Shown here: in pieces, positions 1 to 64,000 of the stretch | Layout: every line of letters begins with the position of its first letter | How positions within the stretch are numbered: the stretch's first letter is position 1 | NCBI RefSeq assembly: GCF_004210375.1 | Contig: NC_134834.1 | Coordinates: forward strand, 38,158,264-38,222,263 | DNA from: Tachypleus tridentatus | Lineage: Eukaryota > Arthropoda > Merostomata > Xiphosura > Limulidae | Reading direction: 5' to 3' | DNA length: 64,000 bases | The notes under the pieces: model-generated | What the model was told of the DNA's origin: nothing | The model's input: the letters and a program-made list of their open reading frames with translations, nothing else | Databases searched by the model: none | Program-made: the position numbers and the translations under genes

Positions 1-2025
1 GATGCTTTTAAAGAGATAGAAGTCATGAAAATACGAGAAGTGTTAGAAATTAGTCTGAAACATCACCCAGTTTACTTCTGAAAAAGAAGGATGTACCCAT
101 AATATTCTCTGTGGACTACTGGAAGGAGAATGAAGTCTCAAAGAAGGATGATTATCCACTTTTAAGATATGACGCTGCTTTGGATGCTCTGTCTCGATGA
201 AAATGATTTTCAACGTTGGGTCTTAAGAATAGACAAGTCAACAAAGCAAGTTGAGAGAAGACAACCTTTACTGCAGGAAATGGACTGTGGAAATTTGTCA
301 TGTTACCATTTAGATTATGCAACGTTTTTGCTAAAGCTCAATTACTAATGGAGTGTGTTCTGTTTGAGATACCCTGGAAAGTCATACTCATCCATTTGTG
401 AGAAGACCTTTGATAATGCAAACGATAGACTAAGGAAAGTTCTGGATGAGATGAAAAGAGGTAACCTTAAGCTGAATCCCAAGAAATTGCATTGTTCTGT
501 ACCAATGTAAGTTTCCTATGACATCTAGTCAGTAGAAAAGGAGTATCTTCACATCCATCAAAGACTAACGATGTCTGTAATTGGTTAACACCAAATAACA
601 TACAAGATAAGGTTATTTTTTACTACTTTTACTATCATAGTTTTATAAAATCTTTTTTCTGACGTAATTAATCATTTACACAATATACTTAAAAAGCCAA
701 ATAAGATTTGATGGACTGGTGATTGTGAACAAGCATTTCACAAACTGAAGAAGGAATTGATCATTAATCCTTTAATAGTATACCTAACTCTGAAAGATCT
801 CCTAATCTTGATACAGATGGCAGTGGAAACTTTGCAGTGGAAACAGTTTGTCACAAGCACAATGTAGATTAAATACGTGATTGCCTACTATAGTAAGCTA
901 AGAATGCTGCAGAAAGGAGGTGCATTATTCGGAAAGAAGTACTAAGTGTTGTTCAAGCACTAAGTCATTCCCATCATTATCTATAGAGATAAACAGTTTT
1001 CTCCAGACAGTTCATTCATGATTCAGGTGTTTGATTGATTTTCATAATTCAGAAGACCAAATAGCAAGATTGTTCCAGAAACATCAGAAGTTTAACTTTA
1101 ACATTGTGCATCACCTTAGACAGAACTATAAAAATTCTGTTGCCTTATTTAAAACCACGTGTTTATGAAGAGTGTAAATGCTACGAAGAGAAGGAATCAC
1201 AGTATAGTAAGATGATAAACCTAAAGTAAAATAGGTTATAATTCAAGATTTGGTATCCATAAGTGATGATAAAGAAGAAGTGACATGGCCCAACACTTAA
1301 TTGGAAGCTACTCAGGCAAAAGATACAAACACTCACCCCACATACCACAAAGACGAAGGTGTATTGGACATAACTTGCTTAATTATGTTTACACATGGGT
1401 TTATTATATCACAACTAAAAAAGATATTAGTGGACAGAAGCAACGACTGCAGTTGGTACTTCCTTCATCTCTACATTCTGAAGCACTTTGTCATCTTCAC
1501 AGTCTTCCAGCAGTTGGACACTTAGATGTTAAGAAGACACTGGAGGAAGTAGGAATATGCATCTATTAAGTTGGGTTTTGGAGATATATAGTAAATTGGT
1601 GTAAAACATGTTAACTGGGCTATAAATTTTGGGAAAAGCTAGTCAAGGAGTGTCTGTGCTAGTTGTCTTTAATTTTAGAAGCAATGGAATAAAGGGAAGA
1701 CAACTAGTTAACACCACCCATCATCAACCCTTTGACTACTCTTTTACCAAAGACAAGTGGGATTGCCCAACACATTATAATGCACCCATGTCTGAAAGGG
1801 CAACATGTTCGGTAACAGGATTAAAACTTGCGACCAACCTCGAGGAAATTACAGCAGTATTATGTTGTAGCATCACTTAAGACAGTTATTAGCAATATGC
1901 TTGGTCCTCTGGTAGAGTGAAAATAGGAACAGATTAATCATGACTATGACAGACTATATCATGAAAGGCCTGAAGCATATGCTGAACATAACAGAAACTG
2001 TAGCTTAGGAACTTCACTCATATCA
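1..2025 (+). pseudogene. Decayed Ty3/Gypsy-type retrotransposon pol (RT, RNase H, integrase)
   Basis: Reading the + strand across frames gives fragments in the order of a Gypsy pol. RT-like pieces lie at about 150-500 (ALDALSR, then FTAGNGLWKFVMLPF, then a piece like LKLNPKK). An RNase H-like piece begins near 730 (KAFHKLKKELIINPL). The integrase zinc-binding lead-in is at about 1440-1560 (LVLPSSLHSEALCHLHSLPA, GHLDVKKTLEE), and an integrase core remnant is at 1890-2010 (GPL, DYDRLYHERPEAYAE). Many stops and frameshifts break every domain, so it cannot encode an active polyprotein. No LTR is visible; the element is cut by the window edge on the left, and the right end is not defined. The domain order is seen in the sequence. 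The Gypsy assignment follows from family knowledge. Confidence 0.75.
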
Positions 2026-2700
2026 GGAATAGAATTTTGAATTAACCATTGTTTGTGGAACGTGTGTCAGGTCCTTGGGATAAAAACAGTTACAACATGA
2101 AATTAACCTTTTATTAATCTTATGATGGTACATTGAAAAAGGTACAACCACATCCTGTTCAATCAATTAACCATTTCTGTGGATAAACATCTTAAAGCAG
2201 AACATAAAACAACAGGTAACACACGTTCCTCATTAATTTCTAAGAGAAAAAAGTACAATTTCCACCGCATTTTATTCAGTCTTATAAAGAAAGACTACGA
2301 AGCACAATGATTTCATAACATAACTTTACCCAGGAAGAACTTAAATCATTAAGTGATAAAATGTAAAGACGCTAGGATGAGAGTTCATTGAATAAACATG
2401 ATTGATATATATTATTATTTATCCATATACGTCGACAATATTTTACTTTTTAATCTTTAAATGTGAAAAAATTAGTATATTATCTCCGTGTGAAGGATAC
2501 ATTAAATTTACATATATTTTATATTTTAAAGTCAAGTGTATTATTATAATTTAAAAATTAAAATTTTACTGTTTTCTCTTTCTCTCATTTGGTAAACGTT
2601 GTCGGAGGCTTCCATCTTACCCTCAGTTATACAAGTATATATGTATGCAACGTCTTTTTTGCTAGAACACTTACATAATAAGCTATATTATATAGGTCTT
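2026..2700. other. AT-rich spacer, no gene seen
   Basis: Degenerate sequence downstream of the Gypsy remnant. No ORF, tRNA-like head or inverted terminus could be recognised. It may still include the 3' part of the retroelement. Confidence 0.4.
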
Positions 2701-2712
2701 ATCCGCCTTAGT

Positions 2713-2932
2713 CCGTCGTGCTAAACATGCTCGCCCTCCCAGCCGTGGGGGTGTATAATGTGACGGTCAATCCCACTATTCGTTGGTAAAAGAGTAGCTC
2801 AAGAGTTGGCGGTGGGTGGTGATGACTAGCTGCCTTCCCTCTGGTCTTACACTGCTAAATTAGGGACGGCTAGCACAGATAGCCCTCGAGTAGCTTTGTG
2901 CGAAATTCCAAAACAAACAAACAAACAAACAA
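2713..2932 (+). mobile_element. SINE family A, 5'-truncated, with 12-bp target duplication
   Basis: The copy begins inside the family just before the 'acatgctcgccc' core and lacks the tRNA-like head. It runs through the conserved middle (tcaatcccactattcgttgg, ctagctgccttccctc) to the 'gtagctttgtgcgaaattc' tail and an (aaac)n end. The flanks ATCCGCCTTAGT (2701-2712 and 2933-2944) are identical, which marks the insertion boundaries exactly. A 5' truncation with a target duplication is the usual signature of target-primed reverse transcription. Confidence 0.93.
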
Positions 2933-3779
2933 ATCCGCCTTAGTAAATATCCATGTAAGTAACGACTATGGCACGATAACTCCTTCTCTGCAGTGAAACG
3001 TTTGGATTACTCGCTTTTAGCAGTTGCTGGAGGTTGTTTTTTTTTTTACTTAATATTTGCTGAACTCTTACAACATCTTATCAGACAATTCTTTAGTAGT
3101 TATTCGGTTTGACTCTTACAGTCTTTTGTTTTGGTTTTGCAAAAATATGTAAAAAAACAATTAAAATAAGAAAGTTTACATCAGATGTTAAGATTCTTTT
3201 TAGAAGCGATGTTCATCCAAAAACTACAAAAACAAACAATAAAATTGCATAGCACGTTTTGTTTAACTATACAGACTCTCAAAGTGTAGCTATTTCTACT
3301 TCCGACTGCTTACTCTACCTAGATTTGTTTGGCGAGCATGGCTAGAGAGTGAATCCAAGGATCTAATAGTTTAAGTCCCGTTGCCTCACTTGGGTCTATG
3401 AAAAGAGCCACCAACTTTATAAGTTTTAAATTCAACGAGATAATCTTTTTAAAACTGGTGAGAATGAATGGTCATACCCCAGTCTGACCCCACAAGGCTC
3501 CAAAAGTAGGAGAGATGCCCTTCGCTCTTCGATTTTAAATAAGCGTTTTTATAGGCAGAATAACGGGTCTCTTTACGGTATGACCCTTTTATTTGGGCAT
3601 AACTCCCCTGAAACATTTCCAAAAATGGAATGCAAGAAATTAATTTTTACAGGAGCATAAAGATATGCCAGTTTAGTCATTCAACTATATAACATATGAA
3701 TTTAAAAGTAGCAGAATTATAAAATTCCTTACCGTTAAGTACCATAACATAAATCAGTGAGTTGACGTGTCTGTACAAG

Positions 3780-3905
3780 AGACAAGTAGTCCCATCCCAT
3801 TATGCGGTTAGATTAGGATAGCCTAGAGTTAGGGTTGGATCTCTTGATTAGCTAGCTGCCTTCCCTCTAGTCCACTGCAAAATTAAAGACATCTATGTGT
3901 AAACT
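3780..3905 (+). repeat. Diverged SINE family A fragment
   Basis: A partial, degraded match to the family middle and 3' part: 'tcccat' then 'ctagctgccttccctctagtc' (kept short here) and an 'aaaattaaagac' stretch. Head and tail are lost. The rest of 2945-3779 shows no gene. Confidence 0.5.
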
Positions 3906-3967
3906 GTCTGTGTATTCTTGAGCAAATATTTAACAAACTACTAAAACTACGACTTGCTTAAAATAGT

Positions 3968-4256
3968 GGGCCTGGCATGGCCTAGCGCGTTAAGGCGTGC
4001 GCTTTGTAATCTGAGGGTCGCGGGTTCGCGCCCGAGTCGCGCCAAAACATGCTCGCCCTCCCAGCCGTGGGGGCGTTATAATGTGACGGTCAATCCCACT
4101 ATTCGTTGGTAAAAGAGTAGCCCAAGAGTCGGCGGTGGATGGTGATGACTAGCTGCCTTCCCTCTAGTCTTACACTGCTAAATTAGGGATGGCTAGCACA
4201 GATAGCCATCGAGTTGCTTTGTGCGAAATTCCAAAAAAACAAACAAAACAAACAAA
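3968..4256 (+). mobile_element. Full-length SINE family A with tRNA-like head and 12-bp target duplication
   Basis: The best complete copy of the window's main SINE. The tRNA-like head carries an A-box-like region (TGGCCTAGCGCGTTAAGGCG) and a B-box-like GGGTTCGCGCCC about 35 bp later. These are the internal RNA polymerase III promoter of tRNA-derived SINEs. A CpG-rich core, the body and an (aaac)n tail follow. The flanks GCTTAAAATAGT (3956-3967 and 4257-4268) are identical. The anticodon-loop-like segment reads GTAATCT with U at the expected position 33. The parent tRNA is not certain. Confidence 0.95.
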
Positions 4257-4529
4257 GCTTAAAATAGTACCACTACATTTTTCCTAATATTTATTCTATT
4301 CACTCTATAATGATTAAGAAGTTTCCTGTTGACCAGAAATATCGTTCCCTCATTTTTTACTTTTAATATCATATACAATATTGATTTAATTTACTCCTAC
4401 AGTTCCTTAATACATATGACATTTCGTAAAGTTCTTGAAGTTCCTGGACATAGATTTCATTATATATTTATATAAATTTATTTTTTAAGCCATATATATT
4501 TAAAAATGTTAGAAACTATTTTCTAAAAG

Positions 4530-4925
4530 AGGCCTGGTGGTTAAAGCATTCGACTCGCAATCTGCACGTCGTAAGTTCAATTCCCGTTATTAAACATACT
4601 CGCTCTTTCTGCTGTGGTCGCGTTATAACGTAACGGTCAAATCCATTCATTCGTTGATAAAGGAGCAGCTCGAGAGCTGACGATGGATAGTGTTGGCTGG
4701 CTGCCGTTTTTTGAGTCTAACTTCAAAATTGGGGACGCTAGCGCAGGTATCCCTAGCGTTGTTTTGAATTAAGCACAAAACTACTCAATGGGCTATCTGT
4801 GCTCTGCCCACCACGGGTGTCGAAACCCGGTTTTTAACGTTGTAAGTCCACAGACATACTGCTGAGTCACTGGGGGGCAGCGTAGGTATCCCTAGCGTTG
4901 TTTTGCATGAAATTCAACAAACAAA
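4530..4925 (+). mobile_element. Old SINE family A copy interrupted by a family B SINE
   Basis: The outer element keeps a diverged tRNA-like head (cctggtggttaaagcattcg, gttcaattcccg) and body. It is split by an inserted family B SINE at about 4767-4878. A stretch of about 25 bp of the outer copy (aggtatccctagcgttgttt and neighbours) occurs on both sides, at about 4741-4766 and 4879-4904, as a target duplication. This gives the relative age: A first, B second. Confidence 0.8.
4767..4878 (-). mobile_element. SINE family B nested in family A
   Basis: On the minus strand this reads as a second tRNA-headed SINE. The head begins GCCCCCCAGTGACTCAGCAG, the B-box-like stretch is GGTTTCGACACCC, then 'gggcagagcacagatagccc' and 'tttgtgcttaattc'. 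The family recurs on both strands through the window (about 6868, 8451, 18748, 24966, 34497, 38758, 39526). Confidence 0.8.
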
Positions 4926-4929
4926 AGCT

Positions 4930-5763
4930 TTTCTTTAAACTCAGTTTTACGAAATTTTGAAGTAAATGTTTTGTTATTTGTAGGAAATAGAGATGCAATT
5001 TGCTAAATTAACGTATATATAATTTCTTAAATTCACATACCACACTGTCGAAATATATTTGCCTCATACATACAAAATGTGCATAGCTTTTAATAATTAT
5101 AAATAATTAAATGATATTTTAAAACCATTACCCTGGTAAAAAAGAAAAAGAGAACATACCTAAATAAAATTTGTTCCACGAGCTGTCTTATGGCCGTAGG
5201 ATAGTTCATATAACCTTGGCTCATAAACAGAAAAGCGCGTTTCTAGCCTTTGCTAACCAGCTGCTGTGTCACGTGATAGTCAAAGAGCAGATGTTTTCTT
5301 GTCAGGTTTTAAGGGACCATATTAATTCATTCACGTTTGGTCAGTACTGTTTTAGAACACATTATTATTTGAGCAGCAGTTAAAAATAGCTACGCTAACC
5401 AGAAGCTCAGAATTGGAGGTGTTGTAACACTTATATAGCAACTGTAAATTATATTGTTATATTAATTTTATGGAGTGCATACCCCCAGATTTCTCCAGGT
5501 TAAGCTGCTTTAAGTAGCTCCTTATACTTTCAATTCCTCATTGTAAAATCTGCACATCTAGCCTAGCACCCCTACTTTGCAACTCATTTCTTCACTATTG
5601 CTAATACGTTGCATCGTATAACTTTATAATAAGATATAAAACTGGCATCAGAAAAGAACATCAAGTATAATAATTGTATGCATTGTTTGGGCATGCACAT
5701 TTTAACTTTTGTTTCCGTTTTTACTTTAACTTAAACGTTAAATATAATAGAATTTCAAGCATA
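4930..5763. other. AT-rich spacer, no gene seen
   Basis: A 70-codon open frame at 5171-5383 has no recognisable domain and no flanking splice or repeat logic. I see nothing else supportable here. Confidence 0.4.
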
Positions 5764-6006
5764 GCTACATGAGGGCTATCTGCGCTAGCCTTCCCTAATT
5801 TAGCAGTAGGATTAGAGGAAAAGCAGCTAGTCATCATCACTCATCGCCAACTCTTGGGCTACTCTATTATTAACGAATAGTGGGACTGACCGTCACATTT
5901 AACACCCTTACAGCTAAAAGGGCGAGTATGTTTGGTGTGACGAGGATTCGAAGCTGCGACCCTCAGATTATGAGTCAAGTGCCTTAATCACCTGACCATG
6001 CAGGGC
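5764..6006 (-). mobile_element. SINE family A copy
   Basis: Reverse-orientation copy with tail ('gagggctatctgcgctagcc'), body ('ccaactcttgggctactct') and a degraded tRNA-like head ('gaggattcgaagctgcgacc', 'cctgaccatgcagggcctt'). The tail (aaac)n is lost. Moderately diverged. Confidence 0.85.
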
Positions 6007-6867
6007 CTTAAATATAAATATATGTATGTATATATAATACTTTACAAAATCTTGTAATATTATCGTTAAAAATCAAATAAAATGTTCTACACTATATCTA
6101 TAAAGTAATAATCTTACATAAATTGCATATTAAAATTTTACAAAATTGAATAGAACGAAACTCTCTTCCTAAATTACACAAAACATTTATATGATACTCT
6201 TAGAAAATCACTCACAATTATATTACAATATTACAGCGAACCTGTCGTTATCTAGTGAGAAAATTGCCGAAAAAGTTAATTATGGTACAAATAAAAAAGA
6301 TTGAAGATTGTATATTATTGATAATGTTGAAATAATTGAGACATATGCTATTTGAATATACGAGAACTTTTATCTTCAACATCATTACATGCATGTCAGT
6401 TATTAACATGAATGGTAACTACGTATGTTTTCATTTAAATTAATCACATTATAATAACAGAAGATATCAATATGCAACAAATGTTATTTCACTAAACATT
6501 CGAAACTTGTCCTAGTAAGTAGATAGGCGATAGCTCTTTCTTTTTTGTTATTTAATATGATGGAAAATTCAAATGATTTTTTGTTTAAAATAACCTTTGG
6601 CATACGTTTCTTTTCATTAAACATTTCTTATTATTCTCAAGTTCACTCAAGTATTTGTAACACAAAAAACAGTAATCATATTGGTTGTTCTGATTACACA
6701 CACCAACACCTTTCCACATAAGCAGTGAAACCAACATAAGAATCCGCTTGAGCAAAAAAATAATCATACGCGTCTTAAAAGAACATCAAAATAATAACTC
6801 CTCTGTTATATCTTTGAAACCCATTTTTTTCTATGATGTTTTACACAATTGTTTAAACTGAAGGATA
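6007..6867. other. AT-rich spacer, no gene seen
   Basis: Very AT-rich with short chance ORFs only. The reverse 60-codon frame at 6585-6767 has no family signature. Confidence 0.4.
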
Positions 6868-6978
6868 ACTTTGTTTGTAATTAAGCATAATGCTACACAA
6901 TGGGCTATATGTGCTCTGCCCGTCACAATTATCAAAACCCGGTATTCAAAGAGACATGCCGCTGTGCCTCTAGGTGTG
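6868..6978 (-). mobile_element. SINE family B copy
   Basis: Reverse copy: 'tttgtttgtaattaagcata', 'caatgggctatatgtgctct' and the tRNA-like head 'gccgctgtgcctctaggtg'. Overlapping 64-codon ORFs on both strands here come from this repeat and are not genes. Confidence 0.75.
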
Positions 6979-7856
6979 GATAATTTTAATACGTATAAAG
7001 TTATGCGATGCTTATTGACACACATGGAGTGGTCCCTTAGTTCTCAACATCTTTTAAGGGAATAGAAGGTTAGAAACGTACGTGCCAATAGAGCAGGTTC
7101 TCTTCGGCTAGCAATGTTGGTGCTACTGCTAGGACGTGGTTTACGTGCTGGTCAACAAACTGGTTGTCTTGGCAAACGATAATTATCGGTTGCTGCTTGT
7201 TTTAACAGGTAACGTGTAAGTGTAAAACACTTTTTTCTTAGGTAAAAAGCACAACTTTAAAACCAACATATGTGAGTTCGCTGTGGGGTTGTTGTTTCTT
7301 TTTTTATTTAAACTTGAAAACTTTTTCTTATCGCTGTTTGTTTATGTCAGTTTGAATTAATCTTATTCTTCTAACTATTACAGTACTTTTATTTATGACA
7401 AAAATATAAATATCAATAATACTATCGATGGTGTGATGAGGAAGGAAATGACATAAAGTGGAATAATATTAGCCAAGATTAACGTTCTACTTTATTTTTA
7501 ATTTTGATTTGGGCCAAAATGTGAGACAAGATTACCTAATTAGTATACTAGCATGGCGTAGTGTACAGCATTATTTGTCTCTTTGGAGTGAGTCTTCGCT
7601 TTACAATCTACAGACTTGGAATCTAGCAAACTACCGTTTCAACAATGTGTATTTCGTTTGCAGTGGATTTTCTTTATGTTAACATAAATATTGAATTATC
7701 TTTTATATATCATTCGCAATGTATGGATACATAACTATTTTTAAATATTTATGATAAGTTCAAGTCAGTTCATTAGACCCTGGCAGGGTGCGATTTGTGA
7801 AATGTTAAGAGTGTGTGTGGGGGATAAATATATAAATTATTATTCTTCTCATCGTT
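6979..7856. other. Spacer, no gene seen
   Basis: AT-rich sequence with no convincing coding or repeat signal until the SINE cluster that starts near 7857. Confidence 0.35.
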
Positions 7857-8081
7857 CGCGTCCTCCTCACACCAAACATGCTCACCCTTTCAGCCGCGGG
7901 AGCTTTATAAAGTCACGGTCAATCTCACTATTCGTTGGTAAAAAGAGTAATCCAAGAGTTGGCGGTGGGTGGTGATGACTAGCTGTCTTCCCTCTTATCT
8001 TACACTGCTAAATTAGGGATGGCTAACACAGGTTAACCCTCGTGTAGCTTTGCGCGAAATTCAAACCAAATAAACAAACAA
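7857..8081 (+). mobile_element. SINE family A, 5'-truncated
   Basis: Starts near the family's 'cacaccaaacatgctc' core and extends to 'gcgcgaaattcaaaccaaat' and 'aaacaaac'. The flanks 'cttctcatcgt' and 'ctcctcatcgt' look like a slightly diverged target duplication. Confidence 0.85.
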
Positions 8082-8185
8082 TCTCCTCATCGTAAGGATT
8101 TTGATCTTGTAGTCCAGGTAGGGTCAGGTTTAGTTGCACCTCTTCGTCTTTATTAGTCATAGATAAATGGCTTGTTTTATTTGTT

Positions 8186-8393
8186 GTTTTGAATTTCACA
8201 TCGTTCCCAATTTAGCAGTGTAAGACTAGAGGGAAGGCAGCTAGTCATCGCCACCCACCGCCAACTCTTGGATTACTCTTTCACCAAGGAATAGTGGGAT
8301 TGACAGGTTGAAATGGCGAGCATGGTTAATGTCACGAGGATTCGAACCCGCGAGCCTCAGATTACGAGTCGAACGCCCTAACCACCTGGCCAA
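8186..8393 (-). mobile_element. SINE family A copy
   Basis: Reverse copy with body ('tagcagtgtaagactagagg', 'ccaactcttggattactctt') and tRNA-like head ('gaggattcgaacccgcgag', 'accacctggcca'). The middle has a short deletion next to the core. Confidence 0.85.
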
Positions 8394-8450
8394 ATAGATA
8401 AATAACAAAACAGCATGGCAAGTCTTGACACATCATATGTAAATCCCTTT

Positions 8451-8550
8451 AGTTGTTGTTTGTTATTAAGCACAAAACTACACGAAAGGCTGTCTGTATT
8501 CTACCACCACGAATATCGACACATATACCGTTGTGCTACTGGAGGCAACC
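8451..8550 (-). mobile_element. SINE family B copy
   Basis: Reverse copy: 'gttattaagcacaaaactac', 'accaccacgaatatcgac' and the head 'accgttgtgctactggaggc'. Part of a four-SINE cluster in about 1 kb. Confidence 0.75.
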
Positions 8551-8593
8551 CTTTAATTTATCGCACCGAAATATTGGTTTTTTCACTTTTTAG

Positions 8594-8858
8594 GTCGGCC
8601 TGCCATGTCCAAGCGTGTTAAGGCGTGCGACTCGTAATCTGAGGGTCGCGGGTTCACATCCCCGTCGCGCTAAACATGCTCGCCCTTTCAGCCGTGGGGG
8701 CGTTATATTTTGACGGTCAATCCCACTATTTGCCAAGAGTTGACGATGGGTGGTGATGACTAGCTGTCTTCCCTCTAGTCTTACACTGCTAAATTAGGGA
8801 CGGCTAGCACAGATAGCGCTCGAGTAGCTTTGTGCGAAATTCAAAAAATAAACAAACA
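8594..8858 (+). mobile_element. SINE family A, near full length
   Basis: Forward copy with tRNA-like head (cgtgttaaggcgtgcgactc, then 'cgggttcacatcccc'), core 'gctaaacatgctcgcccttt', body with an internal deletion after 'cccactatt', and an 'aaataaacaaac' tail. Confidence 0.9.
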
Positions 8859-9540
8859 CTGTTTAGGGGTAAATTTAACGAGTTTTAAGCTAGCATTTTC
8901 ACATACAAGTGTGAGATAATAAAGGAGAAAAATGTAAATATATTTACTCGTTTTAAAACATTTGCCTTCTACTTCATAATTTATATTGGCTTTTTAGTTT
9001 ATTAAATACTTAAGTATGCAGATTTGAATCTACTCACCTTCTGAGAATATTACTTGATGATTTTACTGTATTCTTCTTGACAGAAGTGCCTTTTTCTTTG
9101 CTATTTCTATTAACTCATTTTTTAGCTATCTGAAAAGAAGCATGCTATGCTCTAGAATGCATTTTACATTGCTGGGTGAATGTTTGCCTGGTGATGCAAG
9201 CACTGGATATAAAATAAGGCACTGGGTTAAATGTAGATTGGATAATGTAGTACATGCATATCCATTTAAGCTGTTTTTTATTTGAGTTTTTTTTTAATTC
9301 TGTAAGCACGATAATCACTTCAGTTTATCACAACAGAATCGGTGATAAGTTTATTACGTTACCAAATATGTATAATATCATTCGTTTTAAATAATTCTAT
9401 TTCACGTCAAAAGTTCACACAGGCTAGTTCAATTATTTTAGAACGCAACTGACAAGACACATTATTATTCTCTAATTTGTTTATTACAATATTATCTATG
9501 ATTATAACACTTTAAAACTCGCCACTGTTTGTCATGTGTG
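8859..9540. other. Spacer, no gene seen
   Basis: AT-rich DNA between the SINE cluster and the LINE. No supportable feature. Confidence 0.35.
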
Positions 9541-9853
9541 TCGACCCGTGAAGGGGAGGAAAGAATCCTAATGGTTGAGGGGTCCAACCCAAACACACCA
9601 CTTTAGCATGAATTTCTGTAGATCGGTAACCTTGGGATGGCCCCCAAGGTCAGTTGACTGGTCTTGTTGTGCTAGAGTCAACTGAGTACCAGTGTTGGAC
9701 ATTCTCAACGGGTGTTGTGGACTTTGTGCTTGATGCTGGTGTTTGGATATAGTGTTCACGAAGCCCTGACAATGCTGCAGTGTCCTTGTTTCGCATTGTA
9801 GTGTATTCACTCATAGAGCTCTATGATAGGTAGGAATATTTTCTCTTTCATTA

Positions 9854-10830
9854 TGGATCCCCCAAATCCACCAAAACATAAAATCGTAAAAAAAAAACGA
9901 ATTGATAAACAACTACATCTTGAAAACTGAAGAGCAGTCTCCATTTCGTTCTGCACTTTTACCTAATTTTCTCGTTCTGCATTCTTTGTCAGGCAATTTT
10001 TAAAATAAATGTCTTCCTCTTATTCATAAGGGGGATTGCTGGCTTTACAAAGACAGACAAAAAGCTTTCCGTGGATATCTTTATGGAAACATCTACCACA
10101 AAACACAATAAACTCCTCCTGAATTCGAAGGCCATTGGGGATATTGGCCACTGAGGTTACTCCCCATGCTACTTTGAATTCATCACCAGTAGTTATTATT
10201 GAGAGAGATTTGAGGAACATCTTTGAGATGGAGGTCCTCGCTGGTTTATCCAACCAAGAAGTTTTTGCAGTGCGACGCATCTCCACTCATAAAGAAAAAA
10301 TTATGATGCTTACCAATGTTCTTTTTTTTTAGCATATATATCACTATGTATACTTACTGCTGTCAAGGCAAGTTATTTGAGCCATAAGGCATGACCACAT
10401 ATTCCCAACTCTCTTAGGTTTTTCCATTGTCAGCAGCTCAGTCATTCGAAGACATCTTGTCATGGTTCTGTGATGTGTGTTCGTTGTGGTGGCAAAGACC
10501 TCGACGCTTACGAGTGTGAACTAGACCCTCACTGTGTTAATTGTAGTGGTTCCAATTCCTTCTTATTATCGATCTTACTGTAATAGAGTGGAGGAAAAAA
10601 GAAGTACAACAATTAAAAATGGTCAACAACATTACTTATCTGGAGGCTCGAAAGTTGTTGCTCCCCACTCTGTCATGGGCATGCACTGCTGCACTACACT
10701 AAACTACGACAGTGGGTTTGCAGACAATGCTCTCTGTAACTCCATCAGAGACCTTTTCACATCATGTGAAATTTTTACCTAAATGAATAATCGAGTTGAC
10801 AAGTAAACATCTACTCATGTCCCACCATTC
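9854..10830 (+). pseudogene. LINE ORF1 (gag-like) remnant with zinc knuckle
   Basis: An ATG at 9854 opens a proline- and lysine-rich start (MDPPNPPKHKIVKKKR), soon interrupted by a stop. Further on, about 10465-10560 encodes cysteine-rich residues CVRCGGKDLDAYECELDPHC, then VNC, like the gag knuckles of I-type LINE ORF1 proteins, which bind RNA. Frameshifts separate the parts. Reverse-strand ORFs over 9568-10286 are shadows. The product would package LINE RNA if intact; here it cannot. Confidence 0.6.
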
Positions 10831-11049
10831 TTTGCAGTGACTACCTGGGTCCACCTCCTTTGGCCTCAACTTATGGTGTCTGCTCAGGTCTATCTTCTTC
10901 AGCCTCGAGATGCGGAACAATTATTCGTTCCCTACGCCATTGGGACATGTGTCTCGACTGAATGCAAGATCCGTCGAGGTTGTAATAAAGAAAAAATGCG
11001 TGATCGTAAACAAACGTTTTCCATCCAGTTCTCCTTCACCTAGGTAAAA

Positions 11050-14000
11050 ATGGCCACTTTGATACAATGAAACTGTCGAGATTTCCATTATAATATGGAT
11101 GACATTAAGGCTTTGATTGTTTCCTATCATTTTATGTGTCTTTCCTTATATTAATCTTTCAGTAGTTTTCTACATACCTGAGTGACAAGTTGTACTTGGG
11201 CAAATGCATGAAGAGGTGGTACTGTTAATTGACCAGTATATATCCAACTTGTCTGTGCTACTCAATACACCATTTGGAGCCATACCCATCTATGCTTACT
11301 TTGGTAGTGCCATCACTGTGTGTTCTCTCTACCTATCTTCTAAAGAGACTTATGATCAATCAGACCTTGATGTTCTCATTGAACAGTTTCATTCCCTTTT
11401 TAATTCTAGGATACTTTAATAGACACAATTCCCTCTGGAGTGGTGCTGATATTGATGGGAGAGGTCATTCCATAGAGCATATACTCTCATATCACAACAT
11501 TTCTCTTTTTAGTACTTGTTATTTTTCATCCACCTAGTCAGTTTTTACTTTTATTGATTTATCTATCTGTTATCTTTCAGTTTTCATTTGTTTTCCTTGG
11601 ATGGTTCACAAGTGGAACAGTGATCATTTTCTTATAGTTTTGAGGGAAATTGGCCACGGCTGATGCCATCTGACCCGAGTACCATTGTGGAATTTAGATC
11701 AGAGTGACTGGCTCTCTTTCACTTCTCTCGGAAATTGATTCTGCTGTCACTAGACTACCATCTATTAATGAGTGTTTGGAAGCAGTAACTGATTGCATTA
11801 TTCAAGCAGCTGTTCATTCTACGCCTAAAACCTCGAGACGTTTCCTATAGTATCCTCAACCATGGTGGTCCCAAGAAATGAGCCTGGAATACCTTTGGCA
11901 AGTGTTCCACTCTTTTGAACCACATTACTTTCCAATGGTTTCATGCACATGCTAAGCAGGTCAGATGTCAGTGCCAAAAGGAATATTGGTTTAAATTCAC
12001 AACTATAATTTCTTCTACCACCAGTTGCAAGATTCTGTGGGACACGATTTAGGTCTGTGGGAGGTATTCTTCCCATACTATTTCAATCTTGTTATTCATT
12101 GGCCAATAATTTTCTAATATACAGAGCATTTACAGTACTCTCAGGGAGACTTTTACTAGTTTTTCCAACTTTTACATCTCTTCTCCCGCTTTCTTGGTAA
12201 TCAAGTCTTTGGCAGTACAATTGCCTCTTTCATTTTCAGCCAATCGTCTATGCGTCTATAATCACCCTTTACACTTGTGGAACTCAAGCTTGCTCTTCAT
12301 TTGTCTGGCATTACATTGGTCGGGCCTGATGATGTTCACTTTGAAATGTTGTGTCATCTCTTTCATGCCTCTCTTGTTATTCTTGTGGTTGTCTTTAAAT
12401 GGATCTGACAAGATAACATTTTACCTGACGCTTGGCACTAGACTTCTGTTCTCCTTTCTTTGAGCCTTGGAAGAATCCCAAGATTTCTTCTAATTATCAT
12501 CCAGTTGTTTTAACTAGCTGTCTTTATAAGGTCTTAGAAAGGATGATTAAAGGTCATGCTGTTTGGTTCCTCGAATTCAACAACCACCTATCACCCACCC
12601 AGTACTGGTTCTGTTTAGTGTTCCACCATAAACCAACTGATTGATTTGAACTTTGATCAGGGAAGCCTTACTCAAGAGATAATATATTGTTTCTGTGTTC
12701 TTTGAACTTGAGAAGGCTAACAAAACTACCTCCACTCATATGGGTTACATAGCCATTTATCCATTTTTATTCAGAACGTTTTACTGGAGAGTCGATTCCC
12801 GTTCTTTTACACAAGAACTTGCAGTTCCTCGGGGCAGTGTCTTGAATTTCACACTTTTCCTTATCAAGATTAATGCTATCAAAACTCAACTTATTCCTAC
12901 TGATGTAAATGGGCTCTATGTCAGTCACTTCAACATATCGTGTCAGTCATTGAACATGAGGTTTGTTTAGTGGCAACTTCAGACTGCTCTCAATTACTTA
13001 TTTAAGTGGATTACAACACACGGTTTTGCCTTATCTTTTTTTCAAAACTGATTCCATGCATTTTTGCCACCAACAGAGTTATTGTTCTTTTGGTGGTCCA
13101 AGAGACAAAACTATAAGCTTGCTTTTATTCCTCACATAAATCAGCTATGTGTCAAGTGTATCAGTACACTGAATATTATTTGTGTCTTTTCTTCCACCTC
13201 TCGGGAAGCAGTTCAGTGTTATATGCTCAGGATTTATCATTCTTCATCCAATCCAAACTGGATTGTGGATCTCTGGTCTTTGATTTTGCCAGAACTTTGG
13301 TCTTAAAGATGCTGGACACTATTCACTATCTGAAGCTTCAGCTCTGCACAGGAGCTTTCTGCACTTCTCCAGTCCAGTGTTTGTACAAAAAATCCCATGA
13401 ACCTTCTTTTTTGCCATTTACAACTTACTCTATAGTGTGCTACCAAACTTAGATCTTTATCACAACATTATACTTGGGGTTGTGCTTTTCCTTCTCAGTG
13501 CGCCATGCTCTTTACAGTCTGCAAGCCTTCTTTTAGCTTTTGTATCCAGGGTCAACTAGATGAAATGATTCTGGCATTGGATGTCATAGCTGTCCTCAAA
13601 GATCAGCTCATTCCACCATGGCTTATTACCGTCCTTGAGTCATATAAAGAAAATGAATACTCTCGATTGGAAGTATCATCTTTTTATTGAACATTTTTGA
13701 ACCATCATTCTACTCCTGTTTACACAGATTGTTGAAAATCAGGGGAGCCCAGCATGGCCGGATGGCTAGGGCGTTCGACTCGTAATGTGATGGTAGCGGG
13801 TTCGAATCCCAATCACACCAAACATGCTCGCTCTTTCAGCTGTAGGGGCATTATAATGTTGTGGTAAATCCCATACTTTTTGGTAAAAGAGTATCCCAAG
13901 AATTGGCAGTGGGTGATGATTACTAGCTGCTTTTCCTCTAGTCTTACATTGCTGAATTAGAAACGGCTAACATAGATAGCCTTCGTGTATCTTTGCGCAA

Positions 14001-14512
14001 AATTCAAACAAACAAAATCAAGTGACTCTGTTGGCTCTGCCATAGTTTGTTGCGGCTTGGTGGTTACTCGCAGGATTTCCCTCTAGTTTCTGCGTTGGCT
14101 GCCGAGTTGTGTGCCATTTCTCTTGCCCTTAATCATGTAGAAGATGTGCAGTATACAACTTGTACTACTTATACTGACTCTCTTAAGTCTCTACTGATTC
14201 TGAAAAAATTGCTTCACGTTTATATTCACCTTCTTCTCGTCGTCGATATTTAACAAAGATTGCCCCAGTTTTTCTCTATCTTTCATTGGTATAAATTTTT
14301 TCTACATACTTCACCACGTTGGTATTCGCGAGAAAGAGCTCGCTGACACCGCAGTTGAGTCCATCTGCTCTGGTACCGTTACTATCATACGTGTTCCATA
14401 TATGGACTACGGTCTTTTCTTAAAGGCTCGACCTCACACCAGTTGGCAATTGACTTGGAGTGAACAACGCAACAACAAGCTTTTCCAGACTGAACCTTCC
14501 GTTATTCTTTAG
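11050..14512 (+). pseudogene. LINE ORF2 pol remnant (endonuclease, RT, RNase H)
   Basis: The ATG at 11050 starts MATLIQ then NCRDFHYNMDDIKALI, the usual opening of a LINE endonuclease ORF. Endonuclease pieces follow (near 11270 and 11390-11470: FLILGYFNRHNSLW, GADIDGRGHSIE). RT pieces are at 12470-12640 (SSNYHPVVLTSCLYKVLERM, SPTQYWF) and 12820-12940 (VPRGSVL, LYVSHFN). The catalytic YxDD box reads Tyr-Val-Ser-His at 12917-12928, so both catalytic aspartates are gone. The RNase H start (VYTD, near 13720) is cut by a SINE; the rest resumes at 14030-14250 (SALAAELCAISLALNH). The stop is at 14510. Frames shift repeatedly. Inactive. Confidence 0.78.
13743..14013 (+). mobile_element. SINE family A inserted in the LINE RNase H region
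   Basis: Complete forward copy: tRNA-like head ('gatggctagggcgttcgact', 'cgggttcgaatccc'), core 'aacatgctcgctctttcagc', body and 'aattcaaacaaac'. 'aaaatca' occurs just before it (13735) and just after it (14014), consistent with a short target duplication. It splits the RNase H YTD motif from the rest of that domain. Confidence 0.9.
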
Positions 14513-14612
14513 CCGTCTTGACTAGTCTACACATTAGTCACAGTTTTTAACTCATCGATTTCTTTTATCTGGGACTAATCCACTGATATGTGGTCTGTAT
14601 GACACTCATGTG

Positions 14613-14733
14613 TTTATATGTGTTTTCTTATAGCAAAGCCACATCGGGCTATCTGCTGAGTCCACCGAGTGAAATCGAACCCCTGATTTTAGCGTTGTAA
14701 ATCTGTAGACATACCACTGTACTAGCAGGAAGC
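14613..14733 (-). mobile_element. SINE family C inserted in the LINE 3' part
   Basis: On the minus strand the head carries 'gctagtacagtggtatgtct', then 'atcaggggttcgatttcac', then 'agatagcccgatgtggcttt', then 'gctataagaaaacaca'. This is a third tRNA-headed SINE type. The flanks CTGTATGACACTCATGTG (14595-14612) and CTGTATGATACTCAAGTG (14734-14751) form an 18-bp target duplication with two differences. A second copy lies at 41845-41962. Confidence 0.85.
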
Positions 14734-15424
14734 CTGTATGATACTCAAGTGAGAATAGCCTACATTTTACAGTCGTGTCGTCGTTACGACTCTGTGCGAC
14801 GACACCATTTTAGAATGTGTTTTCTACGGTCTTAGGCCTGACATTAGATGGTGTAATTGGAGATGGTGACACTATCCAACTTGATTTTCTGAATGTTTGA
14901 CATCGCTTAGTTTTTTAACTCGATTTATTTGTGCATTTTATAACAATTTTAACTTTACGGTTTTTTATCAGCTGCTTTGCGCCAATAAACGCCACACAAC
15001 CAACCTAAAATGAATAAATTATTAATCTTAATTTGGTAGGTTCGGAAATGTATAAAGATGAGTGTTTGGTGCTGCTATAGCGTGCAGTCTACAAAGATAT
15101 TTACGCTATAGATGTGGTCTACACAAACACTGTCATTATCACCGTTTGAATGATTCACTAACATATAATTTCTTGCTAAATAATTTATATCTATCCATGT
15201 TTTTGTTCAACAAATAACTGTAATTTAATAAGTTGAGTGCTCCAAAATTTAGGTTATAATTTAGCTAGTTTTGATTGTTAGAACATATTGGTAGTATCAG
15301 TATAGACTGCATGCTATGTTGGCACTAGATATTCATTAGTTACAGCGACTTGCTTAAATACATATGCAATTTTGGTTCTAACGATCCACATATCTGTTAA
15401 ACATGAATATGTCAGTTTATGGGT

Positions 15425-15681
15425 CTGTCATAGCCAGGTTGTTATGTGCTCATCTGAGTGTCATGGGTTCGAATCGTCACAACAAACATGCTCGCTCTTT
15501 CAGCCGTAGGGCGTTATAATATGTGACACTAAATTCTCCTATCCCTTGATAAAACAGTATTTCCTGAATTAGCAGTAAGTGGTGGACTAGCTGCCTTCCT
15601 CCTAATCTTATACGGCTAAATTAGGGGCGACTAGCACAAATAGCCCTCGCATAGCTTTGCGCGAAATTCAAAACAAATCTT
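15425..15681 (+). mobile_element. SINE family A copy
   Basis: Forward copy with a shortened tRNA-like head ('gtcatagccaggttgttatg', 'gtcatgggttcgaatcgtc'), core 'caaacatgctcgctctttca' and tail 'gcgcgaaattcaaaacaaat'. Moderately diverged. Confidence 0.85.
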
Positions 15682-18600
15682 TTCATATATTCAATTTTAT
15701 ATGACTCTGTAAAAAATCAATCTAAAGCTTTAAGTTGTTTGAATTCAAGCAGAAATATAAGCAGTAGGCTGTCTTTGTTATGGTTAACGAAGTACTGAAT
15801 CCCGATTTTGTTGCTTTAAGTCATTCTTCCTCCTGAAGCATCGGAATGATGTACCAGAATGTTATACGCTGAAACTTTTTCGTTCTTTCTCTGTGCTCTT
15901 TTACTTTCGTGTTTCCCTACCTTTTCCAGTAAATGTACGCTACCCAGCGTATTGAGAAGAATTCCGTGTGACCAGCCTATATAACTGTATGTTGAGGCTG
16001 TAGGAGTAATCTTACGAGCATTCGCATATACCATGTGCAACGGAGTGAAGTATTCGAACGTATCTCATATTCAGTGTGAAATCTCGTGAATATTAACGGT
16101 GAGAAATTTATAAATGATATACATAATTTATTTTACTGACTGATAGGGAAAACAATAGAAAAGTGTTCGTAGAATGTAAAAACAAGGTAATTATTCTTGC
16201 TTTTTTTTTTTTTAACGATCTTTAGTTTTATTAATATCCTGTAGTCAATGTGTAATACGTGATAGATATTACATAGATACTGTATATCATCCACTTTCAC
16301 TGGGCATATCTCAAAATGTCGGATAACTTTAACTGCGAATTACATTTGGTTTTCATCAGATACAGTAGAAGATTCTAAGAATGAGCTTCTCTTCAAAATG
16401 TTTGTTTCTGCGTTTGGACATGTTTCAAGTTACATAGCTTGAGTATTAAAATTTGCATAGTAATTATTGTTTATAATGTCTTGTTGATGTTACACATTTT
16501 GATCGAACACAATTTAAATGCAAGAGAACTCTTTTATGTTCAGATTCTATTAATGTTTCTCAGATATTTCACGGGGTTTAAATGTTATCCTTTCCCAGGT
16601 TTTTGGTTAAACATGATTTATAATTACAACTTTTGTTTAATTACTACTTTCATATATCTGCTTCCGTCTGCGTCAGCACAAGTATTGGTTTAAATAAGTG
16701 TTTGTTGCGCGATTTATTTACTGCATACGTTTCAACTGTTTTCTAGGACGAGACTGGGCGACATGATCAGAGAAATTATTAAACTAATTAACATTAATTT
16801 ACAGTATCCGTTAATGTAAAGCTAGGAGTAATAAACAAATTAACGCTAGGTTCAATCACTGACGTAAGTGATGTAAGACGTAAAGTGTGCAGTTAAATGT
16901 GTATGTGAACTAATAACAATTGATAATTAATTTACTTGTTGGTCAGTGGGAATGTTCCAAGAATCATGTTTACTTATTTTTCTTTAACTCCTAAAATATT
17001 TTATTACTATAATGTACTAAAAGTGGCAGAGTCTATGCATCAAATTTGTGAAGAACGTTTTTTTTTCTTCTCTCTGCTACAGAATAACTAACAGGTGGTG
17101 CTTGTAATTACTAGTACCGACAAAACAAAACAGTAATATCATGTTAAATAATAAAAAAAATCTGTAAATTGCAATGTTTAATTTAAAATCCAACTAAATT
17201 TCCTATCTTGTATAGTTACCAGGCGTATAAAAAAAATCAAAGTATTACTTTACCTATTTAATTAACATATAAGATGATCCGTGGATTATGGTGATATCAG
17301 AGAGTACGTATAAATAATAATTATTATATATTACCGATAAATAACTGAGCTAATATTTGTGATAAAAACGCCAAGAGACTGCACATTTATGACATTCGTC
17401 ATCATAGTTTTTAAATTTACAATGAATTTGATAGTTTTGGCGTAAATCGTGAATGTGAGGCTTCCTGGTGTCCAATGTTGCTTTAGATTGAGGCATTTTA
17501 ATCGTTGCTGAAAGGCGTTGAAGATGTAAAAACACTCAACTGTGGCATACCAGAAGTAGCTGAAGAATGAAACATGTACGAAGACTTACTAGTCAAATGC
17601 TGTATGCAGCACTTATGATTTTCTGTGCATCTGGATTGAGGAAATGGGCATTGGGAAACGGTCATCCTCGATAACTGGTAGATTATGGAAAGCAAGCAGG
17701 AAGGACTGGCGTGCTTTGGATATGCCAGTCTTACGACGGATACTTTTTCAATAGATACTACCTTGCAGTGCTTTTTCCAAGATGTACAATCGTCGGAAAG
17801 AATATGGGTTGTGGTGAAGTTCCATTATCGTTTACTACATATTTAACCCATTTACTGATTTCTAATTGTTTGAGCTTTTACCTCTTAATAAATAACCTGT
17901 AAGTGATGTGGCTTCAGTTGGTATATTCTGTCTCAGCAAACAGTTGACTTGTTTACATGCAGTGGCATTATCTCCAGTGGCTTATATATGCCACTACAAT
18001 TACAGGGGAAACACCCTGCCAAAAGTAAGGATTATCATCAAGGGTAATAAATGTTTCGGGCTCAATTACTTTTAATGCGGAGGGGAACATCTTTAGTAGT
18101 TACGTCACTCATCATATCAACAATTTTCTATACGTATTATTAGTGTAAAGCTCAGAATTTCATATTTGCTTCAAGATGTCGATGCAAATTCTACTCATAT
18201 GAATGTTTTCAAGGCAATATTGTTAAAGGAGCTTCGAAGAAGTTGTTATACAGTCTGATAGCCAGTTCTTTGAGTACGAAACCGGTTCCTTTTTATTAGT
18301 TTTTCATTTTTTGTAACATAGTGGGAATATACAAAATGTAATTACATTTTTTTTATTGCAAGAACTGGGAAGGAAATGTTTTATTTGTTTCGCTTTAGGG
18401 TAGGCCTTGTTTTAAACACACAAACATCATTATTAAACTTGAAACTTCAATCAAAAATCATTTATATATAGACATCAATGTATTACACCGTCTTTTTTTT
18501 TCTTTGCCATAGAGGTACCTCACATGATTGAGTGAGACGTCGGGCGACGAGCATGTTAAAGCTACTAAAAATCTTGCCTTCTATGAGAGTTTTTTATAAT

Positions 18601-18747
18601 CTTGTAGTAGGTTTCTTGGTTTTTTGTTAAGGGTCCTCTGGTGGAAAGTAATAATTTTATGGAGTTACAAATGTTGGATGCAGCAAGTAAGAAATAAAAA
18701 ATCATATAACAGTGAGTAGTTAAAGTTCATTGAATAACCAGTTATTA
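15682..18747. other. Spacer of about 3 kb, no gene recognised
   Basis: AT-rich DNA with homopolymer tracts. Short open frames at 15816-16040 (-), 16439-16693 (+), 17350-17695 (-) and 17711-17902 (+) show no domain, no linked splice sites and no repeat family that I know. They look like chance ORFs. Confidence 0.4.
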
Positions 18748-18865
18748 TTTGTTATTAAGCATAAAACTACATAAAGGGCTATCTATGTTCTGTCCATCAT
18801 TGGTATCGAAACCCAGAGTCTAGCAGTATAAGTTTGCAGACATGTTGCTGTGCCATTGGGGAGCA
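18748..18865 (-). mobile_element. SINE family B copy
   Basis: Reverse copy: 'ttgttattaagcataaaact', 'gggctatctatgttctgtcc' and head 'gttgctgtgccattgggga'. Confidence 0.78.
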
Positions 18866-20567
18866 CTTAGAATAGAGGCACCATACAAGAAAGGATACTT
18901 TGATTTTACTTATTATGCTAATTCAGGCTATAAACCTCATAACTCCCCCCCCCAAAAAAAAAGTTCCTCACCATAAACATCTGATTGTCAAACGTACTAT
19001 GAAACAGGAAATTGTGTTATTAAAATGTTGTCATGGATGCAGCGAGTTATCCGGATGTTTTCCCGTACATAACTACGAAAAAAAAAAAATGGTAATATTT
19101 TTCACTGACTACGATATGTAAACTTAGTATTGTTGACCTTGAAGAACAACATTTGCTGTTATGGAAGAAGACTGATGAGGAGACCTAAATACTACTTCTC
19201 AACAAATACTTATAAAAATATGCATACGTTCTATAGGCCTTCTAAACAATGTGGATTACTTCAGCCTTTTCAGTTCCATTCTTAACATTTAACTATTTAA
19301 AAGACCGCGTATGAACATACATATGTTCAATTAATTATTTGTTTTGTCAACACATACATAGGTATATTATTTTAAAGTTGAAACTGGTATTTTGATGTAC
19401 CGAATATTTTTCATGAATGAGCAAAATAACCAAGCAATTGGCAAAAAATATTTTCTCCATTAAAATGAAGTGATTAGAAAATAATACCCTTGCAGCTAAT
19501 AGGAGAAAATCACATATTAAAGAAATATATATGACTTTGATGCTTGTTTAAGTACACTGATTCTCGACAATGTTATAAATAATATTTGGTAAGCAACATA
19601 TTCAAAATATATCAAATGAATAAGTAATCGAACAAGAAGAGCAAAGAGTGAAATATATAAAAATATAAAACCTAAATATATGATGTTCTGGGATGTCGTT
19701 ATTTTCCAGGTTTAAGTTTGTTACTTAAGTTTTAACAAATTTTACTAGACGAAGAGTGGAAAAGAAACCTGTTGTATTGAACTTTTAAGTTCGAACGAAA
19801 ACTCCTAGTGCTATATTCCACACTTCTGGGTTACCTACGTAAACAGTCGTTCCTATTATACATTCAAGAAAAGTCAGTTTCTAGCTAATGCTAACTCGCA
19901 TCTCTGTACCATCACTCATCTTGAGTACAATATGTATCCCAAGTGAGCTGTGATACAAAAACAGTCATCAACGAATAGTAGTTACAAAGTGGTCATTGTG
20001 TTATGTATGTCTTTCTTAAATGAAGAATTATTGCAAGTTTACGATCTACCACACTACGATCTACTGACGACTTGCAAACGACTTAGAAAATTATTCTAAT
20101 AACGAAAAGTTATTTTCTTGCTGTGAAAAGATGTTATTCTCTTGCTTCGAGAATGCGAGACTTTCTGAGATTGCGTTCCGTTCTTTATTACTTACACATA
20201 CAAACTGTTATTTCATTCATTCACTTGTACTTTATGTATTGTTACGGAATGTTTCATGTGTATTATATAATATAGTAGACTAGGCCTTCATGTTAATAAT
20301 GTAAAACAGTTCAAATAATATTTCATTTTCCTAAATCGATATTTAAAGGTTCTTTGAACTTTCATGTTTTTGACATCTAGAATAAGCAATATTTATGTTA
20401 TCTAAGATGTGTTAACAAAAGCTATGGTTCAAAAATTTATGAAGTTCGTATCGTTTGATTAGAACTTTGGTTATAAATTGGCCAATGTTGCAAATATAGA
20501 GTACTGGATTTGTCGTTCTTTTGATCACAGATTGAAGAGTGATGAAAAGATTTCTTTTTTTTTAATA
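18866..20567. other. Spacer, no gene seen
   Basis: AT-rich, with a C9A10-type homopolymer run near 18944 and many short ORFs without signature. No supportable feature. Confidence 0.4.
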
Positions 20568-21030
20568 TACCGTATTTCCCGGCCCATTTTGATTAGTTAA
20601 ATTTTGAAAAAAAAACAACAACACAAGAATAAGGTGGCAGTACTTCCAATCTTACCAAGATGTTTCATGGATTGTTTAGTGACTTACCGTACATAAATCC
20701 TCTTTCCCACTTCTCCTGTTTTGTGAGCTTTTGTGTATATGATTATCATATCTACTTTTGAAGGTGTGTAACTTATATTACTATTAAAATAGTTATATTA
20801 TTATCAGTAATAAAGTTACTTTAAGTGTGAGTAGTTAAAAAGAGTGCTGATATTACAATACCATATGTACGGTGACCTGTTCTTGTTTGTTTATTTGTTA
20901 CTTCATACTAAGTAACTTATTTCATTCTGGGTCGTATAGAGGAGCTTGGATTACTGTCCAGCAGAGTTGCAGATGATTTTCTTGGATTTTTACCAAGTTA
21001 AATAAAAAACACGTAACTAACCTTATTTTA

Positions 21031-23311
21031 TTAAGAACTTGATATTTTTTCTTCTTTATTGCTAAACAATTTAATTTCCTTCACTTTTTTGCACAATTTT
21101 TCAGACGGTTGCCATTCTTTACATGTGTTTTCTGAAATATTTTTGCCACATAATAAGGCATTTAATGTTTCCGTACTTAGCAAAGAGAACAGCCTTTCTG
21201 CTGCAGCTGAAGAATGAGGCAATGATAGTAAGTTTATCATTAATTTGGAGATAATTGTGAAACGAAATTTATCTCCACATTTTTCTTGATAAATATAATA
21301 CCAGTGTTTCTCTGGTTCTGAAATTTCATTCTCTTGTAAAGTTAACTTTCGTCATTTTCTATTGATATCTTCATACTCTTTTATTTCCTCAATAATATTA
21401 GGAAATCTCGTGGCCAATGGAATAATTGAATGTGACTGTCCTTGAGAAACATTTTTTGGATTTGAAGCTTCAAGTAGCTGTAAATACGTGAATATACTAG
21501 ATGATACAAACCATTTGTACATTTCCTTGCTTAGTTTGACATAAAAATTCAATGTCTTAAGCTGAAATTCTTCGAGTTCTTTGGTTTGGATTTTGGAAGA
21601 ATATTCTAGAAAGATGCTTTCAGTTCTTGCTTCACGATATATTTCACTTAAGGGAAGGTAACTGAAGGATCATTGATGTTAACTTTCGATATATCTGCAT
21701 CTTTTAGTACTTCTCTTTTAATAAAATTACCAAGGATACCTTTCATACTACTGTTGATGAAGGCACGTAGCCTATGAATTCTGAAGCTCTCAGCTTAAAA
21801 CTCTAAATTTATTTTATTTACATATGGCAGAATAAGAGTTAAAAATGCAAAGTACGTTTTTACAATTGGATTCTGTTATCCTTTTAGTATTGTAGAGGGT
21901 AAACTCATCCCATATTCTAATGCCGCTGAAGTACAAATTAAGACAAGTGCTGACCGTTAATTCAGTAGTCTTTCTACCACTTGCTGAAGTGATAATCATC
22001 GAGTACAGCTACGACGTAAAATCTTTTAAGGATCAATCTGGGTAAATTCCTGAAATTCTGCATATTCAAATAATCTCTTTGGGCTGTTTAACAAATATGA
22101 ATAAATATTTCTAGTTAGCTTTCCTGAGGAAGTTGGAAGTTCAGAACATACATAGGATGCACATAAATGCATTGAATGGCATATGCAACCTTGTACAAAG
22201 AGATATGGCACTTTCTGCTTTAGAAGACTTTGAACACCACTCTTTGACCCCATCATTACATTTGCATTATCACTTGTATAGCCTATCAAATTTTTAAATT
22301 GGATTCCATGTTTCTCGAAAAATTTACTATAGAATTGTAGATGCCTTGTGAAGTACAGCAATTGATTTTCAAAAGAGTTCAAAACTTGTCAACTGCGTTT
22401 TGACCATGGCTATTATAAAATCTAGCTATTAGAACACGTTGCTTTTTTGTAAATACATCTGTACTTTCATCAATAATTAATGAAAATTTAATATTCTTTA
22501 ATTTGCTGTAAAAATTTCAAAGTATTCCTCACCAATGACATTACGAAAAATAGCTGTTTCTTTTGTTCTTGCACATTTAATTCCCTTAGCAATTTTAGAA
22601 TCGGGGCTTGCATTAGATCGAAAGCCTGGAAGATGATCTTCTATTGATTTAAATGGGGATATTGTGTTCTACCATAAACGTTTGTTTTGGAATTTCGCAC
22701 AAAGCTACTCGAGGGCTATCTATGCTAGCCGTCCATAATTTAGCAGTGTAAGACTAGAAGGAAGGCAGCTTGTCATCACCACCCACCGCCAACTCTTGGG
22801 CTACTCTTTTACCAACGAGTAGTGGGATTGACCGTCACATTATACACCCCCACGGCTGGGAGGGCGAGTATGTTTAGCGCGACGCGGGCGCGAACCCGCG
22901 ACCCTCGGATTACGAGTCGTACGCCTTACGCGCTTGGCCATGCCAGGCCTCTATCATAAACGTAAACATTTTCAGTTCAATGAAATCCACTTGAGACATA
23001 CTATATGAAGAAGTAGAAGGCCGTAAGAAATCAGTTAATTTAGAAGTCTGGGCACTTGCTTTAGTATTTTTAAATGTTTTTCACTGTCAAGATGTTTCTC
23101 AAGTATGGTAACACTCTCAGATAAATCACAACTGCATATTTTACAAAATGACTTAAGTTTTTCGAACTTGACTAAAACAACTAAACCTAGTATCATTAGG
23201 CCATTTTTGTGGCAATTGACGTTTCTGTTCGTAATTAGTCTTATGCAGGCTTATTTTTTTGCATAGACTTTCTACTAAATCACTATCCTTATCACTCCTT
23301 TTCTCAGCCAT
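21031..23311 (-). pseudogene. hAT-superfamily transposase, broken, interrupted by a SINE
   Basis: An ATG at 23311 (minus strand) opens MAEKRSDKDSDLVES, with RQLPQKWPNDTRFS downstream. The block at 22026-22382 reads as the hAT core (GYTSDNANVMMGSKSGVQSL, then CICHSMHLCAS): an aspartate-containing DNANVMMG segment and the conserved CxCHxxxLC-like stretch. The C-terminal dimerisation signature LPHSSAAAERLFSLLS is at 21150-21240. The pieces are in different frames (22382, 21552 and 21240 ends are not in one phase), stops intervene, and a family A SINE sits at 22681-22950. A possible element end is the inverted CAAGGTTGCCGAATCTGG near 23716-23733; I could not find its partner. Inactive as protein. 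Confidence 0.78.
22681..22950 (-). mobile_element. SINE family A, full length, inserted in the hAT gene
   Basis: Reverse copy from 'tttgttttggaatttcgcac' through body, core and tRNA-like head to 'ggccatgccaggcct'. The flanks CTACCATAAACG (22669-22680) and CTATCATAAACG (22951-22962) are a 12-bp target duplication with one difference. Little diverged, so this is one of the younger copies. Confidence 0.93.
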
Positions 23312-23873
23312 TATGACCTGTGGGTTAGGTTAAATGTAAATTGAATAAAATTATAAAAATTAAGCAAAACACAAATTTAAAATTAAACAATGCATTACAC
23401 TGTAAATAAATACTGACACTTAATGAGTCACAACTCACGAAATCATAACAATAGTTAGTGTATGAAAACAAGACTAAAAAAGCCACCGGTGGATCTTTAT
23501 TGTCTGAAATTATCTTGTGCCTGCGTAATGAGCCCTTATAAATCGTATTCAAACATTTAGACATAAAACTTGCACTTGTAACTCATTATTACAAGGTCAA
23601 ATTTCACGTAAGAGGTAATAAATTTGAAAACCTTTTATTGGCCATGCAACAGGTAAATTAGCAAAATTTGCCAAATTTCATGAAAGTTTAACCAAATTTG
23701 GTATAAAAAAAATTACCAGATTCGGCAACCTTGCTATCTAGAATCAAAACGCTTCCTTTAGGCTTAGGTTTAGGCCTATGAGCAACGTAACCTTCGGCCT
23801 GGAAGACGTAGGATAAATTTTTGAAACTTATTCTGGGCGAAAAATGGCGTCTTAGACGCCAGAAAATACAGTA

Positions 23874-25482
23874 ACTTTTATAATGAAATGAATTAATTGA
23901 AATAAAGCAGCATTTTAAATTTCTTTCAATTAACAGCGTTTATGTTTCGTTTTTATCATGAACGACGATAATGGTTTATAATGGGATTCGCCCAAGAATT
24001 TCAAAAGAATTCTAATAGAACATAAGAGCCAAAACCATCTTAAAAATCAGTCTTATTTTTGAAATAACACTCAAGACCTCCTATCCCAATGATTAAGGCT
24101 GCTAAAATAAATGATAATAGGAAAAACGTTGATTTTTCTGGTTGTTGGACAAAATCCAAAATTCATCCATTTGTTGTTATTATTATTCGTATTATTCTTG
24201 TTTTACAACCCTACAGAAAAAGAGCTATGAATATTTGATTCAAACTTGAGTAAACCTACAAAAACCAAAACAAAAAAAACTGCACAGGTAATAGGAATAC
24301 TTTTGCTTTGATTCTTGAAAGAAAAGAGATATTTTATCAACTTTTTTTCACCGCTACTGGCCAAGTTTCTTTTCGAAGACATTCGAGTAACTTAACCCTA
24401 CAGCAAAAACGGCTAGGCATACTATAGTTAGTACAATTTATGCATGTGTATTTCGTTGTTAGTTTGCAGTATATTAGCGTACATTAATCAATTATTATCT
24501 GATCCAGTCGTTCTAACTCAACACGTTTGGTTAGTTCTGTTAATGAACAACACGTGCTCGAGGTTTCGATGTTCACATTGAGGCTCTGCATAAGACATTT
24601 GCCTAAGATTTTTTATTTTTATCATTATTTGTACATATGTGAAATGCAATAGACCCCAGTGAAAGAAGACCAAGTGTTGACAGCTGTGCTGCTGCTAATT
24701 GAAAACCCAAAAACAAACTCGACGAAATTGTACTTTATGAACATATACATGTATATAAACAGTATGGCTAAATATTTGTTTTAACAGTGGAAGTAATGTT
24801 AACATTCAACATCTGGACAGAAAAATACAAAACTCAAACCATTAAAACTCGTAAGTAATGAATTTTTACGTATACTCCACTACCAAAAATTACTGGAAAT
24901 GACGTAAGCCCCTTTTTAATGACAGAGGGGAACTTGTTGACTCGCTTTTTTTTTACATGCATAAATGCCCCCTAGTAGCACAATGGTATATACGTCTTCG
25001 GAGTTACTGCGCTAGGAACCGGGATTCGATACCCGTGGTGGGTAGAGCACAGATAGCTCGCAGTATTGTTAAAATGTATTTTTTACGACTAATTTTTAAC
25101 GTTGCAACACGTATTACTATAGAGATAGGTATAGAGAATGTTATGAAATAAATAGGTAAACACGAGAAACGACAAAAAGGAAAACATAATGTATATTTTT
25201 TGATATGCAATATATAAATATTAAATTTTCTTTTATATTCAGGTCTAAATGAAAGTTCTTCCTAGTCTTAACTGACAAGGCTACATGCTGACGACGTAAG
25301 AGAATTTCTTGACAACATCGTGAAGTTACATTGTGTTGAGGGTAACCAAGCAGCAAAACGTACAACTAACTCATCATTTAGAATATGGTGGTTTACAATT
25401 AAATATTGAACAATGATTTAGTCTGATCGAACTGGAAGAAACGGTTAAGATATTCTAGTTGGCTAATTTTATAGCTATTATA
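23874..25482. other. Region upstream of tinc, no gene seen
   Basis: AT-rich DNA that should hold the promoter and any non-coding first exon of the tincar gene. No TATA box or exon boundary can be assigned with confidence. It contains one family B SINE fragment. Confidence 0.35.
24966..25062 (+). mobile_element. SINE family B, 3'-truncated
   Basis: Forward copy: head 'gccccctagtagcacaatgg', B-box-like 'gggattcgatacccgtgg', then 'gggtagagcacagatagctc'. The normal tail is missing. Confidence 0.8.
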
Positions 25483-28400
25483 ATGCATTACATCAGCAAT
25501 AATAATAGAAGACACCAGGAAGCGTTTTCTTTGACATGCCATAGGCCTCGCTTCAACAGTTTATTTTCCATATGGTACTCCATCATAACATTCGCTTTTC
25601 AAATTTACATTGTTTTCAACAGTATTCAGAAGTTTATCAAATACTTAGCTCTGCCATGGCCAATGGATGACCAGCCGTTTGTGGAACTGAATGTTTATGT
25701 TACTCTTATTGTGGCAGCACTGATCCTATTACCATTTTATGTCGCCTCTTGTGTTGTTAAAGTAGGAAACTTCGCTAACGATGGAGGAAAGTGGGGTAAG
25801 AATGACAACATCGATAAAACTACATATGAAAATTTGCATGGTAATAAGCTCATAAGATGGTTTAAGATATTATGGAAACACGGCGGACCAACAGCACCTT
25901 TCCTACACGTGTGTGTAGCGTTCTGTTTGTTAATGCCAAGGTTATTAATCCAGGCCCGTTTGATTCAGCATGGATTTCTTAGTAAAGGTAAGTTTCATAT
26001 ATATATATATATTAACTTTCATGTAAAAATATTTGTTTACTTTGTTAACGATTGTGTTTGTTCGTTGCTCCAGACCCTGCACACACCACTAAGCAGCTAA
26101 AGAATAATTAGTTATTATGTTTTAGCAACAACAAAACAAAAACATTGTCATGAACTAATATCATTTATCCTGCTCGGTTCTTATTTATATAAATAAACAA
26201 TCTTATGTGCAATCGAGTTATCTGACGTGCAAATGGTGGGGTCGTTTAGCTTAAATTATGCATATATTGAGATCTCGCATAATCTTGTGTTAGTTATTAG
26301 TTGGAAGTTCGTAGCACAGTTTAAAGAGCTTCAGATTGTTAAATAACTATTATTAAACCTAAATATATATATATATATATTTTGAAAATCATCGAATTAA
26401 TGAAAGGTGCTCAATCAATATTGGCTACAAAAGTATCAGTGTCTTAGCAGGAAGTGGAGCCATTTCCAAAGCAATGATATAGTTGTTTGAAAGCTTGGAC
26501 AATGTAGACAATCATTCACGATTCAAGAAAGATGGTCACTATCTTTTAATAATGGTTCATCGTGTTAAAGGTATCTGTTTCAAAACAGACTTGAAACAAG
26601 TGTTTCAAGACTGAAACAGATGTGTGCAGCCACAAATATATGCCTTGTCAATGTTCGGACGTTAGGAACACATTTCGGAAGGACACTCTGTTTAATATTT
26701 CATTCATTGTAAGAAACAAAACGTCTCATTTGCAATGGTTTAATAAGAACACATCAAGACATATGAATATTATTTTTATACGAGATGCTATATAATAGGT
26801 ATATACTTATTTAGAAATAACTTCAAACCAAATGCAACCTCATATTCATACAAACACGTAATTTGTATGTTATGGTAGAGCTATAATGTAGGTAGGTATA
26901 CGCATTAGTGAACGTACTGATCTCTATTTCCTACACAATAATACCTTTAATACTGTACTTTATAAAGGTCACTTCCTACGACCCTTTATCCTGTTGTATG
27001 ATAGTGTATTTGGCTCTTGAATAAGCCTTTTGGATGTTAAATTTTATATCATGCTAAATTGGTCGACACTTTCCTTGAATAAGAATCAGATTACTAGTAA
27101 CCTGCACGTATAGAGACTCCAGTGCCACTAAGCATGAAGAGGATGCTCTTGGAATATGTCTTATTCATCAAGTAACTCTAAACACTAAAACTGTTCTGTA
27201 AGTAACTCTTTCACAATAGCGATCTAGTACTCCTCGGGACCTTATCATTTCTCTGATTTCAAATATAGTGTCAGGTTACCCCTTGCTGTTTGTAGTGACC
27301 ATATTTCATGTTGAAATGAAATGTCAATAACTATGGAGGTTTAACACCGCCTCCATCTAAGGTTAATTTAGGGGGTTGACTTAATGTATTTAAGGTCATA
27401 CCGGTCATTAAATATTTCGTTTTAATAAAAAATCACCTGAGAAGAATGATTGACATTATTTAATAGCAGTTTTTTGGCGCTGTAACGTTTAGAAGATTAT
27501 GAATTGAATCCGTCTTTTGTTTATGCACTCTGCTAATACATAAACCTAAATCTTATTAAATCAATCTTCCCAATATAACGTTTGTTATAAGATCGTCAAA
27601 CCTTTTCAGATTTAATACTAAAATACTAAGAATTCGGACTTGCGTATATCGATTTGTTGACTGTACTTCGTAAATTATTACTCATAAAACGCATGACTCT
27701 CAGTCTTGCAATGTAAGTATTTCAATTTACCTTCTTTAATTTTTGAAAATGGTATTTCACACCAAAAGAATGTCTGTTAATTGCTGTCCCATCTCGTTAA
27801 TGATCGCTATATCTTATATGCTTGCTCTTAATGTAAAGAAAATGCGCCTGGCATGGCCAGGTTGTTAAGGCGTTCGTTCGTAATCTGAGGGTCGCGATTT
27901 CAAACCCCAGTCACACCAAACATACCCAGCCTTTCCTCCGTGGAGGCATTATAAAGTGATGGTCAGTCCTACTGTTCGTTGGTGAAAGAGTAGCTCAAGA
28001 GTTTATGACTAGCTGCGTTCCCTCTAGTTTTACACAGCTAAATCAGGGACAGATAACCCTCGTGCAGCTTTTCTCGAAAATTAAAAAAAAAAACAGTCAA
28101 CTTAACGTTAACTGATCTAAAGAGCTAGCGTTGTCAGCTGTGTTACATGAGCACGTGTGTATAAAAATAGCATGTGTTACAGAACTTTAACACAATCAAT
28201 TCAGACATTCCCAAAGGACCTTTCAGTTTCAGGTAGCTCTTTGATATCATCCTAATCACTAGTAGTAAACAGTTCATCACGTATTGTGTAATTCCAAGTC
28301 TTTCATATGAAGTTCTACGTTACCCAAAGAACAGCTTAAGAATGTCATTGTTTGTCTTCGTATTACACAGTGCAGTACGGTAAAATTATGGTTGACTGGA

Positions 28401-31400
28401 AGGAACATTACATTTTCAGAGTATTTCACATTACACCACCTTGATTACGGATAAATTGTCCTTCTGATTAAACTATTGCTTAGTAGGTTGTGTTGAAACT
28501 AATTGCAGCAAATGATATTAATCGTATTGGAAGAAAAACATCATGAAGATATCAGTACAGTCCAGCGTTAGCTTATTGAGCTATGTTACTGTACATTACA
28601 CGTCTAACAATTATAATTGCCTGACTGTGATGTCCTGAAAATGTTTTCATGTAACACTTGGACCTACTAGTATACTGTCAGTCTAAAAAAATTATTTATC
28701 TCTCACTCTTAGCTGATCGTGTTTCAAGACTGTCAGAGCGAGAAAGATTGATTTGGTTTGTTTTGAGTTTCTCGCAAAGCTACACGAGGGTTATCTGCGC
28801 TAGTCGTCCATAATTTTGCAATGTAAGACTAGAGGGAAGGCAGCTAGTCACCACCACCGTCCGCCAACTCTTGGGCTACTCTTTTACCAACGAATAGTGA
28901 GATTGGCCGTCACATTATAACGCCCCCACAGCTGAAAGTGCGAGCATGTTTGAGACGGGGATTCGAACCCGCGACCCTCGGATTACGAGTCGAGTGCCTA
29001 AACCATCTGGCCATGCCAGGCTTAGGAGCGAGAAAGAGAGTGAATTGTATAAAATAGTGAACTAAATTTTGAACATCATATAACATTAGTTCAAGTTGTA
29101 GACGCTTCCAAAATATATTTAAGTGATTATTTTTTGAACAGATACTAATATGGATATAAAATGTTGCCATTAGTTTGTAATCAAGAATATTGCCCAGTCA
29201 TAATGAGTTTATTACATATGTATCACGTTGAATTGATAGGGACTGGTCGGTGAAAACACAGAAACAAGGTTGACTTCATTCTGATTTCACATGGCTCGAT
29301 TGCTTCACTACCTTCTAAAACATAAATAAAAATAAACTGTAACATACCGATCTGTTAAAGCTTTGCAGTTATTTTTGGAACTAACAGCAGTGTTTTTATC
29401 CTCTAGTTTTACAGGACTGTCTACTGACGTTCTACGTCCACATGATATTTTTTTAACCAACATGAAGTTGAGCTTTCTTTCTTATACCAATTTTGGAGAG
29501 TCACATATTTTAGTCTCTCTCTTTTCTTTTTTTTTTCCTGGTCGTTTATCGCAGATAAAACATTCCTGCCTATTAAAATAACCTCTTATGTCAGGCACAC
29601 TTTATCATGGGTGTTTTTTATACAGCAAAGAATGTGCAAAAATATCGTTCTTACGTTTCCAGGTTACATTTTAAGTTGAGCATTTCTCTTTGTTTTGTAA
29701 AATGCAATAATTCTTAATCACAATTGTTTCAAAATTTAGCGAAAGATTGTATAATTGTATAAGTATATATATATTTTTTCATAAACAAACTATTGGTGTA
29801 ATAAATAAGAGTACGTTTTCTACATTTAGTTTCTAAGCAAAGTTGCAAGTACTAAAAATAATAAAAAGTATTCAAATGTTTTGCCCTTTTTACAGCTAAT
29901 ATCTGGAATACGGATCTGGATTTTATGATTACGCACAGAGATCGCTTGGTGGCGCTTAAGTTTCTTTCGACAATAAATGAAACTTATATTTCGCAAAAGG
30001 AAGTAGCAGGTGTACAAGAAAGACCAAAAACAGTAACTGAAAAACAACTAGAAGACATGGCTCCTGTCTCATCAGAGTTTCTCAATTTTGGATTGGCCTT
30101 ATTTGTGTATGCAGTGCGCTATCCTTCTGTCTTCTGGCGAGTCAACAAGGGGTTTTCCTTCATCTTTTCGATTGAGACTGTTCTCACTGCCGTGCAACAA
30201 CTTCTTGCTTTTACTGGGTTCACGGTTCTCTACAAAGTTCACATATATGGACCTTCACAGGTCCTTTTGAGGTTCAGTCCGCTACTTCTGAATATTTCGT
30301 TAAGTTTATTGCTGTTTTTGGCTTATAATTTTGTTTTACTAATGTCCTCCAGCATTCTCTACATATATGGACTTCAAAAGTTCCGTGAATTTGAAGAACA
30401 GCAAGTCCAGAAACGTCATATCACCTGGACAGAAGAATCTCGACGTCTTTGGGGTTACATTCCCCACTTGAGTGCCCTCTTAACACTTCTCCTGGTGATC
30501 TCGATCTCCGCACCTTTAATGTACGATTTTACATTAGTTTATTGTGGTAGTTTGGATGGAGCCGTATTATCTGCGGTAATTAGTACCGTAATGCATCTTT
30601 TACTTTGGGTGTTACTATGGTTAGGACTCACTGTCAAACAGTCTTGGAGATTCAAAAGTTTCAAAGACGTCATTTACCCCTTTGACTGTGGTAAATCAAA
30701 AACATTTAATGGTTCGGAACTAGAGCTGTTGAATGATAAAATGGAGCTACCACTACTGGTTATTGAAAATGGTCAGACTTACCACATAACAGAAAAAAGA
30801 CCAAAAGATGCCATCATAGATATAGTTCAGACATGCATGATGCACAAATCATCACTAAACGATTATGAAGACATCTATTGGTTGAAATCCAATTTTTCTT
30901 TTTCAAAGTGTGTAGATAGACCAGTACGATGTGTTAAAAAGTCAAAGTGCAACGTACAACAAAAATCGTCTTTTTCCAAACAGCAGAAAATAATATTTGA
31001 AGATAGGCTTGTCGAAGCTCCTGTTAAACGAATGGGATTCTTTAACAGTAAATCATCAAATAGTTTCGGAAAAACCAGAAAACCACATGTTAAGTTTGAA
31101 ACTGATTTTGTTATAAATTCGTATAGCGGAAATTATACAACACTGCAAGAAGCAGTCAGTGATAGAGACGATGGATCTCAAATACCAGCACTAAAGGTAA
31201 GAAGAATAAGGTACATTTTAAGTTCTTGAGCAGAATAGTAAATACGTTGTAAGAAGTATATGGTATGAACATTTGAGTCCAATATAATAACTCATTTTAA
31301 GCTGTATAGCTGTATACTAGTAACTTTCATTTATTTTTACTTGCGAATATGTACAGAAGTATTGATACTTTTTCATAGAACAAGAAGAAATTTATTAATA

Positions 31401-32485
31401 GTTACAACTATGAAATGTTATTTTATGTACATTTCGAATTCTCTTTTTCAGTTTTCACTATTTTTTCATTAAATAAGGCCTATCTTGTGGGTAATTGAAT
31501 AGAAATGTGTTAGAAACTAGCAGATTTTAGTATTCATAATAATGAATTGTAATACAAGTAGTTTCGTTTACTAAGTAACAGTCAGTCTTGGGTTTTTGCA
31601 CTTCATGAAAATTGAAAAAACAACAACTTCTAGTTACAGAGTTGTCCTCTTCTCCGTTTCACGAACCAGTACAATGTAAGTGCCCGCCCTCTGTTGGACG
31701 AAGGAGACTACAGTTTGCTTTTTGACAACCGTCGAATTTCTAACAGGATCTTAACTCCTGTTGTTGTTCACAATGGCTTCCAAGCTACACCAGGTGACTT
31801 TACTCCACGCAGCACCCTTAGCACTGATTCAGGAATCACTAAAAGTCAGGGAGACGAAGGTGATTTCCAAGATAATCTGACTGGATCCATCAGTGAATCC
31901 TCCACTTCGGATAAAACAGATAGTGACTCTCCCAGTGGAGTTCATTCCAGTTGCATTACGATTGAAAATAGGTCATGTAGTCTAGAAAACGTACCAGCTA
32001 TGAAGCCACCAAAATTCAGTTGGAAAACCTTTTCATTACAAGACCACGCGAGTCCAACTACAAGAAATGACTTGATTGATAATTCTATCCTCAATGCCTC
32101 AGTATTACCTGAAAATCAGTTTTATGACAACCTTTGCGAACCAACCATGATACCCGGGCAACAATATAATCTGTCTAGCGATATCCATGATGGCAGCCAC
32201 AAAGAACGATTTCCTAGAGTTACGAATATGCACATAGCATCTTTAAACGAACAGTCTAATTACGTAGAAAATCCAATTCTCAGTGCCTCTTTCCACAACG
32301 ACTCTACCCCTTTTTGGCTTCAGCACCTAACCATGGGCGATAGTGAACTTTACAGTAAAATTCATTTCATCGGACAGCCTGTGTATAATGAAAAGTTACT
32401 TCTCCGTCACCAAACTAAAAGAGATTCAGCCAACTTCTCGTTAGCCTCGTCCGGAGACTCGGATAATAATGTACTTCGTTCTTAA
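25483..32485 (+). CDS. tinc: Tincar, multi-pass membrane protein, complete in three coding exons
   Basis: Coding exons are 25483-25987, 29896-31196 and 31640-32485 (883 residues). Donors AAAG|GTAAGT and AAAG|GTAAGA pair with acceptors TTTTTACAG and AGTTACAG, and the phases (1, then 0) agree. The ATG at 25483 is the first in frame after a stop at 25456. Hydrophobic segments fall at about 27-47, 71-92, 139-158, 230-247, 257-280, 296-325, 358-378 and 390-415, eight in all. A serine-rich tail of more than 400 residues follows. Residues NSLFSIWYSIITFAFQ, VKVGNFANDGGK, WKHGGPTAPFLHV and IWNTDLDFMI match my memory of fly Tincar, a conserved arthropod protein expressed in heart, nervous system and eye, whose biochemical role is not settled. 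A non-coding 5' exon and the 3' end are not located. Confidence 0.9.
27846..28093 (+). mobile_element. SINE family A copy in tinc intron 1
   Basis: Forward copy with tRNA-like head ('tggcatggccaggttgttaa'), altered B box ('gcgatttcaaaccccag'), core 'caaacatacccagcctttcc' and a shortened body. It ends in an A run rather than (aaac)n. Confidence 0.87.
28748..29025 (-). mobile_element. SINE family A, full length, 12-bp target duplication
   Basis: Reverse copy from 'tttggtttgttttgagtttc' to the head 'ggccatgccaggctta'. The flanks GAGCGAGAAAGA (28736-28747 and 29026-29037) are identical, fixing the boundaries. It lies antisense within tinc intron 1. Confidence 0.94.
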
Positions 32486-33162
32486 TCTCCTCGGACCAAC
32501 AACATAATAATTATGACAATGTGTACATAAAACTGGCAGTGCGGTTTATAAAGTGCCTGGCTAGCCTTAATACACACACTGTTTATTTGTATACTTCTAG
32601 AAAATAGGCAGTTTGACATCAGGGGTGGGGCGGAACTATCCGGAACTCTATTCTACCTCGTGATGATTCAAGTCATTAGCGTACATAGTTTTCTCATTGG
32701 AATGTCAAAGGTATTCATAAAAGAATGTTCCACCTCTTGTGACATCCCAACTTAACTACTGTATGAGAAGACTACGATTTGTTCAAAGTACAGTTAGAAG
32801 TTTTGCACTGTGAATTTTCTGAATGGCATACTTTGTTTTCAGTCGGAAGTGACTACAGAAGTATACCAAAGAAACGATCTTGAAGGCAATATATTCTTGT
32901 CTGTAGTGTTTTTGAGAGTGTATGGAAAGATGAAGCTTGCAGTAAAGTTCATCTTAATTAAGTATTTGTGTCTAAGAAGTTCCAAATGACTTTCACATTC
33001 TTAACTTCGGTTGAAAAGTGGTAAAGATTTTGATGCTGATGTGTTCTAAAGCTAAATAATATCATTCGTTTCTAATTCTTTATGAAATACCTAGCGCAAA
33101 TCAGAATACTTTAAACATTTTGCTACAATTAATTTTAAATGTTTTAAAAATTTCAAGTGAAA
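32486..33162 (+). other. tinc 3' flank, probably 3' UTR
   Basis: Less AT-biased sequence directly after the tinc stop codon at 32483-32485. It is likely transcribed as 3' UTR, but no single polyadenylation site stands out. Confidence 0.35.
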
Positions 33163-33285
33163 ATTGCAGTGGCTCAGTAGCAAGTCTGAAGGTCTTTGAC
33201 CCTAAAACCTGGGATTCGATACTCATGGTAGGCACAGGACAGACAACTGTGTAGTTTTGTGCTCATCTGACAAGCCAACCATCAT
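33163..33285 (+). mobile_element. tRNA-headed SINE copy, family B-like
   Basis: Head 'ttgcagtggctcagtagcaa', B-box-like 'gggattcgatactcatgg', then 'gtgtagttttgtgctcatct'. Closest to family B, with a different head opening (CAGTGGCTCAG). Confidence 0.65.
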
Positions 33286-34125
33286 TAATAACTAACTTGT
33301 ATTACTGCAAGTTAATCATTAAAATAGTACCGTTTTAAAATTTTATTTCCGGTTCGCGATTCTCTTGTGTGAATAACTAAAACTTAAGACTTTAATTCGA
33401 CAAGCTGGGTATATATATGGTTAGATGTTGATGAAATGCTCTCTACAATTTAGTTTAATACTCTGCTCATACGTTTTATAAACGGTAATGTTACTACTCA
33501 TAGTTGTCCTTTCATATTTCAAGAATATGTTCTATCAATACTAAAAACACTAAAACTAATAAACATGATTCTACTCCTGACTAACCCAATTATTCAACTG
33601 ATAACTGTAGATATTTTCTATTCTGCTACATTTTTATTAATAATTAAATTTGTTTTAGTATATAATAACTTTAAATGCACTTGAACATTTTAAAATTGAA
33701 AACAGACGGGATCTCAAACAAATATATATATTTGTACTTAAACTGCTTATCGTGTGAGTTTGATTGTTTAAAGTACAGAAATGTTTAATTGTCCCCTTCT
33801 TTGTGACGCGCAAAGACTAGTTTCCTTTGTTTTCAAATTTTAAGTAGTAGGGATAGGTTTGTTACCTGAATCACTTTTGATTCCATTCATACGTTTGTTT
33901 CTAATATAATTAGAATTATTGTATTTTCAAATATTTATGCCAAATATTTTAACTCTTGTTTTAATACTTACGTCTTGAAAGCCAAACATTATATTTTATT
34001 ATTGTTCAATATTTTACTTATAGTTTTAACCTTTAATTACTTCAGTAATTGATTAGTCATAAATCTCATAACTAATTTTTTTTTTACAAAAATTATTAGT
34101 TTATATAAAGAAGGTATATTTCAGC

Positions 34126-34390
34126 CGAGCGTAGCCCAATGGCTAACATGCCTAGTTGATGTTTGAAGGTTCGCATCTCGTTACCGCCATAGAGAAACAA
34201 ATATAATATTGCACTTTATATTTTGGAGAGATGGTGGTTGATAGTACTGACAGTCAAACAAGAGAAGCATAAGGAGTTATTAATGTTGACTAGCTACATT
34301 GCTCGTATTCTAGCACTTAAAAATTAAGGACGGCTGGCACAAATAATCTTCATGTAGCTTTGTGAGAACTCCTTCCAAGAAAAGAAAAAA
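34126..34390 (+). repeat. Strongly diverged SINE family A-like copy
   Basis: Head-like 'gtagcccaatggctaacatg', B-box-like 'gaaggttcgcatctcg', and a family tail 'ggacggctggcacaaataat' with 'catgtagctttgtgagaact'. The middle is not alignable by eye. Confidence 0.55.
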
Positions 34391-34496
34391 CAAAACATAC
34401 TGATTTATGCAAAAGCTTTAAATTGCGTATGAGAATAAAAAACTTAGAGCCTTATTACTAATGCGAAACCGAGATACAATCGCTTATATTTATTTG

Positions 34497-34613
34497 TAGT
34501 TAACACAAAGCTATACAATAGACTATCTGTGCTCTTCTCGCCACGGGTATTGAAACCCCGGTTTCTAGCGTTATAAGTCTGCAGACATACTGCTTTGTCA
34601 CTAAAGGACAAAT
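34497..34613 (-). mobile_element. SINE family B copy
   Basis: Reverse copy: 'tagttaacacaaagctatac', 'gactatctgtgctcttctcg', 'acgggtattgaaaccccgg' and head 'actgctttgtcactaaagga'. Confidence 0.75.
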
Positions 34614-34684
34614 TGCTTAAAAGATATGTGGAATTAGCAGTATAATTAAGGTTAATACTGATCATTTCAAATTTCTGGCAAAGA

Positions 34685-34865
34685 TACTGAAGCTATCTGC
34701 CGATTTTCGTAATTTTGACCGGAAGAAAGGCAGATAGTCAACAGTGCTATATTGTTCACGCTAAGTGAATGGGCGTCTTTATTATCACACGCTCACTATT
34801 TAAAGTGTAAAGAAAAATTTTGAATCGAACTCGGATCAATAACTTCATTACAGGGTCAACCTGCA
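34685..34865 (-). repeat. Degraded SINE-like fragment
   Basis: Reverse-strand similarity to the family A tail ('gaagctatctgccgatttt') and body ('aaaggcagatagtca'), plus a tRNA-like 'gaatcgaactcggatc'. Highly diverged, so the assignment is tentative. Confidence 0.4.
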
Positions 34866-35857
34866 CTCTTTATTTAATAATGAAAAACTGAATGCATTTT
34901 GAGTGCGATTATTTTCATTACCTTATATGATGTAAAACAATAAATGTGTTAAAGAAACCATTTGCCCATTATGTCAACTCGTAACATTAGCATAATATTT
35001 AAGTTTACATACTTTCTAAAAATTAGTTGTTGTGCACAGTTTTCTATAGTTTTATAACCTTTTTTTTCATGACTTTCGACCTCACTTGAAACCATGAATG
35101 GTTTGCACTTTTGGATATATTTGTTTTTTAATCAATTATAAACTATTTTAATAACGATTTTGTTTATTTTTTGACCTTTAAGTACATATACATGTAGTAC
35201 GTTGAACAACATAAGTAGCTAGTATGTAGTTTTTAATATTCGTAAAACGTTTCAATAGAATAGAAATATAGAATATAATAACGTTCTAAAAACACGAGAA
35301 ATTCCTCAGTAACCGTGGCACTTAAAATAATTTGAGGCAGGATAACATTAAATTAATCTGAGGCCTTGGACGTTGTCAAATATATCAATTGAAAGGAGTT
35401 AACCCCTAAATTCAAAACTGTAATTAGATCTCGAATCGGTCGAGAGACGGCGGAGCTATGAGTAAACACTTTGTATTCGAGAGCCATTCTATAAGTTGTA
35501 TGACGCGGCTAAAAACAAGTGAAATAACATAAAATTTGTTTTTGATAGAGTGTGTATTTTACTTATTATAGTAATAATATCTATAATTATAAATTTTTAA
35601 CCTTGTACATTGAAGAAACACGTTCAATTTTTGAAATCCTGAATAACTTTTTTATGTATTTAGTTTTTTTCTGCTTCCATATAATTAACCAGTCCCTGAC
35701 TCAACGAGTATATGTTAAGACATAAAATTATTTTATAATCAATTAAACCATTAAAGATTAAAAAGGATGAAGTTATAGAGTAAATTTCGAAAGGGGACGA
35801 CTAATCATTTGTTCATCACATAGAATAATACTGCAAAAAAACATGGCAATCAAACTT

Positions 35858-35955
35858 CCCCAGTGGATCAGCGGTGTCTTATGGATTTAGAGTACTAAAA
35901 TTTAGGATTAGATTCTTCACGGTGGACAGACCATATGTAACCCATTTTCTAGCGT
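35858..35955 (+). repeat. Degraded tRNA-headed SINE (family B or C)
   Basis: 'cccagtggatcagcggtgtc', then 'aggattagattcttcacggt' and 'tggacagacc' follow the layout of a family B or C head. The tail is lost. Confidence 0.5.
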
Positions 35956-38371
35956 TGCGCTAAAAACAACAGCAGAAAACTAAAAAGCGACTACAAAATT
36001 TTGAACTCGAGATTTCGTTCCTAATTCTCTCGAGGAGCTTGTGTCTTCTGGATCCTTTCTTTTTTGTACACATGATAATGTTAAAAGAGTGTAGTTATTA
36101 ACGGATCCAACTTATAGAATTAACACGGAAGCCTTTTAATTCTTATATTTTTTAAAAAGCTTATGCAAATAATTACTTGTGTATTGATCCGTATTTATCT
36201 GGTTTCATTTCTGTACAAAATATAATATTTTGCATTACTTTGAATAAACAACTCAAACTATTAATACCTTTATGCTGTTTTTTTAGTTTTATTATTAATT
36301 ACGTAACAAGTTTGTTTAATATGTTAAGAGTTTTATATGTAGAAATTTTAATACATTGTTACACTTAGTGTTTAGCTACTTAACGTTTTGCTTTCTTTGA
36401 GTGTTTGTTACATTTTCTTGAATGTTTACACTGTGAACAAAATGTATGCTCTACAATTGTAAATAAGAACTTACCTTAACAAAAATAAAAGATGTTTGTA
36501 ACATCAGATTTAAAGAATAAATGTATTTGAATATTTTTATTAAGTGTTCTAAACACAGGTACCGATTAGAGTAGATTTGGTGCGTTTGATATTAAACTTT
36601 TTATCACTTTGACTTGTAAATCCTTATTAATAAGAGGCCTAAGCCAAAATGTTATATTTCTGATAATATCTTAATATCTTGGAATAAACATATTTATATA
36701 TTCTGTTTGTTAGAAACTTGTTATTATTTTTCAATCAATCAACACAAGTATTTAAGCACAAAGATATTAATAAACTACTATATATTATTGTTTGAAATTT
36801 ATTTTACGTTAAGCATATGGGACTTGCTCTTTTTTAAAACAAAACTCAGTGAATTGAGTATGTTACACTAAAGCGATTTTGGAGCTTTACCACGCCTGAT
36901 TATTGCTTTGTCTGACGACTGTGCATCTTGACAATTTATTTGCAAAGCAATTTCCAATGCAAAAGACTGCTTTCATTCCTGCAAGCATTCATTAATCCAT
37001 CTAGTTTACGAGAACAACTTTCTCCAAGCACCAATTTCAACAGCCTGATCGAACAAAAATTCAGACTACTTGACCATGGTTGTGAAACGTCTTACTGTAA
37101 TTTTCTTTCTTGATGGTTCCGTTTTTTTAAGGTAATTCATATTCTTTTGTTTTCCAGTGCTATTAAGGACCAAAGAAACCTCTTCTCTCCGTCCCAAATA
37201 CATCTTTCTGATGTGAGTTTATGATGGTTTTGCATCTAAAAGATTGATACAAACACTTTCTAAATGCGAGAAATTGTCAAAAAGTAATCCTGATAAACGT
37301 CTTTCCACTGTGGATTTATATGGGCTATTATTGTCACATGACTTCTTATTTGCTTATGCGAAAACGTAAATAAAATGTACCTAACCCTGTAAAACATACT
37401 ACGTTCTCTTCTTTTTTGGTAAACGAAATGTAAAAAGACCCTACAATATCGATACAAGTGTTAATATTTTATATGCTATGTTTAGAGTCAAGATGAATTA
37501 GGTCACCTTCTAGGACTGGCACCAAGGGACTAGCCCATTATTAATTAGACACAAAAGAAACCGTAAAGAGGTTGAAGTTGGAACATAACGGAATAATGTT
37601 AACTTTTTTGAAAACTAGAAAAGTGTACATGAGGTGAAAAGTAATAAAAACAAATGGAACTTCTGTATTTGTTTGAAGAGTTTATGAAAATAGTGTATGC
37701 AACTATTAAAGTTAACGAATTTTTTTAAACCGTTCCAGAACGGAAAATTAGGTTCAACTTAGCTGACAGGATGACAGTGTTATTAAAAGTTTTATATAAT
37801 TAGCATTTTTCACACATAAACTGACAAATTTTAACAATGCAAGCTACGTTGAGTGCCAACTTTATTTATTTATTTTTATATTATTCACTTACTGCAGTAA
37901 CTTTTCTGTCTGTTTTTTTAGAAATTATCTTTATGTGAAAGAGTTCTTTGTGTTAGAGTCAAGCGAGTGGCGCCATTGCCTGAAAGAGTGGTAAAATATG
38001 TTGTTGTTGTTTTTTTGTCGTTCTGCACATGACACATACTGGACTAACTGTGACAGATGATGGGCTAAATTTGTAAATCCTGTTTCGAGTGTGTGGCAGG
38101 AGAAAAACAGATAAAATTTAAAAGGCAAGCACAGCCATAAAATTATTTTTCCTTTCTCTAAACAGTCCTTGTAGTACACATAAAAGACAAAATTAATTAA
38201 AAAGGAATTTGGTTAAAATAAAAAACAACGTTAGTGTGATTCCAAGCTGTCATTTAAATGAAAAACTTTATTGTCCAACTCTAGTTTTTGGAAAATATTT
38301 CGGGTAACGATGGGTTTCAAATATGTCACACTGTTAATGCATAAACATTTTTTGTAATAATTCGAATTTCT

Positions 38372-38599
38372 TCTTGACGACAAGAAACTCACTTGAAATA
38401 AAAATGTATCTCAGAAGAACTGGTTCTAGTACAGGCATTCTTATGAATTATACAAAACAAGCATCAGTAAACGTGCTTATTTTGTCTTAACTTATTATTT
38501 AAATCTTCTGATAGAAATTCCAATTGTATCTCAGAACGGTTGAAATGGGTGTTAACACTTTTACTAATAAAACAGAGAACGTTTCGACTTTCGTTTTAC
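38372..38599 (-). mobile_element. Short Penelope-type insertion with perfect 13-bp target duplication
   Basis: The insert is bounded by AATTCGAATTTCT at 38359-38371 and 38600-38612. Read on the minus strand it holds GTCGAAACGTTCTCTG near its start and CAAGTGAGTTTCTTGTCGTC at its end. This is a second variant of the terminal module seen at 47.9, 52.0, 55.1, 60.8 and 63.1 kb. Inside it, TGTATCTCAGAA is repeated (38405-38416 and 38525-38536) around 108 bp, most of which is an inverted copy of the DNA just right of the insertion. Confidence 0.75.
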
Positions 38600-38694
38600 A
38601 ATTCGAATTTCTATCAGAAGATTTAAAATAATAAGTTAAGACAAAATAAGCACGTTTACTGATATTTGTTTTGTATAATAATTCATTAGAATGC
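38435..38694. repeat. Long inverted repeat, arms about 92 and 96 bp
   Basis: The left arm 38435-38526 and right arm 38599-38694 are nearly perfect reverse complements (few mismatches, a small indel), separated by about 72 bp. The right arm is host flank including the target duplication. The left arm is inside the Penelope-type insertion. The arms would form a very stable hairpin. Confidence 0.88.
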
Positions 38695-38757
38695 ATATAT
38701 TGTAACTTTTTAATTATAATCCTGTATCATCACATTGTTATCATATGCCACCCTCAC

Positions 38758-38850
38758 GCCCTGGTGTCATAGTGGTACGTATACGGACTTACATACTAGA
38801 AACCGGGTTTCGATACTCGTGGTGAGTTTGTGCTTAACTACAAACAAACA
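38758..38850 (+). mobile_element. SINE family B copy, shortened
   Basis: Forward: 'cgccctggtgtcatagtggt', 'aaccgggtttcgatactcg', then directly 'tttgtgcttaactacaaac'. The 'agagcacagatagccc' part is deleted. Confidence 0.78.
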
Positions 38851-39525
38851 TATACCAAACCTTATACACTGTACGTGGATCTAACTGTGCACGTGAACTG
38901 AAAAAGATAGCATTATAAAATATTGTATGTAATACTATGCTCTCTTATTCTGAAAGAAATATTTCACATGAAGAAAGACTTTATTTGGAATAGGTATTTG
39001 GTATACACCTAGTATGGGCACTGTTCATCAAACGATGCACTCTTTTCTTTTTATTTAAATAAAGATTGTTTAACACTAACAAACACCGTGGTCAGTCTTT
39101 TTTTTTTCCAAACTCGGTCAGAGTTAGAGAATTAAAAATATAATTTCATGATAAATTTCTTGGTTGTTCCTCCTGCCATGTTCGGTTACTACCTTCAAGG
39201 TGAATCAGTAACCTAAAAATACCCCGGTTGTTTTTACAATTGCAAGTTTACTTACAGAACTTTATAAATTGTGAGTTTTCGATTATGCAGTGTATAAAGA
39301 GAGTATACTAGTGACTTAATATTTAAATTGATAAATTACTTAAACATACTAATAGATTTACATTTTCATTAATAACTAAAGGGAGTGGTATTAGAGTTTG
39401 AATAATAAAAGTTTGTGATTATAAACTTTAGGTCCAAACAACTATTCAGCTGTTTAGAGGTTTTGTTTTTATGTTTTTCTTCCTGTATACTACTTTCACA
39501 GAGATTGTTAAAAACATAAGGTAGC

Positions 39526-39645
39526 GTTGTTTGTAATTAAACACAAAACTACAAAATGGGCTATTTATGCTCTGCCCACCACGAGTATCGAAAGCTGATT
39601 TCTAGCGTTGTAACTCCGCAGACAGATTGCTGTGCCACTGGGGGC
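39526..39645 (-). mobile_element. SINE family B copy
   Basis: Reverse: 'gttgtttgtaattaaacaca', 'gggctatttatgctctgccc', 'accacgagtatcgaaagctg' and head 'attgctgtgccactgggggc'. Well preserved. Confidence 0.85.
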
Positions 39646-39671
39646 AAAGGCAACATAAGCTATTATTTTAC

Positions 39672-39726
39672 AGTATAATCAACATTACATATATATATCT
39701 ATAATCAACATTACATATATATATCT
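39672..39726. repeat. Two-copy tandem repeat of about 27 bp
   Basis: The unit 'ataatcaacattacatat' followed by (at)n and 'ct' occurs twice in direct succession, the first near 39673 and the second near 39700. It is probably a replication-slippage product of the AT-rich unit. Confidence 0.7.
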
Positions 39727-41550
39727 ATAGCTGCTTAGTAAACACGATTTGGCAAGTTAAGGTCTACCTACATAATCTACGTAAAATCTATGACAGTATT
39801 TAGGAGCAAACTCTCAGATTGTTCAGTTCTTTAATTCAGATACTATGATTCTGAAATACGAAAATGAAATTCGAAAACCTGTAAAAGAGGGAACGTAATA
39901 AAACACACAATAAGGCGAAAGGGAAAGTATTTCAGCAAGAGGGCAAAAAACACACAAGGATAATGGCCCATAAACAGGAAGGAAGAGCACAAGTGAAACA
40001 TAGCCTGATAAACTAAATAATTATACGAGAGAGTTCTGTTGGAAGTAAGGTGTAGTTAAGAACATAAGAATGACAATTTAATTTTTAAAAATAGAACGAA
40101 ATTTAACTATAAAATTTGATCATATGACCCAAACACTCGTTTTGTAAAAATACTAAGGAGAAATATTTAAGCTCTGGAGCAACGCTGCAAAGTAGAAAAG
40201 ATGAAAGAGTGTCAATATGGAACACTATAGTGTCACGCTTTAAAATGGATTATGAAGAATATTGAGTAGAAGTTTATGAAGAAATCCCTTAGAACAAGAG
40301 TTAGAGCTGAATCGGCTTACGAGTTAATTTATGGAGCATCGTACGCCTAAATATTTCCTGAAAAGTAAAATGTGGGTTTAATTTGTTAAATTTTTCCTAG
40401 ATTATGCTTGTAGTTACAGCTTTGAAGACACGAGTGATTTCTTGTGTTCTGTAGCAAATTCTGTCACCTAAGTTTTGAGTTTTCGGATCTGAACATAATA
40501 ATTAGTTATTTTGACTGAATATCTTACAACCAAACGGTAGACTTCTGGGACTGGAATACTTGAATAAGTAGTAAGTGTCTGTACAGCAAAATAGTTTCTA
40601 TAGTCTAAACAAAAAGAGGATGGGAAGTGAGCGTGTGATGGTAAGGGTTGGTTAACATTTCAATTCATAAAGTTATTTAATACTTAAACGTGTATCTATA
40701 ATATTTTTTATTAAAATAGTTCACTATCTTGAATTATTAATTCTAAGTTCTAAAGTTCAAGAAATATATTTTTAGTGACAATGAAAATTTGATGTAGAGA
40801 GTATTTAATAACCTACTTTTAGTAAATATTTTTCGTTCGCTAAGATATGTATATGTATATCTTTAGAAACCCTGCAAAGTTTCACTAAGTTTACAAATAT
40901 TAAAATAAATCCAGTCAAAACTAAGATTTGTAATCCCAAAAAGTTTCATGGCATTTACAAATTAATTTTTCTACTAACATATTTTTAAAATGCCAAAATA
41001 AGTTTCATTTAAAAAAAAGGTTAAAAACTCAAACATCGATGAAGTTGGATTAAAAATACACAAAAATAAAAGTATAATGATTGATTGTTATTACCACAAA
41101 CAACTTTAATAATTTTATAAACTTCATCTTCCCAAATCCGAGAAAAAATATACATAGAGTAACTTTCTTGAAAAGTTATATACATCAATTACCAGTAATT
41201 TATATCTTTATGAAAATGAAGCACAAACATTGTAACACAAACTCACAGGATTACTGGACTGTTTACTGTTTTTAATAAGAGTTCATGATTGAGAATATTA
41301 ATTACTGTGTACATAAATAGGCATCACATTTTATTATGTATATCTTTAAAATATTTTTGTTTGTTTTTTGTAATTGTATTGTAAATAAACATTTCTGGGT
41401 GTTTTGAATTCATTTTATGAGGCTGCTCTTGTGCAGAGTTATCATTAATTAAAATTTTAATTGATTATTTGGAATTAAATCCGAGCTACACACTGACACT
41501 TTATGGTCAAAACCAGCTCAAAACCAACATTTTGGTGACAAGATAATTTA

Positions 41551-41825
41551 GGGCCAGGCATGACCACGTGGTTACAGTGGTCCACTCATCATCTGAGGGT
41601 CGCGGGCTTGAATCCCCGTCACACCAAACCTGATGTTCTCTTCAGCCGTGGGACGTTAGAATGTTATGATCAATCCCACTATTCGTTGGTCAAAGAGTAT
41701 CCCAAGATTTGGCAGTGGGTGGTGATGACTAGCTGTCTTTCCTCTAGTCGTACATTGTAAAATTAGGGATAGATAGCGCAGATAGCCCTCGTGTAGCTTA
41801 GTGAGAAAATTCAAAAACAAACAGA
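41551..41825 (+). mobile_element. SINE family A, near full length
   Basis: Forward copy: head 'gggccaggcatgaccacgtg', B box 'cgggcttgaatccccg', core 'cacaccaaacctgatgttct', body 'ccactattcgttggtcaaag' and tail 'ttcaaaaacaaacaga'. Confidence 0.9.
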
Positions 41826-41844
41826 CATGACAGTTAAGAATCTG

Positions 41845-41962
41845 GGGTCTCACTCTAGGATAACGGCAAGTCTACGGATTTGCAACGCTAAAATCAAAGG
41901 TTCGATTCTCTTTGGTGAATATAGTAGATAGCGCGATGTAGCTTTGTTATAAGAAAGACACA
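41845..41962 (+). mobile_element. SINE family C copy
   Basis: Forward: 'ctctaggataacggcaagtc', 'tacggatttgcaacgctaaa', 'aaaggttcgattctctttgg', 'gatgtagctttgttataaga' and an (ac)n end. It is the sense-strand partner of the copy at 14613. Confidence 0.78.
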
Positions 41963-42689
41963 CACACAAGAATCCAGGATTTACTATTAGAGCTCCGATG
42001 ATCATCCTAACAGAACATAATTAGAGAAGCGTGATGCAATGATGGCATTGCTCACACCCAGGCTGCATGTTTAAATTTAAGCTTGGTATCCAAACTATGA
42101 GATGAGGATTTTCACGCTGTTCCTTTAAAAGACATACCACATCTGTATGTGATCGAACAATTGAAATAACCACTAAGGATCCCTTGTCAGTGGCAGCGCC
42201 AGGATATTTTCGTTGGGGAGGTGAGGTAAACTGTGGAGGGACTTCCCAAAATGCCATCAATATGAATTGATACCATCAGTATAGATGGTAAATTATAATA
42301 ATGTAAATACCAAGGTACATTTCAGAAAGGTGTGCTATCTTGAACTGCGTTTTCAATGCAGTTTTAATTGGAAACTCATACTCTGATTAATAATTCATTA
42401 TTACAAATTAGAAATAATCTGTTTATGAAAATATGCGTATATGTAAAAGAGGAAGCTCACCTAAATTCCACCCAAGATAGTACATAATAATAAAGAAATT
42501 CGAGATTAGCTTAGATTGAACACTTAATATACCATTAAGAGTAAAGCTACAAATCGAAAGAAATATAACATAAAGACATAGTTTTCATAGCAGAAACGAA
42601 TTATCCCATGTGAAGTTAATACACTCTGAGGAAAAGTAAAGTCACTATCAGGCTAACTATCTTTCATCATGTTGTGTTTATAGTCAATA

Positions 42690-44855
42690 TTACTTCAAAA
42701 CAATACGCCTGTTCTGGTGATTGGCAGCAAATGTGTCTATAACAGTATCAATATCGAGTTGTTTTGCCCTCCTGGAGTTTACTGATATGACAGCAAGGTT
42801 GCTGGTGCGGTTGTTACCACTGCTGTTGCGCAAGTATGTCTTGAGAAGCTTCAGACATGATAAACTTTTCTCACAGGCAGCTGAAATGACAGACAGGGTC
42901 ACAGCGATGCATACAAGTTTGTGGAGATCCATGAAGGCATCCTTCTATGGCTTCAGCACGGTTGTGGCTCCAATGGTGTGGATACTTCCTGCCCCTTGTC
43001 TTTCTTCCTGACAGTTAGCCGGTTCAACTGGTGGATTTCCACTGCGAGGTCATCCTCTGCCACACCATAGTTTGCTGCCATTCCTAAGAGTGCTTGCTTG
43101 TCCAAAATGTGGAGTGTTTGGGGTTCAATGCAGTTGCACCCATCAGAACACTGCAGGCATCAGAGGAGAATCTTCTATTCAGCTCGTTAGCATCCTGTCT
43201 ATGATGGCATAGAAGGTGTGTCTCCTGGCATCTGGTGTTTGTTCATCTCTTTCGCCAGTACTAGATGTGATTATGAATTCGTCTAGGTGTTTGGGGACAG
43301 ATCGCTGTCCACCTTGACGCACCGTCTCAGTGCATATTCCCACTTTCTTACATATATCCTCAGCAGACTCTTCCAAGTCTCTCCATGCTGCTTCAGTTCT
43401 CATTTCTGAGAGATCAAAGATGACAAATTATACTAGATCCTCTGCAGAGGCCAGCTGCAGGTCAGTGGACTGGAGGTGGTCTGATAGCTGTTTTGCCATC
43501 AGCAGTAGTTTTTCTATGGCCACCCGACTGGTTACGAACTGCTGATCTAGGAGGATGCACAGACCTTTTGATTCAGTGGCTCTGTGGACATTGTCCCCCT
43601 CCACAAGATGCTTTAGGATTGTCACAATGGCAGGGATGGTTCTTTTAACAGCCAGACAAGCAGCATGTTGGCAGGCCCATCTTATGTCTGACAATCGCTT
43701 CAACACTATGTGCTGATTCACAGGTTCAAGCTCCTTCTGTATCTTCAGAAATTCTTCATGCACAACCGATGTAGAGAAGAATTTGTACAGCTTCTGAATT
43801 GTTACAAAGAACTCTGCTGCAGCCTGGACGTTGTGCACACAATCAACTAGCACAAGGCTGAACCTGTGTGCATAGCAGTGGACATACACAGTCTGAGACA
43901 CCTCTCTCCTGAACCTCTTCTGTACGCCACTGATGTGCCCTGATATGACTGCAGCTCCGTCATAGCACTGGCCAATGCAGGCATTATGGTCAATACCACA
44001 TTTAGCCAGAGTCTCCATGATTTTCTTGAGCAATGAATCTGCATCCAGACCCTCAGTAGCTGTGAAGTCCAGGAACTCCTCGTGAACGCTTTGTTGGTGG
44101 AGGTACCTTACCACAACGGACAGCTGTTCTTGTTTGCTCACATCCTTTGTTTCATCCACCATTAGAGCAAAATGCTCAGCTTCCATGACCTCTTTGCTGA
44201 TATCCTTCCTGATCATTCCAGCTATGATGTCAAGCAGTTCGTTTTGGATATCATTGTGCGTGAACTTGGCATTGCCAGGACCACTCAGCTACCTCTTCAC
44301 GATTTCATCATACCTGGAAATCATATCAAGAAGTTCCAGGAAATTGCCCCTGTTATCAGACTGACTACCTTCCCTGTGACCTTTCTGGGCTTCATTCTGT
44401 CATGCTGTGTAAAGCAGTGCATCTATTACGGCTCTTATGTAATGTCGGTTTTCCTCCACAGTTTTATCATGGCTTGCATCGAGAGCATGTTGGATCCTTG
44501 CACCCTTTGTTTTCTGCAATTTAAACTCTGCCCAAGCTTGCATGGCAAACTTGTGTCCTGCAGAGTTATCATGGGACTTCAGTGTTGTGGTCGCCTTCTT
44601 CCAGTTCCGAAAGCTTTCATGGATGAAGGACTTCTCAATTTTACTGAAGTGTGTGTGACTGAAAAGACGACATACGAAGCAGAATGAAGCATCTTGGGTC
44701 ACAGAGTACTTCAACCACGAGTGCTGATCATGCCAATTCTTGTTGAATAACCTTGACTGGCTTCTGCATTCTGTGGCCAGGTATCTCTTCAAGTCTGGAC
44801 AAGTAGAACCACTATCTGAAAGCTGTCTCAGGTCCTTGGGTCCTGTGGAAGTTTC
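42690..44855 (-). pseudogene. hAT transposase, ZMYM1/DUF4371-like, inactivated
   Basis: One minus-strand reading frame carries the family layout. A TTF-type zinc-finger region lies at about 44792-44500 (CRSQSRLFNKNWHDQHSWLK, ASFCFVCRLF, HDNSAGHKFAMQAW). The DUF4371/catalytic core lies at 44216-43428 (FALMVDETKDVSKQEQLSVV, CIGQCYDGAAVISG, VYVHCYAHRFSLVLVD, DIRWACQHA). The hAT dimerisation C-terminus is at 42932-42690 (ACEKSLSCLKLLKTYLRNS, NRTSNLAVISV). Breaks: in-frame TGA at about 44402, a TAG at about 44290 and a TAA at about 43430. Single-base frameshifts lie near 43190 and 43100. Upstream, a TGA at 44858 closes the frame, so a further 5' exon may exist. The antisense ORF at 44172-44687 is a shadow. 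Confidence 0.87.
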
Positions 44856-45699
44856 TCACCCTGGGTGTGAGTGGTGCCCTCTTGCGGCTGGGGTCCGCAC
44901 TAGTCATGTCCGTATTCTCACCATCACGATCACCACTATTCTCCTCATCTGTATCACATGTTTGTAGGACCATCTATTCGCTGCCTCTTCTTGGGCAGCA
45001 GGTAGTGTTGCATAATCAACCCTAGGTGTAGTATGACCGGTTTATATTTTGGTGGGAGATGTCTGACTTTTGTCTTGTTTGTTGGTGTCCTTGTTTGAAA
45101 ACGAGTCGCTGATGTTGATTTCCTTTTATTAATCCAAACTGAGTGTGTGTTCCAGTGTGAGGCCGAGTACCAGAGAGAGCGAGAGCCGAGTAAACAAACT
45201 TAACTCCTTTTAATACAGAGCATGCAAACGTCAAAGTGACCCCCGAGCCGGTTGACTGCTAATACCACTTCTTACTTCCAAGTTGTGTTAGTTTATATGA
45301 AACGAATGGGAATTTCTCTCTTTATATCGGCATTAGGGCTTACAAAATATATTCATTTTAAACATCGAAATCTAAGGAAAAAGATATAACATACATACTG
45401 TTGGGTCATTTCATGAATAAGGAACAAATAACAACTAAACATGGTTCAACATTACGAACAACTGCTCTGCGGCATTGAAATCACCAAATTATATTAATAG
45501 CACATGAAAATCCAGAACATATGCGTAAAATACTGTTAGAGAAAGTGTTTATCTTTAACCATATAACACAAGTACTTAATTAGAGGGTAGTGATAATGGA
45601 AAATTATCAGGAATAATTATTATTAATTACTATTATTATGCCTCTCGATTCCATGAAGGAACATAGGGCCGCAATCGCTTGCGGATTCATTAACAGGCT

Positions 45700-46220
45700 G
45701 GTTTTTTAAGTGAGTAGATTGTTAGCCTACCGCACAAACCCCAACCAGGAGGAGAAACCTTTTGCCCTCCCTAATTTCGCAGTGTAAGACTAGAGGGAAG
45801 GCAGCTAGTCATCACCACCCACCGCCAACTCTTGGGCTACTCTTGTACCAACGAATAGTGGGATTGACCGTCACATTATAACGGCTGAAAGGGCGAGCAT
45901 GTTTAGCGCGACTGGGATGCGAACCCGCGACCCTCGGATTACGAGTCGCACGCCTCGGTTTTTTAAGTGAGTAGATTGTTAGCCTACCGCACAAACCCCA
46001 ACCAGGAGGAGAAACCTTTTGCCGTCCCTAATTTTGCAGTGTAAGACTAGAGGGAAGGCAGCTAGTCATCACCACCCACCGCCAACTCTTGGGCTACTCT
46101 TTTACCAACGAATAGTGGGATTGACCGTCACATTATAACGCCCTCACGGCTGAAAGGGCGAGCATGTTTAGCGCGACTGGGATGCGAACCCGCGACCCTC
46201 GGATTACGAGTCGCACGCCT
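45700..46220 (-). repeat. Tandem duplication of SINE plus flank, unit about 257-265 bp
   Basis: The non-SINE lead 'ttttttaagtgagtagattg' through 'aggagaaaccttttgcc' occurs at 45702 and again at 45959, each time followed by the same reverse family A SINE. The second unit is some 8 bp longer at 'cgccctcac'. The first ends within the tRNA-like head (after 'gagtcgcacgcct'), exactly where the second begins. This is a segmental duplication and not two independent insertions. Confidence 0.9.
45765..45956 (-). mobile_element. SINE family A, copy 1 of the tandem pair
   Basis: Reverse copy starting at 'ccctaatttcgcagtgtaag', lacking the usual tail, and ending inside the tRNA-like head because of the duplication boundary. 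An 8-bp deletion lies in the core. Confidence 0.88.
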
Positions 46221-46243
46221 AACGCGCTCGGCCATGCCAGGCA
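46023..46243 (-). mobile_element. SINE family A, copy 2 of the tandem pair
   Basis: Reverse copy from 'gtccctaattttgcagtgta' to the complete tRNA-like head 'cgctcggccatgccaggc'. It differs from copy 1 at a few positions. Confidence 0.9.
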
Positions 46244-46334
46244 CTACAGGGCTAATTAAAGAACACAAACACATCTTTGATAAGGCATGTTGTAAAACTG
46301 TGGGCAGCTAATGGGAGTGAACGGGGGGGGGGTG

Positions 46335-46389
46335 GCGTACGGCTAGCATCTGGATCTCGATCGGGCTGAGCCGATCGTTAGCCGTACGC
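46335..46389. repeat. GC-rich nested palindrome inside the hAT element
   Basis: The outer arms GCGTACGGCTA (46335-46345) and TAGCCGTACGC (46379-46389) are perfect reverse complements. The inner arms CGATCGG (46358-46364) and CCGATCG (46371-46377) nest within. It is CpG-rich in an AT-rich setting, preceded by a G run, and part of a CpG-rich patch extending to about 46500. Confidence 0.8.
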
Positions 46390-47358
46390 AGAGCGTACAC
46401 CATGGTCAGCGGCTCGGTGATCATATGCTTAAGGCGTTCGAGGCGGGAATCGCGCGCTCGAACAAAGCAAACCCGCGGCCTGGATATTGAGTGGTCATAG
46501 TCGCACCAAAACAAAATGTCTAAATTGAAGTTGACCTTCACAGAAAGGCTGGTTTCTTCATAAGTTCACATTATTCATACAGGTCAAACTGTGATTGTGA
46601 TATTGTTCTTATTATCATAAGTGTGACAAGCACCTGTTACAATAATGTAACTACAACATTACATCAAATTAGGCACTTCTAAATAGCCCAATGAGAATTT
46701 TAAAATTCATTCTAGAATTGTTTAGAAATATTATTTGGTCAGTTAACATGTAAGGTTATTTTCTAATCATAAGTATAACATTAATTGGATTGTAAGTCAC
46801 AATTTGAAGTGTATGCCACAATCATCAGTACGATTTTGGATGGCTGATACACAATGCAAAATGATCTCACAGAGGACACAACACCGGCTAAATGCTTCAT
46901 GGTTTTGACCTATACACAATACACTTATACATGCATGCTATGTTTTACTTTTCAATAAAAAATAAATGAAATTAATGGGTAAATACCTGTGAAACTTTTG
47001 GTTTATCAAGTAAAACCCCGATGATCTGTTGTAACTTGAAATCAACGTGGTTGTCTAATCTTTGTCAACGCTCGAGATAGAATGGCATTACACAGGGAGC
47101 GGCAATATAGCGCATGAGTTTCAGTGCATTCAGTACGTTGCTATGGGACGCATGACACATACTTCCGTGTTAATGAAGACGTTGAGCTCTACAGATCTAT
47201 GTCTCTTTGATGTTAATTGTTAAGCAACAACGACGATTGTGTTTTCCATATTTTATAAATGTATGTAGGTAACAATATTAGGGGGCTGAGGGGGCTTGGC
47301 TCATTTGGGGGCTCAAGCCCTCCAAGCCCCCTTCCCCGACGCTGCCACTGTCCCTTGT

Positions 47359-47925
47359 ATTCATACACTATATGGAAAGTAAATAAAGATTAAGTATGTG
47401 TTTGGACATTACAACCTTATGATAGAGCTTTTTTCAATGGAAATTATGCTGCAGGGTTATTATCAAGATGCATGGTCACCAGATAGAACATTATTGGATA
47501 TAAAAACATGGTGAGGTTCCAAAATCATTTGTTATAACTTAATCAACCCACTTTAGTATGTTTGATAAAGTAATAGTTTCATCACATTTCCATAAACCTC
47601 GGTAAACACATTTTTGACTCATTTTTGGTCTAACAATATATCATGATGGAGTTGTATGTGTTGTAAAAATAAAACACTTGAGGTTAAATGCATTCTCAAG
47701 ACGGCTGGTATAGTTATTAGCACTTGAGAATACAGATTTAAATAAAATAGATTTGAAAACTTTGGCTGACTTATGCATAATTATGTTTGTGAGATAGCAT
47801 TGCTAAAAAATGAGATTTCATACACTGTTTTTTTAAGTCATCCAGTTTTGATTCACGCCCATGGCTTTCATGTTCACTGTAACATTTAAGTACAAAATTC
47901 TATAATAAAACTATAGCCAAATACA
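47359..47925. other. Spacer between hAT element and Penelope-type insertion
   Basis: AT-rich single-copy-looking DNA directly right of the hAT target duplication. No feature seen. Confidence 0.35.
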
Positions 47926-48059
47926 TATATTTGAAAACGGCTGGTATGGATAGAGAAAGCACTAGTAGAGGAGCGAACAACGTTTCGACCTTCTCTACTC
48001 ATACCAGCCGTTTTTAAATATATAATTTTTTCTGCAAGTGGATTTTCTCGTCGTCAAGG
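47926..48059 (+). mobile_element. Short Penelope-type insertion with fold-back, 13-bp target duplication
   Basis: The flanks ATAGCCAAATACA (47913-47925) and ATAGTCAAATACA (48060-48072) differ at one base. The insert folds: 'gaaaacggctggtatg' at the left pairs with 'cataccagccgttttt' at about 48000-48015. The loop carries 'gcgaacaacgtttcgacctt', which is the antisense of the hammerhead 3' half (GAAACGTTGTTCGC). The right end is the shared terminal module 'tgcaagtggattttctcg'. Confidence 0.82.
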
Positions 48060-48072
48060 ATAGTCAAATACA

Positions 48073-49357
48073 ATGACTTCATGTTTGATGTTATCATTTC
48101 TACCTGAAAAGAGAATGATAAAAAATTAGTAATAAAAAGCATTATATTCCATGGTAATGAATGAAAACAGTTAGCTAACTACATGCTATGGCAGCTCTAT
48201 CATAAAGCTGTCACGTCCTAACATATTCTTAATTTTTATTTACTTTCCATATGTGAATACATTAGATGAGGATTATCACTGATAGAATACAGGAGAAGGG
48301 TGAAGAACTAACGATGAAAATTTCTAGGTCATGAAATAAGACCAAGAAAAAATAGAGATGGAAATGAAGATTTCTAACTCTACAACTGCCATAGACTGTC
48401 TAGTAACAATTTTGCAGCATACCTTTAAGTCACATTTATGTATAGGTCATTTAGTGTTACACTATTGTGGATCTTATGTTATACTAGAAATTTGAATTTG
48501 GTGTAATTTATTGTAACAATTATCATGTAAATTAACTCAATTGCATTTTAAGTTTGCAAATTTAAACTAACGTTGGCTTAAGAACGAGCTTTAATAAAGA
48601 TAGAAGGAAGTTTTTATATCATTTGTTTATGGGTCGCCCTCTAGTGGAACTATGTTTAGTGTAAGAGTAAGGTTGTATATAGAACTTGCAACGTGTTTTA
48701 ATATGAGTTATTGTGGTCTGTCTGTGTGTACATTTTTGACATTTGATTATATTTTAGTTTTCAGTAGTACTAACAGTTTAATTCTGAAGGTAAGAATATT
48801 ACGGGATTTAAAAAGTATCCAAATAATAAGTACTACTAATAGAGGAATTAGTGCTAAAAAGTTAGGTTTAGCGGTTAGGGCGCTCGACTCGCAACCTGCT
48901 GGTTTTAGTAACCATCCTAATACACATGCCGTCGTTATAATTCACACTAAATCCTAATATTTGTTGATACAAGAGTTGGCAGTGTTGACTAGCGGCCTTT
49001 TTAGTCTATCACATCAAAATTAGGCGACAAGCGCAAATAACCCTCTTATAGCATTTCGTAAAATTCAAACCAAACTGAAAAATTAACTTGGGTGTATTAT
49101 TATTATCGTTAGAGTCTAGATTTGCCTAACTAATTATTTAAACTACACTTAACGTCATGTTGCACTAATAATAGTGACGATCAGTATTATGAGTTTTAAG
49201 TTATTACTATTGGTATGAAACTTTAAAGAAATTCTTCATGTTACTAGTACTATTAGTAATAAAACTAATATTGTTAATGCTACAGTTATTAATTGGGTGG
49301 TACTTCATAGATTTATAACATTTTCAAGGTTGCCAACAATTGAATACCAGTTTGAGT
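48073..49357. other. Spacer with one degraded SINE, no gene
   Basis: AT-rich. The 101-codon frame at 48652-48957 has no domain, and its 3' third lies in a degraded SINE (48866-49070). Confidence 0.4.
48866..49070 (+). repeat. Degraded SINE family A copy
   Basis: Head-like 'ttagcggttagggcgctcga', body 'tacaagagttggcagtgttg', tail 'cgcaaataaccctcttatag' and 'aaaattcaaaccaaac'. The B box and core are lost. Confidence 0.65.
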
Positions 49358-49504
49358 GAGACGTGGTGGTTAGAGCAATCAGTTTTTAATTTGAGAATCT
49401 CAAGATCGAATTACTGTCACCAAACATGCTCACTCTTTAAACTGTGGGGTTTTATAATATGATAGTCAATCCCTATCTGTTGGTAAAAAAAGTATCCAAG
49501 AGCC
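49358..49504 (+). repeat. SINE family A 5' half
   Basis: Head 'gacgtggtggttagagcaat', core 'caccaaacatgctcactctt' and body up to 'gtatccaagagc'. The tail is absent here. A tail-like 'ttgtgtagctttgtatgaaattc' remnant lies at about 49948-49972, so later DNA may have split this copy. Confidence 0.68.
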
Positions 49505-49970
49505 CTCTTAAGTTAAAGAGAGCTATTATGGATGCTTCTCATTGGGAGCACTGAGAACCAGTACGAATCCTAGAGCAAACATCTTGCTGGCTTCCCTTTT
49601 TCTTTCTTTTATAACATTTTAAACAATTTATTAAAAAGGAGATCTGAAAATGGGACAGCAACAAGCTCATAAACAAGGCAAAATCATGATAGCAACCATT
49701 TTTAGCTTGCGGTATAAGTGTAAAAATGTAACAAATATCTTTTAAATCTATAAACTAACATATATTTATTAATTATTAGTCAGTTTATTTACTCTTAATG
49801 TATCAACTATCTATATGCAAAGAAAATCTAAATACTATGTTTTATATGTTTAAATGAAAAATGTAGTCTAAAGGGGCTTTATGGTGTAATCAGATTTCAT
49901 TTCATTTACCCAAGTCTCTGGACATTCCCCCTTTTGGCAGGTCTGGTCCTTGTGTAGCTTTGTATGAAAT

Positions 49971-50129
49971 TCACAACTAAAAAAGTAAAATTTTACTATG
50001 GGATAAAGTGTTGCAAGAGGATTCAAGAGTATGAGTCTGTAGATATTTGTATGTTCACTGAAGCAAAATGGAACAGTCTGATACATTTCCTGGATCCATA
50101 TGATGTTGAATATGACCTAGATCTAGCAG
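49971..50129 (+). other. Unassigned open frame ending at a good splice donor
   Basis: The frame open over 49958-50170 starts in a SINE tail remnant. The following residues (KCCKRIQEYESVDICMFTEA, then DPYDVEYDLDLAG) do not look like the AT-driven chance ORFs around it. CAG|GTAAAA at 50129/50130 could be a donor. I recognise no family. It could be a 5' exon of TAF1B or of an unknown gene, a transposon fragment, or chance. If joined to the acceptor at 51831 the protein frame would not be the TAF1B frame, so only a non-coding or uORF role fits TAF1B. Confidence 0.3.
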
Positions 50130-51856
50130 GTAAAACAACTACAATGCACTGTAGAATGCTGCTAGTTTAGCAAGAAATGCACTTTTTTTTAAACTGGTGT
50201 ATGTTAGCATGAGAATAGGCCCAGGTGCATGAATGTTGGTATCAGTGCACATTATTAATCAGTTGTTTTAGTGCATTAGTTGTAAATGGCTATTGTTATC
50301 TTTTTTTTTTTAGTGGAGCATTCAGGTCACAGCTTTTTATTTTCACTTCAGCAAAATATCAAATTATACTATGGCACAACTTATTTTTGCCACTAACACA
50401 ATCAGTTAAGTGACAGTTAATGAGATATGCATATAAACAGTTTTAAAGCAGTTTTATTGCACTTGCATGTAACTAATAATTTTGAAACTCTCTTACAAAA
50501 AAGACTAAAATTAATTGCATATTTTATCAGCTGTTAAAATGAAGTTCAAAATATAGTAAGCTATGAGTAGCAAAATTTTAGAGAGTATTGGAAGAAAACT
50601 GAACAGAAAAATACAAATGAAGTAAAAAAAATGTTTAAACATTTATTGAAATTTATTCACACAATATAGTTTAAAGTGTTATATGTATGTGTGAAACTTT
50701 GTACCTACTCCATTTTTTTTCTTAATTTAAACTTTTTTTTCCAGTTTAGAATATAGAACAAGTAGTATTTCTCAGCTTATTTTGTTTCTTAAAATGATAG
50801 TTTTTATTCCTAATTTTTTCATTTATGCCCTCACTAAACTGTCATTCAAAAGAAATTATTTTTTTAAGATGTCTGGAAATAGTATTTTATTTCTGAAAGT
50901 TTGCTTTAAATTCCTAATTTTACATTTAATCTCTTGCAGTGCAACTTGAGGCTTTACTTTGATAATCTGTAAGACCTTCAGCCATGATTTGGCCAGATTT
51001 TAGTTATGCAGTTTTTCAAAATTACGAGTTTCCAGGACTTTTTCTCAGTTGTGATTGGTTAGCTATAGATGATTAGTATAATAAAGTCCTCTGATATCCT
51101 TGTACTGTCATGATAGTATGCAAGGACACAAGTTTAAGGTTTGAAAAAGCCAGCTAAGTTCAAGTTAAGATTTTTTTTTTTTTGTAATTGAAAAGTTGAC
51201 TTAGTGAGTGAACTGTGAACAGCAGTAATAGAAGCCAGCACTTTACACAAATGTAAGAGGGTAATTGATGATTTTGTAAGGAAAAAGAAATACTGAGATT
51301 AAATTTATTTTTTGCATTGATTGAATTGGAAGAACAGTTTTGAAGGACTAAAGTTTTTAATAATACTTTTTTGTCTGTGGATTATTATACCCAATTTTAA
51401 AATCTGAGTGAGATTGCACTACAGTACATCAATTAACAATCTTGTGACAAGTCAATCCCTTTGTATTCAGGTTCAGTTTGAACTATTTGAATAGTTTCCA
51501 TTCAACTTTAACAGTATAAATACTGAATAGCTAAAGAACATTTAATAAATTTAAACCTAATGATGTATCAGGTATAATATTGGTGGTTTATGTGCTGAAA
51601 AAACTTAATTGTATTGTATTTTAAAAGATAAAACCTTAATCTTACTGAAAAAATGATACAGTTTACAGCTAATCACATTAGTCAATTTTTTCAGAAAGTT
51701 AAAAATAGAAAATCTGTTTTGCATCAAAGTAGAATAGGTTTTCTACTTTAGAAGAATCAAAAGTCTATATCTTTTATTCATTTCCCAAAGCATTACCAAG
51801 TGACATTTTACTGTTTTTTTCTTTATTTCAGGACTTTTGACTATAACAGGTGAAAT

Positions 51857-54800
51857 ATGCCTGTATGTGAAATTTGTGGAGCAGAAGAATTTGATCTTCA
51901 TGATGGACTTTATTTTTGTATGACTTGTAACACACAAACTACAGTATGTTTGAGTTTATTTCTGTGTTACAAATTAATTCTCTTTCTAATCATTTATTGT
52001 AGTTTTAGACAAAGTAAATTTAAGGAATTAAAAATGTTTATATATGTAAAAACGGCTCATTCGGTCATCATCAGGTTCACCGAAGAAGGTCAAAACGTTC
52101 GCTCCTCTACATAAGATATTTTCTCAACCCAAACGAGCCGTTTTTACATATGTATTTCTCTACAAGTGGGTTTTCTTGACATCACTAATTAAAAATGTTA
52201 CTGCACATTTCAGACTGTCATTAGTCACCACCAACATTTGGGTCATAGCATGTTACTTGCAACTTGAAAATAAGCAATTCAATAGTACAGTAATTATTTT
52301 TCAGATCTGTCTGTTTCACCACAGCCTTACTGCAAGTAATTGTTATCGATCAATAGTTTTTTCTTTCACAATTGATTAATAGTTTACTCATAAATTCATT
52401 CAAGACTATCCATCTTGCATCTGTTGAACAATTTTATCATGTCAATATCCTCTTTGGATATTTTCATAGTCAGGGAAAATGGATGAAGGATAAGAACATG
52501 GTATTATTACTATATAAATATGAATCTTTTGAAGAAAATTTTATAAGTGATTTCTAATTTAGTAGACTTGTGTAAAGATATTTATTTATAATTATGTCTT
52601 CATAGTCTATTCAGTTGTATGTTAAGCAGATACTTTGTTTAAATTATAAAATTATTTTTGGTAGCAAATTTTAGAGGAAGAGGAGGATCCACATAGTCAA
52701 TTGCTGGGTGTGGCCATTAAAGAAAAGAGATGTAAGAGAACAGTTGAAGAAGATCGGGGTGACCAGTGGATATCACTTGAAGCATATAATATTATTATCT
52801 GTAAACAAGTACATGCTCTAATAAATTTAGGTGCTTCACCAAAATTAAAGGTAAAAATGAGAAATTTAATTGTAAAGCTTAATTTTCAATTTTTGTTTAC
52901 TTTTTACGACTTCAGTTTCAAATTAATATACAAATCACATGACCAGATGTTTGAATAAATAAAATCATTGAATATATGTGTGTTTGTGTGTGTGTATGTT
53001 AGGTTTTTTTGTTTATTATGACATAAGGCAATGAAAGTATATTTAAATGGGAAAATATATATATATAACATGGGGTAACTAACTTGCATAATTTAATAAA
53101 CATGTCGGATTTCAATATTTGTAATGGTGAAAAACTTACCAACTTACTTTTATTGGTAAGCATGTAAGCAATGTTTCAGGCAACAACTTTTTATCATTGT
53201 TTTCTTGTTTACCAACAAAATTATTTTAATTTGGTGAGTTTATCATTACTATATTTTCCATTTAGAATTTTTTAATTTCTTCACCTTTGAAATTTTTTTA
53301 TTATTAGATTTATATATTTGTTATTTTGACTATTGAGGCTGTAAAAATACACTTTTGAATAAAAGCTTATACACTTGACAGTATGTTTGACGTTCATGTG
53401 TTATAGTTTATACAATATATTTTAAGATCTTTAAATTATTAATATGTATATATTATTTTGTATAAAGTCAGATAATAGAAATTATACTGAGTGCGGCATG
53501 GCCAGGTAGTTAAGGCACTCGACTCGTAATTTGGGGGTTGCAGGCTCAAATCCCTGTCACACCAAACATGCTCACCCTTTTAGCCATGGGTGTGTTATAG
53601 TGTGATGGTTAATCCCACTATTTGTTGGTAAAAGAGTAGACCAACAGTTTGCAGTGAGTGGTGATGACTAGCTGCCTTTCCTCTAGTCTTACACTGCTAA
53701 AATAGAGACAGATAGCTCTCATGTAGCTTTGTGCAAAATCCCAAACAAACCAAACCTTCCAGGTTTATTTTATCTGTAGATTTACAAAGCTAGATGGGGT
53801 AGAAGTTTCATACATATTTTTTTTAACAAGTGCTTTTATAAAAAATAAAATTAAAACCATCATTATTTGTGTACATATATAAAGAACTAAAGTCCATATA
53901 ATTTATATTTCAGTAAATTATTGTAAGATTGGACTATTTGTAAGATGATATAGAGCAAGGTTTGCTCTGTCACAGTCTACCACTTGTTCAAACAGGGTTA
54001 AAATAATTTAGACTACTGAAAGGGGATGTTTTCCTAAATTTAATAAAACAAAAATCTCTATCTTAAGCTTATTTAAGGACACTTTTAACTGAAGAAAAGG
54101 AAAAATGTCAGGGATTTTAGTTGCAGTTTGTACACATGTAGATCACAAAGAGTAAGTTTACTGCTTGATCATAAAGATCACATTTGTTGGTTATTTACAG
54201 AAAAAATGTAAACTTAATTGTAAATCTTATGTTAGAAATGTTTTATCTTGTAATAGTGAGTGATAGAAATTTAAATTGCTCATGGAAGTGACAGATGTCA
54301 CATTATTGTTCACATGGATTAAGTTCATATAAGTAGCGAAGTTAAAATTTGAAAGACATTCATCAGTATTTTTTTCTGTTTATTCATGAGTAATAGTTTG
54401 TATTTACTGTTTACACTTATTTTTTGTATTTTATACCATAAGTAGAGACAAGTAGTGGTGAATTATCTTAATTTGATAACATATTGTTGATTCTTGTTTC
54501 TCTTCAATGAAGAATATAAAATAGCTAAATAAAAAGATGTGAATAAAAAGTACAGATTTTAAAGTGGAGAGTATTGTGTAAAAATGAAATAAATGTGAAA
54601 TAAATACTTTTTGAAATTTTTATTCTTTGTGTATCATTTTCTTACTGATGAATTGTGTAGTTATGTGGTTCAAGAGCTGTAGCAGAATAGCTCTGTATTG
54701 CTTCCAATTGAGTTATTAATTCTGCATTTCTAAACTACTTAATGTGTATAAAATTCACAACACTTGATAAGATTCTTAAATACTAAACATCTGTTTTATT

Positions 54801-57800
54801 ATCATTGCATCTTTTATATGCATAATGAGATCAGCAGTAATGTTGATAGATTTATACCTATCTGTAAGGTAGTATGCTTTATATGTTAATTTGTTTTACA
54901 GGATGTTGTTTTTAACCTATGGGCAAGATACATCCAGAAATGTGAGCTTGCTTTTAATAAAGAAGAATTGAATGAGGATACACCAAAACTTTCAGTATAC
55001 CCTAACCGTAGGTAATTATTAGTTATAAGATACTAGGTTTTATTTAATTACTCTTAGAAGAATATTTAAAATACTTCAAGGAAAGTTGAAGTCATGTCTT
55101 CCTTGCTTTGACATGTAACTTGATTAATATATATGCAAAAACAGCTCGTTTGGGTTGAGAAAATATATCTACAAGTGGGTTTTCTCGACATCACTGATGT
55201 AACTTGATTCATCATCTTATGTCTGAGTAAATGTAGTTGGTTTTAAATACTTTTTATAGAAATAACAGTGCATTGTTCTATTTATTAATCCTTTTAAGCA
55301 GTTCTTGTTAATGTTTAAAAGGCATTTTAGATTATTTTGATTTATATATAACATTATTCTCAAATTATTTTCATTATGTAGTTTAGAAGAACTGGTAAAT
55401 TATAGCTATGATACAATGAATTTCCTCATATTTTGGAGAATTTTGTTTCTAACTCTAAAATAAGACATTGTTCATTTTTGGTGATTGTCTAGAAAATTCT
55501 CTTTGAGTACATAAGAATTTCAAAATATAATTCTGTTATTATTAGAGACTTGTTTAAAAAACAAGTTAACACCAGAGAAAGTAGATTTTTTGTTAACTCT
55601 TGATAATGGAGGTAAAAGTGTGCAGTTTCTGACTTTTTATAGTTACATTCAGCATTCAAAACTACTTTATTATCAATGTATGTGGGTAAAATTATCCCAA
55701 AAATATAATTAATAAATCAAATTTTAATATTATTGAAGATTTAATTTCTTAATTTGAAAAGGAAATATTGAAATAATTTCTCTGTAACATGACGTTTGTT
55801 TGCTCTTATTTGCCCATTTATGTTTTTCATTACCTCTCTATTATTTAACATATATTACACCTTATAATTCAGATATTACTAAGGCATAGTGTAATTTCTG
55901 TAGCTTTAAATCATCTTTGTAAATTTATGAAAGTATAAACCATAAACTCAGACCCACTTTTCACACACACATCTCATTCTGTCTCTCACAAATTGACAGT
56001 AGTTCTCTCTCTTTGATGTTTGCTATTAAATAACTTATAACCAATGGAAAGACAAAATTGGAATTTATAAAATGACATCTAATGCTACCTTGTTCTCGGT
56101 AGTGATGTTTATTTATTTTGCTTAGTGATTGGAAGCTATTGCCAAGCTCAGATCAAGCAGCAAAGGAAATAAAAATTACTTTACATGTTGAATAGTTAAC
56201 ATCCTGAAGAAAAAAAGTACACTAACAGATCATTAATAAAAAATCTTGAAACTTAATTTAGAAAAATTTATACTTTCTATATGAAAGCCCTGTAATATTT
56301 ATTAGTAATTTTGTGAAGATGTGTACATTTTAAAATGTTACAGTATAATTGTTTTATGGTTACTTTAGGAAATATGGGTTGGGTTGAATCCACCCACTTT
56401 TAGTAAAAGGTTTTATGTTATTACTCTTTAAATTATGTCTTACTAATAATCCTGTAATACAACCTGTAAATCACATGGTAAATTAGAGAACTGAATGATA
56501 TATGAAATCTACTCACAAGCATACCTCAGGTTGAAAGTTTAATTTTGATTTTACTTTTATAACAGTAACTGAATAATATATTTAAAAACAAGAACAACAA
56601 ATTTAATACTTATATTTAGCTTCTCTTTTGGATATTTGCCCACCAGTGAAACTTAAGCTTAGTTTCTTACATTATTAATATATCAGATAGTTTTTATTTA
56701 TTTCTAATACACAGTCAAGAACAAAATAAAAATGTGAAAAGCAGACAATGCTCAATAACTATTATAATTTAACTAGCTTTTTAACCAAGACACAATTGCC
56801 TTGAGGTAAATTACAATAAAATACTTTTATTTATAGAAAGATTGTCACACTTCACATGCAAAATCTCTATAACATCCAAGTAATTATCAAACATTATATT
56901 TGCTATTGCATCTTTGTATAGATTTGGTCAATTTGACTAACCTCATAACCACCATAAAAAATTAGGAAATTGCTAAAAATTAAGAGTTTTCCTTCTAGAA
57001 TGACTGAAGATTATAATACAAAACTAGAAATGTTTAGTCTAAATATCTTCAATTTAATAACATTATATATTTGTTATTTTTATTTTATTGACTTTTTTTA
57101 GCTGTGTCTGACTAATATTACAGAAGCTGCGATGACGTGGCACATGTATACTCATGCCACTGTATCTAATAGTATGAAACTGGGCTTTTACAAAGTAACT
57201 TGTCTTTGCTTTGCTTTTTTCTAGTAGGCCATTGTTTTGTAAAATAATCACATTTCAGTTATAATACATACATGCATATATGTATACATATTATTATTAT
57301 TTACAAACAAGTTCTTAAATTTCAGTTATTTTTCTTAAAATATAGAACAGGAAATAAGTATTGAAAACAATGAACTTTGTATGCATTTGCCACTTTCCAT
57401 AATCTGCTAAACCTTGTCAAATTTTACACTTAAGAGGGTATAAAACAATTTTTTTGAGGTTTTATATACATGCATTTTAAAATAACTATATTGTATTTGG
57501 GTCCAAAAAGCATGGTATTTAAGCTCCATTAAATCTTCCATTTTGCTTCAATTCTACTGTGAAGAGAATAGTATTCCTGCATAAATACAACACAGAGGCT
57601 GAAGAATTCATGTAAAAGATATTCTGAGCTTTTGATTGGTCATAGATACGAGAGAACAAAGTAGGTGTATATAAGCAAGTGGAAAAGGTGGGCAGGGCAG
57701 TTTTGGTTGATTCAATAAATACATTAATATCTCAGAAAGTAGAAGGGTTCTTATTTCATATTGTAGGTTTCCGATATTGGTAATTTGAGTTTTTAACTTG

Positions 57801-60800
57801 TAAGAAACTGTAGACAATTTGGACATCACAAACATTTAAATTGAACTGAAGCTACATTCAGTATATCATGAGAAAAACAAAAATCAATATTTAGGATTTT
57901 CTTTTAATATTTACCTTAAAGTTAACAAATTAAATACTGTATAATATTAAAATTTGAAATATAATCCACAATTTGACATGAAATTTAATGACATACATTC
58001 ATAAAATACTAGTTCAATAAAATTTTGAAAGTACAAATGTGATGGCATGCCCTTTGACCCCTGATCATAAATAGACCTGTTGAGATAGTGTTAAATAGAA
58101 ATAAACCTTAAATTGATCAGGATGAATAATTGAAACTGTCTGTTATAATCTGCAGTCATTCCAGAAAGAAAAAAAGGATAATTAAAATTTAGTATGTGTT
58201 GAATATAAAGTATGTCAAACCAACTGAGTCTGTATGTTGTTAGGGTAGAGAAATTAATAGATAAAATATAAAATTTTACTGAAAAAAAAAGGCTTTTGGA
58301 AACTGCAAGATAAGTAGTTTTGTAAATTTCTTAACCTGAAAATCACTTTGCACTTGAAGTAGTAAGAGTCTGAGTCACTGTCTGACTCCGTTATGTTTAC
58401 ATGTAAAATCTGAATTTTCACGTACTTGTATCGTGTTTCTCCGAAAATAAGACAGGGCTTATATTAATTTTCACTTCAAAATATGACACTAGGGCTTATT
58501 TTTGGGGGATGTCTCATTTTGATATATTAAAAAAATGAAGTTACAAAGTAAAACTATTAAACTAACCATTTAAAATAAACTATTATTAAACTATTAAACT
58601 AACTGATTAATACTTAAACAAACTAATTAACTAACTATTAAACTAATTAATAAATTATTTTTTTTTATTTCTTTCCTCTTCCTGCCACTCTTAACTAGGG
58701 CTTATTTTAAGGGTAGGGCTTATATTAAAACTATCCCCAAAAATCACACTAGGTCTTATTTTATGGGTAGGTCTTATTATCAGAGAAACACGGTAATATT
58801 TATCAAAATTTGCCATATTTTATGTTGTAGTTTGTATGTATTCATGGTTATCTGCTAGTTGCAAAGTCGATCAAATTGGCCAAACCTCTATAGATAATCT
58901 GCTCACACACTGTTTTTGTAGATAATGCATATATAAAAAAGACTTGGTCAGAATTCAGTGATAAAACTGTTATGTCACATAAGGATAAGAATATTTGAAA
59001 GTCTTAAGGTCTTAAATCAGAGATTAGAATTTCAAAAACCAAAATTTTAGTTTTTAAGTTCATTCTAGAAAATCAATATTTATGCATTCATCTTTTTATG
59101 GAAATGATACTGTCAATTTTAGCAAAGGTTTTAGGAGATGTGATTTTCTTACAATTTGATCTGCAGTATGAATTTTATTTTCAGTTTATTGTTTGTAACT
59201 ATACGATTAATATTTATATTAAAAAATAAACTAGCATAAATGCATACACATATAAAGAGATTGCTCTTGCTTGTATGTATAATCTGTATAAATAACCAGA
59301 TTTGATCACTTTTTAGAGATGTACTAGTTCTTCAGGATAAGAAAAAAATTCCACAGACCTATCATTTGTCTAAACTGGTTCAACAAAAAAGAACTAACAC
59401 TAACAAACGAAAGAAGAGGAGGAAAAAAATGTTCAATAAAACAGAAAATTCTAAAAAGAAACGTAAGAAGGAAAATTCAGCAATTGAAGACAGCAACAGT
59501 ATAGATAGTGCATTAGGAGGTTCAACCTCAGAAAACACTGTTTGTGAACTTGAATCTAGGTCTTCAACAAAGAAAAGAAGTTTGCCATTGGACCTCTTCT
59601 CTGACCATGCCAAGTGTATGATAGTATGTTAAATATTTTAGTTGGACTAATTAACAGCTTATGTAGTGGCTTACAGTAATCAAGGAGAAACAAGTACAGT
59701 TTATCATTTCATTTTTTCTTATTTCAAATTTTGAATTATGCATTCCTTATGAAACTTAAACTGTTAATCATGATTGGATGGTATTATAAAACACACACAT
59801 AAAAACTATTTTAAACTGGCAAGTGATCCACACTTGTTTCATTTTGAAATGTATTTGATACCTTCATATCTAAGATTTAGAATTTCAGTTGTAGTTTCTC
59901 GTGTGAATCTGTGAAAATGGCACTTTCAGGTGACCTGGACTGAACAGTGCATCTGTTGAGATTTTGTGTGGTATGATAACTTTAGCTGCAATCAACATAT
60001 TTTGAAATTATAAATCTTGTAGGCCATCATAATGGTAGTATAAATAAAAGGAAGATTCATCATTACACCTGCTTAAACTTATTTACAGTAAGAGCATTGT
60101 TTAAATAGTTAATGTAATTGATATCTTGTAATAGCTTTCACATACGAATTGGATATATCTTGTTACTTTTACTCTTTAGAGACCTAAATTAATATAAACT
60201 ATTTGGGAGGTGTAAAGAACAACTGAAATGTCATTCACATAACTATCAATTACTACTCATGTGATTTCCCTGTGGTCAGTTTTATTAAAGAAGGATGGAA
60301 TTCTCTGGAAATTGTCTCAGTAAAAATTGTTTTAAAGATTTAGCATACAGGATCACACATAAAAGGTGTTATGAAGTTCATTAAAAAATCAAAACTTGAG
60401 CACTTTTGAATAGTTCACTGTTCTTCCTCAAGATAGTTAACTAATTGAAAATACTTGAATTTTGGTCGTCTTTTTTTAGTTCAGTGATATTTAGATAATC
60501 CAAAGATAGATGGGTTTCATATAGTTAAGAATGGTTGAAAATGTTTAATCCAGCAAAGGTTTTACAAAGTACAAATTGTCTATATATAGGGTCTAGTATC
60601 AGGCAACGTTGGTTGCATTCATAATGTTATTGAATGGGTTTTTCCCAGATAATTTATTTGAAACGATAATTCTTTTGTAATTACAGATTTTCTCTCTCTT
60701 TAAGTTATGTCAAACCAGTTTTTTGCCTATTGTTCTCGTGTGTAATTATCATAAAGAAGTGCAACAGTTTAAAGTGATTAATTTGTTATACTGTAGAAGG

Positions 60801-61306
60801 TAGTGAAAACTACCAGTCATAAATTATATATGCAAAAACGGCTCGTTTGGGTTGAGAAAACGAGAAAAACGAGCCGTTTTTGCATATATATTTCTCTACA
60901 AGTGGGTTTTCTCGACATCACAGTTTTAAATTAGTTACAGAAACTACAACCAGTCAGTTAAAGTATGCTTTATATTGGGCAATATCACAGATTCCAATAA
61001 ACTAAACATTTATGGTAACTCTAATTGTGTTATACATGCATCATTTGCATTTTAAAATAAAAATCATTTGTTATTATGTATTGATAAATGGTTTACATTT
61101 TTGGTTTTCATTTCATAATTTTTATAAAACTATAATTATGTGATGTTTCTGTAGAAGAAGCATGGAAGAATGGCACTGTGGAGTTCCAATAACTTAAGAA
61201 GAAGAAGTTCTAAAGTCGAGGTGATGACGTTAATTAAAACAGTGAGCTTTTGTTGGCTTGGCTTGCTGCTTCTCAAGGATCAGGTGCTTCTGTCTGATTT
61301 TCTGAG
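51857..61306 (+). CDS. TAF1B: TAF1B (RNA polymerase I SL1/TIF-IB subunit), 5' half, five coding exons
   Basis: Coding exons: 51857-51943, 52665-52850, 54902-55011, 59317-59623, 61155-61306 (about 280 residues; human protein about 590). Donors are GTATGT, GTAAAA, GTAATT, GTATGT and GTAATC; each acceptor ends in AG, and the phases (0, 0, 2, 0, 2) agree. Residues 4-24 form a zinc ribbon (CEIC, then CMTC), as in Rrn7/TAF1B. Exon 2 holds QWISLEAYNIIICKQVHALI and exon 3 NLWARYIQKCELAF, matching the family's segment after the ribbon. Exon 4 is lysine/arginine-rich (KRKKRRKK near 158-165, nuclear-signal-like). Exon 5 (TVSFCWLGLLLLKDQVLLSD) opens the TFIIB-like cyclin fold. The protein helps recruit Pol I to rDNA. 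The ATG follows an in-frame TGA; an acceptor at 51831 implies a 5' UTR exon upstream. I found no sixth exon before 64000. Confidence 0.88.
52039..52186 (+). mobile_element. Short Penelope-type insertion in TAF1B intron, perfect 13-bp duplication
   Basis: AATTAAAAATGTT is identical at 52026-52038 and 52187-52199. The terminal arms ATATGTAAAAACGGCTC (52042-52058) and GAGCCGTTTTTACATAT (52135-52151) are perfect inverted repeats. Between them the hammerhead halves are in opposite orientations: TCATCATCAGGTTCAC (antisense of GTGAACCTGATGATGA) at 52065-52080, then GAAGAAGGTC and AAAACGTT in sense. The right end has the shared 'ctacaagtgggttttctt' module. It lies in the first TAF1B intron of the coding region. 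Confidence 0.88.
52851..54901 (+). other. TAF1B intron, 2.1 kb
   Basis: Begins GTAAAA and ends TTTGTTTTACAG. Contents: a (tg)n stretch near 52977-52998, the SINE at 53491 and otherwise AT-rich DNA. Confidence 0.8.
53491..53755 (+). mobile_element. SINE family A, near full length, in TAF1B intron
   Basis: Forward copy: head 'gcggcatggccaggtagtta', B box 'caggctcaaatccctg', core 'cacaccaaacatgctcaccc', body and tail 'tttgtgcaaaatcccaaac'. It lies in the intron between the exons ending at 52850 and starting at 54902. Confidence 0.9.
55126..55196 (+). mobile_element. 71-bp Penelope-type mini-insertion, perfect 13-bp duplication
   Basis: ATGTAACTTGATT is identical at 55113-55125 and 55197-55209. 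The insert is only an arm ('atatatgcaaaaacagctcg', 'tttgggttgagaaaa') joined to the terminal module ('ctacaagtgggttttctcg', 'acatcac'). It is the smallest member of the series and marks the minimal mobile unit. Confidence 0.88.
55210..59316 (+). other. Large TAF1B intron, about 4.1 kb, no further exon seen
   Basis: AT-rich intron sequence between the exon ending at 55011 and the one at 59317. The only recognisable insertion besides the mini-element is the TIR element at 58429-58795. Reverse ORFs at 57063-57251 and 57608-57835 have no signature. Confidence 0.6.
58429..58795. mobile_element. 367-bp TIR element (MITE-like), TAYCGTGTTTCTC termini
   Basis: Left end TATCGTGTTTCTCCGAAAAT (58429 on) and right end, inverted, TACCGTGTTTCTCTGATAAT (58795 back). 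Inner subterminal repeats of 'gggcttatttt' and 'aggtcttatttta' type are also inverted. The centre is (actaacta)n-like low complexity. No transposase, so non-autonomous. The termini resemble Harbinger/ISL2EU-type ends from memory; superfamily not proven. The flanks give no clear duplication. Confidence 0.7.
60827..60920 (+). mobile_element. Short Penelope-type insertion with fold-back, 13-bp duplication
   Basis: CAGTCATAAATTA (60814-60826) and CAGTTTTAAATTA (60921-60933) flank the insert, 11 of 13 identical. 'tatatgcaaaaacggctcg' and 'cgagccgtttttgcatata' are perfect inverted arms around a short 'tttgggttgagaaaa' loop. The shared 'ctacaagtgggttttctcg' module follows. It lies between the TAF1B exons at 59317 and 61155. 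Confidence 0.83.
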
Positions 61307-62300
61307 GTAATCTAAATGGTTATCCTTTGTAAATATGTATAGAACTATTTGTTGGGTATTGGGTATTGTGAATGGTTTTTTGTTTCAGGTAAAACAGTTA
61401 TTTTTCTATAAAGTAAGTTTTAATCCATATTTGATTTGATTTTTAAATAAAATATCTTGCCACTCAAGAATTTTCATGTTATTTCATTTTACATTGGCAG
61501 TTACCATATCTGAAATGTTTCAATTAATAATCAAGAAATGTTTGTTGCTACAAATAGGGGTCAGAGGGCATATCATCATGTTCATAGACTTGCATTCAAA
61601 ATTTTATTAAACTACTATTTTATAAATGTATGTCAATAAATATGGTATCCCACAGTAGATTATAATCCAAATTTTGATGTTATACATTAGTTAATTTCTC
61701 AATTCAAAAGTGAATATCAAAACAAATTCCAAATATTGATGTGTCAGATGGTATAGTGAATGCAGCTTTGGCTCAAATTAGATATTTATGAGATCCAAAT
61801 ACAAAATCTATAGTTTTTTGTGAAATAGAAACTCAAGTGACTGATATTGAAAAGCAAAATTATAAAATAAGAACCTTCTAATTTTTCTATTTTCAAAGGT
61901 ATTATTATATTTAGCACACACATATGTGCCTTTTCAAGTTATCCTTACATAACCAATGGAGCCACTCATGAGAACCTTTGATTTCAAGGGTTCATTTGTC
62001 CCGTCCTCTACTCGAGGGTCTGTACTGGTGGTTGGACTGATTCAATATGACAATTATTGTTTCATAACATCCACTCAAACTGCACCTACACTTCTTCGCT
62101 GGGGGTTCCCTCTTTAGTTGGGGAATGTTTTTGAATGACAATTTTACATCAGACACATGGACCTAAGGACAAATCTACCCTCCATATCAGTGTAGTTGGG
62201 CTTCTAGAAATCTGTCAGGCATGCTCCCTTACTTACTCTTTCTCAGGGATCATTTCATTATTAGGATCCAGGTGTTTTCTTTAGATCTCCCTACTTGGGA
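61307..62300 (+). other. TAF1B downstream intron sequence plus an unclassified repeat-like block
   Basis: After the donor at 61306 the sequence is AT-rich up to about 61960. From there to about 62300 base composition changes (ctactcgagggtctgtactg and neighbours), suggesting inserted repeat DNA. I could not classify it. Confidence 0.35.
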
Positions 62301-62599
62301 CTCAGCACATGAAACAAAACAAAAACTCAACATACTAAGAAACCAAATAAACACAACCATAAAACTATGCTCACCAGGTAAAATTAACAATGAATTAGAC
62401 AAAACAATACTTCATCAACATCAATAAGTTTCCTTCACAAGCCATAGAAAACATGTGCACACACCTAGACAGAAAGCAAAATCAACCAACAAAAGTAAAT
62501 ATATCTCATGATTAAAAAAATCACAAAATCATATACTGCTGCATACCATATATTCCTGACATCAGCAGAAAAATAACCAATATTTGGTAAACACTAGTA

Positions 62600-62925
62600 A
62601 CAAAATATGACATTCCAGTTAATACTAAATTTATTCAAAAACCAGGCACAAAACTGAGGTATATACTATGTAAAAACTACACTGACAAACACCACACCAA
62701 CATTATTTATAAAATACAATGTGATAACTGCCACGACTTCTATATTGGAGAAACAAGTAGAAAAATGGAAACCAGATTCAAAGAACATAAAAAGTCACCT
62801 TCACACGTTTTCGAACACTGCAAGTCAAATAAACATAACATAACTATAGAAAACACTCAAATACTAAATAAAGAAACAAATGCAAAATTAAAGAAGCCTT
62901 ACTTATACAACAACTCAAGCCCAAA
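62600..62925 (+). pseudogene. Penelope-like GIY-YIG endonuclease domain remnant
   Basis: An uninterrupted frame encodes KLRYILCKNYTDKHHTNIIY, then KIQCDNCHDFYIGETSRKME and TRFKEHKKS. The pieces IIYKIQC and YIGETSR are the two halves of a GIY-YIG core, with the zinc-finger-like CDNC between them, then the catalytic-helix arginine (TSRKMETRFKEH) and HCKSNKHN. This is the C-terminal nuclease of Penelope-like elements, which nicks the target for reverse transcription. The upstream RT is absent and stops occur 5' of this stretch, so the fragment is not functional alone. Confidence 0.85.
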
Positions 62926-63092
62926 ATAAACCAATACAAAGTAACACCTTTATACCTATATTAAAAATAATATAAATAATAATAAAATAATATAAAATTA
63001 TATATTCAAACGTCTAAGCACACTCTCTACATTTAGACACTCAGTTACACAACCCCTTTCAAACATGTGGTCAGTTACCTCTTCCTTTCTTT

Positions 63093-63134
63093 GTGAACCT
63101 GATGATGACCAAAGAAGGTTGAAACGTTGTTCAC
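63093..63134 (+). ncRNA. Hammerhead-ribozyme-like motif with palindromic stem III
   Basis: Core CTGATGA (63099-63105) and GAAA (63121-63124). Stem I is GTGAAC (63093-63098) with GTTCAC (63129-63134), six perfect pairs. Stem II is GACC (63107-63110) with GGTT (63117-63120), one G-U pair. Stem III is reduced to the self-complementary ACGT at 63124-63127, followed by T63128 as the expected cleavage-site nucleotide. Short stem III hammerheads that may act as dimers are known from Penelope-like elements. Doubtful point: T63106 sits unpaired between the core and stem II, so activity is not assured. Confidence 0.65.
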
Positions 63135-63222
63135 TCCCCAACATAAAAAATTTTCTCAACCCAAATGAGCCGTTTTTACATGTATGTTTTTCTCTACAAG
63201 TGGGTTTTCTTGACATCACTTG

Positions 63223-64000
63223 AGCACAGTGTTTTTAATCATGCTGCCATCATATTTGCAGAGAGAAGCTGGTAATTTGAGTTTGATCAGTTAACCTCTG
63301 CAAAATCAGCATTTTCCAAATTTTTCTAAAATGAAAAATAGTTTTTATCTCCCTACTTTTGGCTTAAAAACTGACCTGTTTTATCACTGATTTGTTTATA
63401 TTGTTTGCTTTCAGTTGGACTTCTTTCCTTTAAAAAAGTTTGATTATATTTAAAGAGCAAACAGGACCCAGCATGGTTATAGCCATATATTTAGCTTTTA
63501 ACCAACAAGTTTGTGACCTAATATAATTTCAAAATTTTTGAAATAAGAGAACCTGACCTGAAGCTCCCTGCACTCTAGTGGCTTAGCAAAAAGTTTGACA
63601 GCTTATAATGCTAAAAAACAAACAAATCCAAGCTGGAGAATATGAAAGAAACTTAAGGTTGAGTTAACAACAGAAAAGAACCAAACATTGATTGGCAGAA
63701 TTTGTAGTCTAAATAAGCAAATGCAAACCTGAAAATGACAACAAATTTATTGTGAAAACATTATTTGGGTTATTTATTAATTCTTAATTGTTTTACAGCT
63801 AAAAATACTAGTGAATAATAATGTAATGAAGACACAAAAAGAGACCTTGGGAAATTAAGTAAAATTTACGTAATATTAGTCCTAAGTAAATTAAGCCTAA
63901 AAATAAACTAATACTTATAAATAGAAACTTATATTAGCAAAAATCAAGAAAGAAAGTTAGTATGATAACTGTTAAATGGATACTCTTTATTACAATTTAA
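63223..64000. other. AT-rich sequence to the window end, no exon recognised
   Basis: Presumably TAF1B intron. No segment translating into the next part of the TAF1B cyclin fold was found with flanking splice sites. Confidence 0.4.

Follow-up and report, generated by a model that had tools for sequence, protein, structure and literature searches.

In the 64,000-nucleotide stretch of DNA analysed here (the window), five short inserts, which we call A to E, lie between 13-bp direct repeats, and we consider them likely to be short, doubly truncated Penelope-like insertions, target-primed from both DNA ends. The kind of insertion is known, tails, inverted repeats and duplications all having been described for Penelope elements, and the fixed 13-bp duplication, together with the use of one start site per DNA end, is a modest new detail. 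Inserts as short as these keep both outer ends and the cDNA junction in one readable stretch, and they bear on how Penelope-like integration is completed. If the same arrangement were found genome-wide, it would yield the stagger length, the start site used at each DNA end and the mode of joining.

Five short inserts and their 13-bp repeats

By comparing the repeat pairs directly, we recovered all five inserts where the first-pass annotation had placed them, each between 13-bp direct repeats and with the numbers of mismatches that it had given (Table 1). All of them are short, ranging from 71 to 228 bp. When the boundaries were left free by 8 bp, 13 bp was the single best duplication length for A, B and C. 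For D it tied with 16 bp at one mismatch, a tie which was dropped because the three extra bases are element sequence; for E it tied with a perfect 7-bp repeat, and this tie remains. Of the 65 bases in the duplicated 13-mers, 51 are A or T, a mild enrichment over the AT content of the window (66%).

Table 1. Positions of the inserts, their target duplications and arms, and of the 63.2-kb element in the window (reference position 1 is window position 63060)
Feature	Positions	Strand	Remarks
A, left 13-bp target duplication	38359..38371		identical to 38600-38612
A, insert	38372-38599		13-bp repeats with 0 mismatches
A, tail-end segment	38372..38434	-	34 bp of the tail match B at 82%; weak statistics
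A, captured inverted copy of right flank	38435..38528	-	source 38597-38694, 92% identity
A, second element segment, hammerhead-core remnant towards tailless end	38525..38599	-	resembles B antisense arm
A, right 13-bp target duplication	38600..38612
B, left 13-bp target duplication	47913..47925		1 mismatch versus right copy
B, insert	47926-48059		13-bp repeats with 1 mismatch
B, antisense arm	47926..47990	-	reference 125 to about 58; alignment extendable to 46, into sense arm
B, sense arm, tail at end	47991..48059	+	reference 94-159 plus 3 nt
B, right 13-bp target duplication	48060..48072
C, left 13-bp target duplication	52026..52038		identical to right copy
C, insert	52039-52186		13-bp repeats with 0 mismatches
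C, antisense arm, two pieces	52039..52080	-	reference 126-102, then 54-34
C, sense arm, tail at end	52079..52186	+	reference 49-161
C, right 13-bp target duplication	52187..52199
D, left 13-bp target duplication	55113..55125		identical to right copy
D, insert	55126-55196		13-bp repeats with 0 mismatches
D, antisense arm	55126..55164	-	reference 129-91
D, sense arm, tail only	55168..55196	+	reference 134-161 plus 1 nt
D, right 13-bp target duplication	55197..55209
E, left 13-bp target duplication	60814..60826		2 mismatches versus right copy
E, insert	60827-60920		13-bp repeats with 2 mismatches
E, antisense arm	60827..60860	-	reference 125-92
E, sense arm, tail at end	60867..60920	+	reference 104-159
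E, right 13-bp target duplication	60921..60933
Penelope-like ORF C-terminal remnant, GIY-YIG-like endonuclease domain	62591..62929	+	Pfam, TIGR01453
Hammerhead-like core of terminal repeat	63093..63134	+	stem I, CUGAUGA, stem II, GAAAC
Sixth tail	63184..63220	+	stem-loop fold; no duplication above chance

The occurrence of a 13-bp repeat at five of the five inserts is far above chance in both controls that we used. With fixed positions, 48 of 1,000,000 random 13-mer pairs from the window showed one or two mismatches and 17 of 1,000,000 showed none, about 16 of the latter being expected from a position paired with itself. In a laxer control, in which each boundary was free by 4 bp, two mismatches or fewer were found in 0.245% of 20,000 pairs. 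In addition, when all exact repeats 60 to 400 bp apart were listed without use of the inserts, A, C and D were recovered among only four 13-bp pairs, with 0.65 expected. If duplication lengths were spread uniformly over 7 to 15 bp, four equal lengths would have a probability of 0.0014 and five equal lengths of 0.00015; these values are illustrative, the uniform spread being assumed and not the real spread of the class, and the sample of duplication lengths consists of five inserts in one window.

Arms and tails of the inserts

In B to E, an antisense arm is followed by a sense arm in a head-to-head arrangement, and the constant outer points, the independence of the arms and the variation of the inner junctions can be seen directly in the alignments to the reference. 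Specifically, the antisense arms of all four begin at a TATATA tract (reference 125-129), while the sense arms, again in four out of four, finish at the tail edge (reference 159-161), about 34 bases downstream of the TATATA tract. If starts were distributed uniformly over positions 34-131, a range which was set afterwards, four of them would fall within 5 nt with a frequency of 0.00036. B, C and E are inverted repeats, the arms of D are without any overlap, and in each of the four readable inserts (B to E) the tail is present at one end only of the inverted terminal repeats.

Each of the four antisense arms contains element sequence that is found in this arm only (about reference 58-93 in B, 36-48 in C, 91-129 in D and 92-103 in E). 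In C, this stretch corresponds to the 21-nt second piece of the arm, past a jump from reference 102 to 54 over 5 nt of shared sequence. The inner junctions differ among the four inserts, with shared bases in B and C and filler of 3 nt in D and 6 nt in E. Because the inner break points vary in this way, the inserts look like aborted products of a longer RNA, and not like the copies that a small mobile unit would leave.

Pattern, BLAST and profile searches identified six tail copies in the window, five of them clear and on the + strand and one, in A, weak and diverged; a 13-bp repeat accompanies five of the six. None of 100 shuffles gave five tail matches in the pattern search of the window. The proposal that all the inserts carry the same terminal module as the 63.2-kb element holds in part: C, D, E and the 63.2-kb element share an exact 17-mer, whereas B differs from it by two changes, and in A the module is present solely as a diverged antisense form (82% identity with B across 34 bp). 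The similarity of the A tail is weak (BLAST E 0.0007-0.003, nhmmer E 0.16-0.27), and this tail is absent from the profile-search list, which includes the other segment of A at E 1.8 only. We left a weak profile match at 7627-7674 (E 0.63) out of this count. Searches for the tail and hammerhead patterns in viral_contigs, and for two patterns in genome_contigs, returned no confirmed relative; with the endonuclease protein as query, 18 stretches of viral_contigs fit the peptide pattern and none was confirmed.

The 71-bp copy, D, had also been taken as a sign that the terminal module alone can be mobilised. This suggestion is not supported, as D is composed of two separate element pieces: a sense tail of 28 bases and an antisense stretch of 39 bases that derives from a more upstream part of the element. 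As for its fold, the tail of the 63.2-kb copy forms a stem-loop (29-mer, z -2.7; 41 nt, z -1.9). The stem-loop is weak in C (z -1.3), D (z -1.2) and E (z -0.4), and the B tail gave no such fold. The tail stem-loop is thus not evident in all copies.

In insert A, two element segments enclose a stretch of the right flank of this insert, copied in inverted orientation. The flank copy includes the 13-bp duplication with one change, and runs 3 nt beyond the duplication's outer edge. The second element segment resembles the B antisense arm through a stretch of the hammerhead core that both contain; the similarity is weak (BLAST E 0.44 on 15 bp, nhmmer E 0.29). A local alignment places its end no more than about 2 nt from the corresponding element position. 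On one reading, a strand of the order flank, 13-mer, cDNA may have been captured during synthesis, in which case A would directly document that this end was target-primed; we offer this as a lead only, because a later inversion or a template switch yields the same letters. A is rearranged, and therefore an extra template switch or a later inversion is needed for it. The first-pass annotation had recorded neither the head-to-head inverted arrangement nor the common starting point of the antisense arms, nor the copy of the flank within A.

Proposed priming from both DNA ends and alternative explanations

The arrangement of the inserts suggests the following mechanism. The endonuclease of the element would cut the two strands 13 nt apart, a geometry and a polarity that we infer. 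One 3' end would serve as primer at the 3' edge of the tail for copying the element RNA, which was presumably longer than the inserts themselves; the second 3' end would do so at the TATATA tract about 34 nt upstream, as the constant ends suggest. The order of the two priming events is likewise inferred. The two cDNAs would halt after roughly 30-110 nt and become linked in head-to-head orientation, with a few shared or filler bases between them, and gap repair would then generate the 13-bp duplication. Since the antisense arm carries element sequence that is absent from the sense arm, it most likely began on the RNA independently. Against this mechanism stand the sixth tail copy, which is without a duplication above chance and without an antisense arm, and the weak similarity of A to the other inserts. 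The small sample, the tied lengths of D and E, the dependence of the argument in C on a 21-nt piece reached by a jump, and the only mild AT-richness of the duplicated bases also weigh against it.

More tentatively, the geometry may be fixed, with a strand offset of exactly 13 nt at the cut and a dedicated RNA start site for each 3' end. In that case, the optional tail would simply tell the DNA end served by one site from that served by the other. With a free choice at each end, four mixed inserts out of four have a probability of 1/16, and four inserts cannot settle the pattern.

The small size of all five inserts (71-228 bp) and the outer ends common to B-E would also be compatible with a short non-autonomous family, that is, a miniature or SINE-like Penelope derivative moved as a unit by the terminal module; moreover, according to the available part of the Adineta report, the terminal repeats in that system can carry foreign DNA (PMC3846280). 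We regard such a family as unlikely because no inner junction is common to any two inserts. The inner break points vary, so there is no common short master, and A has a copy of its flank in mid-insert, unlike what is seen in a MITE or SINE-like family with one internal structure. In addition, an internal start of reverse transcription, which fixes the 3' end, already accounts for the common module. The inverted repeats of B, C and E could instead be ascribed to self-priming, in which a target-primed cDNA folds back and copies itself into inverted arms, as has been suggested, there on an antisense template, for the Adineta Penelope palindromes (PMC3846280, available part). This explanation appears quite improbable for the present inserts: the antisense arm exceeds the range of the sense arm in all four of B-E, the arms of D share nothing, and a fold-back would not be expected to begin always at the TATATA tract. 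Fold-back of a cDNA on itself could hardly have produced the arms, because each antisense arm has element sequence that its sense arm lacks. The arms of B-E therefore contradict the self-priming that the Adineta authors favoured (PMC3846280, available part).

Finally, element cDNA might have been patched into double-strand breaks by chance repair, the repeats arising from staggered breaks and having no fixed length. The filler and the short shared bases at the inner junctions are typical of end joining, and the captured flank copy in A fits with such an origin as well. Nevertheless, five equal lengths (p 0.00015 for a uniform spread of 7-15 bp) and the constant arm ends point to a defined machinery, making chance repair highly improbable.

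The 63.2-kb element and comparison with known systems

The 63.2-kb copy looks 5'-truncated and broken. The Pfam GIY-YIG model matched a 54-aa stretch of its ORF remnant (E 2.3e-4, 21.8 bits) and a 79-aa stretch (E 4.4e-4, 20.9 bits), in both cases versus a curated cut-off of 22.6 bits, and gave no match with the whole 112-aa ORF; TIGR01453 matched the 79-aa stretch only (E 8.8e-4). A PHROGs search of the ORF remnant gave an unrelated weak match only, a protein search of phage records a single weak match (E 0.9), and no solved structure matched the endonuclease remnant, whose single-sequence fold model (pLDDT 41) is too poor to use. In the hammerhead-like core, stems I and II fold (50 nt, z -2.1), and in the lowest-energy fold some of the core is paired as well. 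A 129-nt fold did not surpass those of shuffled sequences, 163 of 200 being equally good.

We searched for a duplication matching the sixth tail. Between 61200 and 63050, the best 13-mer had 3 mismatches, and 172 of 200 random trials were equal or better; further upstream, to 55000, only 13-mer matches with 2 mismatches were found. A candidate duplication at 60394, with ten exact bases, was not counted, a couple of such matches being expected by chance. If genuine, it would make the element 2.8 kb long and place insert E within it. The profile search detected no antisense arm at the 63.2-kb copy, and no second direct copy of the terminal repeat beside this element, which looks truncated and lies where the window ends 0.8 kb on. 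The window looks animal: besides these elements, it contains exon-like membrane-protein ORFs, recognised by eye, and a DUF4371 remnant.

Animal retrozymes carry a canonical type I hammerhead and are organised in tandem repeats of 150-450 bp. Unlike them, the hammerhead-like core found here has no Rfam hammerhead match, no Rfam family reached the gathering score across the window, and none of the nine tandem-repeat rows of the window covers any of the inserts A-E. In LINE-1 twin priming, the RNA is copied from each of the two ends of a staggered cut, which gives rise to a head-to-head insert with a target duplication. The inserts are similar in that they are head to head with a target duplication, and in the proposed model both cut ends would be primed. 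The second priming site of LINE-1 varies in position, whereas here it is at one element position. The available part of the LINE-1 report attributes the 5' inversions of this element to twin priming (PMC4245944).

As described in the available part of the work on PAc, a Penelope-like element of Anolis carolinensis, the purified protein cuts and extends both strands and favours AT-rich DNA; its reverse transcription starts at two adjacent internal sites, with the tail being the interval between them, and the two DNA strands are reported not to differ in start site (PMC11167929). The element described here resembles PAc, which is of the Penelope/Poseidon type, in its putative GIY-YIG-like remnant, in the putative hammerhead-like core upstream of the tail, in the stem-loop at the tail (here in the 63.2-kb copy), and in having two outer end points separated by the tail, like the two start sites of PAc mapped in vitro (PMC11167929, available part). 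It differs from PAc in that each point serves a different DNA end, in four of four inserts, and in the 13-bp duplication (PMC11167929, available part). The one-site-per-end pattern is not predicted by the PAc work, since no strand difference in the start site is reported there. The words duplication, TSD and stagger are absent from the main text of the PAc paper (PMC11167929).

No fixed 13-bp duplication for Penelope-like elements is reported among the literature matches listed, each available in part. The view that a constant 13-bp stagger is unusual for this class is borne out in our small sample of independent-looking Penelope-type insertions: published lengths vary and, for the Adineta vaga Penelope, are 8, 9 or 10 bp, or there is no duplication, in the available part of the report (PMC3846280). 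The same part describes inverted terminal repeats, with a 31-bp tail on one of them, and flanking duplications (PMC3846280). Apart from the length of the duplication, the likeness to the Adineta element comprises the inverted terminal repeats, one of which is tailed, the target duplications, the captured host DNA and the TATATATA motif with TCACT downstream (PMC3846280, available part).

Flank-derived DNA and a weak terminal-repeat match

Insertion A, one of five short Penelope-type insertions, contains in its interior an inverted copy of the adjoining host DNA (94 bp, 92%), and within this flank-derived segment there is a third copy, inverted and with one change, of the 13-bp target duplication flanking the insertion. 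Separately, the profile search of the window returned a weak match (E 0.63) to the terminal repeat, the 3' part of the Penelope-like element at 63.2 kb. This match, which contains AGTGGATTTTCT, is possibly an old copy of the repeat, and was left out of the copy count.

Positions of the features described
Feature	Position	Strand
21-bp repeat	3852 and 4149	opposite to two-copy unit
Weak terminal-repeat match	7627-7674	
Exon-like ORFs	25459-32485	plus
Inverted copy within insertion A	38435-38528	
Host DNA copied in it	38597-38694	
DUF4371 domain remnant	43428-44288	minus
ORF adjoining remnant	44400-44855	
Two-copy unit	45700-46220	

Coding-like sequences

The exon-like ORFs look, by eye, as if they encode a multi-pass membrane protein, which may resemble the insect protein tincar; the three ORFs searched gave no Pfam match. 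The DUF4371 remnant (Pfam, E 3.7e-12) is presumably hAT-like, and a Pfam search of the adjoining ORF was without match.

A duplicated unit

A unit of about 257-265 bp is present in two copies, head to tail, and is absent from the tandem-repeat finder output. By eye, its GC-rich stretch resembles a tRNA-derived SINE; ARAGORN found no tRNA. Part of the unit recurs as the 21-bp repeat.
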